This document shows positions 1 to 64,000 of a stretch of 64,000 nt of DNA, piece after piece. Positions within the stretch are counted from its first letter, which is position 1; every line of letters begins with the position of its first letter. The notes under the pieces are model-generated. The model was not told the DNA's origin. It was given only the letters and a program-made list of their open reading frames with translations, and ran no database searches. The position numbers and the translations under genes are program-made. Source of the stretch: Chlamydoabsidia padenii (lineage: Eukaryota > Mucoromycota > Mucoromycetes > Mucorales > Cunninghamellaceae); the NCBI GenBank assembly GCA_025330725.1, contig JAIWND010000003.1:1240001-1304000 (forward strand). Direction: 5' to 3'.

Positions 1-276
1 GATGAAGTTCTTTCTTGGAAAAATTAAAAAAAGACATGAAGTTAATGTTATCAACATAAGAAACATCTGAGCATATAGAAGGGTGAGAAGCTAATCAGCG
101 TTTTTGCATAACATTGGGGTAAAAAGAAGCCTTTCATTCAGCAGACATGATGATTCAAATACAGTTTATGAATTTTTATTTTATTACAACAAAAGTTTAC
201 TATTACTAAAAACTATCACTAGGAACCGATTTCAAAGATGCATCCATATATCTTGATTCTTGTCCGAAAAGCATCA

Positions 277-700
277 CCAGAGCAGGTCTTTCCATGACAT
301 TGTTACAGAATCGTGTAGTTTTTCCATCAAACAAGCCGTATTCACCCCCAACCACCCCTTGGTCTGATCACACCAATGCAATTTTCTTTTCCATTTACCT
401 GTGTTCCCAATTGAGGCAGTTACCTGTATATACTTGTTTTTGAATCCAAAAGAAAGGTCCACAACAAGATCCACAGGATTACCATTTTAAGTATAATTGA
501 TCAAGTTGTCGTCCCCAAAGGCGTATTACGATCGATGAGATGAAGGGTTATAGACTTGTATGCAAAATGAAGACTCTCACCCCCAATTCATTCAACATAT
601 CACTTTTATGTTTACCTTTGTAACCAGTTACCAGATTGTAGTACCAGTTCAAAAGTGTACTGTATACACCGCCGTTTTGTATGGTCCCAGTTGTTAATTT
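277..700 (-). pseudogene. possible decayed gene fragment
   Basis: Two open stretches on the minus strand look protein-like but do not join into a clean model. One (about 700-550) contains STLLNWYYNLVTGYKG. The second (about 474-277) contains NPVDLVVDLSFGFKNKY and ends WKDLLW before a stop. No acceptor AG suits a splice between them, and a 36-nt poly-A (702-737; poly-T in sense) lies just upstream. I do not recognise the family. It may be a relic, a gene with a larger unresolved structure, or chance open frame. Confidence 0.22.
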
Positions 701-701
701 G

Positions 702-739
<38 letters not shown>

Positions 740-1231
740 AGGATCCACCTACCATCACATATGACTAGATATATAGATATGATTAGTCGCCCAATGTTAA
801 GTTGTTGTTGTAGCTTCATTTTTCTCACCCGTAACCAAGAAAACCGGCTATTCCTATTTACCTGCATGCGTCAGTTAAAGTTGAGTCCGGCTTTTCTTCA
901 ATCCATCTAGTTACATTACCTAACAAGATCAAAACCAAGAATTAGTAAAGAAGCTTTTTGGAAAAAAAAAAAAGGGTATTACCAACCCTCCTTCTTTTTT
1001 TTTCTGTCCCTACCTTTGTCATGTTCATCTTGTGTTATTATGGTATATTAACATCTTGCCTTTGAAGGAGAGACTTGATGGTAAGGTCATAAAGGGACTT
1101 TTATTGATCGGAGGGTATATGTGAGGGGAAAGATTAAAAAGGAGGTGGCATGTTCAGAGTGTTGTCATAAAGAAAAGAAGAAAAGAAAGAAATTAAAAGA
1201 CTTACCCACAGGTTTCAAAGAAAGATCGATT

Positions 1232-1243
1232 TTTAAATCCCGC
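1232..1243 (+). promoter_or_regulatory. TTCAAATCCCG-type motif (variant TTTAAATCCCGC)
   Basis: Match to the recurrent promoter-proximal motif of this window. No gene start is recognised nearby, so this copy is either chance or marks an unseen transcript. Confidence 0.3.
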
Positions 1244-2084
1244 ATTTCGATCTGTTTGAAAATTTCAGGGGCACATTTTCCCCATTTGAACGAAACTCGA
1301 TATCAATAATCAAACAGATCATAGACAGGCCAAATATAATGGGACATGCATTGAACCAGCCAAATACAGCACCCCTTCATCGACAATTAACCCTCTTCTA
1401 CACGGTCGCACCAATAATCTCACTGGATAAGAAAGTCTAAGGGGAATAGACAGTAACCAAAGGTCAGACAGGTTAGCTACTTGACGGTCATTGTTTCAAC
1501 ATTTTAAGAATCAAGTTGAGACTTATTGGATTCCAATAGGCTGTAAAACTGGACACATAGAGCCCGGTTGGGCTTGATTTGGGCTTATTGCTTAGTTGTG
1601 TAACAATGGCGCCAAGGAGCGGCATTGAAAAAAAAGGAGGCGGCGTTCGATAAGATGGAGAGAAGAAGAAGAAAAAAGGAGGCAAGTCTGGTACAAGATA
1701 TAGTCAGGGTTTTACTCTATTCTATTGCGTCAAATTGTTCTTGATACAAGTCCTCGACAAAAAGAAAAAGCAGGTAAACTTTAAAGAGACAAGTGACGTT
1801 ATGTAAAGTGGGTCAAAAAAAAGCCTAAAACCAAGAATTGAGATCCTTGTTTTTTTAAAGAGAGAAGAGAGAGAGCGGGATTATGCATGATAATTGAATC
1901 AACGGGTACTTTATTATTTACAAAAAAAAATATTAACATGAGTTTAAAGAGGGATGAGAATGAGAGAGGAGTGAGAAGGGAGAGAAGGGGAAGAGATAGG
2001 AGTATGGTAAGATATATCTAAGTAGTGTAGTAATAGTTATAGTTATAGTTATAATAATAATGATAATGCAGTATAAAAATGTAA

Positions 2085-2474
2085 TCAGATAGCAAATTCT
2101 GGAGTAACGCTAAGTCTAAGAGTTCGTTCCGGATAATCAGCAATGAGTTGTTCGATTTCCATTTGTTTAGGTGACAGTGGTTCGTCGTATCCAACAGTGC
2201 ACGTTGAGCCAGAAGGTGATAATGAGGGTAGAGAGAATCGGCTAAAGCTTGATGAGGAAGAAGAGGATCGTCGGCGGCGGGTAAATAATGATGAGAGTCG
2301 AAGTGATTGCCTAACAGAGGATACAAATTGTGATGATGATCGGCGACTTGATGTGCTTGATGAAGAAGTCAAAGAGGACGATGAGGGTCGGCGTTGGTAA
2401 TCATCTTTATGGAAGTAGTAAGACAATATTTCATCTTCTTCATGGATCATCACGTTGTTGTTATTATAGTTCAT
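2085..2474 (-). CDS. Ser-rich orphan protein, 129 aa
   Basis: Single-exon frame of 129 aa on the minus strand starting MNYNNNNVMIHEEDEILSYY. The centre (about residues 30-85) is a low-complexity Ser/Arg tract. The C-terminus is more ordered, with a segment EPLSPKQMEIEQLIADYPE and ending LRLSVTPEFAI. I do not recognise the family. Support for a real gene: a clean ATG, an exact copy of the promoter-type motif 105 bp upstream (2579-2591), and structured N- and C-terminal ends flanking the disordered middle. The Ser/Arg tract resembles a phosphorylated regulatory region, but that is inference. The opposite strand is also open over 2143-2400 because of the biased composition; I treat that as a shadow. 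Confidence 0.55.
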   Translation of the reverse strand: MNYNNNNVMIHEEDEILSYYFHKDDYQRRPSSSSLTSSSSTSSRRSSSQFVSSVRQSLRLSSLFTRRRRSSSSSSSFSRFSLPSLSPSGSTCTVGYDEPLSPKQMEIEQLIADYPERTLRLSVTPEFAI

Positions 2475-4731
2475 AGTGTATTATATTATATGTAAAAAAG
2501 AAAAAGAAAAATGAATTAAAAGAAGAAAGAAAGTAAAAAAAAATGCGGGAGATGGGCTTGGTTTTTATAATTGAGAAATTCAAATCCCGATAAACTTAAA
2601 ATCCCTGTTTTGCATGACGGGCAAGATAATGAACTTTATGAGTCTGTGCGTTTTGTAATCAATATAAGAAAGAAAAAGTAATCTCCCTTTTTTCCCTTGA
2701 GTTCCTATTCAACTCTTTTGCTTCCGTTGAGAGAAGAAGAAAAAGGGGGAAATTGGTCGTCATTGGAGACTTAGCGATTATGTATAATGCACGTTCTCAG
2801 AAGATCATCCAATTCGGTAGTCGGAGCTCAAAGAACACACTGACACTTTTTTTTTTTCAGTATGTAATAAGAGAAAAAAAAAAGGATGCTATTTGTTTGT
2901 TATTGATTTTTTTTCTTCTTATGGCACTATGAGTCTGAAATGTGTTCCGCACCATGTGTATAAACAGATGGCATGGCATCCATTCGTTGTATTGAGGAAT
3001 GAAATATTACCATAGGAGGTGATCCAAAGTAAACATAAAATCGGAGTTGTGATGCATGAATGCAAAAGGAACGTTATGATGGAACCATTCTCTAACCAAA
3101 AATCCATGGTATGTTTACGTACCGATGGCAAAGGGCGCATTTACACTTTTAGCTTTTCCCCTGATTCCTCTTTTTTAATATATGTATATAAGGAATAGGA
3201 TGATTCCCTCAGGACTCTACCTTTCCTTCTGATCCTTTGTGTCATTTCCTTATAAAGGAATAGGTAGATAGAGATTAACAAAAAAAAAAAAAAGATGATA
3301 CTCATTTGAATGTCTCACTTAAACTAGTAAAAGAGAATATCCCTCATCTTGTAGTGAAATCAGTTACTAACTCGACGACTCATATGCAGTCGAGGATCGA
3401 GAAAGAACGTTCTGTCCGCGCCCTTACCGATACGCACAAATTGAAGGGAGAGAAAAGGGGGAAAGGTCATGTGGTGAGCATTACTGTTGGCCACCACCTG
3501 CGTTGAAAAATTAACCGTGTGTTAAGATGGCACGTTTGTATTTTGTTGTTGAAAGAAAGAAAAAAGTAATGATGGCACCGTACAAGAAGATCCCCGGGTT
3601 ATAGCATCATCGGCAATCATGCATGCACAAACGTTCCTTGAAGATCATCATCATCTCGCTCTCTCTCTCTTCCTCCTTCCTCTCTTTTTCTCCCTTCATG
3701 CAGATCCTTATCTCTACTATATTTTCATTTTTCATTTTCGAGCACCTTTTTTTCATTTCATTTTCATAGCCGATGAGACAGATCATTTCATTTTTCCTTG
3801 TATGAAAGCAGGGAGAGGAAGAAGCATTTGAAATCCCCGCTTTCCTGTGTCACCTGTCAAAAATCAAAAAGGCCGAAAATAGAGTTTTTCTTTCTCAGCG
3901 TCGGGATGTGAATGAACGAAAAAAGTGCTCTCGACGCAGGGAAAGCAAGAACAAAAAAGTTATTTACCAGCATCAAGTAGGTAAATGACTGGCTGCACCA
4001 TTATTGGGGAGTCAAACATGTCTAATATGGCTATACTGATGAACAAACTCACATCACTTCTTTGGATCTCCTTTTTTCCTCGGACTATGATTTCACGGAG
4101 ATTGAAGCATGACTTGCTAGAGGCTTTGAAGCAAGAGAAAAATTTCTTTCCCATAAAAAAAAATAAGCTATATATAAGCTCGATCTCTTTAAACTTCTTT
4201 TCTACTTCACTATACTTATAATACAAGACCGCGGGGGCTAAGCAGACTATATTTGGTAAGTACAACTTTCTTTTTATTGTTTCGATCGTCATTTTTTCTT
4301 TGGTTGCGAGGATGAACCTGGCATTTGGCTTTAGCCGTCATGGCGCTGATGAAAAAAAACTAGCTACCTAAATTAAACCACTGAGCCCAAAGAAAAAAAA
4401 AAAGACAATGGATCATTTCATCCCATTGTATTGAATTGCCTATTCATCATTCTTTTGTCTTTCTTTCATAGATTTACAAAGTAGCCTGTTTAGATGAATA
4501 GTATGTTTTAGGTTAGATTGTATTTAATAAACTACCAGAATTGATTGATACAATAATGACAGAAATGTGATGAGAGTGGGCGCGCTAAGGGTTCCACTAG
4601 ACTGGGAATCTCACATCGTCCCTTATCGGAATTTGAAAAGTGCTACTTCAATTGATCCACTTTTTCTTTTCCCTTTCTTTCCTTTCCCGTATATGATACC
4701 CTTTTTTAAATCGCACTCTATTCGGAACAAG
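2475..4731. other. long intergenic region
   Basis: About 2.2 kb between divergently transcribed genes. Apart from the motif at 2579-2591 I see only short shadow frames and A/T or pyrimidine runs (for example 3656-3705). A motif variant TTTGAAATCCCCGC occurs near 3827-3840, about 900 bp from the next start. No RNA gene was recognised. Confidence 0.45.
2579..2591 (+). promoter_or_regulatory. TTCAAATCCCG motif
   Basis: TTCAAATCCCGAT, 105 bp upstream of the orphan gene start at 2474. Confidence 0.45.
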
Positions 4732-5707
4732 ATGGTGACCAAGAAACGTAAAGTCGTATTACATTATCATGACATTATGTTGGAAGAAACAGTAGGTCAA
4801 ATATACGATCAGCGTGGATTTAGTTATATCACTAATCATGACTTCTTGCTTCTTTTTCTTCTGTCTTTAGGATATGGCTACTTTAGAAGAAGGTCAATGG
4901 CTAAACGATAATATCATGTCCTTCTATATGGAATATATTGAAAGACAAGTGATACCAGGTGACAGTAATGATATGTTACTATTACGTCCCACCATGTCTC
5001 AACTTATTGCCCACACTCCTGGTAAAGCTCATACGATAGTATAAAGAAAAAAGAGTTTAATAGATTAACAAGCTGTTTTTTATAGGTAACCCAAAGGATC
5101 TCATAGGTGTATTGCCACCCCATCTCGATAAACGGCGACTTATCTTTGTACCTATCAATAATGGCACACCTGAAACGGCGAACAATGGCACTCACTGGTA
5201 AGTCACCAAGAATGAAAAGAAAGCAGTGAACTGACTTGCATCTATCTAGGGCCCTTTTGGTATATTCTCGACCGACAAATACATTCTATTACTATGATAG
5301 TTTGCATTCGACCAATATTGAAGAGGGACGGAACACTTCGAAACGAATGATCTCCTTATTTGGCACCGGGAAGACTTTACTTAGTAAAGTCAAACCACCT
5401 GATTTTATACCCCTGTCGACACCACAACAAAGCAATGGGACTGATTGCGGATGTAAGTTGTTACTAATCAGAAATTGTATATACTCATATTAAACCTTTT
5501 TGTTTTTCAAATATAGTAATGGTGATTGGCATCATGGATTGCTTAATTCATCAGACTATGAAATGCTCCACTGACGACGCTTTACAAATCGGGAATCCTA
5601 ACCAGGTACGACCACCCAATGAAACTCGGTCCTTATTGAAGTCTCTTATTCGCCAGGAACAACGCAAATCAAAACAATGTAGACCTCTTGGTGTAGATGT
5701 TACTTAA
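4732..5707 (+). CDS. DEN1: NEDD8-specific cysteine protease (Ulp1/SENP8 type)
   Basis: C48-family deneddylase that processes or removes NEDD8 (Rub1) from cullins. Five exons (4732-4791, 4871-5021, 5086-5197, 5250-5452, 5517-5707) give 238 aa in one frame. Visible signatures: the N-terminal EEGQWLNDNIMSFYMEYIE, the catalytic His segment NNGTHWALLVYSR, the Asp segment FYYYDSLHS, and the nucleophile segment QQSNGTDCGLMVIGIMDCL, so the His/Asp/Cys triad and the Gln of the oxyanion hole are all present. The size and the order WLND ... GTHW ... DCG fit NEDP1/SENP8 better than the larger SUMO proteases. An upstream in-frame ATG at 4567 would add an unrelated leader; the ATG at 4732 places the protein start where family members begin. 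I am sure of the family; NEDD8 rather than SUMO specificity is inferred from length and similarity. Confidence 0.9.
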
Positions 5708-6376
5708 TATAATATTTGTAGATAGTCTTTCGTTGGAGGAACGGGGTGGGGGATAATTTAATGCTGTATATAATATCGTGTCTTAAATAAAGTCATACTT
5801 CATTTTTATCCTTTTATGTCAATGACGTATTGATCCAGACCAACCAGTCCAATTAGACCACATATGTTATGTACACTATGATAGGCATATACTATCCTTT
5901 TCACAATGGTAAAGGCACTGGTAACTTGTTTTTATTTTATTTTAAATTTCGTATTATAGGACGGTGATCATCCAAATACACTTGGTACGTTGGCTTGCAC
6001 TCCACCAGTGGCACAATTTTGATCTGTTCAAGGATCGCCCAAAATTCAAGTTACCCCCGAGGCATGAATTGTATCCTACTGTAGATGAATGGGATGACCA
6101 CCCATTATCCTTCCCAAGGAGAAATCAAGTCATGATATTAAATATTTGTATTTTATCATCCAGACAGATGCTAGCCACGGCAATGATCATCATCTTTCTT
6201 TGTCTATTAAACCACCATCTTCTAGTTTACATACAAGTCCCCACAATAACCAAAGCCATCAACAACAAATATGAATTTGTACGCCAAATATATTTATTCA
6301 AAATAACAGATACCCGCAATAAGCTATGTCTAATACTATACTATATATAAAGGGGGGGGTAGGAGTGGGACTATGT
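5708..6376. other. intergenic region with one unexplained open frame
   Basis: Between the convergent deneddylase and STE24 genes. A plus-strand frame from about 5961 reads WLALHQWHNFDLFKDRP and ELYPTVDEWDDHPLSFPRRN, which looks like protein, but there is no ATG, and the intron needed to continue it (6129-6163) would be only 35 nt. It could be a fragment of an older gene. A (TA)-rich stretch and a G run at 6351-6359 precede the STE24 stop. Confidence 0.3.
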
Positions 6377-7831
6377 CTATAATTCCTTCTTTGATTCTTC
6401 AGGTACAGCGATAGGCTTGTCAGAAGTAGGCTTGACACCAAGTTTGTCGAGTCGTTCAGTCAAAGTAGGGTGAGAATTGTTCCAGGCCGAGTACCAAGGG
6501 TCCATGTTGAATCCGCCCAGGTTCTTGGTACTTAATTTGATAAGAGCACTACGTAATTTGGAAGCAAAGCCGAGCTTGAGAGCAAAGGCATCTAAATAAA
6601 TAAGGGACACGAGTATGCATAAGATGATTGTTTGTAATTGACATTGACGTTTTTTGTTTACCTGCTTCATATTCGTTCTTTCGTTGATAGACATGCATCA
6701 GGAAACTGATGGCGCTGTCGACCGGGGCATAAACACATTGGAACAAGACAAATCCAATCAAAGCAGGAGTGGTGTGGAAGCCAAAGTCGTGGTAAAATTT
6801 GGTATTGTGGATAAAGAAGGAGAAGAACCAAAACATGGTGACGGCATAGAGTTGAGTGACAGCCAAAAGTTTCAAAGTATGACCCATCTTCCAGTGTCCC
6901 AATTCATGTGCAAGTACCGCGCAGATTTCATCATTATCCGAGTGATCAATCAAAGTATCATAGAGGACGATATGCTTGTTCTTGCCAAAACCATAAAAGT
7001 ATGCATTAGAGTGCCCAGATCGTTTGCTACCATCAATCACATAGAGTTTCTTCAAAGGGAAAGCAATACGAGCAGCCAATGCTTCAATTTGAGTACGGAG
7101 TTCGCCTTCTTCCATTGGTGTCAGTTTATTAAAGAGAGGTTGGATCACGGTGGGATAAATCATGATCAAAAACAATTGAAAGACCATTCTAAATAGACAT
7201 AATAGTGAGTAATGTGATGAGTGATATGCAAAATAAACAAATAGTCAGTTTATGATACCTACAATAGAATCCAAATGTATAAAAAGAAGTTATCACCAGT
7301 AGATTGCATCACCCAAAGACATGCCGAAATCAAGGGACACAACAAGACAATCATCACCAGTTGATTCTTGAGAAGATCCGACAAGAAGATACCAATGGTC
7401 TGTTTGTTGAATCCATGTTTTTCTTCCACCACAAAGGTAGAATACAAAGAGAAGGGAAGAGAGGTAGCAGTGGAGAACCAGCTGAATAGGATGGAGAACA
7501 CCAATGATTGTACGATCTATCAACAAATAAATAAACAAAAAGATATCATCAGTATCACTATTATCATTGCACAAAATCTATGCGTACTTGATATTCAGAC
7601 CCAAGACCACCATAAGTTTCCATCAAACGACCAGAAGTATACCAAAGCCAAGCCATACCATCATAATGTAAAATAGCCACAGATTCAATTTGCTTAACAA
7701 TGTCGTGAACAAACCCAAATTGAGACTTGTCCAAGTTGTAACTTTGTGCCTTTTTAAAATCTTGTTCCGTCACAATATCAGCTAGTTCTTTTGGGCGGTC
7801 GCGCATGAGATAGCGACGATATTGACGATAG

Positions 7832-7868
<37 letters not shown>

Positions 7869-8041
7869 GAGAGAGAGAGAGAGAGAGAGTTAATCAATAC
7901 ACGTGTCATAAAAGGGGAAGCTGTCATTCCAACTTACTTCAAGTATTGTTCAAAGCCAAAAATAAGACAAGTAAAGCCAATCACAAATTGCTTGTAATCT
8001 ATAGTGTCCAAGGACTCCACCAAGTAAGCAATGTCGACCAT
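6377..8041 (-). CDS. STE24: CAAX prenyl protease 1, Ste24 type
   Basis: M48 zinc metalloprotease of the ER/inner nuclear membrane that cleaves farnesylated CAAX proteins such as a-factor-like pheromones; Ste24 also clears clogged translocons. Five exons (8041-7938, 7831-7588, 7516-7263, 7188-6662, 6591-6377) give 447 aa, typical for the family. The zinc motif is [13 protein letters not shown] (HExxH) with the downstream ligand region KNEYEADAFA (ExxxD). Several hydrophobic helices surround it, including [20 protein letters not shown] in the membrane chamber region. The protein ends KKEL, a dilysine KKxx-type ER retrieval signal. Intron 1 carries a (TA)n/(GA)n microsatellite at 7831-7889. It shares a 188-bp divergent promoter with EIPR1, with the recurrent motif at 8122-8134 in the middle. 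Confidence 0.95.
7832..7889. repeat. (TA)n(GA)n microsatellite
   Basis: About 16 TA units followed by about 12 GA units, inside STE24 intron 1 next to the acceptor of exon 2. Confidence 0.9.
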
Positions 8042-8121
8042 TATGGATTAGATTGATGGAAAGAAAAGAGGAGCAGAAAAAAAGGAGGGCAAAACATTTT
8101 TTTTAAAAGTGATTTTATCAT

Positions 8122-8134
8122 TTCAAATCCCGCC
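8122..8134 (+). promoter_or_regulatory. TTCAAATCCCG motif in a divergent promoter
   Basis: TTCAAATCCCGCC lies 81 bp upstream of the STE24 start (8041) and 96 bp upstream of the EIPR1 start (8230), near the centre of their shared 188-bp intergenic region. Confidence 0.5.
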
Positions 8135-8229
8135 TATGACAAATGATCGGATCTGATTGGCTCAGTAGAAAAAAAAAGGACAATAAGGAAACTTGTCGTA
8201 TTTTCATTTTCTCTTTCTTTCTGACATTT

Positions 8230-9707
8230 ATGTCTGATAGTGATCATTCTTGTGTATATGGACTTCGCCAACAGGTACTGTAGTCAAGAAGAATAAAACT
8301 GCTGTGATACTTATAATAAACCAACTCACTTCTTCTTTTTAAACCTATAGGCACGATGCTTGACCTCAGTAACAGCCAGTACGGAAACCAGTAAATTTTT
8401 GGTGGGCACTGTTGGTACTAGGAACAATGTAATCTGCTTACTGGAATATGATGACGACACAAGTAGTATCTCACCGACCTTATTCGACCATCCTGATGAA
8501 GTATGGGACGTGGTCTCTTGCCCTTTTGATGAACAGTTATTACTCACCACCCACTCACCAGGTAATTTACATATAAAAAAGTAACACATGATACAGTCTA
8601 ATAGTTTATCATCCTCTCTTTTAGCATCAATAAGAACAAAAGGTAAAAAGGTGACTTTATGGAAACAACACATTCAACAAGACAACATTGGTACATTGGA
8701 GGCCCTGGTGGAATTGGAACATCCTGCCAATCGGTAAGTCAAAGAAGGTTATATCACGTACTTACTCACTTTTTACAGTACCCTCTGGAATGCTAAAGAG
8801 ACCTCTCGAATCTTGTCACTTGATTCCAAATGGTTACATTTATCCACCCTCGATGAATCCAATGCAAAGGTAAACGCACCCACCCACCCCAACATGAAAA
8901 ACGTTTCTCTCTACCAAACTAACCATCAAACAGACATCACTCTCTATAGATACATCGAGTCTATTTGATCCATCTTCTCTTCAACAATTACAAAATGCAG
9001 TATGGAATCCGCATGATGCTGAACAAGTGGTCACTGTCGGTGATCAATGTGTAGCGGGCTGGGATTTGCGATCAGCCAAAACAACTTTTAAAAAGAATAA
9101 TGCCCATGCCAGTACTATACGCGCCGTCGATTACAATACGAATAAACCTCATCACATAGTCACTGGTGGTGATGATGCTCAAGTGAATTTGTGGGATCTT
9201 CGACAAGTGGACCAACCTATTGCGGTAGTGGAAGGACATACTCATTGGTAAATAACATTTCTTTCCTTCTCATTTTATTTTTACTGAATCTTTTGTGTGT
9301 ATATATATATATATTAGGGTATGGTCGGTGGCGTTAAACAAGTTTCATGATCAATTGCTTTTAACTTCTAGCTCTGATACCTTGGTCAATCTCCAAAATG
9401 TGATCTCGGCATCATCGGCTTCTTATTTTGAACATGAATCGGATGATCAGAATCAGGACGCTGCCTATTGGAAAAAGTAAGTTTGGGGGCAAAATAAAGG
9501 ACAACACTAACTAACTAGGGGTGCTTTTATCTTAGTTATAAACCAGCAGATGGATTGATATGCACTTATGATCAACATGAAGATAGTGTCTATGCAGTGG
9601 AATGGAGCCCAGCTGATACTTGGACATTTGCTTCTCTCTCTTATGCCGGTCGCATTATCATCAACCAAGTCCCTACAGGTGAAAAATTCAAGATCCTCGG
9701 TGTCTAA
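8230..9707 (+). CDS. EIPR1: EARP-interacting WD40 protein (EIPR1/TSSC1)
   Basis: WD40 propeller protein that in animals binds the GARP and EARP tethering complexes and acts in endosome-to-Golgi traffic. Seven exons (8230-8274, 8351-8561, 8625-8733, 8779-8869, 8934-9247, 9318-9476, 9536-9707) give 366 aa, close to the 387 aa of human TSSC1. Recognisable segments: N-terminal VYGLRQQARCL and [35 protein letters not shown]; central [11 protein letters not shown] and [39 protein letters not shown]; and the C-terminal [20 protein letters not shown]. These match the family along the whole length. All introns are short with standard ends, and every junction keeps frame. An AATAAA-like signal follows the stop near 9757. 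Identification is firm; the trafficking role is by homology. Confidence 0.93.
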
Positions 9708-10172
9708 ACGATAGAATAGATTTTACCCATATACCTTGTACTTGTTTCATTAATTAATTAAATAAAATCAACAATAAAATATACGATGTTTAAAAGTGGT
9801 TGAAAGAAATGATCAAAAGCAATCATACATAGGAAAAGAAATCAAACAGCCAGTTACATGAATTATTTGATTATATAACCGTTGCAGCCTGGCTGACCAC
9901 ATTGGTAGTGGCGGAAGGAGGACGGAAAGAAGACTATGAAGGAAAAAAAAGTTGTCAATCAGCGTTGCGAAATGATAGCTTGTGAGAATTAATGGTGAAC
10001 CAATCATTCAAATAATGGATAAAGATAGGAGGTGGTCAGTGCTGAGGAAATCGTACGATTTTTAGGATTATGTCTAGATGTAGTCAATCAAATCAATAAA
10101 AAATAAGTAATACGAAAAGATGGGATCTTTATTAAACGTCAAATGGTTATGGTATATATGTTAAAAGCCAAG

Positions 10173-10427
10173 CACCAAGTCCCTTGTATCAATTTGTTCA
10201 AAGTTGCGATGACTTTTACCATGAAACCCACTTCGTGTTCAAACCCCGCTTTACCTTCATTCCTTACTAAGATTTTGGATGGGCTCTCCTCGCTCCATTG
10301 TTAAAGGATGCTGATGATTAAAGTGGTGATGTGAACACTATAACACATTTACAATATATTTTACCGCAAAATTTAAGCGCCAAGATCCTTGTGTCAGTCT
10401 GTTTAGACTTGCAATGACTTTTACCTT
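10173..10427 (+). repeat. dispersed repeat, locus 1 (two head-to-tail partial units)
   Basis: Two related segments in the same orientation. The 3' cores at about 10173-10220 and 10380-10427 share the pattern CCTTGTRTCARTYTG then YTTGCRATGACTTTTACC. Between them lies a unit body that starts with TTCAAACCCCG (10239-10249) and contains CTCCATTGTTA and GATGCTGATGATTAAAGTGG. The same order and sequence recur in reverse orientation at 35482-35895. Copies differ by many substitutions, so the family is old. Translating the body gives fragments shared with the second locus, but this copy has stop codons. Confidence 0.7.
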
Positions 10428-10943
10428 TCCTTTGCGACCAAGATATTTTTTTTTCTATGATAGACGGAATAAAACTTCATTTTCAAACGCCGAATACCAA
10501 AATTCAATGCGCCTAGCAATTCCCGATTTGGAGTCATGATCATGGAGGGGAGGCGTTGTCAGTTGTAGAACCCAAATGGTCGGCACACCCTACGGGCGCG
10601 GACAACATCGACGTTTCAAAAAGGTTGTTTAAAAAGCCTGATTGATGATCAGCGTGAATGGATTGTTTGTGAATAATGAGCCCGACTCTCATTGTATCAA
10701 CTTTTATTCTTCTACCATTTCCCCATTACTGATTTGACAGGTGTGGTTCTTTAGTCGAGATCACATGTGCTAGCTGACTATTTGCTTTCTTTTCCTTTGT
10801 ATTATTGCTTTGACTCAATCATTTAACCTATGTTTAAAACACTGCCTATTTTATTATTACTGTTTATTTCAAAATTTGGTGAAACATATCGTTCCTTTTT
10901 ATCCAACAACTTGACTGTTTGAGTGTATTAGACGACGACAATG

Positions 10944-10956
10944 TTCAAACCCCGAT
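10944..10956 (+). promoter_or_regulatory. TTCAAACCCCG motif variant
   Basis: TTCAAACCCCGAT, 316 bp upstream of the IPK1 start. Confidence 0.35.
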
Positions 10957-11271
10957 ACAGAGGACACATTATTTTCATTTCCATTGTTTTGATATAAAGG
11001 AAAGAGTAGATTCCGGCCATAAGAAAGCGCAGCCAAAAGAGAATCTACTCCACGAGACAAAAATTATGCGCCCGATATGTCTTGATTGCCATACCGCAAG
11101 AATACATGGATTCTTGTCATATATCGAAAAAGAACAAGGCCTCCAGACGAAATTGACACTCCGACCAGAGCTTGACATTTTTCATGACGCGCCCTTTTTA
11201 AAGAACTGGAAATGAAAAAAATCTGACAGTCAAATTTCTCCATCTCCTTCTTCTTCTTCAACTTGTGGTTG

Positions 11272-12716
11272 ATGTTACCACTGTCCTTGGAACATGTCAA
11301 TGATTGGTCTTACTTGACAGAAGGAAATGCACATGTTGTACTTAATTATGTTGGAAACGATACTGCCTTGGTAAGAACAAAAATAATTTGGAAATGAAAA
11401 AAAACAAACTTGTATTCTGTTTGATTAGACTGGCCATGTCCTTCGTCTGACCAAAAACCACAGTAATATTAATGTACCTCTGGACTTTAATACTGAATTC
11501 AGTAAACATGTTATAACACCTTTGCTTGGACCTGGATATGTGGATACAATGGTAAGTCAACTAACTATAAGGTTATCTCCATTATAAACTCATCTGTTTC
11601 TCTTCACTAGATCTATACTCAAGTGACTATGGACTTTATTCAAGCAATGAGTGAAAAAATTTACTGTGATCGGCCTGAACATCGACGCAAAGATCCTCTC
11701 CATCCAACCACCCATGCCTTCTTGACCAAGAACTGGACATTGTTTTATGCGCCGCAAGATACTTGGACTTTTGAAATCAAGGTAAAAAAACACTGTAATA
11801 TCATCACTCACTCATAACCATTATCTAGCCAAAATGGGGATTCCTTCCAAACTCCTCTTTTATCGACCCAGCTCATCAATTCTTGAAGAAACGCATGTGT
11901 AGATTTTGTATGCATCAACAACTACGACAACGGAACAAGTTGAAGCACGACCGATACTGTCCTTTGGATCTTTACTCTAATGATCCTCAACGTATTCGAA
12001 AAGCACTGACTGCCTCCTTCACTCGTCCTCACACCTATTTGAAACTCTTCCACAATGGTCAACTCGTACCACCGACACACTGGGGCGCTGCCTTGGCACC
12101 ACTTTTATTTGATCAAGATACTTGGATGGAACAGGCGATAGATCTGTTGACAGGTATATTATTGGACGATCCGATCTTACAAACATTGAAACGGTTACAA
12201 CAATCATTGGATGAATATGATGTGGAAGGTATTTATCCTCTTTATGGAAAACACGGACAACAAACCACACACACTATTGATCAATGGAAGATTGTCGTAC
12301 AACACTTTTTAAATCGTCAATCTCAGATCATAGGTAAATAAAAGGACTCATATATATATATATATATGAATACTAATACTGTTGGGGTAGATGGCAAGCA
12401 ACCTGACGATGTGATGTCGCCTGAACAAGAAGAACTCCAAAGGTTATACGAATATGTGTTATCCATGACTTTCAAGGACTGCTCAGTGATGATATGTTTA
12501 ACAAAGGATTACCAAAGCAACAATAAAAGTGATACAAGAAGGACAATGCCAGGTCACACTACAACATATTCGGGCCTACAGTATCAAATTAAGGTGGTCG
12601 ATGTGGATATGAAGAAATTGAACAAGATACCTTATTGGTTTGACCTGGACCGACGTATCATACAATATAACCTTGGACTAATGCAGCAAGAGCATGGATG
12701 GATATGTTTAGATTAA
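11272..12716 (+). CDS. IPK1: inositol-pentakisphosphate 2-kinase
   Basis: Phosphorylates Ins(1,3,4,5,6)P5 at the 2-position to make phytate (InsP6), which supports nuclear mRNA export and feeds pyrophosphate synthesis. Five exons (11272-11370, 11429-11551, 11611-11781, 11829-12333, 12391-12716) give 407 aa. Signatures: DWSYLTEGNAHVVLNYVGND (nucleotide-binding Gly loop region), HVLRLTKN, the family motif EIKPKWGFLPNS, a Cys/His patch RMCRFCMHQQLR (zinc site in the plant enzyme), MTFKDCSVMI (substrate/catalytic strand) and DVDMKKLNKIPYWFDLDRRI at the C-terminus. The ATG at 11272 gives MLPLSLEHVNDWSYL, the usual short leader before the kinase core. The last intron has a clear TACTAAT branch-point sequence at 12371-12377. 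Identification is firm. Confidence 0.93.
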
Positions 12717-13491
12717 TTGTAGTTTACATTTATTTATAGATTATCAATTCTCTTCTTCTTTTTAATAAAAAGCACCTGTCTTTTACAAAAAAAAAAAAGT
12801 CTCAAATGAAATGTGACCCTACTGGAATCCATGCCTACTGTTCCACAGCAAAACCCTTAGTCTTTTTAATAAGCAATCTGATTCGTCATTCTAAAGCGAC
12901 ACAAGAAAAAACGTTGTTTTGTTTCCATGTAGGCGGGGGAATTTCATGCAGCTTTACGAGGGAAAACATCATGAAGAATCGACCCAAGACAAGGGGCAAG
13001 GAAGCGGGATTCGACAATACAAACCCCGCATTAATGCTAAAAGTAATCCAATCATGAATAAAAGTAGAGAATCTAAAAGGTAATTTGTTCTCAGTTTGAT
13101 GGGAATGGCACTTTTTTTTTTTTGTTCAAAGGCAAGGGAATAAAAGTATAATCACGAGATGAGAAAGCTTCACAGTCAAAAACCCAAAGTTTACTGAGTC
13201 AAAAAAAAAAAAAAAACAACGAAAACCTTAACTTATTTTTAAACTCATTAGACAACTTGCCTAATCCAGGGAATCAGATATGACTACAGCACGAACAACC
13301 TACTTTTAGATCCATCAGACAAAAAAAAACTGATTATGGAGACGAATGTATAAGATGAGATAAAAATAAAAAAAGCAAGCTAGACTAAAGAGCGGGTTAT
13401 TTAAGTGTTCTTATACTTTTACCCGATCACAGTTTTTTTTTCACCATGAATCGAAAATGCTTTCGCGCGCTTAAGGAAACAGGGCCACCAT

Positions 13492-13504
13492 TTCACATCC
13501 CGAC
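13492..13504 (+). promoter_or_regulatory. motif variant TTCACATCCCGAC
   Basis: One base different from TTCAAATCCCG; about 1 kb upstream of the homeodomain gene. Confidence 0.3.
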
Positions 13505-14209
13505 CAATGAAGCGCCGAAGATCCTTCTTGATTGGGTAAGAGAAAGAATAAATTAGCATCAGGCGCAAGTGAAAGGATGAAGCGGGTTGGTTAGGTTTCT
13601 TTTTCTCAAACTGCTGATCTTTTTTCCTTCCTGCAGAGTAGTAAATTAAAAAAAATTGGTTTCGAAATTTTTTTTCACTCTCCCCCATACGTGCCTTATC
13701 TTATCATCTTAGAAAAACATCTTTTCTAGGATCGACTATGGATTTTTTTTTCTTTTAACGTTTGATCATCCTAGCGATCGTTGCGGGCTTATTTAAACTT
13801 TTTTATTTCCAAAAAAAAAAAATAGGATCAGAAAAAAAAAAAAAAGGAATCTCCGCTCAGGTCCCAGGGGCGTGTTGGGTTTCCTTTCTTGGAAATGGTT
13901 GTGGCACTCGAGTCTTTTTGCTGATTGCGTGCGAATAAACAACATGGTTGTTTTCTGATAATCCGCACGTTCCTTTCTGTTATCCATCAATGGAAAAAGA
14001 AAATAAACCAACAACAATAACTTATTGACATAGAAACAAAACAAAAAAAGCCAACCTTCAAACGGAAAGACTAATTCACCGCGCTTATTCTGGCAAATGT
14101 CATGAAGGTATGCGGAGACAGGGACTCGATAAACGCTAAACCAAAAGTGAAAGGTTTACAAGTGGAAATTTCGCCGCGCAAGCTGGAGTTTAGGAAAGAA
14201 AGAACATAA

Positions 14210-14222
14210 TTCACATCCCGCC
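14210..14222 (+). promoter_or_regulatory. motif variant TTCACATCCCGCC
   Basis: One base different from TTCAAATCCCG; 257 bp upstream of the homeodomain gene start. The same A-to-C change as the copy at 13492. Confidence 0.35.
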
Positions 14223-14478
14223 ATCGCTGCCTTTTTGGTTCTGGGCATTTTTATCTGAAAAAAAAAAGCTTTCTTATCCTTTTTGTCTTTCTTTCCTTCC
14301 TCAACACTTTTTTTTTTTCTTCTTCCTTTTTTTTCCCCTTCTCCCCTCCCTTCTCTCCTTTAGGTTTCAATAAACCATACTTATCTTTCCTTCACAATCT
14401 CTTCTCTCCTTTTACTCTCTTTATACAATCATTCCATTCTACTTGACTTCTTCCCTTCTTCTTTGAACACTCATTACA

Positions 14479-15546
14479 ATGTCTTTGACTGAAACCGATA
14501 CTGGCAACATGGATGCATCCAACAATAGTACAGTACGAAAACGAACTCGGGCAACAACAGAGCAACTCGCCGTATTGGAAGACACTTTTGCCGCCAATGT
14601 CAGCCCCAACAGCAAACTTCGTAAAGAACTCTCGGAACGACTCCAAATGAGTGAACGATCCATCCAAATCTGGTTCCAAAATCGTCGTGCCAAGGTCAAA
14701 CACATGCAAAAACGGGCCCAGATGCAAATGCAACAGGCTTCGATCCGTGCTCAACTCTATCATTATCACCAACAACAATATGGAATGCAACAACCTTATG
14801 GTGGAACACCCATCATGCCATTGCCTCAGGTTTATCCTCGTATGGCAAGATCATCAAGTATGGATACACCACCAGCATCGAATTCTTCATCCTCTGTCTC
14901 ACCTTCCTTGATACCCACTCATCATTTATCATACCCTTTACAAGATACTGGTGATTTCCCCGATTATTTACATGGTGGTAGCCCTTTATCACCACCAAAA
15001 CAGCATGATGCTTCTTCAACTTACTTGTCACCACCATTGGATAACAACACCACATTGTCCATGCCTTCTTTGGTGGCTGTACCTGATGCTGGTCCTACTG
15101 CCATGTTGGCCACGTCTTCCTCACTCTCATCGTCCTCATCATTATCTTCTTCAACATCATCAACATCTGCTTTAATGACACCTGGTCACATGACATCTAC
15201 TCCTGCTACAACACCACCATTGGGACTCGCTGACCAAGTTACTGTCAGTCCTCAAGATATTTGGCCTTCTTCAATACATCATCGTAAGTTGTAATTTTAT
15301 ATATGTATTAGATAACTCTATAACCAAATCCTCTCTCTCTCTCTTTTATAGATGCTATGCGATCACAATCTGTCTCTGCTGGACCCATATTGGATACAAA
15401 CAAAGACAACCACTCGGACATGACACCTCATCCTTTGGAAAGATCACTCAGCAATCCACCCATGACCACCATTGATCCTTCAAACCTCATGGTAAACAAC
15501 AGTCCAACTACCGCATTAAACGATACCACCAACTTGATGATAATGG

Positions 15547-15577
<31 letters not shown>

Positions 15578-16145
15578 GAATGATGTGTTTTTAAACTGTA
15601 CAACATTAACCATTGGCACCTGGCATCGACTCAAACTACGAACATCCGATCTCCTATGTGTCTTTAGGAACAATACATTTGAATGGCAAATCGAAGATGC
15701 CGGTTGTCATTTCAAGATGGAAATCCCTCTCTCTTCGGTGGCCAACATTGACTTTTTACCAGACACCACAAATGTATTACTGGCGGATATGCACTTTGAC
15801 ATTAGCGCAAGTCCTCTCTTTTATATGGAAACAGCAAGTAACAATGGCTCGTCTACTTGGGTACAATGCAGCGACTTTACTGAAGGGAAACAAGCCTCTC
15901 GGTTTTTCCGGCATACGTTGAAAGGGGTCTCGCAACATTTGAAACAAGATTTGATGACCTTGATGGATAGGTATCCTGAAACCCGGCGTTGGATTCGGTT
16001 TATTGATCCATACCCTCACTACCCGGTTACTCCTCTTATGGATCCTTATTCTTCAATGTATATTCCACCTTCGACTCCTTATTGGTCAACAACACCTTCC
16101 ATGTATCCTTCTTCACAAGCACCGATGGGTAATCACTTTGTTTAA
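14479..16145 (+). CDS. homeodomain transcription factor (Pho2/Phx1-like)
   Basis: Two exons (14479-15283, 15352-16145) encode 532 aa. A homeodomain lies near the N-terminus (about residues 19-78): RKRTRATTEQLAVLEDTF, then SKLRKELSERLQ, and recognition helix SIQIWFQNRRAKVKHM with the invariant W-F-N-R. It is followed by Gln-, Pro- and Ser-rich disordered stretches. A second conserved block near residues 340-470 contains TIGTWHRLKLRTSDLLCVF, FEWQIEDAGCHFKMEI and a WVQCSDFTEGKQASRFFRH segment; similar blocks occur in fungal homeodomain proteins of the Phx1 group. Role by homology: regulation of phosphate, stress or metabolic genes; no target can be read from the sequence. A phase-1 intron of 68 nt splits the gene. 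The 5' leader is a long pyrimidine tract. Confidence 0.88.
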
Positions 16146-16473
16146 TTAGATTCTCTTTATTATACACACATACATACACCATACATATTATACATTATCA
16201 CCCCTGTCCTATCGTTTTTGTATCTCTCTCTCTTTGCCCCCTCCTCTAGTATTGTATTATATATTTATCAAAACATTAAATAAAAACCTGTTTACATTGA
16301 CCTACTTTTATTAATAAAACAGCATGTGTGTGGGCATGTTTCACAGAAACACTACCTTGTAGACATTTTAATGGGGAATGAGAAGATGCGTTTTTATTGG
16401 GAGGGAGGGTTTAATAAAAAAGATAATACTAACAACAACAAAAAAAAAGGTTAAAAAAGTAGGATAGGGAGTG
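16146..16473. other. convergent 3' intergenic region
   Basis: Between the ends of the homeodomain gene and the RhoGEF. AATAAA-type signals are present near 16278 and 16314. Nothing else seen. Confidence 0.5.
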
Positions 16474-19145
16474 TTATTTTTCTATAAACTTGAGTTGGAA
16501 TACTAATTCATTCCCACTCACACCGTCTTCCATCACACAATGAATGGCATCCAAAGGATCAGGTTTCAAACAGCGGATATTATTGCCAGGTATGACTTGC
16601 ACAAGATGGCCCTAAAAGAAAAAAAAAAATAGAATGAGATTTCCATCTAGTCCATCCACAACAACAAAAACTTACGGTATCAATGTGTCGAATTTCAATA
16701 AAACTCGTGTCGAACGCAACAAGATAAGGGTATCTGAAAGCAAAGGCAGTTGGATTTCCTTCCCATCGCATCGTCCAGTCCGGTCGAGCCCGTTTGCCCT
16801 TCTTGTCGATATAAAACGCCAGATCTGTATGGGTTCAAATAAAACAAGAAGTGAGATATATGCGCATAATTACAAATTCCGACAATAACTTACCATTGTA
16901 GCATAACAGGATATTTTCTTTAGGGTGTCTAAACATGGAGATGGGTCGAAGATCATATTTGGAGGCCATGACAGCATGACTACTATCACTAGGATCCAGT
17001 ACACCTAACAAAAGCAAAACCAAAATGAGATGCTCTGTTTTTTGTTTTTTTTGAAAGAGGTTACTTACTTAAAACACCAGCAGAGCCTACATCCACCATT
17101 TGGAATCCTTTAGCACTACCAATACAAAGGACATTTTTAAAATATTGGATCGAAGTAGCTTCGCCAGGTATATAGAGATCCTTGAAGACTCTAAGTCCTT
17201 CATGTTGATTCCGTAGAAGTGTGCCGAGTTGCTTGGTTTTGCGGCGTATACTTTGTTGTTTCTTCTTCTTGTTCTTTGCTGTCGAGCTGTCGTGGACTTC
17301 CAATGCCCGAATGGTCGACGTCATGGCATTGTAGCGAACATAGCATACCAAGGATCGTTCCACCCCGACCTGCCCATCCGATTTGTCCATCACCGTGCCC
17401 ACCTTGAAGAACGAGACATGACTACTGATCTTACGGCCCCGCCGAGATTGGGTAGTTCCGTCATCACCTTCGTCGCCATCATCGTCCGATCCGCTTTCCT
17501 TGTTAAGTAATGAATCCATAGCGTAGGTGTAGAGTGTCTTGTCGGCGAGTACCAGGATGTATTTGTTTTCGAGAATGTCAATTTGAGAGACCTTGTCCAT
17601 TGATAATAGTCGTGTCACTTTTCGTTGGTTCTTTGGCCCTGAGGAGAGATAAACACCTTGATCACTACCGATGATAATCGAATCACCTACATGTATATAA
17701 AAGGATGAGTTTCCCCCTTTGCTTGATTAACACGCCTTCCTCCCCTCCCCCTACCACTTACCAAATGTAGCAGCACAATTGACCTTGTTGAATCCATTAA
17801 AAAAGTCATTATTGATAGGCACCACTTCAAACACTTTTTGCTTTTCCATCACAGAGTATCGATAGGATTCAATCTTGTCTACCCATTGTCGCCGACTGGT
17901 GAATGTGCTGGCGTATAATGTAGTAGGACTTGCTCCGTGTCGTCCAAGATGGACAAAACTGATAGGGTAGCCGCTTTTGGTGCCGGTGCCAGAGGAGGGT
18001 CCACCATTTGGATTGGGAGCATTCGCAAGAGCGGTCAGATCGATGGATGAGATGGAGCCATTGGTTTTATGTTGACCATAAGGGAGAATGACACTGGCAC
18101 GCTTGGTTTGATCAGGTAAGGAGATGGCAAGTAGTCCAATGGGAATAGGCTACGAGTAGGAAAAAAAAAAAAAAAGATGTGTTGAGTTTGACATTATTGG
18201 CATGAGTGAGTCATTTTTTACCTTTTTGTATAATTTGATATGTTCCACATCATCCACGTATTTTTGTTTGGTGATAATAAGACAATGATCCAATAAGTAA
18301 ACTTGTAAAGCCAATGATTCTGATCCAGTGCCTTTTCTTTTCAAAGGACCTTTCATGATGATTTGTCGATTTCCATCAAGAAGATCCAAATCCTAAACAA
18401 ATGAATCAAGTTAACACACGCACATATGATTCTACCCTATTAGTTCCTTTACCATATCAGCCAAATGAGAAGAATCCTGCATCTTTTCAGCAAGTAATTG
18501 CAAGTTAAATCGGTTTTCAGTTTTCCCAGTTTCGTGATTGACGTTGGTGAGATGTTCAGCGATAACCTTCATTGCCTTGGGGATAGTTTCTTGATCGGGA
18601 TGGTCCTTTGGTGTATGTTTCAGAATTTCCCTTAGCAGTAGTGAGTATCGTCCTAAAGAAGAAGAGAATGTTAATTAATCCCGCCACCATCCCCTCCCCC
18701 CCTAGTTTTTTTTTTACCTAATCGAGTCGTAGGCTTTGTTAAATAAGCATTGAGTTCCAACTTTCGAGATACTGGTAATCGCTCGGTTGTCTATTTAAAT
18801 TATGTGAATTCAAATCGAATGATATACATACATGTTTTTTTTTTACCTGGACAAAGTTGGCGAATTCGGGATTGGTTGATTTCTCCGTTTCAAAGATAGA
18901 CTTGCCAATGATTTGATGAGCACCATAGTGGACAAAGGGACTAAAGTGAGCCACGTACTCCAGCATGATATCGCCCACTTGATCCACCACCGGATTATGC
19001 TTTTGTCGTTTTTGAAGTGCTTCCACAAATCTACTGTTTGCTTCGTGTACTTCCATAATATTCCAAAAGATATCCCGTACCAAAGATTCTCGTCGTTCAG
19101 GTGGTTGAATGATATCGTCTGTTAATAGTGGTTCGATCCAGTACT

Positions 19146-19185
<40 letters not shown>

Positions 19186-21015
19186 AGAGTTTAATATCAA
19201 CACATCATTGTTCTTTTATTTTCCCATCTTACAGTTTTCACATAGGCCAAATCTTCCACAAAATCCTTTTCAGTATAGATAAATTCATATATGTTTTCTT
19301 GGCGTTTTCGGTCTTCTTTGCTGAGTTTTTCGACCACCGTTTTTGGTACAGTGGTGGCCCATAATCGATCCTTCTATAAAAAGTACAAACCAGTTAGTTA
19401 TCACTTTACGTCACCCAGAATACCCCCTTTACCTTTTCAACAAGTGATGATTTGCTACTTGATCGATGAACTTGTTTTCGATGATTAGCACTTCTTGCTT
19501 GCTATAAATAAAAGAAAGAGCGGTCATTAGAAGTTCATACCTGGATCGGTCCCTCTTCTTTACCTGTTCCAAGCGCCTTGGACAAAATACACTATAGCAT
19601 AGTTTTTCTCGACTACAAGTTGGTGAGTAACAAGTCAACAAGAGAGTAAAGACGCCATTAGGATGATTATCATCATTGGATTTCAATTTCGAGCTGGGAT
19701 AGTTGATTTCGGATACGTCGTCTTCTTCGTTTGCCCCTGAATCTTGATGATCCGGAATAGTCAAGAGTTGAGAATGTCGGACGTTGATGTGTTCAGTGAA
19801 TCGATACAATTCTTGTCGTGAATCCCGTAATCGATGTTCATAATTGACATCGTGGAAAAATTTTTGAGCATCCAGAGCACGGCCTAGTAACAAGGCAAGA
19901 TTTCGGTCCTTGGTTTTTGTCAAAAAGGCCAATTTGTCCTACCAAAACAATAATAATAAATTAATAAACAACAAGGATCAAGTCAGTTTAATCCTTACCA
20001 CAGCTTCTACACCATCAAAGGTATCTTTATACTTGATACTGTTCTTGATCTTGGTTCCCACCGTCACCCGTTCCTTGAATGCCACAGCCACTTCAGAGAG
20101 TAAAGCAGGATATAACATGGGACCACCATCCTTGTTGCTAGTCAAAGTCGATTGATGTGGTGAAACGAGTTCCCGAGAAGGTCGTACTGATTTTTCAAAG
20201 GTGAAGGATTGAGCCCGTTCCGCTTGAGTTTTTCGACCAGTAATGCGCATTGCTGTTGTGGTGGGAAAGTTGTATACACTTTCTGCCGATCGTCGTAATG
20301 GAATGGATAAAGAGGCCACCATTTCTGACTTGAGATAATCTATATATATATAAACACGGGTTGTTGTTGTTTAGTCAAGCAATATCCCCTCCTTCTTCTT
20401 CACCCACTTACTGCTTGTACGAGACATGGCCGATAATCTTGCCCGCATAGGTGCCGTCGTTTTAGATAATCGAGATAACAAACTGGTCTTTTCATTACTT
20501 GATTTATCCTTGTGTTCCAGAGCAGAAGACGAAGCAAAGAGAGTTTGGCTACTTTGTTGACGTTTCAAAAAGTGACGAGAAGACGATTTGGGTGCCAGAA
20601 ATGAAGGTGGAGGTGGGTGGCCAGAAGGAGACGCCAACGTGGAATGTCCACTGTCATTATTACCAATCCGTATACTATCCATAGTTTGTAAACTGATAAT
20701 AGACCGAGTAGCTGCATCATCGTCTTCGGTGTCGTCGTTATCCGTTTGTCGTGAGAGTAAAGAAATGTCGTCTGCATTAATAGTGGGGAAATCGGGTAGC
20801 TTCAATGGTGCAAAAGTAATAGCGCCTTCAGGTCGATAGTCGAATAGATTATCACTGTCTTCCCCTTCATCCCTTGGTGAAGAAGTCAAGGTGGTATTGT
20901 CAACATTGGCGGGATTGAGATTACTGGTGGATCGTTGTTGTATGCCGTGTTTCCGATAATACTGTTCGCGTATAGATGCCGAAGGTGTAAGTCTTGTAGT
21001 CGATTGTGTTGTCAT
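16474..21015 (-). CDS. ROM2: Rho1 guanine nucleotide exchange factor (Rom2-like: DEP-RhoGEF-PH-CNH)
   Basis: Activates Rho1-type GTPases at the plasma membrane, controlling cell-wall synthesis and polarity. Fourteen exons by my reading, about 1,150-1,250 aa. Order: a disordered Ser/Thr-rich N-terminus (exon 1, 21015-20412); a linker; a DEP-like region including the Cys-containing stretch LLLTCYSPTCSREKLCYSVF; the DH domain from LSKEDRKRQENIYEFIYTEK through RLPVSRKLELNAYLTKPTTR and RYSLLLREILKHTPKDHPDQ; a PH domain (IIMKGPLKRKGTG ... QVYLLDHCLIITKQK); then a citron/CNH domain (exons from about 17760 down to 16474, e.g. SIIIGSDQGVYLSSG and LCIGSAKGFQMVDVGSAGVL). The stop at 16474 follows the last CNH strand. 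A 34-nt T tract in sense (19150-19183) forms the pyrimidine tract of one intron. Domain order is diagnostic; which Rho it acts on is inferred. Confidence 0.9.
19150..19183. repeat. 34-nt poly-A tract
   Basis: Uninterrupted A run inside a RhoGEF intron; on the gene's sense strand it is poly-T placed before the acceptor. Confidence 0.95.
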
Positions 21016-21970
21016 CAGTGTATGGAGGAATATAGGTAACCAAGTGTAATAATAATGAGTGATATATGTGTAAGGGTTTTTATAGCATAAAAGAAGGGTG
21101 CATTACTAAAAGGAAAGGGGGGGAATCAAAATACAACAAGAAGGAATAAGACGGAACAAGGTAAAAGTACTGAATGAATCGTCTAGAGATATTAAAAGGA
21201 GATAAGAGAGAAGAAGAAAGAAGAAAGAAGAAAAAAAGAGGCCGACTGCCAAAAATAAACCCAAAAATAAAGGAGGGTAAAAAAGAGGGAACACGAAAAA
21301 ATTTATTTTTTGCTGCCCCGCTCCCACAAAACGTCTATCTTTCACTTGTCCACTCGGGATCATCTTTTGGTCAAGTTACCACTACCCCAATCTATAGGGT
21401 GGGTAAAATCATTTTCCCTTTCTCTCTCTCTGATTGGTGTAGCACATATTATGTATTTCATATCATGTCATTACTGTCTATTTGTACATTGTCCATGCCT
21501 TTTCTCTTTTTCTCCCCCTTTCATTTATACTCTTACCGTCTTTTTTAGTATCCTTGATATCTAAATTAAGCCTTATCAACATTTATACACACACAGACAC
21601 AAACTTTTAGGATAAATCCCCTTGTCATCGTGGGGTTGTGGCACCCGTGGACTTTTAATTCCAGACAAACTTTAAAAATAGGCATGTCTCGACCACAAGG
21701 GTCATGCATTGCACTCCAACCAATCCTATTCATACACCACATTAAAAAAGTCAAACTACGAAAGAGGCAAGTGTGCATAAATCGGAATTTCAATTTTAGT
21801 ATTCAAAGACAGAGACAGATTTAATGGACAGACATTTTTATTTGGATAAACAACAATAACAAAGCGTAATTATAATAAAAAGAGGACAAGTTCAAATCAA
21901 CTATATACATATAAAAGGTTGTAAATGGGTACTATTCGACCACCTCTAGCACATGTATAAGTCATCGTGT
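21016..21970. other. intergenic region between RhoGEF and EF-3
   Basis: Promoter region of the RhoGEF followed by the 3' flank of EF-3. Purine-rich at 21180-21300. No gene or recognisable motif copy seen. Confidence 0.45.
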
Positions 21971-24900
21971 TTATTCGTCTTCGTCAGATGTGAATACTAC
22001 AAAAAAAAAAGAGAGGTTAGTCATTGTTTTATCTTGAGAGTTTGTTTATGTTTGGACGTTACCTTCTTCGCCCCTGTTTATATACAAAAAAAAAAAAAAA
22101 AAAAAAAAAAAGATCGACATGCATTAGTACTTGTGATCAAACACAACCCCTAATTTTTTTTTTCTGGATCTTACCTCTTTCTGCGTTCCATACGATCCTT
22201 CTTCTTCTTTCGCAGTTCCTTAGAAGTCAATTTCACCTTTTTCTTGGATGCCTTGACAGTGTTTCCTTGAGCATCAACTTGATCTTCTTCTTCCTTTTCG
22301 TCAATCTTGGTAGTACCATTACCCGACACCCAGTTATGACCCGAAGCGACCAATTCCCCATTATCGACCTTCCACACTTCAGTACAGAGAGCTTCAGAGA
22401 ATTCACGATTGTGAGTGACAATCACCACCCCACCGCCATAGTTTGTAATTGCCGTGGCCAAGGCACCGAGTGATTCGCGATCCAAGTAATTGGTAGGTTC
22501 ATCCAGCACCAACATGTGAGGCTTGTTCCACATGGCGGCCCCAATCACCAGCTTGACTTTTTGTCCGCCAGACAAACCACGGATACGAGAGTGAGTGGCG
22601 AATTCAGGTTCCAAGCCGACTTCGGTCAGATGTTTTTCGATTTCCTTGCCAGTCAGAGGACGGTTGAGACCCAGTTTGGCAGCTTCCAGTGCATCCACTT
22701 CGGCAATCTTCTTGGCAAAACCCATGTTTTCCAGCTTTTGTCGAGATAACCATGTATTGTCCACCGAGGATCTTCCTTTCCAGGATACTTCGTATTCGTA
22801 AGATTGCTTAAGTTTGCGGCGGCCCACCAGTTCGTCCACCACACGCTTTTCACCATCGATCATAAATGTCTTGCTCATTTGCTTTTCTTCCTCTTCGTTG
22901 ATCACCCGGTCCACCTTTTCCAATTCTTCGCGATCTTCACCGGTGGCATAGCGCCATTGGATATATTCATTGGGTGTAATGTCCAAGTGCTTTTCAATGT
23001 GATGGAAAGCATGTTGAGCAACATAGGCAATACGAAGGTTAGGATGTTTCCACACTGTGCCAATATCAGATTCAATTTCACCTGTTAGTAGCTTGATCAA
23101 GGTGGATTTTCCTATAAAAATTATTTTAATGTATCAGTAGCGTTCCTGCCCCCCCCCTCATCATTTCATTACCTGCACCATTAGGCCCAATAACAGCTAC
23201 CCTTGAGGATAAGGAGCATTGCATACTAATATTGATCAGCTGTTTACGAGCAGTACCAGGGTATTGAAAGTCCACATTCTTCATCTTCAAGATCGCACGT
23301 TCCTTGGTCTTGATACCTTCCAAATAACCAGGTTCAGGAAAGGCGAATGCGATCTGACTGGATGCCAAAGAGTAATAAGAAGCAGCCTTGGGGACTCTTT
23401 TCACAAATTCCGACAGGTTCCCACGATAACGCTTGAGTTTATAGTTGGCTTCATAATGGATGATATCAGAACATACATGGTCCAAGAATCCAGAATCGTG
23501 AGATACAATCATAGATGTCACCGTCTTGAGTCCCAATAGATAGTTTTCCAACCAAGCCACATTCACCACATCCAAGTGATTGGTAGGTTCGTCCAGCAAC
23601 AAGATATCGGCATTCATCAACATGGCACGAGCAAGAGCCAGCTTCATCTTCCAACCACCAGAGAGAGCACCAATGGGCATTGATGTCACCATTTCTTCAG
23701 TAAATCCATAGTCACGCAAGATCTTGTGCACCTGATCACGATCCTTGGTTTCCACACCTTGAGAAGAGATGATAAAGTCAATAAGGGGCGTATCAGCTTC
23801 GGATCCATCAATGTCATGTTCCACATACACCGTCTTGAGTTCAGATTTTGGTGGGAATCCTTCCACTTGTTCATTCGCAATGGCCCGCATCAAAGTAGAT
23901 TTGCCTAATAAAGTAAAATGACATCAATTAGTTGGAATAAACAAACAAAAAAAGATAGGCTTGATTAACAACTGACTTACCACATCCATTAGCACCACAA
24001 AGACCATATCGACGACCTCGTTTAAGATGTAACGAAGTTCGATTCAAGAGGATCTTGGCACCATAAGCAAGAGAGAATTCACATCTACACAAGTCTTCAC
24101 CTTCATCATCGTCTTCTTCAGCATCCTTGGGAGTCACCGCTTCTTCACACTTGTCGAGAGCCTTAGAAGCCAACGTTTCAGCTTCACCCCTGTTGTTGTT
24201 GTTGTTCAAGAGGATCAAGAGATAAGGAGCCAACGAGTCGATCCACACCTGCTTGAAAAAGTTCTTGGCCATACACAGATTCAAAGCAACATCCTTGACA
24301 TAGTTCAAAACCACCTCTAACGATCGATCGATTTTCTTGGGTAACAGGGCCTTGAATGCTTCGTCCACCTTGTCGGCCTTTTCTTGTTTAGAGTAAATCA
24401 AGGCTTGACCATTATCACCACCACCAGCACGTTTCAGAGTCACCAGAGCCTTTTGCACCACCCCACGACATTCAGGATCAGCCACAATGTCTTGGACTTT
24501 TTCAAGGGCAGGTAACAACAAGGGCAAAAAGGGAGCAGCCACTTCGGGATCATCCACTAGTTTACACATATTGTCAATGATCAAGGCTGATTTACGCTTG
24601 ATGGGAGTCGCTCGTTCTTGAAGACCACGACTGAGCAAAGGCACCATGATGGACAGAGTTGCCGTATCGACTTCTTGCACAAACGTAGTAGCACCAAGGA
24701 GATGGATGGTTTCAGACACATTTTCAGGCTTGTTGATGCATCCAATGACAGCAGGAATAAACCGTTCGATATCCTTGTTTTCAATCAAACGACAAATAAC
24801 CCCCATGGTTTCCGTGGCTTGTTTCTTGACATCCATCTTGGTATCCCACATGCATCCTGACACTACGGGGATCACATCGGGGATCGTCAGATAAAAGGCC

Positions 24901-25442
24901 TTGGGATGAGTTTGAGCCAAGAGGTCCAATAAGTGTAAAGCCAACATTTTGGTTTGCCATTTACAAGAATTACCCAATCCATTGAGAATAAAAGGTACCA
25001 CACTGGCTGTGGCATGAGGATTCATCTTGGTACATAGGACTTTAGCTGTTTCTTCCGCTTTTTGTTTGACGATGGCTTGTTTATCGGCTTGAAGATCCAA
25101 CAGATACACAAGGAAGGGCAACAGGTAAGGTTCGGTAACAGGACCATTGTAAACCATAGTGTGGACGGCTTCCACCGCATTCAAACGAGCAGTTTGATCC
25201 TTCTTGGAGGAAATATCTTTTTCCAAACAATCCACTAGTCGAGTTTGTTCAAGATGAGCAGCGCCACCGCGAGTGGAGAGGAAGCTATCCAATGAACTAG
25301 CTGCTTCTTTGCGTTCAGCTTCGCCACCATTAGCACCAGATAGTTTGTTGAGAAGATCCTTGACATCTTGGCCTACATTTACAGGTTTCTTGTTTTGTAC
25401 ATTAGCTGAGGTCATACCGTCGGACTTGGCTGTTATCGGCAT
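21971..25442 (-). CDS. TEF3: translation elongation factor 3
   Basis: Fungal ABC-F ATPase that binds the ribosome and promotes E-site tRNA release. Five exons (25442-23981, 23904-23173, 23111-22175, 22073-22063, 21996-21971) give 1,055 aa, the expected size. The N-terminal half is HEAT repeats (e.g. [20 protein letters not shown]). ABC1 has Walker [10 protein letters not shown], signature [17 protein letters not shown] and Walker [17 protein letters not shown]2 has GPNGAGKSTLIK, signature [16 protein letters not shown] and [11 protein letters not shown], with the EF-3-specific chromodomain-like insert ([19 protein letters not shown]). The C-terminus is Lys/Arg-rich ([19 protein letters not shown]) and ends FTSDEDE. 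The last junctions need an 11-nt exon; without it the acidic tail, typical of EF-3, would be lost. Introns interrupt both Walker A motifs after the same Gly. Confidence 0.96.
22086..22111. repeat. 26-nt poly-A tract
   Basis: Inside the EF-3 intron just upstream (in sense) of the 11-nt exon; reads as poly-T before the acceptor on the sense strand. Confidence 0.9.
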
Positions 25443-25614
25443 AGTGTTTGTATAAAAATAAAAAAAGTGTAAAGTAAATGATGAGAGAAAAAGAGAGAAG
25501 AAAAAAAGAATTTGCTTTTTTTTTTTTATGACTTTAACTTTTAAGCTGTAACCCTCTTTCCCCCCCCCCTTTTTTTTTTTTTTTTAAAAAGGTCAACCTC
25601 CCTTTTTTTCTATT

Positions 25615-25627
25615 TTCAAATCCCGAC
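25615..25627 (+). promoter_or_regulatory. TTCAAATCCCG motif
   Basis: TTCAAATCCCGAC, 173 bp upstream of the EF-3 start. Confidence 0.5.
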
Positions 25628-25951
25628 ACTAAAATCTCAAGTCAGACTATTTTTTTGATGCATAAAAAACTCATCATTCTTTGGATTTTTGTAAATAACG
25701 ACAGGAAGATCGGATTTCATACAAAATAAGGAGAATCAACAAAACAACAACAAAGAAAAACAACAACGATGCCAGTATGCATTGATTATCAAAAAGCAAC
25801 CAGTCAATTCAATATAGAAAAAAAGATATTTTGTACCCCTAATTGAAAGGGGGATAGTCAATTGCAACAATGTCAACTGACCCGATGATGATGATAATGG
25901 CCTTCATTCCATATTCGGTTATATCGCTCTCCACCAATCATACGATCTATT

Positions 25952-25964
25952 TTCAAATCCCGAC
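25952..25964 (+). promoter_or_regulatory. TTCAAATCCCG motif
   Basis: TTCAAATCCCGAC, 153 bp upstream of the proposed SPT2 start. Confidence 0.5.
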
Positions 25965-26116
25965 CTTTGTTGTTGTTGTTGTTGTTGTGTTGCTGTCCAA
26001 TTTCCTCCTCTCTCTTTTTTTTTTTTTTTTTTTACTTTCTTCATCCTTCCACCTTTTTGTATATTTGTATTTTGTTTTGTGTGTCTGCGTGTATATTGAT
26101 AAAACAACATTTGATC

Positions 26117-27678
26117 ATGCTAAGGGTAATCTTGATAAAAACAACACTTGGACAATCTATTCACTCGTCTTATTCTCAATAGGGCAACTCCAAAGATATT
26201 ACTTTTGAAGAATTGATGCGACAAGCGGCCAAAGTGGCTCAGGCTCAAGATGCTGTACTCGAAGAAAAAGCCAAGGAACGACGAAGAAAAGAAGAAGACC
26301 AGCGACGACAAAAGGAGCAGATCTTGATGGAAAAACGAAAAAAGGAATCAATATTACAAAGCAAGCACCAAGAAATCGAAAAACGACAACATATCTTGAT
26401 GGAACAGAAACAGCAAAAACAACAACAACATAAACAGTCAGTCATACAACGTAAACCATCACTTGTTAAACCTACAACGAAAAGTATCAAACCAGTAGTG
26501 AAAAGGACCAATACACCTCTCCCAGTGTTTGAAAAAAAGGTAAATGGATGGTAATTAAAAAAGTCTTATCTCTTTATTAACAACTCCTTATTAGAAACCT
26601 GTCCATATTTCTTATGAACAACTTATGGAAAAAGCCAAAGAAGTCTCTATACCAAAGAAATCAACTTCAACCATCGCCAAGGATACCCAACCAAAACTCG
26701 ACATGGATCAAAAGTATACTAAAAGGGATCATATCAATACTACAGGTAAAATGGAAAAATAAAAAAAAAAAAAAGGGGGGGGGGAGAGCTATTGTGTGTA
26801 AGGAGTGTGTCATACTCACATTGTCTGTCATCTTATAAATAGGACCATCTAAATCAACATCGGCACTTTACATCAAACGATCTCATCCATCAACACAACC
26901 AAAATCAAAACCATTGCCACCACCACCTTCTACAGTACACGCTCGTGATCGTATACGACTTTTATTTAATGCTCCAGCACAAAGAATCGTTCGACCCAAA
27001 CGAGACCGTCAATCCATAGAAGAAATCCAACGAGAAATTCGGCATTCTAAAGGTAACTATTCCGATAATGAAGAAGACGAATCCAAAAAACATCAAGTTA
27101 AGAAACGACGAAGCAACAACAATAATCCCATCTCATCAAAAACCTTACCGACTACGAAAAGACCTCCTCCTATTCCGGATATACGCATGCCATTTCGACG
27201 TACAGTGGATCCGAAACGAGATATTAATAAAAGAAGACGACGATTGGAAGAAGAAGAAGAAGAAGAGGAGGACGATGATTTGGATTCTTTTATTGTGAAT
27301 GATGAAGATGATGAAGATAACAAGGTAGATGATTATTCCTCGGAAATCAGTAAACTATTCCGATATGATCGAACAAGGTAAAAAAAAATATAACAACAAC
27401 AACAATATCATTTGAACTAACTTTTTTGATCCCCTCTCTTTTAAAAAGATATGCCAATGAAAGTGTTTATTCTGATGACGATATGGAAGCCAATCCAATG
27501 GATGTGATTCGAGAAGAAAAACGAAGGTAATAGAGGAATCGGAGGGAGTGGGGATAAAGAAAACTAAGTAACAAATCATTACCATAGTGAACGACTAGGA
27601 CGACGCGAAGATCAAATCGAAGAACAACTGGAATTGGAACGAAGGAAAAAACGACTGGCCAAATCAAAAGGGAAATAG
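26117..27678 (+). CDS. SPT2: SPT2-like chromatin protein
   Basis: Histone H3/H4-binding protein that maintains chromatin during transcription. Six exons (26117-26125, 26183-26539, 26595-26745, 26843-27377, 27449-27526, 27588-27678) give 406 aa. The N-terminus reads DITFEELMRQAAKVAQAQDA, followed by a highly charged coiled coil (KERRRKEEDQRRQKEQ). The middle is basic and Pro/Ser-rich with an acidic run. The conserved Spt2 C-terminus contains SEISKLFRYDRTRYANES, DVIREEKRSERLGRREDQ and ends KRLAKSKGK. The first exon (ATG CTA AGG) is only 9 nt and precedes a 56-nt intron; it is in frame and places a motif copy 153 bp upstream. If it is wrong, the internal ATG at 26215 would start the protein at MRQAAKV. 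The C-terminal domain makes the family call secure. Confidence 0.87.
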
Positions 27679-27714
27679 GATTCATAATAAATAAACACCA
27701 CATAGTTATATATA

Positions 27715-27717
<3 letters not shown>

Positions 27718-27744
<27 letters not shown>
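27718..27744. repeat. poly-T tract after SPT2
   Basis: About 27 T in the 3' flank of SPT2. Confidence 0.9.
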
Positions 27745-27748
<4 letters not shown>

Positions 27749-27963
27749 CTGTTAGAATCAATAAATAGTAGTGTGTGAATAATAAAAAAACGATTTTAAT
27801 TTTTATTATAATGATTTGGTATTAATAATAAACAAATGTGTACTACAAAAGATCATATCAAATCAAGTATGCTAATAGTAGTGTCCAAGTGATATTAAAA
27901 AGATGGTAAACATAGTGATAGTAAATATAAAGTAGGGGAAAGGGGAGAGAAGGGACTAGTATA

Positions 27964-29621
27964 TTAACGGCTCCAGTACTGTTGAGCTTTTTCCAAGAGT
28001 GTAGCAGGGATCTGGTCGGATTCCAATATGTTTTGATTCACTAAATAGGTTTGTAGTCGTTCCAAGAGTTCCAATTTTTCCTTGTTCGTCATATTGTTGA
28101 TCACCAGAGTTAACACACTACCTACTGTCATATAATATTTCTTTATATATATATATAAAATAAATAAAAGTCATTAATACAGTACATTACATGTATCTTT
28201 GCTTACCTTGATAAAGCTATGGTAGTACACGTGAGCAAAGAATCCCATCAAGAATTGACAATCCATACGATCCGTCAAACCACCATGACCAGGAATACTA
28301 TCACCAAAGTCCTTGATCTTGAACGCACGTTTCACTGCACTAGCAAAGAATCCACCAAACGGAGCAATCAATGAAGCAAAACATGCCATCACAATCGCAT
28401 GAAGTTGGACAGGTGCAATCCAGATTTGTTGAATATCGTATTTAGTGAGAGTGTGGATGACATATTGGATAATAGGTGGTAATGCCCATGGGACTGACCT
28501 AAACACAGGGTTCTTGGGATCACATGATACACCAGACCAAGCAGTAGCACCCAAATCCTAATAATAACAAGTGAGTTATTTTCCCTTTTACTCTCTCTCT
28601 CCTTTAAAAAAGTTACTTGCCTGTACTGGACAAATCATATAATCAAATTGCATAAGGAGAGAAGAGGCACCAAAGGCAAGAACCAAAGTACAAAGAAGAG
28701 CACCTACAAATCCTTCCACTGTCTTTTTAGGACTTAATTGAATCAAAGGAGTACGACCAAAGAAGAAGCCACAGAGATAGGCAAAGACATCATTACAAAT
28801 GACAAGTGCCACGGGTAAAACAAACCTAAAAAAAAAAGAAAGACGTCAAGAGTCCATTCATACATACATCCTCTCTTCTAGTTATTTACCAAATTAAGCC
28901 TTCGAGGATATTGTCCACAATGAAATGGCTTTGAACCACAATCAAGAATAAAGCCATATGAGTCCAACCAAATTGAGCCATCTGGATTTGATATTGTCCT
29001 TTCTGCAAGTTGATGACAAAAAAGACAAATCCTATAATATATATATATACAAAGAGTGAGTGAGACTAAATAGAGCCAGTCCTACTTACCAATGACATAA
29101 AGCATAAAACTGATAAACCGGTGGTGTGTAGCAAAAGGTATCATAAACGCATCCACCATGACAATTTCCTTGAAATAATAAAGGATAGATTCACCATATA
29201 AAAAGTATTCCGTCGTGATCAAAAAGTACCTATTAAAAAAAAAAAAAAAAAAACAATAAACTGAGCCCTCCCTCCTCCTCCAACAAGTGTGTTTCATTCC
29301 TTACCAACTCATTGTTTTAAACCAACGGATACTTTGTTCTTGAGCGCCAAGGCAGGCAATTTGCACCACTTCATTATAGACCATGACCGTGATAATAAGG
29401 ACCCCAATAATGGACCATATATAACCAGAGGCAAGGACAAGGAAGAACCCTCCAATCATTAACAGGGTGTAAAGAGTTCGAATCCACATGTTGTGCCATT
29501 TTTTCTTGGGTTGTTCGTCTTTCAAAAGTATAGCTGCCACAGACGAGGGTGCCTTTACATTGGAGGACTCTTTTCCTTGATCATTCTGTTTTTGTCGTTT
29601 CGTACTAGCATGTTTGCCCAT
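27964..29621 (-). CDS. CDS1: phosphatidate cytidylyltransferase (CDP-diacylglycerol synthase)
   Basis: Makes CDP-diacylglycerol from phosphatidic acid and CTP in the ER, the precursor of PI, PS and cardiolipin. Several exons, roughly 440 aa. A soluble basic N-terminus ([16 protein letters not shown]) precedes multiple membrane helices such as [20 protein letters not shown]. Catalytic features: [24 protein letters not shown] segment (reads [18 protein letters not shown]), [12 protein letters not shown], and the family signature [20 protein letters not shown] with GGLTDRMD directly after it. The C-terminal soluble tail ends [11 protein letters not shown] motif copy lies 110 bp upstream. The strong signature leaves little doubt. 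Confidence 0.95.
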
Positions 29622-29631
29622 GATAGAATTG

Positions 29632-29632
<1 letters not shown>

Positions 29633-29661
<29 letters not shown>
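29633..29661. repeat. poly-A tract upstream of CDS1
   Basis: About 27 A immediately upstream of the CDS1 start codon (poly-T in sense, within the presumed 5' UTR). Confidence 0.85.
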
Positions 29662-29662
<1 letters not shown>

Positions 29663-29730
29663 GTAGGGAAAAGAGAGACAGAAAACTAGCCCAAAAAAGT
29701 CACAGGGGTTTTTTTTACCGTCGTAATGAT

Positions 29731-29743
29731 TTCAAATCCCGAT
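29731..29743 (+). promoter_or_regulatory. TTCAAATCCCG motif
   Basis: TTCAAATCCCGAT, 110 bp upstream of the CDS1 start. Confidence 0.5.
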
Positions 29744-29867
29744 CAATTTGTACCACCCACCCAATCCCCCCCCATCCGCATGATTTTTAGGCAACCAAGG
29801 CAAGTTTTATTTATTAGAATGATTAAAAGGTATATATATATATATAAAAACATGTCTATTGTAAAAG

Positions 29868-31706
29868 CTATAGAGTAGGATCCATTTCATCCAAATAAGC
29901 CTGATGGGAGGCGATGATGTTTGCCACACGGCGCATGTTGACAACGCTTGCTTCTTTATAATCCTCAAGATCTTGTAAACATTGTTCAACCTATACCAAA
30001 AAAAAAAAGTATGTGTCAGTCCCCCAACCACCCTTGCCTTTTCTTTTTCTTTTAATACCTCTTGTTCCAGTTCAAGTGCTTTAGCGGCATAGTCACTTGC
30101 TTCTTTACGCACTTGCTCCACTTCTTGTTCCATTTTCATGTCCTTTTCCGGTAGTCGAGTCATATAAAAATTCATGGCTTCGCGTTTCTTGTCCTGCATG
30201 TTCTTTAAATGTGTGATTTTGGCAACTATACCTTTGATCTTTTGTTGTATACGCTATATCAAGAAGAGTAAGTGACATGTGTTTCATAATATTTTATTTT
30301 TTTCTTTTTACCGTTTTGAAAGCAGCCAGGTCACCCGCACCGGACTTTGCAATCACTTGTTCAATATCATTCACCTTGATTTGCCATTCTTCTAATATCA
30401 TTGTTTGTTCTTTAAGTTCTTTGCGCATCTTGACCAATTTGGAGACTGTGTCAAAGACAGTTGATTCGGTTTCCAATAATTTTTCCATGTCTTCGTTTTT
30501 CTGCTTGATGCTTGCAATAGCCGCTTTGTTTTGTTCGATGAGATCCTCCGTTTCCTTCATTTTCTATTAAAAACAAAAGATTGAGTGGGTTATTATTCAT
30601 ATTTCTTTCTTTACCTGCTGCATTTCTGTAAAATCCATCTCTGCTCTGGCTTTCAATGCACTGAATTCATTGTTCAATTCCATCGCAGTAAATTCGTGTG
30701 TTTTCTATTGGAGAGAGGAAGATTAAGTATGATGTGTGATAGGTTTCTTTTGAACTTACTAATATTTGCCGTTTCACTGATCGAAGAACCTTGAGTTGAT
30801 CAGCTTCCGCTTTGTATTGTTGCACCAATTTTATATCTTCGTCTATCGAGTGTCGACATTGTTCAATGTGTTCTTCCAGTTCTTCCAATGATGGGGATAC
30901 TTGATTAAGGGCCTGCCTATAAAGAGTATATCACAATAAATCCACCCGTTCATACTATCTCTCTCTCTTTTTTTTTTTTTTCTTTCTATTATCGACTTAC
31001 CATGAGATTTCATAATTCCGATTTGCTTCATCTATAGCATCCTGTACCTTTTCAGTTTCCAGCAGAATGTTTTCCTACACACAGACACAAAACAAGTTTA
31101 GTGGCTCAAATAAGTTAATCTAACATTTGACTTACCTCTTTGGCCGCCTTTGTCTCAAAGTGTTGCCAATTGGGATCACATATTTTGACATAATTGATAA
31201 CCACACTTAACACTTTTGCCACGCTTGCCGGAGTCGGTTTTATAACATCGCGTACTTGCAATTCTCGATAGCCAAGAATAGAGAGAATGTTATGCCTATT
31301 TAAATAAAGTAAGAGGGTGTGTATATGTTTATATGTGATTAAACACTTTTTTTACTTACATGCCTTCCCAGATTAATGTACCAGAGAGTTGGCCCTACCC
31401 ATTAACGAATGAGTACACCTAGTTGATACCCCCCCTTTTTTTTTTTCTTACCTGAAAGTCATCCGAGTCTAACGTGATTAGATTTTCCCAAGAAAAAACC
31501 AGTTCCAGGATAACCGCATAAAGTGCACACACCCGTTCCTTGGTTGGCTGTAGCAAATCTTCTTCCTTGATTCTTATATTCAGTTCCGCCAGGCAATCCA
31601 AGATTTCCAATGTTCCCAAGGATGGTACTTCATAAGCAACAGGAGAATCATTGTTGTTTTGAAGAGTCGATACCCGCCTATTTGTGCTGAGCCGTTGGGT
31701 ATTCAT
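29868..31706 (-). CDS. NUF2: kinetochore protein Nuf2
   Basis: Subunit of the Ndc80 complex that links kinetochores to microtubules. About eight or nine short exons. The N-terminal calponin-homology-like domain shows VPSLGTLEILDCLAELNIRI and KERVCALYAVILELVFSWE, then GYRELQVRDVIKPTPASV and INYVKICDPNWQHF. The rest is coiled coil (e.g. LEELEEHIEQCRHSIDEDIK, EQNKAAIASIKQKNEDMEK, MKMEQEVEQVRKEASDYAAK), ending AYLDEMDPTL. The order CH domain then continuous coiled coil, and the length near 440 aa, fit Nuf2. Internal exon borders in the coiled coil are less certain than the ends. A motif copy lies 90 bp upstream, in the region shared with the divergent RPA49 gene. Confidence 0.88.
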
Positions 31707-32095
31707 GTGGGTACGTTATTGAAAGAAGAAAAAGAAAGGATAGGGAATGAAAAAATCGCTCTGGTTTTCAAAAAAAAAAAAAAGTCAAAGTCAGATTCAA
31801 ATCCCGTCAGTTAGTTCTCCACAAACATACCAACTTTCTTCAACGTCCAAATCATACTAGTAGAATATGTAAAAAGTAGATTACGATTTTGATCAAGGTA
31901 GTTTTTGGGTGTTTCTTAATGTCGGACAGTAACAATGCCCACTGAAATAGGGCATCTGTACCTGAAAAGAACGACAATGCTCTTGTCCAAAAAAAAAAAA
32001 AAAAGGAAAGCGGGCCTTAAACTTGGAAGAAAACCAGTCTCTCATTTTTTTTTCACTCTTTCTTTTTCTTCCACTTCTTCCACACGATTACAACC
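31707..32095. other. divergent promoter region NUF2 / RPA49
   Basis: 389 bp between the two starts; contains the motif at 31796-31808 and A/T runs, and a pyrimidine-rich leader before RPA49. Confidence 0.5.
31796..31808 (+). promoter_or_regulatory. TTCAAATCCCG motif
   Basis: TTCAAATCCCGTC, 90 bp upstream of NUF2 and 288 bp upstream of RPA49. Confidence 0.5.
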
Positions 32096-33553
32096 ATGGG
32101 CAAAAGAAAGCACTCTGAAACGGAAGGCAGCACTAGCAAATTTACCACCATTACTTCTGCTAATGTCGCGGAACAAACCGAAGCACCTGTACTGGGTAAG
32201 TATCTCTACCATGACAACAGATTGATCTAATTTTACATGTATGACCTATCTACCTAGCTACTTTCCCTGGCACTCGACCCTCTTCTGAAACTGCCTTTAC
32301 TCCTTTTAAACGAAACTACGAAACAAGTACTGCCAAGTCTGATGAACGGGTCCTGATTGGTGAAACGGAGAAAGTGATCTTTACTGGTGCCAACTTTGGA
32401 GAAGACAGTCCTCGTGGTTTACACTGCAAGTAAGTACCAAAAAAAAAAACAAAGAACGAGAAGAAAAAGAACAAACCGAAACTAATACATACATATAGGT
32501 ACTATCTCGGTGTGTATTCTAAAAAGGAACAAAAAGTAACTGTGGCTCCAGCCCGAGTCCTCTCTATGCGACGCACCGTCAAAGCACTCTCCAACGGCAC
32601 AGCGGATGCTCTTCACAACAAGAGCTTTAAATTACAACGCACCAATCTGGGCATGACATTTGGTACAGCCAAGGCAAAGAAACAACTCAAGGACGAAGAA
32701 CGAAATGTGGTGAGTGCTCAAGACATGTTGGACGAACTCTCGGACGTACAACACCAAGTGGGCATCAACACCGCCAACTTGCCCTCCCAAGCATCTTTAC
32801 GCGATCAAGTCAAATCCGGTCTACCTCTGCCCACCTTTGATATCCATGCCGACTCTCCCGAAGGTGTCTATGATCTCAACAGTATCGTCACCCCTGAAGA
32901 ACTCAACTCGATCGATGTCAAGGATATACTCAAGGAAGATACATTGGAGGGTGTCCAAAATATCTTGCCTTTTACTCGTTCCAACTTTATCAATACGAAA
33001 ATTATGCAAATCATCAAATCGACTGGTAAAAAGGACCGTCATCGTCTTCGTCTTTTGGTTTACTTGTCTTATTTGATGGCTTACCACAGCAGGGTGGGGA
33101 AGGGTGATCTCACCAAACGGGAACGTTTACAAAGTGCTCTCAAGAATCCTCCTGCTATCATTGTACAAGGTTTGACTGATCGGTATACTGAAAACTCACA
33201 GTAAGTTATAAGGGTGGGGATAGGCTTTTTTTTTTTAAACTATAAACTCATTATTCTCTCTTTTGTATAGCCGTACTCCTACTATGGCCGATAAGATCCT
33301 TCTCTACACCATGGTCGTCGCCCTTATTTTATCAGACTTCAAGGTATTCCCAGACCTCATCGCAAAGGATCTCTCCATCAAATCATCTCGGGCTCAAACT
33401 TTACTACGAAACTTGGGTTGTAAAATGGAAAAGGCTACTGCCGAAGAAGCTAACATTGCAGGTGCAGATCCTAAAGGTAACTTGAAGAAGGCTGTCTTGG
33501 TCGTACCATTGACATTCCCTGAATTGTCAAAAGGCGGTAAAGCAAAAAAATAG
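32096..33553 (+). CDS. RPA49: RNA polymerase I subunit A49
   Basis: Pol I-specific subunit that, with A34.5, forms a TFIIF-like dimerisation module and, through its tandem winged-helix domain, aids initiation and elongation on rDNA. Four exons (32096-32195, 32258-32429, 32499-33200, 33271-33553) give 418 aa, the normal length. Recognised segments: ATFPGTRPSSETAFTPFK (N-terminal module), YYLGVYSKKEQKVTVAPARV, LDELSDVQHQVGINTANLP, then the winged-helix region with DRHRLRLLVYLSYLMAYHS and ADKILLYTMVVALILSDFKV. The tail is Lys-rich (GGKAKK). All splice sites are standard and keep frame. Confidence 0.93.
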
Positions 33554-33672
33554 ATAGATAAATAGATTCCATTGCCTCCCCCCCCTCCCCTTCTTACATA
33601 CACCATATTCCATTATCTGCATTTTTTATGAATAAAAACCATCTTTATAAAACCATGTTTGATTCTTGTTTT

Positions 33673-33684
33673 TGAAATCCCGAC
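33673..33684 (+). promoter_or_regulatory. motif variant TGAAATCCCGAC
   Basis: 97 bp upstream of the peroxin start at 33782 and about 120 bp after the RPA49 stop. Confidence 0.4.
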
Positions 33685-33781
33685 AGTGATGCTTTTCACA
33701 TGTCGACCCAAATAATAATAAAAAAAAATCCTCATCCATTTTACTCTCTCTTCTCTACTTTCCCTCCCCTTAACAATTCTA

Positions 33782-35264
33782 ATGGTGAAACATCAAGAGA
33801 CAAGTTACTCGTCTCCATACAGTATTGGCACACTTGACAATATACCACCTCCTATTCTCAGACTCCTTGTTTCCCTGGGTCCACTTTTACACACCATTCG
33901 ACAAGCAACCGATATAATCCAGTGGCAGTCCAGCTCACCACGTCAATCCATTCTCGCCCTTTTACTCTGGAATCTTGTCTGTCTGTGGACGAGGCCCACA
34001 CTGGCCCTTGGACTTCCCGGCGTCGTCTTTTACAAACTCTTTACCGATTGGCTCCAGTTCCGCACATCACGCACTCGACGGGAACGATTGGAACGAGCAC
34101 GGTGTCAGCAATTGGAGAAACAGCAGCCACACGATACCGATCACGAAGATGACGAACGATTGACATCCCTACGACTCTTGCAGCAACATGAAGCGGAACA
34201 GGAAGAATTGATTGCCCGGAAAATCCAGCCTGAAGGTCAAGTGTCGCTGGACGACACCCTCGAGAATGTCAGCGCCATTGTCCAGTTTATTCATCGTCTT
34301 GTGGCCATACAACGGACTGTGTTGGATCGGTATCTCGATGGGACTCGGCCAGAGGTACTGGTGGCTACTCTTGGTGGTATGGTCTATATCGTGCCGATCT
34401 GGTGGGTGGTGGTGTACTGGCTCGGATCTCAAGGGACGTTGGCTTTATTGGGCTCGTTTGGTTTGGTCGCTTATTCTCCTTGGACTCTTGTGTTGGTCTT
34501 GGCGGTGCGTCGGCAACCTTTGTTACGGTATGTGGTGGTGGTCTTGTGGTCTTACTCGGTGGCACTCGTCTCGTCCTGGCGGGCATTTGATTTCTTGGGC
34601 ACTAACAAGACAACGACTAGTATCAAGCCATGGAAAAAGTGGTGGTCGTATATTTGGCACCGCGCTGCTCATGAAAAACAAGCAATGACGGCGGATGACA
34701 TGCAAACACCAACGAAATCGACAAGAAATGAAATGGTATTTCAATTTGAAATATATGAAAATCAGGTAAACCAAGGCAAAACTCAGAGAAAAAAGGGGAT
34801 TAGCTGACTATTTTATTTCATAGCGATGGTGGCTCGGTGCCAATTGGACGACCAATATGCTCAGTACTGAACGTGGACCTTGGTAAGAACTTATATAAAA
34901 AAGGATAACACCACATTCATGCTCTTTTTTTTTTTCTAGGACCGACAATCAACTGGCTCCCATTACATCCAAAGAAGACTTTAAATTACCACCAGCAACC
35001 GAAAAAACGGACGGCAAACAAGTGACAAGGAAATCATGGAGTTGGGCTGATAATGACTGGTGGGTGGATATGACAGGTGAATTGGATGGCAAGGTGGATT
35101 ACAGTGGATGGGAATATGGAAACAATGCTTGGCAAAATATGACTGGACTTCCTGCAATACAAACTTTTACTCGACGAAGACGATGGTGCCGTCGTGCTCT
35201 GTTGATTGAACAACGTCAGCAACCTGTCGATGATACTACCAATGGATTACGAAAACGTACCTAG
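33782..35264 (+). CDS. Pex24/dysferlin-domain peroxisomal membrane protein
   Basis: Member of the fungal Pex23/Pex24 group (Pex28-Pex32 in budding yeast) of integral membrane peroxins that control peroxisome number and ER contact. Three exons (33782-34765, 34824-34882, 34940-35264) give 455 aa. The N-terminal half carries hydrophobic segments (RQSILALLLWNLVCLW, LALGLPGVVFYKLF) and a charged coiled region; further membrane segments follow (GMVYIVPIWWVVVYWLG, TLALLGSFGLVAYSPW). The C-terminus is a dysferlin-type domain: FQFEIYENQRWWLGANWTT, STERGPWTDNQ, and the paired WWVDMTGELDGKVDYSGWEY-GNNAW. Aromatic repeats of this kind are typical of the family. Which yeast paralogue it equals cannot be said. 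Confidence 0.85.
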
Positions 35265-35481
35265 TTAGTTTTAAATCATAATAAAATGATTATTTTTAAT
35301 ACTTGTCATCGTCAAGGGGGGGGGAATGGTGTGTAGGCTTGCCTGGAACTTTTTTGTTGTTTCTCCATTTAGGATAGGTATAGGTCAAGCATAATAGCTT
35401 TATTTTTGTAAAACATAATAAAACATGTCTTGAATCTCACTCGTGATGATTTTTGTTGGCACAAATTATTATATAGATAGT

Positions 35482-35895
35482 GCAGGTAAAAAGTCTTTGC
35501 AAACTTGGACTGACTGACACAAGGGTGACTTTTGCGCTGGAAATATGTCATTGTATCCACATGGCCACTTTCACCATCCATTGACAGTAGAGCCCTTACC
35601 AATTCTGACGGGCGGGGTTTGAAAAGAAATTCGCTTCCGTCTGTAAGAAATAAAAGAAAGCTTTATCCCACTTTTTCTTGCCAATGACAGGTAAAAGCCA
35701 TCGCAAGCTTAGACTGACCGACACAAGGGTCTTGGAGTTTGGTTTTTGCGGTAAAGTATGTTGGAAATATGCCATGGTGTCCACATGGCCACTTTCATCA
35801 TTAGCATCGGATAACAATGGAGCCAGTGGAGCTCTTTCTAAATTTGACTAGGACCCTCTAACATGACATTGTCCCCGTGGTTTGAACCTTTTAGG
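35482..35895 (-). repeat. dispersed repeat, locus 2 (two head-to-tail units)
   Basis: Read on the minus strand, two successive units occur: about 35895-35694 and about 35625-35482. Each begins with a TTCAAACC-type segment, runs through CCATTG(TTA) and GAAAGTGGCCATGTGGA, then CATATTTCCA, and ends with ACCCTTGTGTCRGTCAGTC and TTTTACCTG. The order matches locus 1 at 10173-10427. The second unit is shorter by an internal loss. In translation both units give R-A-x-L ... ESGHVDTM(A/T)YFQ, with mostly silent differences over that stretch, so a decayed coding exon is one explanation; a short interspersed element is another. Confidence 0.72.
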
Positions 35896-35965
35896 ATTGG
35901 ATCCATAGAGTATTTGAATCAGCATACAGTATTTTAATCCACTAGACTTGTAAGAGTCATCGCAC
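35880..35965 (-). other. tRNA-like segment (A-box and B-box like)
   Basis: On the minus strand AGTCTAGTGG (A-box-like) is followed about 50 nt later by GGTTCAAACC (B-box-like), directly upstream of the repeat body. The T-arm and anticodon arm do not pair properly, so it is not a functional tRNA. It could be a decayed tRNA or the head of a tRNA-derived SINE. Confidence 0.3.
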
Positions 35966-36043
35966 CCTAAAAGTCGAATAATAAAAGGGGGAGTATATCG
36001 ATCAATGGGTGTGGAGATCATTCTTGTTTCTACAGGCACATAT

Positions 36044-36055
36044 GCGGGATTTGAA
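36044..36055 (-). promoter_or_regulatory. TTCAAATCCCG motif (reverse)
   Basis: GCGGGATTTGAA, 81 bp upstream of the MED9 start; a second half-match follows 13 bp later. Confidence 0.5.
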
Positions 36056-36136
36056 TAAACTAAATCTTCGGGATTTTAAAAAAAGTAAACTGAACCGTTC
36101 CGCCTTTTTTTTTTTTTTTTACTTTTTCCAGACGCC

Positions 36137-36481
36137 ATGGATCATCCTCAAGAGCACCACCAAGAAGATGTATTAATGACCGATGCCACCACCACTGCCA
36201 TCTTTGACAAGAATGAATTCTCCTTTTTACCTCAAGTCCAAACCATTGTCCAGTCAATTCTGACAGGGGAGAATTCGGACGATATCGGCAAAGCGGTGGT
36301 TCGACTGAATGAACGAATGAATCAAGCTCGATTGTTGCTTCAAGATCTTCCTGGACTTCAATACGTCAAGGAAGAACAAGAGGCGATCCTACGTCAAGAA
36401 TCAGCTATACTCCGTCAACATCAAGACAAACTCCAACGATATACACAACTGCCTGCATTTACCTATGGATCAATGGAATAA
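36137..36481 (+). CDS. MED9: Mediator subunit 9
   Basis: Small middle-module subunit of the Mediator coactivator (Cse2 in yeast). Intronless frame of 114 aa. After an acidic/His-rich leader (MDHPQEHHQEDVLMTD) comes FSFLPQVQTIVQSILTGE and a long amphipathic helix region DIGKAVVRLNERMNQARLLL, then LPGLQYVKEEQEAILRQES, typical of the Med9 coiled coil that pairs with Med4. Length and helix pattern fit the family. Similar short coiled-coil proteins exist, so confidence is high but not complete. Confidence 0.82.
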   Translation: MDHPQEHHQEDVLMTDATTTAIFDKNEFSFLPQVQTIVQSILTGENSDDIGKAVVRLNERMNQARLLLQDLPGLQYVKEEQEAILRQESAILRQHQDKLQRYTQLPAFTYGSME

Positions 36482-36618
36482 TGGTTGTAGTTTGTAGTTA
36501 GTTGATTATATACCCTGATTTGATAAATAATAATAAATGATTTGGATTTAACATGGTTAGTTTTTATTGATATAAATATGAGGCGATATATATATATTAT
36601 ATATGTGGGGGGATATAT

Positions 36619-38525
36619 TTATAAAAGATCATCATCGTCATCCTTGTCGTTATCTTCATCACTGATCACACCAAAGTCATGTTCGCTACGTACGTCTTCA
36701 TCGTATTCTGGTGCTTGTTCTTCAACTGTAAAGATGGCCGAATACCGTTGACCGATCTATAAAAGACATGTTAGTAAACTATCCTTTCCCCTCCAACTGT
36801 TTTTTTTTTTTTTTTTACCTGTGAGATCTGTTCACAAAAGATATCAAAGTCTTCCTGTGTCCGACAATAAAAACCAAGCATCATGGATGGATCAAGTTGT
36901 GAGATATGGATTTTACGTGGAATCGTACAATGATAAGTAGCCAAATCCTGTTCTGTATAATCCACGAGACTTTTTGTTTCCAAAGCTGGTCGGGAGAAAT
37001 GAGGATCAATGTAGATCAATTCATCATCCTGTAATCCCATAAAGTATAAGGATGAATTCGGTCGTCCACTACATTAAACACATGAATATGTGTGAGTATA
37101 TAACTTGTTAATCCTTCTTCTTCTTCTTACCCTGCAATACCAACAAAGTAAGGAAGTCGGAAGCATGTCTATTAAAGGAATGAATGAGTGATATGATGGT
37201 GATATAGTTGGGAGGGCGGGGGGAGATTTACCTTTAAAGCAGGATAGTAGCTTTGATGTAAACTATCAATACCCAATCGAATAGCCACCAAGAGTAAAGT
37301 TGGTTTAAATGCAGGTAATGTATCTTGTTGAGTCATGTTGCTGTTGTTACTTGTAGATTGATTGTATATTTTCCGTGCTTCTTCCCTTTCCATGTCAGTA
37401 TGAGTCCTCGTGGTCAAGTAACCAAAATCACCTCTTGGTTTCTTCCCCGTCGCCACATCATATACATCTTTACGATATACCACCCCATCCGTCGCAATAT
37501 ATACCGCAAGATTTGCTTCGGGAAAGTCAGATACCAGAGCCCTGTTAAAGTAAAAAAAAAAAAGTGTCAGTATGATGTTTTTACTCTTTTCACCTAGTCA
37601 CTTACTGAATCACTTGACTGATTGTACTTGGTCCAAACCATTCGCCAATGTTTTTACCCAGTTGTTTACCAAGTAATGCAATCCGATGGATCGAAAAGGG
37701 AGCACGTGGTGATAATTCATCAAGGAACCAGTGAGTGATCTAAGAAAAAGAGTAGAATCATTAGCCTTTTTTTCTACTTTTTTTTTTTTCAAAAAAAAAA
37801 AGAAACCCTACCTTGGTATATGTTTTCCACGTGGGATCAGAGGGATCAGTACGACGCCATTGACGAGATAAAAAATGGATCATCAGAGCATTAGCCAATA
37901 AACTCTGACCACTACGTAACATACATCCCCAGCCTATATCCGTCTTGTAATGAGAAGGTCGAATAGGTGGATAATTATGGCGATAAGTCATCCAGTATCT
38001 TGAAGTAAAATCAACATAAAAGTCAGGTGGCCAAAGAACAGACATGACGGCAGTTGGGGTCGGTTCGGTTGTTGTAACTTCTTGAGTGGGTTCGACAGGA
38101 CTTGATGTAAAGACGTCTTCTTTTTGCGCTTCCAGCATATCATGTTGCATTTGCGTACCAAGCGGCATATCGTAGCGACACCCTAATAGCCAAAGTTCTT
38201 GAGCTGCGGCGGGTCGACCCGTGGTGGAGGTATCACTAAGTAGTTCCGACCCAGACATCCAAAGGTGATTCATAAAATGGCCAAACTTGAGTGGGATTTC
38301 AGCTGCAAGGTAGGACGAATTGGTGAGTAGTTTTTCTTTTAAAGGTGCACTGCTGATATGATTGCTGTTGTGTGGTTGAGGTAACGGGTCCTTTGTTAAT
38401 GTGGTCGATGATGCTACTTTTGTCGTCGTTGGTGAAATGTTACAAGGGGTATCATCAACGTTAATACCATCGGCAACTGATGGTGCTGTCATGCTGGATT
38501 CGCCGGAAATATAAGTAGATGCCAT
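36619..38525 (-). CDS. ATG4: cysteine protease Atg4
   Basis: C54-family protease that processes Atg8 and removes it from phosphatidylethanolamine during autophagy. Multiple exons, about 480 aa. A variable N-terminus is followed by [14 protein letters not shown] (read [19 protein letters not shown]), the block [16 protein letters not shown], and the nucleophile segment [20 protein letters not shown]. Downstream are [50 protein letters not shown] and the Asp/His segment [10 protein letters not shown], followed by [20 protein letters not shown]. The C-terminus is acidic with a possible Atg8-binding motif (F-G-V-I in [13 protein letters not shown]). All catalytic residues are present. Confidence 0.95.
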
Positions 38526-38735
38526 GAGTACTAAGAGTGTGTGTGTGAGTAGGAAGAATGATTAGATAGCAAAAGTAGTGGACAATGAGATAAGAAGGAT
38601 CACTTAAAATTCCATGAGTGTTCAAAGAACAAAGAATAAATGTATAAATGTATATATAAAAGAAGATGGATTTATTCTGGGAGAAAAAAGAAACGAGAAA
38701 AGAGTGGGAGAAATTTTAAAAAAAAGAGTAGCTGA

Positions 38736-40811
38736 TCAGGCGGAAGAGACTGATGGTCGGGACTTCAAATCAACTTTGCGCTGTTTCAAATCTGCTAGCG
38801 GCATGATCAAATCCTTTGCATCCTCCCCTATTTCCTCCCCTATCGCCTCCTCTGCCCGCTCAAACACGGTGCGAGGGATTCCTTTCATATACACTGCATT
38901 CGCCAATAGGACTTTTTCTTTCTCCTGTGGTGTTGTCAACTGATCCATTTTCTTTTTATCCTCCACCACCGCCTGGTGTTTCTGCACGACCCATTCGATC
39001 AACCCAATCTTATCATCGTCCGCCCCCGTCCCCCGCTCCAGTGCTTGTAAAACGTACGGGGTCACTTGGCGTGCTTTTTGGCCGGTGGTCCAGTTCTCGA
39101 TCGAGTGATCCCATGCTACTTCGGGGGCAAGCATATACGCCAAGGCGTGCGCGCGCGGTAACAACACTGTGGGGTGGGTCACCTTGTCATTAATCGTCCC
39201 CAAGGCTTCCATATACATTTCTTGGAAAAAGGGAACCGACATGATTTTTTCCCAAAGGTAGGAATGGACCATTCTTTGTGCGCTAAAGTCGATCCATTGA
39301 CCTGTCATGAGTTTTTGCTGGTCGGCTTCCAGACCATTGCCAAAGGTGAAATCAAAATCCATCGGTATAGTGATAAATTGTTGACTCTTGGGATGTTTAT
39401 ACAGAACATAGTTATTACCGGCTTTTCAAAAGTAAAAAAAAGGGGGGGGAATGAGTTGGGGGGGGGTCTCAATCGCCGACTTTTTTTTTTTTTTTTTTTT
39501 CTTGAAGCTACTTACAGTAGACAGTGGCATCCCAGTTCCCACCTAACCATTCACATGCTACCTGGCGTAAAAAGTGGGGTAGATGGATGACTCGGTTCCA
39601 TTGATCAAAGAGGGCAGCAGAGTCCTTGGGAGTTGGATGGGTGGACAAGTCGAATTGGGCGATGAATTTGGTCAGACCAATCAATCCTGTCATGCCATCA
39701 CCCTCTTTGACTTCATATACCAATGCATCATATCCCTCGGGCACATCACCATGATAAGCTAGGTCAGCGGCATACTCACCTTTACCACCATCCGCTTTGA
39801 TGATCATCCCAAGATCCACTTGCTCACTTCCATGATGAATCGTCTGTCGCAGGAACCTTGGTAAGGAAAATGTGAATGGACAGTCTTTTTTTTTTTTTCT
39901 TTGTACTTACGATTCATCGACGACATCATCTGTGATAAGGTAAAGACCTACAGGTCGACCATTGAAGTAAACACTAAATTGCATAGTTGAGTATAATTGG
40001 AAACTCCTCCAAGTTTTCTTACCGAGCATATGTTCCTTGAGGCCCCACTACACCTGATGCTTGTAATATATCAGAATAAAGTTTTTCCCTCATCATGGTG
40101 GCATCTGTTGCTTCTGGTCTCAGTTTCAAACTCCATCGATCATACAATCCTTCCTGTGTCTTTAACTTTACTTTATAAGGTACCTTGGCCCATGTTCGAC
40201 TGGAATGACCACCCACTTTTAAACTCACTTGGTCGAACTGTTGTACATGGTCGTAACTATAAATGGAAATTCATGCAAAAAGAAAAAAAAATTAACAATG
40301 TTCAAACCCCGCTCGTTTTTTGTACCTAATAAAAGTCATTTTGCCTTCAATTTTGGCCACTACATTCATTTTATCAGAATGTAATTGATCCAAAGCAACA
40401 GGATCAAACTCGAATAAAAGATGAGCAATGACACCATCTTGATACAATGGAGACGAGCCATGATCAAAAGGAATGTCATAGATTTTGGGTAAAGTGGGCA
40501 ATTGGAGATGATTCCATGGCCGGCCATAGACTTCATTAAATGTACGGTCAACTTGTTTTAATGCAGGTCGATCAAATGATTCATAATCCGCCATGTTACT
40601 GGATGAATCAAGTAGAACGTAACGGTAAGCGGATTCTCCCGGCGCCATCCCACTGTAAAGAAAGGGTACCGTGGGATGGGGTTGGAGGGGATACATTTGA
40701 TTATCCACTGCCACAGATACTGTCATGGAAGGTTGAGTCATCACTACATGATACTCCACGATCCGAGCAGACTGACATGTATAGACGAGTACTAGAAAAA
40801 GAGAGGAGATG

Positions 40812-40848
<37 letters not shown>

Positions 40849-40902
40849 GAATATAAAATAAGGGGACTTGCCGAAAAACAAGAAAAGGAAAAGGAATGTC
40901 AT
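38736..40902 (-). CDS. CotH-kinase-family secreted protein
   Basis: Member of the CotH family, named for a bacterial spore-coat kinase and abundant in Mucorales, where some members are surface proteins. Several exons, about 620 aa. Exon 1 (40902-40872) encodes MTFLFLFLFF and joins exon 2 (from 40791) through a GC-AG intron; together they make a signal peptide, MTFLFLFLFFVLVYTCQSA, with likely cleavage after QSA. Kinase-like features: KVGGHSSRTWAKVPYKVKLK (Lys), GLYLITDDVVDESFLRQ, and ITIPMDFDFTFGNG (the DFD metal-binding segment). No GPI-anchor signal is visible; the end is Lys-rich and charged (LKQRKVDLKSRPSVSSA), so the protein may be soluble. Substrate unknown; I cannot tell from sequence whether it has any role in host contact. 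Confidence 0.85.
40815..40845. repeat. 31-nt poly-T tract
   Basis: Inside the first (GC-AG) intron of the CotH-family gene; poly-A in sense, upstream of a pyrimidine-rich acceptor. Confidence 0.95.
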
Positions 40903-41248
40903 GGAGGGAAACAAGATGGAAATCAAAAAAAAAAAAAAAAAAGAGAAAAGAAGGATAGATCAATGGGATTTATCAGATTAGTTCAGATCGAAACGGGAGG
41001 TTTATCCTTTGGCCGAAAACGAAATGACGAGATGACAGTTATCGGGGTTTTAAAAACACGTGGGGGCAAGTAGTAAAAATAGTCTTCACAATGCAACCCA
41101 ATGATAGTTAATTAAAAAGAGATAGACAAGTTTTTATTTTTATTATGATTTTGATTAACAAGATAAATAATCTATAGCTACTACATATACGCGGAAGGAG
41201 TTGGAATCTAGTGGTCAAGTCAAATGAAACAACCCTGGGTCGGCGATT
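40903..41248. other. intergenic region upstream of the CotH gene
   Basis: 346 bp between the CotH start and the 3' end of the phosphatase gene. Contains a motif variant ATCGGGGTTTTAAA at 41041-41054, about 140 bp upstream of the CotH start. Confidence 0.45.
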
Positions 41249-42252
41249 TTAAGTGGCGTATTTTTGACATTGGATTTGAGTATACTGATGAGTCTTGATA
41301 TCCATTGCCGTCAGGCTTCCACCGTATACACATCGACTGTCCAAACCAAAGGTGACATTTTCAAGATCCAACCCACGAGAGGCATCATGTCCATAATAAA
41401 TCTTGATAGGTGGTGTATTGTTCTTTTGTTGTTCATTGTAAGCATCCGTCCAGTGAGTACCTTGCTTGTTATCCCGACTTGGCACACCATCGACAATATC
41501 CCGGATGTTGAAGACGGTATGTGGGTCATTGAGAGTCACGTTCTTGATCGTTGGATCTACACCACCATGGACCACTCGTGCATTCATAAAAGGTAAATCA
41601 AGGACCATAGGACACTGTACCAAATAATCATAATCGTCTCTAGTAAGGTTCCTAGAAGAACAAAAAGGATGAGTTATTTGATAGATAGGTGATCAAGAGT
41701 GACCTACACAGCAATGGCAGCATGTTCATTCTTGAATTTCATTGGATCAGCTACATTGCCTTCAGGCAAATAAGCTTTAGGAGGAGCCATCTGTTGGATA
41801 CCATTGATATTTTCAAACGTCTTGAATCGTATTACATAGTCATCATGATTGCCTCTTACACAATACATTCCTTTTTCCTTGGCCAGTCGTATCACCCCAG
41901 GATTATCAGGACCTTTGGACACCATGTCACCAGCAAGGATCATGGCATCTGTTGATTGATTGTATTGAACTTTTGCCACCAATTCCGCCAATTCATTAGC
42001 ACAACCATGGACATCACCCACCACAAAGATACGTTGTTTGTTACTGAGATCCAATGACACTAGTCGGGTCAGATTCGAGAATTTAGATTCGGCTTGACCG
42101 TAACCTTGGGTTGACTGTTGCTTGCGAGTAAGGACCACGGCAGGGACAATTGCCACTACGAGTACTGCTACCACAGCAAAGGCAATACCGATACGAAGGA
42201 AGAGGCGATGACGATTCGATGGGACTTGGTAGTAACTGGGTAATTCATTCAT
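41249..42252 (-). CDS. PPN2: Ppn2-like vacuolar endopolyphosphatase (metallophosphatase)
   Basis: PPP-superfamily metallophosphatase with an N-terminal membrane anchor, like yeast Ppn2, which degrades vacuolar polyphosphate. Two exons (42252-41708, 41651-41249) give 315 aa. A short cytosolic N-terminus is followed by a single helix (LRIGIAFAVVAVLVVAIVPA), giving a type II topology with a lumenal catalytic domain. Metal-site motifs in order: VVGDVHGCANELAEL, ILAGDMVSKGPDN, CVRGNHDDYVIRF, RVVHGGVDP and YYGHDASRGL. All five are intact. A bacterial-type ApaH or diadenosine phosphatase reading is less likely given the anchor. A motif variant lies 47 bp upstream and a 57-nt poly-T tract further out. 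Confidence 0.85.
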
Positions 42253-42298
42253 GGAAGGATAAAAAGGGGGAGGAAAAGAGAGGTGAGGAAATGAAAAA

Positions 42299-42310
42299 TC
42301 GGGGTTTGGA
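42299..42310 (-). promoter_or_regulatory. motif variant TCGGGGTTTGGA
   Basis: Weak match, 47 bp upstream of the PPN2 start. Confidence 0.25.
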
Positions 42311-42322
42311 TCTCCCTTTATG

Positions 42323-42324
<2 letters not shown>

Positions 42325-42381
<57 letters not shown>
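42325..42381. repeat. 57-nt poly-T tract
   Basis: Pure T run between the PPN2 start and the AP-1 mu 3' end; it reads as poly-A in the sense of PPN2, about 70-130 bp upstream of the ATG. Confidence 0.95.
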
Positions 42382-42382
<1 letters not shown>

Positions 42383-42604
42383 GCCTTTTAGTCGGACCCT
42401 GCGCCGGTTGATCCGCCAAGTCCTGCGATCTCCTCCCAAAGTATCATGAATATGATGCCAAGATTCAAATCACACTTCTTTATTGATAAGTTTATGGTAC
42501 AATACTATACTTAAAAAGACTTGGGATATAAATAGATGTTTATAAAGTAAATGTGACAAAAGTAAAAACAGTATATAGTAATAATAGCAATAGTATTTCA
42601 AGGA

Positions 42605-44380
42605 TCAGTAATCATTTGAGGATTGTTTGTTGGCCTTGATAGTTTCAGGCATGCGCATTTGATAGTCTAAAATAAAGAGATGTCAAATAATCTATTCAAG
42701 TTCATTGATCCTCGCCCGGGTTCTACTTACCTCCGTTTTGAGTGATATATCTAACCCAAGGCAAAGCTTGATATCCACTTTTTTCTACAATCTTTAGATA
42801 CCGCACTTGAATACCAGAGACTGTAAAGTAAGGTATTTCAAACTTGATGTTGATTGGTGGTTTCTTTTCAGTTTCTTCGGCAGCTTGTACGGACGGTAGA
42901 CCAAAATGAGCACGCATAATGAATTCTTTCCCACCTTGGAATTGTTTCATTTTCCATACCAAACAGGACTTTTCCGGTTTATAAGATACACTACCACTAC
43001 TACACTATAATATATTTAAGGGTTAGAACACCCCTTTCATCCTTTTTTTTTTTTTTTTACCTTGAATTTTGGTGTATCCGCATCATCAGGTACAGGCACC
43101 TCGATTTCTACATTGTTGGCGCTACTTTTCTTCTTGAATTGAGCCCTGGCCTTGACCAAGTATTCCACCCGTGAGCCAGAATAAGTTTCCACCACAGCTT
43201 CAACCCAAATCAAAGGTTTGACGCTGGTTTGTAATCGATAACTCATCAGTTCAAAGTCACCGTCAGGAGGGATGAAACTGATGGTACGGTCGTTTTCGAA
43301 TCTTGATAGTCGGACGCATTGGTGGAATTTGACGTCTTCCATTTCAATCGCCTTTGCAGAGTTGGCTATTAAGCAAAAAAGAAGAGTAAGTATAGGGGAT
43401 ATTCATTCATCAAGCCTATTTTTACCTCGACCAGTTGCTTCAAACATGACTTTATCATTTAATCCCAATCGAAGTTCAGGCATACCAGAGAGATAACATC
43501 GCATTTTGACAGCACCCAATACTTCACTTCGTAATACATTTCCATTCGCATTGACCTATCAAAACAAAAGAGAGAGAGGTGTTAGTGATCCCCTTCAAGT
43601 CATCTGTTTATATATGTATATCTTAATTTTACCAGAAGGTTGACACTTTCAACCACGTCCAAAAAGACTTCATTCTTTTTATACTTGACACCTTCCGATC
43701 GCCAAGAGACAGCATTAGTGACAGCCATAGGAGGACGCACCTGGACTTCCAATTTATAAGCATCTTGAGTAATGTATTCTTGTAAAATCTTGGTTTCAGT
43801 TGTCTGAGGGTAGCCAAAGTCCATCATTTCATCCAATAGTTCATACACAATCACAAAGTTATCCCGGATCGATTCTTCTTCTAGTTCCTTGAAGTATTCC
43901 ACAAAGACTTGAGTCAGTTTGTGCAAATAAAGCATGATCGATGCCGCGTTGGTGTTTTTCCTCGTCAAGGCCAAGACTATATATATAAAAGGGTGTTAAT
44001 TAGTTTACTATAAAGAGTCAACTTCAATCAAGTACTTACGATAAAGATTGCTGTGTTTTAGATACAAATAGTTAATACCATCGTGAGTAAAACAGGGTAG
44101 AGGGATTTGTTCATCTTCGGCTTCAGATATCTATCCAATCTGGGGGGGTTAGTCATTATTCTTTCTTTGTAACCAACTACTTACCAGAGGCATAAACTTT
44201 TCCACTGCAGTCATTGGAATATCACCACGATAGTTACGGGAGATGAGTACTTTGCCCTTTAAATCAAGAATAAACACTATCATATTAAAATAGATGAGGT
44301 TAGTCATGATGACAGCTTTATTGCCCTTTCCCCCGTATTCTTTATTTGTTGAGTATGTCTTTCTTACCTGCAGAAGCCAT
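42605..44380 (-). CDS. APM1: AP-1 clathrin adaptor mu subunit
   Basis: Medium chain of the AP-1 adaptor at the trans-Golgi/endosomes; recognises YxxPhi sorting signals. About 430 aa over at least eight exons. The first coding exon is 13 nt (44380-44368, MASA plus one base) and joins VFILDLKGKVLISRNYRGDI. The longin-like half continues through FTHDGINYLYLKHSNLY and FVEYFKELEEESIRDNFVIV. The mu homology domain has VSWRSEGVKYKKNEVFLDVV, SGMPELRLGLNDKVMFEATG, FHQCVRLSRFENDRTISFIP and the C-terminal LKIVEKSGYQALPWVRYITQ-NGDYQ. The tail after DYQ is longer than usual (ends QSSNDY). RYITQNGDY with the KKNE motif favours AP-1 over AP-2. Confidence 0.94.
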
Positions 44381-45174
44381 GAGGATGAACGCGACTTGAA
44401 ATAAGTAAATGTATAGGTGTATATATATAAAAAAGGAATGGAAAGAGGAAGAGTGGAAGAAAAAAGAAAAAAAAAAAAAAAGAAAAAAAAAAAAAAAAAG
44501 AATTGAAATGGTTTTCGACTGAGGATCATCGTTTGAAATCCCGTCGGTCATAAAAATCCGATTTTCTCCCTCTTCTCTGTCCATTCAACAACGAACTATT
44601 CTTATGGATTCTCTGCGTACAAGAACAGATGGGTTCCTTATATGAATATAGCACATTGATGTTTATCTTTGGTAAGGGGGCCGGTGTTTGGAATATTTAC
44701 ATTAACCCCCCCTTCGTTTGATGCCTTTCTCACCATAAACATCTAACAAATTATCGACAAGAACTAGGGGACGGGTGTTTCTTATTACATTCCATCGGCT
44801 GGTTCAACTATTGATTGGCCTTCCCTCCCTTTAGAAATAGTGGTGCATGTACCAATAACACCTATACATAGTCTCTTCCTTAATATAGTTTGCTGTCATC
44901 ACTCTTATTACATCCCACTACAATAAAATACGTATGTCTCTTTATATTATTATTGTTCGCTTAAACTTGTATGTTAATGGTGGTGATGCATACGGTGGTG
45001 ATATGTAAGAATACCGTCCAATGAAAAGCATTTATGTCAGACTCCGTTTGATAACCAGCGGAAAAGCAATCATCCGTTCCGCATCAACCAATAAGGTTGT
45101 AGTATTTATACGGCTAAATAATTTTCCGTAATTGCATTTTTAACATTAACATTTAGATAAAAACACCGATCGTA
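44381..45174. other. intergenic region AP-1 mu to tRNA-Gln
   Basis: Apart from the motif at 44532 and A tracts at 44469-44500 nothing is recognised. AT-rich TATA-like stretch GTAGTATTTATACGG precedes the tRNA by about 70 bp. Confidence 0.45.
44532..44545 (+). promoter_or_regulatory. motif variant TTTGAAATCCCGTC
   Basis: 152 bp upstream of the AP-1 mu start. Confidence 0.45.
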
Positions 45175-45246
45175 GGCTTTGTGATGTAATGGTCAGCATA
45201 TGAGACTCTGAATCTCATTATCCGAGTTCGAGTCTCGGCAAAGCCT
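45175..45246 (+). tRNA. tRNA-Gln(CTG): tRNA-Gln (anticodon CTG)
   Basis: 72-nt cloverleaf without intron. The acceptor stem GGCTTTG pairs with CAAAGCC. The D arm holds GATGTAATGGTCAGC. The anticodon stem TGAGA/TCTCA encloses loop CTCTGAA with anticodon CTG. The T arm is CCGAG-TTCGAGT-CTCGG, giving a strong B box. The discriminator base is T and a TTTT terminator follows at about 45250. It decodes CAG. Confidence 0.95.
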
Positions 45247-45303
45247 CGCTTTTCGCATTTTTTGCATTGGAGCGGCATTTAAAAATATCTCATACACGTT
45301 TCC

Positions 45304-45330
45304 TTTTTTTTTTTTTTTTTTTTTTTTTTG
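45304..45330. repeat. poly-T tract
   Basis: About 26 T, 60 bp downstream of the tRNA gene. Confidence 0.9.
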
Positions 45331-45448
45331 CTTTCAAAGACAGAGCTCAATACAACATTGTGGGATACAAAGAGAAGATATTTATTGGTATTCAATATGA
45401 GAAAACAAGCTATCCTATACATCAAACGACTTTTGATCACTGAGAACC

Positions 45449-45778
45449 TTATTCTTCCGTCAGATGAAAAGTAAGATCATCAGTTACTGCCAACGCCTGT
45501 TTTAATCGAGCCAGATCAAAGTAGGTACGATCAGGCCAAGGTGCCCCATTCATCAACCGTGTTCCATCCAATCGAAGAAAGCCAGGAGCATACTTGAAAG
45601 TCAAGTAGAACAGCTCATTGTTTTCGTTTTTTCCACATACCAAGAGTTTTTGTGATTTCCCCGTGGGATCATAAGGTTGAAAGGAAACTTGTTCACCATC
45701 CACTGTCAAGTACTGCTCGCCGTGCCCGATCAAAATAATGTCTCCATAGGTAATAGCTTGTCCTTGAGTTGTTTCCAT
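45449..45778 (-). CDS. small orphan beta-rich protein, 109 aa
   Basis: Single-exon frame starting METTQGQAITYGDIILIGHG. No family recognised. The pattern of short beta segments and turns (GDIILIGHGEQYLTVDGEQV, LLVCGKNENNELFYLTFKYA, PGFLRLDGTRLMNG) resembles one or more lobes of a beta-trefoil such as fascin-like or cytolysin-like folds, but this is only an impression. The C-terminus LARLKQALAVTDDLTFHLTE is helical and acidic. No signal peptide or membrane segment. A poly-A run in + strand lies just upstream of the ATG; an extension into it would encode a Phe run and is rejected. Coding status is supported by composition and length only. Confidence 0.6.
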   Translation of the reverse strand: METTQGQAITYGDIILIGHGEQYLTVDGEQVSFQPYDPTGKSQKLLVCGKNENNELFYLTFKYAPGFLRLDGTRLMNGAPWPDRTYFDLARLKQALAVTDDLTFHLTEE

Positions 45779-46292
45779 AGTGTAAGAATGAAGAAAGAAG
45801 ATGAAAAAAAAAAAAAAAAATAGAGGATGGGTTGTCGGTTTTATAATTATGGCGCAGTGTGAGTCAACGTTTCCAACCACTAGGACCCTGTGATTGAGTT
45901 TTTCATTCGTACAACCGCCTTACCATTTTCTTCCATTCTTTCTTTTTCAGGTGAATAACAATAGTGCCCTGGTCATGCTTCACCTCTTTCATTTCCATGA
46001 ATTGGAAGGATGGTCGCCAAGACACTTTTCGCTTGTGAATGAGACACAAAGGTGGGAATTCAAATTCTACAGCATTAATATGCCGATTTTTGTTTTCAAA
46101 TCCAGCATTTTACCCCTGTTTTCACATACACGATATTTATTCCATCACTGTAGTTTTTCTATTTTTATCAAAGACAGGTTTTTATTTGTAGAATGTTAAT
46201 AATAATAAAAAAGAAGATGTATACAAAAGAGAAGATGTAACAAGAGATGTAAACACAAAGAGGGAAAAAAAGGGGGGATGATAGTGATGCAT
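45779..46292. other. intergenic region
   Basis: 514 bp upstream of the orphan gene and downstream of RPS5. A weak motif-like TTTTCAAATCCAGC occurs near 46095. Nothing else seen. Confidence 0.4.
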
Positions 46293-46977
46293 TTATCGGT
46301 TAGACTTGGCCACACGTTCGAGTTCGTCCTTCTTCTTGATGGCATAAGAGTTGGAGGAACCCTTGGCAGCGTTGATCAATTCATCAGCCAAGCATTCAGC
46401 AATGGTCTTGACGTTACGGAAAGCAGCTTCACGAGTACCAGTGGTGATCAAGGCAATAGATTGGTTGACACGACGGAGAGGAGACACATCAACGGCTTGA
46501 CGACGAACAGTACCTTGGGAACCAATACGGGTAGAGTCTTCACGGGGACCAGTGTTGATAATAGCATCCACCAAGATTTGCACAGGGTTTTGATCGGTCA
46601 ACAAGTTGACGATTTCAAAGGCGTGTTGAACGATACGAGCAGCCAACAACTTTTTACCATTGTTGCGACCGTGCATCATCAAAGAGTTGGTCAAACGTTC
46701 AACGATAGGGCACTAAAAAAAAAAAAAAGAGAGCCAAGTGATTAGTACAGTTCTTTTTTTTTTTCCCTTTGTTCAGGATACTTACTTGAGCCTTACGGAA
46801 ACGCTTGGCAGCGAAACGACCAGCAGTGTGGGGCAAGTAGACATGTTGACGGACAGAGATGTAATCTTGGAGAGAGATATCCTTAACTTCAACATCTTCA
46901 TAAGACCACTTGTTGAAGAGCTTGCGAGTGCCATCGGCGCTGGCCAAGACGTCGGCAGGTAAGTTCAAAGCAACCAT
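46293..46977 (-). CDS. RPS5: 40S ribosomal protein S5 (uS7)
   Basis: Small-subunit protein of the head region near the mRNA exit. Two coding exons (about 46977-46787 and 46713-46293) give 203 aa. Visible: [97 protein letters not shown] and the C-terminal [21 protein letters not shown], which is fully typical. The 5' UTR appears to be interrupted by an intron at about 46980-47156, since the ATG sits two bases after an acceptor AG and a GTAAGC donor lies at 47156-47151; this intron contains a TGGA tetranucleotide repeat. Confidence 0.97.
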
Positions 46978-47126
46978 GACTAATTCATATACATTAATAT
47001 AAAAAAAAAGAGCGTCGGTTAGTTTCATTGATCACCATCCGTGGTAGTAGATGTCGTTGGTGTAATAATATATCCCCTTACTATTGAACAAAAAAAAAAA
47101 AGACAAGTAAAGAGGGATACAATAAA

Positions 47127-47150
47127 ATGGATGGATGGATGGATGGATGG
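47127..47150. repeat. (TGGA)n tetranucleotide repeat
   Basis: About five to six TGGA units within the proposed RPS5 5' UTR intron, next to its donor. A comparable repeat sits in the RPL29 5' UTR intron. Confidence 0.85.
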
Positions 47151-47225
47151 GCTTACCTTGATAATTATAAAGAGGAAGAAAAAAATCAAAAGGCGGGAAT
47201 CCAGCAAAAGAAAGAATCGAGCAAG

Positions 47226-47238
47226 GACGGGATTTAAA
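47226..47238 (-). promoter_or_regulatory. TTCAAATCCCG-type motif (TTTAAATCCCGTC, reverse)
   Basis: About 70 bp upstream of the proposed RPS5 5' UTR donor. Confidence 0.4.
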
Positions 47239-48627
47239 AACCATCCATTATTTGAAATGCCGATTGAAGGTGCATTGATGTCCATTAAGGATGTTGGCTC
47301 TGGGAAACCTTGGCATGAAATAGGCATGGTCGTTTAGAAATATCAACTGGAAGCACTTGACATGATGTTTGGATCAACTGTTTTCTTCACTGATATCATA
47401 TATCAGGGGTTCAGATAAGAGTGGAATCAGATACAAAAAAATGGTAACCATCTGGAACAGAAAAGTCGTCAGTGAACGAAAAGTCAAGTTCATTTTGCAT
47501 AAAAGAGCTTTGCTATTTCTTTCAACCTTCTTTGAGGGATGCTATTTTGGTTGATCACTTATTGGAATGAGAAGATGACCAATACACCTGTTTTGAGAGG
47601 GATGAGTGCGACTTGGGTTGTCAACGGCAAGTTGAAGATATGTATGACACTTCCACATAATAATAACTGAATTTTCATTCTCCGCATATATAAATGAAAA
47701 GGGGTTATAATCATTGATGCTTTTTCAGAAACTGACAAGAATATCAAACGTATAGTTATAATAAATACAATTCTTGAGATAAAAAGATAAAACCTACGTC
47801 TAAAAAAGATTGGTTGAGAAGGTAAAAAGCTACAGCCAGACCAACACAATGAAGGGTATATGGTCTACCCTGATTATAAACAGTTAGTTGTATTAAAGTC
47901 AAAAAGAGGATGTTCAAACAAATGTTTTATTAATTAATAAGAGTCCCAAACATAATTCTAATCTATCTATTCTACCCAGATTCAAATAAGCGGTTGTTTC
48001 CAAAGTTTCCATGATGGTGCCTGCATAGTTGTGCCGAGTGACATTGTATGTGTTCAAGGTCCAGAAGCCGAATCATATGTCTAAATCAACGTATTCTTCT
48101 TCTTGTGGTGCCGAGTGATGATTGTAAAAGAGACCCCGCTATAATTCATCCGTTTGCTGATTTCCAAGGGGTAAACTTTACAGGGTAGAAGATAAAGCTG
48201 TGTTTAATAAAGACACAGAGAGTTGGGTCCTAGGTCAAAAATGCTAATGGGTGGGAAGCAAAAGGATTCTTTTGTATAGTTGTCAGTAGTGTCGATTGCA
48301 TAATGGTGGTTCATGCTCCTGTTACAAAAAGAGACAAACTTGTAATTTCTTGGTCATCGTTCCTATCAAGTAAGAGTGAGTTTAAGTACCTTGTTTTTTT
48401 TTAATTACCTTCTTACTTGTGTCAATGTTCCTTGAATGTGAGAGAGTGGTTGTTATATTTAGCTGTATAGAGGAAAGAAAGAAAGAAAGAAATAAAAAAA
48501 AAGGGGGGGGGGAGAAGGTACAAAAGTTAGCTGATATCTGTCGGCGTTTGAAACTACCAGATTATTTGGAGAATCCGACCATTCTTTGCTTTTTCTTCTT
48601 CATATATCTCCCTCTCATCTTTATAGA

Positions 48628-51556
<2,929 letters not shown>

Positions 51557-51865
51557 ATGAAACCCCTCCCTCTCTCTCTTTAGGTATAGTCTTAGCTTAT
51601 ATTATTATCTTTGCCTTTATACACATACACGTTTTTTATTTTTATTTTTACCAAGTATCATCTATCCTCTATCAAAATAGCCATTCGATTCTTCAATCAC
51701 ATGATGATCGAAACAACTATTTGTCTGGCTCAATATTCTCCCCTTGGTCATTCCTTCCCCACATTTTTTTAATTTGATTTCCCGATTAATAAAAATGGGG
51801 CTCTACTCAAATTTTTACCTTCTCTCTTTCTCTTTTATCAAAAGTCTCCCCACTCATCTACTGCC
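51557..51865. other. intergenic region SEC23 to crotonase gene
   Basis: 309 bp; a partial motif-like GATTTCCCGATT occurs near 51776, about 80 bp upstream of the next start. Nothing else seen. Confidence 0.4.
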
Positions 51866-52675
51866 ATGTCTGAAGCGCAAATTCTTGTTAACGTTAACAA
51901 TCAAGTGGCTACCATCACCCTCAATCGACCCAACAAAGGCAATGCACTCACGGCCACTATGAACAATCAACTTCTTGACATTCTACCAAAACTAGCCGCC
52001 GATCCTAACGTCCGAGTGTTGGTACTCACAGGTGCGGGGAAATACTTTTGCACTGGGATGGATCTATCAGCCTCCTCAGCCGACGGCAGTGTCGACCTGG
52101 ATGCGATCAAGACGGGATTCCTCAAAGGTCTGGATGTATTCGACAGTCTGTATCGCTTCCCCAAGCCTGTGATTGCGCGTATCAATGGTCCTGCATTTGG
52201 TGGAGGAGTGGGTTTGGTGTTTACGACGGATATCCGGGTGGCCACAGACAATAGTTTCTTTGCCCTGACCGAGGTCAAGCGTGGGATCATGCCGGCCATC
52301 ATCTCACAATACATTGTGCCTGAACTGGGTGCTCAACGTGCACGAGAATACATGTTGACGGGTCGTCAAGTACCCGTGGCCGAGGCAACGTTTATCAGCA
52401 AAAAGGTGCGCAGTGCCGAATTGGATCAAGCTGTCAATGAACAGATCAAATTCTTGGTAGATTCTGCTCCTGGTGCAATGGCTAATATCAAACGGTTGGT
52501 GGATGTGGTGGCCAATGGTGCTCAGGCTGATCGTTCAGACAAAATTCGACAATATGTGCAACAAGCTTACTTGGAAATGATGCAATCGGATGAAGCCGCG
52601 TTTGGGATCATGTCTTTTATGTCTAAAAAGAAACCCGACTGGAATCAATTCTTGCTGGATAAAGCCAAGTTGTAG
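51866..52675 (+). CDS. peroxisomal enoyl-CoA hydratase/isomerase family protein
   Basis: Crotonase-fold enzyme of 269 aa in a single exon. Visible: ATITLNRPNKGNALTATMN, RVLVLTGAGKYFCTGMDLSA (first oxyanion-hole loop), RINGPAFGGGVGLVFTTDI (second), and FALTEVKRGIMPAIISQYI with the catalytic Glu. The protein ends AKL, a canonical PTS1, so it is likely peroxisomal, acting in fatty acid or branched-chain acyl-CoA breakdown. The TEVxxGxxPAxIS pattern resembles hydratases of the methylglutaconyl-CoA or LiuC kind more than enoyl-CoA isomerases; the exact substrate is not certain. Absence of introns and a base composition richer in GC than its neighbours are unusual here. Confidence 0.87.
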   Translation: MSEAQILVNVNNQVATITLNRPNKGNALTATMNNQLLDILPKLAADPNVRVLVLTGAGKYFCTGMDLSASSADGSVDLDAIKTGFLKGLDVFDSLYRFPKPVIARINGPAFGGGVGLVFTTDIRVATDNSFFALTEVKRGIMPAIISQYIVPELGAQRAREYMLTGRQVPVAEATFISKKVRSAELDQAVNEQIKFLVDSAPGAMANIKRLVDVVANGAQADRSDKIRQYVQQAYLEMMQSDEAAFGIMSFMSKKKPDWNQFLLDKAKL

Positions 52676-53044
52676 TATAGTATAGTATAGCTTGGTAGTA
52701 GTAGGTTTTAAATTTATTTATGTACTCAATAAATAAAAATGAATCTTTTCATCATAATCCAGATCTGCAGGGTTGAAGTGGCACGGGAAAGGTGCTATTT
52801 TTAAAATCCCGCCCAAAAACGACCCGACAATTACTTTTTTTTTTTTTTTTCTTTTTCTTTCTCATTCTCTTTTTTCTTTTCTTCTTCTTCCTTTATCCCT
52901 TATTTTGACCCATCCATTTTTTATAACTGTATAGTTTATTGACTTCTTCTTTTTGATCTAGTGGAAGACAAACTCCTTATAGAACATATACATACCGATC
53001 ACCCTCTTACGTAGTCATCTTTTTTATTTGTTTAACTCACCCTA
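52676..53044. other. promoter region of VTS1
   Basis: 369 bp with a motif variant at 52801-52813 and a long T/C-rich stretch (52835-52900). Nothing else seen. Confidence 0.45.
52801..52813 (+). promoter_or_regulatory. motif variant TTAAAATCCCGCC
   Basis: 232 bp upstream of the VTS1 start. Confidence 0.4.
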
Positions 53045-54998
53045 ATGTTACCTTCTAATTTCAACACACGCAACACAAGACCAGTGTCTGAAATTCTCAA
53101 ACCTGGTAACTATACCTCCTCAACTGAAAGTAAGTCTACTTTGGATCTCTCTAGGTTTGTGTACTGATTGTCTTTTTTTGTAGATGACTCTTTAAACCTT
53201 TGGTACGATGACTTGCAACAGTATGAACGGAACTTGGATGAAATGGCAGCGGCTAGCTTGGATCAAGTAAGTGTAATTAAATAGTAGTATAGTATGGAAA
53301 CTCACATTTACTTTTTTATCTTGTTAGAATTTTAAAGAAGAAATGCATCATGTTGACCAATGGTTTCGATTCCTCTCTGAAGCAGAACGCACGGCCACCA
53401 TCTATACTTTACTGCAACACTCGTCACAGGTCCAAATACGATTCTTCATCAATCTTTTACAACAAATGGGAAAAAGGGACTCGATGCACTCTATCTTGAT
53501 GACACCTACACCAGACCATGGTAAGTAAATAAAAGCGATCAAGGCATTGACTAACTAAATATAATATAATAATAGTTGATATGCAATCACAATTTGCTGG
53601 AGCACTTGCCAAGGCTGAAATGGAAGCAAGTCAACGGTTGATGTCGGTGTTACCTTACAAGACTGGACAAGTAGTCAGTCGACCTCCACCAAGTACTGCT
53701 CGTCGACAGGTGGACCGTCATTCTTTTGCACTTGGTGATACTGAAGATTACAGCAGACAATTTACTGGTGGTACTCGATTCAATGAAACATCATCATCAT
53801 CATCATCATCGTCATCATCGAGATTAACAGGACGTCCAACGAGTCAAAACTTTGGTGGGGCCAATACTTTGTTAACACCGGGCACAAATCCTTTCCATAC
53901 GAATGGCAATAATCGTCCTCGATCTGTGATTGAAGGTGACACGTCTACTTTATTCTCAACTCCTTGGTCTACTACTCCGACAACTAGTGCAACTTCTTCT
54001 CGTCGTCCAATGTCGGTGGTTGGTAATATCGGTGATCGTAATGGTGCTAGTTTGGAACGACCCAAATCAGCTGATGTATCTAATTGGTCATTTACTGGTG
54101 GTATGGAATCCATGTTGGATCAACAACAACAGCAACGTACTGGGAACACTACTTATCCTTGGGCTTTAGGATTGGATTCTGATATTGATTTCAGCTCCTT
54201 GACTTTACAACCTTATGTTCGTCGTGGAAACAATAACACCAATAATAATAGTAATAATAATAATACCAATACCAATAATAACACTAATGGGATGCGTGGC
54301 GCTGGTGTCATGCGAAACTCAATCCCTGGTACATTATCCGAATCTGATGAACAGCAACAACCTTCATTAAGAACACCAACCATTTCACGACCTACATCTC
54401 CTCGACCTATCTCCTCCTCCTCCACACCTTTTAATCATCGAAAACATCTTGTCCCTCCCGGTATGGAAAAACAATTTGGTCAATTCTTGAACCCTTCCGA
54501 ACATCCTGTGGACTCGACCGATCATGATTATCATAGTGACCATAGTGAAGCATCTCATGTTTCCAATCGACGTGTATCCGGTGCTAATCTTCGTGGAAAC
54601 AGCAACTTATCTTCCACCAAGGAAAAAAAGGCAGGTGAAGGTCTTGATCTAGAGCTACTACAAGGTAAACCTTTCTTCCTTCCAAAAAAAAAAAAAAAAA
54701 AATAGGATTCCTCACTGATTTTTATACATTTTATTTTTAGATGTCCCTGCTTGGTTCAGAAGTCTTCGTTTACACAAGTATAATGCGATCTTTGAACCTA
54801 TGAAGTGGCAAGATATCATCAAGTTATCGGATGCGGAATTGGAAGCCAAAGGTGTGGCTGCATTAGGTGCCAGGCGCAAAATGCTCAAGGTTTTTGAAAA
54901 CATCAGGGCTGAATGTGATGAAAACGTAAGTATCAGTATGAAATCGTCCTCTTTAGCATACTGATTTGCCTTTCTTTGTATAGAATATCGACTACTGA
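53045..54998 (+). CDS. VTS1: Vts1/Smaug-type SAM-domain RNA-binding protein
   Basis: Post-transcriptional regulator that binds Smaug-recognition hairpins and recruits deadenylases. Six or seven exons, about 550 aa. The conserved N-terminal block reads [20 protein letters not shown], then [20 protein letters not shown] and [14 protein letters not shown] long disordered middle is rich in Ser, Asn, Gln and Thr with trinucleotide-like tracts (Ser run near 53790-53820, Asn run near 54230-54290). The C-terminal SAM domain contains [40 protein letters not shown] and [17 protein letters not shown]; the last exon adds NIDY. The pairing of the N-terminal block and SAM domain is specific to Vts1. Confidence 0.92.
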
Positions 54999-55296
54999 CA
55001 TCAATGATACCAACCCGATTCTTCCCTCTCCACCCTTTGAAAGGTTACTAATCAATTGGATTGATATCCCCCCCCCTTTACACACATATAGTTAGTTAAT
55101 TCAGCGCATGGTCCGCTTTAATACTTTTTATATGATCACTTTTTTATTTATTTATTAATACTATGTCTAAATAAAATAAAAACCATCCAAACGGATAATA
55201 AAGTGGCAATACATATGAATAAAATGTTGAAGGACACGTTTGTTTATTAGAGGAATGGATTTACACTATAATTAAAAAACGGGACATTCGTTGCAT

Positions 55297-55615
55297 TTAT
55301 TTCTTGGCAGCAGCAGCAGCGGCATTGGCCTTGAAGGTACCCTTCTTGGCGAAGCGTTGGTTACGAAGGAACTTGGCATCCACCTAATCAAAAGAGTGAG
55401 TCATTTAGAGTGTGATAAAAGCATACATGACAAGATGGTACTTACACCCTTGAGAGAAGGATACTTGTGTTGGCGGGGCTTCTTGATACCGTTACGATGA
55501 GCCTTGCTGTCTAATAACAAGATAAAAAATGTCAGTGGGAAAAGGGTTTGCAGTAGGAGTGTTTTTTATTCATTTTACTTTGGTTGTGGTTGGTGTGGTT
55601 CTTTGACTTGGCCAT
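55297..55615 (-). CDS. RPL29: 60S ribosomal protein L29 (eL29)
   Basis: Small basic ribosomal protein of 62 aa in three coding exons: MAKSKNHTNHNQ, then NSKAHRNGIKKPRQHKYPSL-KG, then VDAKFLRNQRFAKKGTFKAN with an Ala run and final KK. The sequence matches the family along its length. Exon 1 is 37 nt. The 5' UTR is probably spliced: a GTAAGT donor at 55752-55747 and an acceptor at 55631-55630 define a 123-nt intron carrying an ATCC repeat. No other start is possible in frame. Confidence 0.96.
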
Positions 55616-55666
55616 GTTGATTCGTTAACCTATAAAAAACAGTTGGAGTAGAAAAAAAAATCAATA

Positions 55667-55694
55667 CCCATCCATCCATCCATCCATCCATCCA
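55667..55694. repeat. (ATCC)n tetranucleotide repeat
   Basis: About six to seven ATCC units inside the proposed RPL29 5' UTR intron. Confidence 0.85.
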
Positions 55695-56178
55695 AGATGA
55701 TACTTATAGGATGGATCAGCAAGGTTTTTCTTTTTGGGCGATGGCCACTTACCTTTCAAGGATGAAGTTAAAAAGAAGGAGCTCAATGATGAAAACATCA
55801 AAGGGATCCACATACCACCCTGTTTCGGTTGCCGCTTGTCGGCGATAGAATTTTGAAATATAAAGTCCGCTTTTTTGCATTGACCTCTCAGAGCCCCGTG
55901 TTAATAAAATCTATCTATCAGCAATGAAGGGAAAAAATAAAAAGCATACCTGAATGTCAACTACCGTTCGATTGGAACTGGGTACAGCTTGCTCGAACAT
56001 GTGTAGGATAGAACATTATCATTATCTAGTATACTATTTAATATCGTCGTCGAAATAAAAATCTATCTTTATCCTTCCTTTGTATTGATTTATTAGTACT
56101 GTATATCATAGCAGTGATACTATTTAGTCCCCCCTTGTACCGCCCTTGATGGTGCATGAATTTGATAAATCCATTAGT

Positions 56179-56191
56179 GGCGGGGTTTGAA
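56179..56191 (-). promoter_or_regulatory. motif variant (TTCAAACCCCGCC, reverse)
   Basis: GGCGGGGTTTGAA, 74 bp upstream of the first GH8 gene start. Confidence 0.4.
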
Positions 56192-56264
56192 TGTCGTGTG
56201 ATAAAAAGGGATAGGTTTTATTTTTTATTTTTCGTTGTTTCGCTTCTCTTTCATTTATTTTACA

Positions 56265-57618
56265 ATGTTGAACTCTAAAGAAAAGTTAGAAGCGTACTAT
56301 GACTGGCGAACAAGGTAAGACTGACAACATAAAAAAAGGTGGACAAACTTGACGTGCATTCCATTGCCGAACCTCATTCCATCCTCTTTACATGTAGTTT
56401 CCTCAGACCTTATCGAGATGGCCTCTACGTGGCCAAGTATGAAGGGAAACTTCACGATAAGCAAAGACCCACCTCGGAGGAACATGGTAAGGATAAAACA
56501 CCATGTATGTTTGTCTGTACATACTAACAGCATTCTTATTTTTATTCGAACAGGATTGGGTATGTTGGCGGCAGTCGTTTGTGGTCAGCGCTCCGACTTT
56601 GATGGTAAAAAAAAGTTAAAGCAAACTTTAGCAAGTTTATGACTAACCACAAAACAATGGATGGCATGATAGGATTATTCAAGTATTATAAACGATTCCG
56701 AAACAAAAACGGCTTGATGGGGTTTCAGCAGTCTATGGAAAGAAAAGGGATTTTCATTCCAAAGCCTCATGGGTAAGAAGCATGAATTAAAACATAAACT
56801 CACACTAACTAATCCATGGTTTTCTATTAGAGGTGGTTCTTCGAGTACGGAGGCTGACGTGGATATTGCTACTGCTCTCTTCCTAGCGAAAAACAGATGG
56901 GGTGTGGGTGGAAACAATGGTGAAATTGATTATGAAATGGAAGCAACTGATTTGGCGCGATGCATATGGGAACACTGCTTTAATCAAGATACATACATGC
57001 CACTCATTGGCGATTATGTCAAAACTGATAAGACACATTATAATGTTACCAAACCTTGCCATTTTATTCTCGGTGGGTATTGGGTGCTACAACAAGAAGA
57101 TGCAGAAAGACAACAGGAATGGAGCAAAGTCATTGAACGGATGATAAAAGTACTTGAAGAACAGCTGGCATTACATCCAAAAAATGGACTTTTGGCGGAC
57201 TATTTGGTACTGGATAAATTTAAAAAGTACGTCCCGATGGTGGCCAAAGTGGAGGACAAGAAACACGGTGATCGTTATACCAACCATGCATGTAAAAACC
57301 CCTTGGCGTTTATCTTACTATTATTCAATCACTAATGACCAGCGGCTTAAGAAACTATTGGAAGCTCAGGGAAACTTCTTTATGGGGGAACTATCTTTTG
57401 GCGGAATTCATCAAGACTACAGCCTGAGTGGCAATCGTATTGAAAAAGGATATTATTATAAAGCTTTTGCTGCACCTGTGCTCTTTTTATTTGGTACTCT
57501 TGGTTGGAACGACCGGTACAATGAAATGAATGATAAACTGAAACACGCTTCGGTGGGCAATTGTTGTAAAGGGCCTACCATCGAATTGATTTGTGCTTTA
57601 CAAAGGCATATAATTTAG
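56265..57618 (+). pseudogene. GH8-family glycoside hydrolase paralogue 1, frame-broken
   Basis: Five exons beginning MLNSKEKLEAYYDWRT align along their length with the intact paralogue at 58072-59514, with all four introns at the same codons. Segments: FLRPYRDGLYVAKYEG, RPTSEEHGLGMLAAVVCGQ (putative acid Glu), STEADVDIATALFLAKNRWG (TEAD where the paralogue has TDGD), YMPLIGDYVKT and LHPKNGLLADYLVLDKFKKY. At the A5-C4 run 57294-57302 the frame shifts: the open frame ends at 57335, while the homologous C-terminus (TPWRLSYYYSITNDQRLKKL ... LICALQRHII) continues in another frame to 57618. Either a real pseudogene or a one-base homopolymer error. No signal peptide. Confidence 0.8.
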
Positions 57619-58071
57619 TGTAGGCATCTTTGTAGCCCTTTGTTATAGTTTAGTATAGTTTATCTACTTTTTTTTTTTTTATATCAATAATGGACGCATT
57701 CTTTGTATTCGATTTTACTTGACTGATCTCTTTTTTTTACAGCATACATGGCTTTTATTGTTGTTGTTATTTACTTTAGTCAGTATGTATCCACCAATAA
57801 ATTCAATCTTTTTTTATAATTTATGATAATCCATTAGTAAAAATGGTTTGGTCTGGTCGTTTTATGCACACTGGGACCATGGGCCATGAACATGGCTAGT
57901 CTGTTTTCGGAATTTGAATATACACGTTGAAAATAGAAGGCGTTTTTCCGTCGGCTGCTTTTACTTTTTTCTCTCTTTTCTTCCTTCTCTTCATACAATT
58001 TACTTTTAATCACTCACTCATTCGCCCTTAACTGATTTATCCTTTATAACTCTTTTACACTATAAAGTAAC
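57619..58071. other. spacer between the two GH8 genes
   Basis: 453 bp. A partial motif CGGAATTTGAAT lies near 57909, about 155 bp upstream of GH8-2. Nothing else seen. Confidence 0.4.
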
Positions 58072-59514
58072 ATGGGAACTGCTCAACCTGCGTATAACGA
58101 ATGGAGAAACAAGTAAGAAATAACCCCCCCACCTACCCATCTTTATGTTTACCACCCTTTGTCATTCAACCTACTAACCCGATTTTGTTAACTTGGTATT
58201 GGCTTTTACTAGGTATTTGCGCTCCTACCAAGATGGATTCTATGTCTATTATAAAGAAGCTAAAGAAAACGTGCCCGAAATGACTTGCTCAGAAGCCCAT
58301 GGTAAGATCTTGAACACAAAGCGGTGCTTATAAAAAAATGTTTTCATTGTGCTTGGCAAAAAAAAAAAAAAAGTACCACTCACAAACAATTCTATTTTTA
58401 TACTCTTTGATTATCAACAGGTTATGGTATGTTGGCATCTGTATTAATGCGAAATCAACAAGACTTTGATGGTAAGTAAGGGGACGGGGAGTTGGATGAT
58501 TGATGATGCGCATTCATGCTTTTCTGTTAATATAGGTTTATATCGGTATTTTATGCGATTCCGTAACCCAAAAGGTCTCATGCAATGGCAACAAAAGACT
58601 GGACCTGGCGGTCAATTTGTACCTGGAAGTGAAGGGTAAAGTAACACATTAATACAACACACCCTTGTTTTACCCCCGACACTCACTCATCCAATGATTC
58701 TTTAATTTATAGGGGCACCAATTGTGCCACTGATGGTGATGTTGATATTGCCACCGCACTCTACTTGGCCAAACGAGTATGGGGCCGTGGTGGACAACAT
58801 GGGGAAATCGACTATGGACAAGCAGCCACCGAACTGGCGGGATGTATCTGGCAACACTGTATCAACCACAACACGTTTATGCCCTTGATAGGCGACTGGG
58901 CCGACCCATCCGACGCCGCTTACAAACTCACTCGCCCCAGCGACTTTATTCTCAGTGGTTACCTGGTGTTTTATCAAGAAGACACTGCTCGACAGGATCA
59001 ATGGGCCAGAGTGATTCATACCATCGTCTCGACCACACAAGCACAACTTAATTTGCACCCTCAAACCGGTCTGATAGCAGACTTTCTCAAATTGGATAAA
59101 AATAATACGTATTTACCGGCAACCGGTGAAGTGTTGGAAAGTAAACATGATGGTGACTATAACTGGAACTCATGTCGTGTGCCTTGGCGCCTCGGTCATT
59201 ACTATATGCTGACAAGGGACGAACGTTTGCGGGGGGTGTTGGAAACTCAAGCTCAATTCTTTGCTAATCAACTGGCTCGGGGACACGGTGGGGACTGTGG
59301 TGTCAAGGCGGGTTACAAGCTCAATGGATCCTGTATTGCTGATTACACTGATATGGCTTTTGTCGCTCCTGTCAGCTTTTTATTCTGGGTGCTCGGTTGG
59401 CACAATCAATTGCATCAAATCCTTGGTGAAATGAACAGTATGGCCCGCGATAATACTTACTTTGGTGAATCCATCGCTCTGCTTTGCCTGTTACAAGCCA
59501 ACGTAGTTTATTAG
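58072..59514 (+). CDS. GH8-family glycoside hydrolase (endoglucanase/chitosanase-like), paralogue 2
   Basis: Glycoside hydrolase of family 8, which hydrolyses beta-1,4 linkages in cellulose, mixed-linkage glucan, xylan or chitosan; (alpha/alpha)6 barrel. Five exons give 360 aa. N-terminus MGTAQPAYNEWRNKYLRSYQ is the usual mature start, with no signal peptide. The putative proton donor is Glu41 in MTCSEAHGYGMLA; Asp residues occur in CATDGDVDIATALYLAKRVW (about 98-117). Then FMPLIGDWADPSDAAYKLTR, PSDFILSGYLVFYQED, and the block NWNSCRVPWRLGHYYMLTRD, then KAGYKLNGSCIADYTDMAFV. These are closer to Bacillus-type GH8 chitosanases than to cellulose-synthase-linked forms. Chitosan is abundant in Mucorales walls, which fits, but specificity is inferred. 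Confidence 0.88.
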
Positions 59515-60011
59515 TTTACAAATTATAGTTTATCCTCTTGTTTTATTATTGACATCTATAAAGAAATAAATTTCAAACAGATCATATGTCTTTTTTGAAC
59601 TTTTTACTAATAGGGACTTTTGCGCACGCTTTTATGTTTATTATCAAGGCTAAAAGTGCGTTAATCGGGGTTTGCATAAAGTCCATGACATGCGCTTGGG
59701 CCATAGGGTGGAAAAAAGTATAACAGGATCATATTCAAACTAAACACACACTTTACGACCAACAGTGTTGATGTTTGGTTAGAATTTCAAATTAATATAT
59801 GGTAGCATTTGGGTAAAATATTGACGGTCTATTGGATAAGCTACCTTACGTTGTTCATACAAGTAAACATCCCTATTATTTGTATTATTATTATTATTAT
59901 TTTTTACCCAAAGACACACACACATATATCAAAGTAAAGACAATCATTGTTACAAAAACCACCAACCCCACATTTATTTATATATACAGTACATAAAAAA
60001 CAACAACTATA
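59515..60011. other. 3' convergent region GH8-2 / VPS28
   Basis: 497 bp with an AATAAA signal near 59564 and a TTA microsatellite near 59877-59902. No gene seen; an ATCGGGGTTTGC sequence at about 59664 resembles the promoter motif but has no start nearby. Confidence 0.4.
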
Positions 60012-60538
60012 CTAATCCTGTTCTTCGTGGTGATCTCCACCGAGCCAGCTATAAAAGTTATTATGGCTACGTTCGATTTCAAACAGCATTTGTCGAGCTT
60101 GATCCGCGGTGATTTCATCTACCGCCTTCATCCCATTCAAAACAATCAACCATTTCCGTACCGTCACTTTGGCTTCGTAATCAGAAGAGAGTCCAGACAC
60201 CTTGTTGAGTGATTTGATGATGTCTTCTAAAAGAGGATGAATTTCGTCCACCGCCAATCGATTCATTCTTAATGTATCCGTCAAAGTAATAAAGTTCTAG
60301 GCAGTAATAATTACAAAGTTAAAAGAGGGGGTGTTTTTTCTTACAAGGTAGGGAGAGATACTTACTTGTGTAGTGGATGCAGCATACAGTGCAGAATTAT
60401 CCTTGTTATGTTTCTTGCTTTCTTCAACAGCGTGTTCGGAAGTGGCAGGGACACCAATCTTGAATCGATTCACAGCAGCTGGACAAGTCAACTAAATAGA
60501 AAAGAAGGATAAGTGTGTTTCAATGTAAACGTCTTTCT

Positions 60539-60608
<70 letters not shown>

Positions 60609-61127
60609 TTGTAGTCATTCATAAATGTTTCCAAATCCTTCACATTATCAGCCAAAAAGTTCATTGTGGTTTTATATTTGGCAATCAAGTTGACACACTG
60701 AGGGGTATATCTATGGTATCATAATCAAATTAGTCATGCTTGTCGCTTCCCCCCATTAATGGACTACTTTACTCGACTGGTGTGATGGAATCCCGGATAA
60801 AAGCCTTTTCCAAATGTTCCATCAAGACGATAATGGAGAAGAGATCAGCCATATTGTCATACTTTTCTCGATCCTTGTTATTGGTGAATAGTCGAATTTC
60901 CTATGGTATAACCAAGAAAAAAAAAAAAAAAAAAAAAGTGAGTCCGTATCCCTTTTCTAAACCATTCAGCCTTACTTCATCCATATTGATATCTACACAC
61001 ACAAGAAAAAAAAGTAAACGTCATCAAGTGATTCGTACTAAAGTGGTTTGATGTAATTGTACTTACTTTTTTGTTGCAAATAGTTTGGCGCATATTGTGG
61101 CAAGTTGTGTGAAGCAGTGGAATCCAT
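60012..61127 (-). CDS. VPS28: ESCRT-I subunit Vps28
   Basis: Subunit of ESCRT-I, which sorts ubiquitinated cargo into multivesicular bodies; its C-terminal domain links to ESCRT-II. About 215 aa in six or seven exons. Start MDSTASHNLPQYAPNYLQQK. N-terminal core: EIRLFTNNKDREKYDNMADL, FSIIVLMEHLEKAFIRDSIT, YTPQCVNLIAKYKTTM. C-terminal four-helix domain: RMNRLAVDEIHPLLEDIIKS-L, KVTVRKWLIVLNGMKAVDEI and QARQMLFEIERSHNNFYSWL. One intron holds a 66-nt homopolymer directly after its donor. Confidence 0.94.
60540..60605. repeat. 66-nt poly-T tract inside a VPS28 intron
   Basis: The longest homopolymer in the window. In sense it is GT followed immediately by about 66 A, so the donor reads GTAAAA and runs into the tract. 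Length in the assembly may be approximate. Confidence 0.95.
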
Positions 61128-61373
61128 GGTATTGTGGAAAGGGAAGGGTCAAAATTAAAAAGCGACCCATTTGCCCACTTGATGAAATTAGAGCGGCATT
61201 TCAAAAAAAACGTCGGAATTGGAATTATTCAGACATGACGATCATGCATAAAAACTAGTAGTAATGGATGGTTTCTTTATTCAAATGTTAAGTTATAAAG
61301 TGGTTATGCTAAATTGTAAAAAAGGAGAGAGAATGGTGGTAACTATATGAGTAGGATGGGGTGTGTAATAAAT

Positions 61374-64000
61374 CTAAGTGCTAATAGTTTCAACATAAGC
61401 CAATGTTCGTTCCTTGACCCGTTCAACATCTTCAGAAGAGCCATGATCCTTTTCAAACTGGAGCCATTTCTTGAATAAAAACTTCATCTTCTTGGATGAG
61501 AATTTCATAGAGGTGACCCGTTCAAATAGTCGTTGTACCATATCGTGTTCACCAGCCTTGATTTCCATGTCCAGATAGATATTCCAAAGATCCACTCGTT
61601 TGGGAGAGTTGTTCATCACACCTTCCATGATTGTTCGACCACGTTCGGCTTCACCGTGCTTGAATTCCATTTGGGCAAACTTGACAATGGTTTTGATGTC
61701 TATTTCAAAAAGAGGTTAATAGTGTGTTTCTCCATATCTTTTTTTTTTTTTTTTGCTTCTTTTACTTACGTTTGTGTTTCGGTAAGGACTTGAGACTACG
61801 TTGAAGTAATTCACGAGCACCTTCCACATTGCCTTGTTGTAAATAAAAGAGACCGAATTGGGTCCAAATTTTAGATGACTGACTAAACTTTTTCAAAGCT
61901 TCCTTCCATAGGTTTTCGGCTTTCTATTAGATTAAAAAACATCACCCTTAGTAACAGTGTCTCCAATCCCAGTATATTTACTTACATCTAATTTATCGCT
62001 TCGTTCATAGACATTGACCAATTGGAGATACACCTTTTTGGGTTCACAAAAGGTCAAGGCACGTTTAAATACTTCTTCCAAGCTAGCATCAGTGCCGAAT
62101 TGATTTTCCAAGTTCATCAAAGCCACCCATACGTTCATCTTTTCTTGTTCTTCACGGAAATTGATAGTCTTGAGCGCACGATCACCGATAGCACGAGCCT
62201 TGTTGATTTCAGACAATTGTAGTTGATAGGCCATGTAGTTGATCCAAAGGTAAGAAGAGTCGGGAGATCCCACCAAAAGTCGTTCAAAGTCACCAATAGA
62301 TTGAGGAGCTGATGCATTCAATTCGGCCGTCTTGTCTTCCACTTGCTTCTTCTTGTTTCCACCCTTCTTTTTCTTGGCATCTTCATCATCCGAGTCTTCG
62401 TCGCTGTCAGATTCATTGTCAGATGTTTTGGTTTGTAAACTGGTTGCTTGTCCAGACCAATCAAACCCACCACCAACAGAAAGAGCGGGCGCCTTTTCAT
62501 CATCATCGTCGTCGTCGTCGTCTTCGGAGGCTTCGGCCATATCTACATCATTATCATCTTGTTCGTCACCTTCATCCATGGATTCGTCTTGGCTTTCTTC
62601 GTCATCATCATCATCATCATCATCAGAGGATTCATCGCCTTCTTCGTTCATGGGTTCATCTTCACTTTCATCGTCCATATCCGGAATCTGTTCTTCGTCC
62701 GTCTTTGGTTTCTTCACCGCAGGCACACCAGTCACCGCACTTTGCTTCAATGAGGCTTCCACACGTTTCAGGTCTTCTTCCACCAGCACGATCTTGGAAG
62801 TCACGAGTTGACCAAGCGAATAGAGAGATTTCCATTCCTTGACAAAGTCATCCGACAATTCAGCAATCTTGACACGAGCACGAATATGACGGTTATAAGC
62901 GACAAAGACACCGCCAGACGAGATGTTTTCCACATAGCCCTTGAGGACTTTGCCAGTTTGAAGGTCGTTGAATGATTTGATTTCGCCTTGTTCATCAGTA
63001 CCAGGTGTGGTGTTGTTGATGCAGGAGGACCGAAGTGAGAGATCGACACGTTTCCGGGCAACATCAATTTCCAACACCTTACATTTGACCACAGTGTTGA
63101 CTTTGATAGCGCTGGTGGGGTCGTCCACAAACTTGTCAGAGATATCCGTGAGATGCACCTTACCAGTAAGACCAGTGACAAGTTGCACAAAGAGCCCAGT
63201 TTTAGAATCTACCTTTTGCACCAATCCATTCAACACTTGTCCCACTTGCAATGCCTTGATATCTGTCACTACAGTAGCAACAGATTCGTCGTCGTCAATA
63301 ATGGCCAAATCCAATGTTTTCTTGGTTCGGTTGACGGAAGCCACAGACACCTGGACGGCTTGACCCACCACAAAGTGCTTGCCCATACGATTAGCGATCG
63401 AGACATCAGAGGAGGTGTGTTGTTTGCGGACCATACCTTTTGTATAATAGTCGAATGCCACCCATAAATGATCGCGCTTCACATCAGTGACGAATCCCAG
63501 AGCCTTGTCACCAACCTTGATATGCTTCGTATCATACTTGTGTTGTTCCAATACCTTGTCGTCCAACACCAAGGTACATTCCGTCATGTTCATAGTTTTA
63601 TGTGCATGGCTGACAGCAAGGTGAGTTTGCTTCTTGATGCTGTGAGTGTTCATAATCTTGACCTTGAGAGTCTTGTCTTTAAACATTTGCAAAGGATGGC
63701 GGCGCTGATCCACGGGAATGTCGTTCAACTTGTCAAAGGCATTGGTGATATGGATGCGACCGACAAGACCATTGGGCATCTTGAGAAGGAGAAACATGTT
63801 CTTCACATCAGTGACTTGGGCACCATCGACAATAGTACCAGCCTTGTAAGGTTCAGGAGCATTGGTGGCTTTTTGCATCTTTCTGGCATCACGTTCAGCT
63901 TCAGTAAGGCTAGTATCGCGGATCATGGACACCATCATCCTCTTTTGTTCAGAGTCGACGCTCAACACATAAACCTTGACTGTTTGACCAGGATGGAAGG
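61374..64000 (-). CDS. RRP5: rRNA biogenesis protein Rrp5 (3' part; 5' end outside window)
   Basis: Large processome protein needed for both 18S and 5.8S/25S rRNA maturation. The gene enters from the right edge; three exons are visible (64000 to about 61985, about 61925-61770, about 61700-61374). The first is a string of S1 RNA-binding repeats, e.g. VGQVLNGLVQKVDSKTGLFV and TGKVLKGYVENISSGGVFVA, then a very acidic linker (about 62390-62700), then TPR/HAT-like repeats starting SIGDFERLLVGSPDSSYLWI and continuing to KFSSKKMKFLFKKWLQFEKD and AYVETIST. S1 repeats followed by HAT repeats in one protein are diagnostic of Rrp5/PDCD11. Confidence 0.95.

Follow-up and report, generated by a model that had tools for sequence, protein, structure and literature searches.

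We propose that WTTTNAAAYSCCGMY, a motif of the Mucorales fungus Chlamydoabsidia padenii, is the putative site of a single, near-universal general regulatory factor that would act as a nucleosome barrier, a reading to which we assign a probability of roughly 0.6. The motif is described here in a 64,000-nucleotide (64-kb) stretch of contig JAIWND010000003.1, referred to as the window, in a 314-kb sample with gene models, and in the 34.2-Mb parent genome.

An abundant, rigid, and bipartite motif

The motif is abundant, rigid, and bipartite. The window holds seven copies of TTCAAATCCCG, compared with 0.04 expected (100 shuffles, largest count 1), and 24 matches with at most one mismatch, compared with 1.57 expected (largest shuffle, 4). 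In the parent genome, TTCAAATCCCG occurs 3,811 times, split nearly evenly between the strands (1,909 and 1,902), while the reversed control occurs only twice (once on each). The looser pattern TTNAAAYNCCG is found 12,858 times (6,420 and 6,438) vs 247 for its reversed control (130 and 117). Genome-wide density, which a first-pass annotation of the window had named as a check on its motif, is far above the reversed control.

The two parts of the motif keep a strict distance from each other. TT.AAA and CCG are coupled 133 times at a gap of 2, while every other gap between 0 and 12 yields 0 to 12 cases, which argues for one rigid recognition surface. Outside the motif, information falls to near zero within 3 to 4 bases. 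When the matrix was derived from either contig and applied to its counterpart, 64 and 132 intergenic sites were identified, compared with 3 in each case for the reversed matrix. None of the matches listed from the open-access literature describes this motif in any fungus. A search of genomic and viral contigs by way of EF-3 confirmed no DNA of a relative.

Sites in the window

All seven exact copies reported in the first-pass annotation are present, six at the positions given and the reverse copy at 36045-36055 rather than 36044. On the plus strand, the motif lies at 2579-2589, 110 bp upstream of the start of a predicted minus-strand gene (2085-2474); at 8122-8132, between divergent genes for an M48 (Ste24-like) peptidase (minus) and a WD40 (EIPR1-like) protein (plus), 86 bp from the predicted Ste24-like start (8041, minus) and 16 bp from a predicted start on the other side; at 25615-25625, 178 bp upstream of the EF-3 start codon (25442, minus); at 25952-25962, 259 bp upstream of a predicted plus-strand gene start (26216); at 29731-29741, 115 bp upstream of a CTP-transferase (Cds1-like) start (29621, minus); and at 31796-31806, 95 bp upstream of a predicted minus-strand gene (29868-31706) that had been labeled Nuf2. 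The minus-strand copy at 36045-36055 is about 86 bp upstream of the Med9 start (36137, plus) and has a one-mismatch neighbor in the same orientation, TTAAAATCCCG at 36069-36079 (minus), 24 bp away.

The ten variants listed earlier were also found, 0 to 2 bases off. The accompanying claim that nearly all sites lie 50 to 260 bp upstream of a start codon holds roughly, as 11 of the 17 listed sites do so by the present gene models. The six that fall outside this range are TTTAAATCCCG at 1232-1242 (plus, 370 bp from the start codon), TTCAAACCCCG at 10944-10954 (plus, 323 bp from the start codon), TTCACATCCCG at 13492-13502 (plus, 982 bp from the start codon) and again at 14210-14220 (plus, 264 bp upstream of a homeodomain gene), TTAAAACCCCG at 41043-41053 (minus, 308 bp upstream of a predicted minus-strand gene), and TTCAAACCCCG at 56181-56191 (minus), inside a predicted gene model with an uncertain 5' end. 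The remaining listed variants are TTGAAATCCCG at 33672-33682 (plus, 105 bp upstream of a Pex24p-like gene) and at 44533-44543 (plus, 158 bp upstream of a minus-strand adaptor-subunit gene), TTAAAATCCCG at 52801-52811 (plus, 239 bp upstream of a predicted plus-strand gene), and TTTAAATCCCG at 47228-47238 (minus), which forms a back-to-back pair with TTGAAATGCCG at 47252-47262 (plus).

Further sites, absent from the earlier list, include one at 3902 (minus), TTCAAATTCCG at 4627-4637 (minus, 60 bp upstream of a predicted plus-strand gene), the 36069 neighbor, TCCAAACCCCG at 42300-42310 (minus, 54 bp upstream of a predicted minus-strand gene), TTCAAACGCCG at 48542-48552 (minus, about 228 bp upstream of a Sec23/24-family gene), and TTGAAATGCCG at 61194-61204 (minus, about 73 bp upstream of a predicted minus-strand gene). 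Two more, both TTCAAACCCCG, lie within units of R240, a dispersed repeat of about 240 bp, at 10238-10248 (plus) and 35613-35623 (minus), while TTCAAACGCCG at 10482-10492 (plus) is just outside such a unit and is flagged as repeat flanked.

Sites lie upstream of most sampled genes in either orientation

Placement was analyzed in the 314-kb sample, in which a site is defined as a matrix score of at least 11 (257 sites) and the 126 gene models come from a small self-written HMM gene finder trained on the same DNA without RNA support. Sites are enriched in the promoters of functionally unrelated genes and depleted in coding DNA. The intergenic DNA holds 212 sites (2.2 per kb), compared with 9.2 sites when shuffled, while introns hold 17 (0.39 per kb) and predicted CDS, in which false exons are possible, hold 28 (0.16 per kb). 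The initial remark that coding exons contain no copies stands as depletion and not as absence, and the estimate of about one site per gene was right or low, as intergenic sites outnumber gene models by 212 to 126.

Site density peaks at 4.7 to 4.8 per kb between 50 and 150 bp upstream of the ATG, whichever way the motif points, compared with 0.64 per kb in the 50 bp before the start codon and 0.5 per kb in the first 100 bp past the stop. Convergent gaps carry 0.7 to 1.1 sites per kb and the remaining gap types carry 2.1 to 3.0. The density in exons and 3' regions, also named earlier as a check, is not equal to that upstream. A site is present within 1 kb of 91 of the 95 genes preceded by 300 bp or more of intergenic DNA, and within 500 bp of 96 of the 117 preceded by 150 bp or more; only 5 of the other 21 models are shorter than 120 amino acids. 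Relative to the gene, 93 sites have the same orientation and 99 the opposite one, as the first reading of the window had suggested, and by this placement the motif appears to be indifferent to orientation. Most sampled genes carry sites, whatever their function, which fits the earlier preference for a general promoter factor over a pathway regulator.

Paired sites show nucleosome-scale spacing

The spacing of site pairs is on the scale of a nucleosome. Facing pairs (AAATCCCG...CGGGATTT) were counted genome-wide by inner gap over 29 to 181, 190 to 220, and 251 to 311 bp, and are given as rates per 10 bp of gap. They are commonest at 190 to 220 bp (9.35), a range picked from the sample histogram, and at 162 to 181 bp (9.0), a sub-bin read from the pair coordinates after the fact. 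Rates are lower at 29 to 89 bp (2.5), 121 to 161 bp (2.9), and 251 to 311 bp (3.1), and facing pairs are rare at 90 to 120 bp (0.65), again a range picked from the sample histogram. Near-duplicates among the listed facing pairs comprise two in the 162- to 181-bp bin, one at 121 to 141 bp with one at 142 to 161 bp, and two elsewhere. The opposite arrangement occurs 28 times genome-wide at 190 to 220 bp; at least 6 of these 28 pairs, and at least 2 of 29 listed facing pairs, contain R240-like letters.

In the sample, nondivergent gaps contain 16 pairs at 150 to 250 bp, compared with 1 at 60 to 150 bp and 4 at 250 to 350 bp, and pairs less than 25 bp apart are more frequent than expected (9 vs 2.6). 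Because of this excess, and because pairs at 29 to 89 bp are not rarer than those at 251 to 311 bp, the avoidance is specific to about 90 to 120 bp and not a plain exclusion of sub-nucleosome gaps.

The AT fraction is 0.628 between paired sites and 0.639 outside (n = 27), so G+C is not clearly higher inside. Poly-A 5' and poly-T 3' of sites amount to 1,275 vs 518 bases (same-gap null difference, 58 +/- 144). In yeast, the most robust depletion goes with the poly-T/poly-A order, opposite to that at the motif sites (PMC4212969). Yeast-like poly-T/poly-A flanks are rejected on this order, and a depleted region like that of yeast should not be taken for granted.

A putative nucleosome-barrier factor

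From these patterns in the DNA, we infer a single binding protein that would bar or position nucleosomes and would be needed for expression. One abundant, sequence-specific protein would bind WTTTNAAAYSCCGMY at most Pol II promoters, typically 50 to 150 bp upstream of the start codon and in either orientation. The bound factor could then serve as a fixed boundary for nucleosome placement, keeping the start region open, and two sites would tend to bracket roughly 160 to 220 bp, room for one nucleosome. A bolder version, which we offer tentatively and think somewhat doubtful, is that one factor marks nearly every Pol II promoter, that pairs at about nucleosome spacing frame the promoter nucleosome array genome-wide, and that this CTCF- or Reb1-like organizer has a motif that the 240-bp repeat exploits or spreads.

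In the literature found, there is little on how promoters work in the early-diverging fungi. With a motif present at most promoters of a Mucorales fungus, there is a direct handle for naming the factor, and removal of that factor could tell whether a single protein organizes the promoter chromatin of a whole genome. The motif may also be useful for annotating gene starts and for designing expression tools in Mucorales.

Alternative explanations

One possibility is that the motif is a general transcriptional activator site, comparable to the Sp1-, ETS-, or NRF1-type sites of animal housekeeping promoters, which would recruit coactivators with no special role in placing nucleosomes. Promoter-proximal, orientation-independent sites near most sampled genes are consistent with this, but on its own it gives no reason to expect that pair gaps peak at 162 to 220 bp and are scarce at 90 to 120 bp, and we regard it as unlikely.

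Core-promoter elements are normally oriented and sit at a fixed offset from the start site, whereas the motif is spread over about 100 bp and is indifferent to orientation. An element recognized by basal factors, such as an extra TBP copy, is therefore quite improbable despite the near-universal presence of the motif in the sample and despite a TBP duplication described as characteristic of all Mucorales (PMC4133162).

We also asked how far R240 could account for the sites as remnants or cargo of dispersed repeats or transposons. In the window, nhmmer places one partial and one near-full unit at 10157-10441 (plus) and two units at 35477-35851 (minus), of which 35673-35851 has no scored motif; no Rfam family was found in these places at the gathering threshold. 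A scored motif lies in or within 20 bp of all 23 near-full units, and 62 of the 257 sites have a repeat match. Yet 195 of the 257 have no repeated flanks, a within-sample figure that would overlook any repeat with a single copy in the sample and further copies outside it, and dropping the 62 leaves the promoter peak in place; flank information is, as noted, near zero within 3 to 4 bases. The near-full units share a mean identity of 62%, and no other 13-mer in them is as well conserved as the motif (1.63 bits, compared with a mean of 1.09). Since the motif is the most constrained part of R240, it is more likely a useful site that the repeat has taken along, and we reject a repeat origin as very improbable.

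Attractive by eye is a DREAM/MuvB-like hybrid, in which a CHR (TTYRAA) abuts an E2F half-site (CCCGC). DREAM sites serve cell-cycle genes, whereas the motif is at most genes in the sample. TTTGAA beside CGGG does resemble CDE/CHR sites, and E2F/DP domains occur at 6 places in the genome; a CXC-domain search gave no candidates, with a control that was positive in 0 of 14 genomes. In worm and human, E2F/DP sites next to LIN-54 sites have been described (PMC3093354 and PMC4974476), and the strict GCG of E2F needs its C (PMC4862756). The hybrid fails these base requirements: among 156 unique intergenic sites, TTYRAA is present in 77, the E2F-required C in 69, and both in 32. TTTSSCGC is observed 5 times vs 6.9 expected, TTYRAA overall 670 times vs 732 expected, and we give the hybrid very little chance.

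The TFIIIC B box, as an extra-TFIIIC or insulator site, had been suggested from a resemblance that does not hold up. The TTCAAATCCC letters presumably match the tRNA T-arm, GTTCRANYC is enriched 2.7-fold (15 vs 5.5), and among the matches listed, some papers containing the 11- or 12-mers of the motif concern tRNA by title while others are unrelated. A B box, however, requires C at the third base, which in the 156 unique intergenic sites is C in 80, T in 37, G in 23, and A in 16. The flanks also disagree: GG precedes TTC in 27 of the 3,811 exact copies and is missing from 3,784, G stands at position -1 in 8 of the 156 sites (T or A predominates there), and GGTTCRANYCC occurs 0 times vs 0.3 expected in 90 kb of intergenic DNA. 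We reject the B box on these grounds as having next to no probability, although the insulator part of the suggestion gains from the nucleosome-scale pair spacing.

Comparison with known systems

The tRNA B box and extra-TFIIIC sites share the TTCAAATCCC string with the motif, which mostly lacks the preceding GG and has no fixed C. E2F/LIN54 (CDE/CHR) sites of DREAM share a CGGG-like part beside TTTGAA but differ in base requirements and gene range. The Mucorales 6mA motifs VATB and AAAACA, given in the portion of PMC11258239 consulted, are different from the present motif.

A likeness in an early-diverging fungal lineage comes from Microsporidia, in which CCC/GGG-like and AAATTT-like start signals, a C/G run and an A/T part, precede most genes (PMC2803860). 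The CCC-like signal described there sits right before the coding start, and 5' UTRs are shorter than 7 nt, whereas the present motif peaks 50 to 150 bp upstream, spans 13 to 15 bp, is rigid, and occurs on either strand.

The general regulatory factor (GRF) sites of budding yeasts (Reb1, Abf1, Rap1, Cbf1, and Rsc3) are likewise short motifs in the promoters of unrelated genes. Words for Reb1, Abf1, Cbf1, Rap1, Tbf1, Rsc3, Mcm1, K50-homeodomain, forkhead, and TATA gave ratios of 0.4 to 1.8, compared with 47 for the present motif, so that for Reb1, Abf1, Rap1, and Cbf1, judged by site sequence, no enrichment comparable to that of the motif was found. To our knowledge, each general regulatory factor already described acts at only a minority of promoters. 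Yeast GRF sites help to set nucleosome-depleted regions, and their repertoires have been replaced between fungal lineages (PMC2897762). The present motif, with its putative chromatin role, differs from these yeast sites in its sequence, in the larger share of promoters that carry it, and in its nucleosome-spaced pairs.

Abundance of the motif

The first-pass annotation described seven exact copies of the 11-mer TTCAAATCCCG in the window, and all seven are present, one shifted by a base. This observation is confirmed and enlarged here. Shuffled windows predict 0.04 exact copies, and the 24 copies with at most one mismatch compare with 1.57 expected. Across the parent genome (34,228,448 bases in 95 contigs, with the window at C23:1240001-1304000), we found 1,909 and 1,902 exact copies on the two strands, against 1 and 1 for the same letters reversed. 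The looser form TTNAAAYNCCG occurs 6,420 and 6,438 times (reversed control, 130 and 117). Chance is excluded as the source of this abundance. In 264 kb, with low-complexity words excluded, the motif is the top over-represented intergenic 8-, 9- and 10-mer.

An iterated matrix gave the consensus W-T-T-T-N-A-A-A-Y-S-C-C-G-M-Y, with information near nil beyond 3 to 4 flanking bases. Among gaps of 0 to 12 bases between TT.AAA and CCG, exactly 2 bases occurs 133 times and each other gap 0 to 12 times.

Placement relative to genes

To place sites relative to genes, we used a 314-kb sample (C1:1-200000, C23:1190001-1240000 and the window) in which a purpose-written splice-aware HMM gene finder produced 126 models, giving 174 kb of CDS, 43 kb of intron and 97 kb of intergenic DNA. 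Ten window stretches matched Pfam families: EF-3, M48/CAAX peptidase, CTP transferase, Med9, clathrin-adaptor subunits (one match slightly under the cut-off, one slightly over), homeodomain, WD40/EIPR1, Sec23/24, RNA polymerase I A49 and Pex24p. For the window's enoyl-CoA hydratase, the best named relative comes from Absidia repens (81% identity), with other Mucorales ranking next, so the host is an Absidia-like member of the Mucorales. The window also carries a tRNA-Gln (CTG) at 45175-45247 (plus strand) and a U11 spliceosomal RNA at 11023-11199 (minus strand; Rfam RF00548, 64.2 bits), which points to a minor spliceosome in the host fungus.

Sites with a matrix score of at least 11 are concentrated between genes: 212 are intergenic (2.2/kb; 9.2 sites in shuffled sequence), 17 intronic (0.39/kb) and 28 in CDS (0.16/kb). 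A matrix trained on C1 placed 64 sites of C23 in intergenic DNA, 8 in introns and 3 in CDS, and the converse test found 132, 8 and 21 on C1; the reversed matrices found 3 and 3 intergenic sites. Density is greatest in the interval 50-150 bp before the predicted start codon (4.7-4.8/kb) and falls to 0.64/kb at 0-50 bp and 0.5/kb in the first 100 bp past stop codons. It climbs again at 300-350 bp (4.8/kb, or 3.5/kb once repeats are left out), perhaps because some models lack their first exon or because these sites are the second of two paired ones. Convergent gaps hold 0.7-1.1 sites/kb and other gaps 2.1-3.0/kb, and orientation relative to the gene is balanced (same, 93; opposite, 99).

Where the upstream intergenic DNA measures 300 bp or more, 91 of 95 genes have a site within 1 kb, 86 a repeat-free site within 1 kb, and 84 any site within 500 bp. 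Where it measures 150 bp or more, 96 of 117 genes have a site within 500 bp; the 21 others comprise 5 models shorter than 120 aa and 16 larger ones.

Relationship to a dispersed repeat

A repeat match surrounds 62 of the 257 sites in the sample, part of which is accounted for by R240, a dispersed element that recurs in tandem roughly every 240 bp. R240 is present as 30 copies (23 near full length) at 12 places, with 1-4 units each, all in predicted intergenic DNA: window 10157-10441 (plus strand), window 35477-35851 (minus strand), locus L012:2760-3693 and nine more. A scored motif lies inside or within 20 bp of all 23 near-full units and is absent for 3 of the 30 copies. Units are on average 62% alike (range, 44-94%), and no other 13-mer in the 259-column alignment is as well conserved as the motif (1.63 bits versus a mean of 1.09), whose score may be slightly favored because the ten seed units were picked via it. 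When all repeat-flagged sites are removed, an over-inclusive step that also discards those at 25952 and 29731, 195 remain and the promoter peak persists (4.7 and 4.4/kb at 50-150 bp). Since the peak survives and the motif is the best-conserved part of the repeat, R240 carries the site, which does not look like an R240 by-product.

R240 has a second conserved block, GATGCTAATGA, and apparently two sub-families. The word AGAGCTCT is over-represented in intergenic DNA of the sample, and most of its copies lie 32-36 bp from the motif in R240-type places. Rfam, at gathering threshold, matched no family to R240, which may be an ncRNA, a MITE-like element or a regulatory array.

Spacing of paired sites

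Pairs of unique sites in the sample exceed expectation at 200-250 bp (17 versus 6.5 expected) and below 25 bp (9 versus 2.6), and fall short of it at 50-150 bp (6 versus 16.9). Genome-wide, we counted facing pairs of the form AAATCCCG-gap-CGGGATTT, whose reversed controls gave 0 in all gap ranges. There are 15 pairs at 29-89 bp (2.5 per 10 bp), 2 at 90-120 bp (0.65), 30 at 121-181 bp (2.9 over 121-161 bp; 18 pairs, or 9.0, over 162-181 bp, counted from the listed coordinates), 29 at 190-220 bp (9.35) and 19 at 251-311 bp (3.1). The 190-220 bp class exceeds those at 251-311 bp (p = 0.0002) and 90-120 bp (p = 5e-7), in tests that treat pairs as independent; a few of the pairs are near-duplicates or R240. 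Opposite-orientation pairs at 190-220 bp number 28, at least 6 with R240-like letters.

The size of divergent promoters is not the sole cause, since tandem and convergent gaps in the sample show the same excess (16 pairs at 150-250 bp, 1 at 60-150 bp and 4 at 250-350 bp). Nucleosomal DNA spans 147 bp. We infer that a gap just fitting one nucleosome, with a fall on either side, would be the signature of two barriers flanking a single nucleosome. The frequency of pairs at 29-89 bp is close to that at 251-311 bp, which a plain nucleosome exclusion model does not predict.

Base composition around sites

A-runs 5' and T-runs 3' of sites are favored in the sample (1,275 versus 518 bases, a difference of 757; same-gap null, 58 +/- 144, with a maximum of 628 over 300 draws). 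Relative to the gene, the T-runs fall between site and start codon; pyrimidine stretches occur near fungal start sites. Between paired sites, AT content is not clearly lower (n = 27), although the frequency of A/T runs is roughly halved (5.7% versus 10.1%). TATAWAWR is also over-represented between genes in the sample (337 versus 186).

Candidate factors and comparison with known systems

The placement of sites supports the earlier suggestion of a general factor. We consider it probable, at roughly 0.6, that the motif is bound by a single, abundant general regulatory factor that forms a barrier or has a positioning role; the chain linking site, protein and nucleosome is inferred.

Other identities were weighed. 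A hybrid E2F/LIN54 site is rejected: TTYRAA occurs in 77 of 156 sites, the C needed by E2F in 69 and both in 32, and no enrichment of the E2F word TTTSSCGC was found. The E2F/DP winged-helix family matches the genome at six places, on C7, C56, C19, C67, C1 and C8 (loci L026-L031 of the parent genome, G000), perhaps three of each kind by score, which would mean duplicated E2F/DP genes. The resemblance to the TFIIIC B box raised in the first-pass annotation is not supported: GG precedes only 27 of 3,811 exact copies, 8 of 156 unique intergenic sites have G at -1, and the full B box occurs 0 times in 90 kb, with the shorter word GTTCRANYC at 15 versus 5.5 expected. Words for Reb1, Abf1, Cbf1, Rap1, Tbf1 and others gave ratios of 0.4-1.8 versus 47 for the motif.

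No description of the motif was found among the matches listed in the open-access literature. General regulatory factors have been swapped between yeast lineages (PMC2897762), which makes a lineage-specific factor in Mucorales plausible. In yeast, the most robust nucleosome-free region comes from T-then-A tract order, whereas the trend in mouse and human runs the other way (PMC4212969); the A-run 5'/T-run 3' order around the motif is the reverse of those yeast promoter tracts. What is unusual is how large a fraction of the sampled promoters a single motif serves, and that it follows a spacing rule. The nearest near-universal early-fungal counterpart that we found is the signal of Microsporidia, which is placed right at the start codon and differs from the motif in its make-up (PMC2803860).
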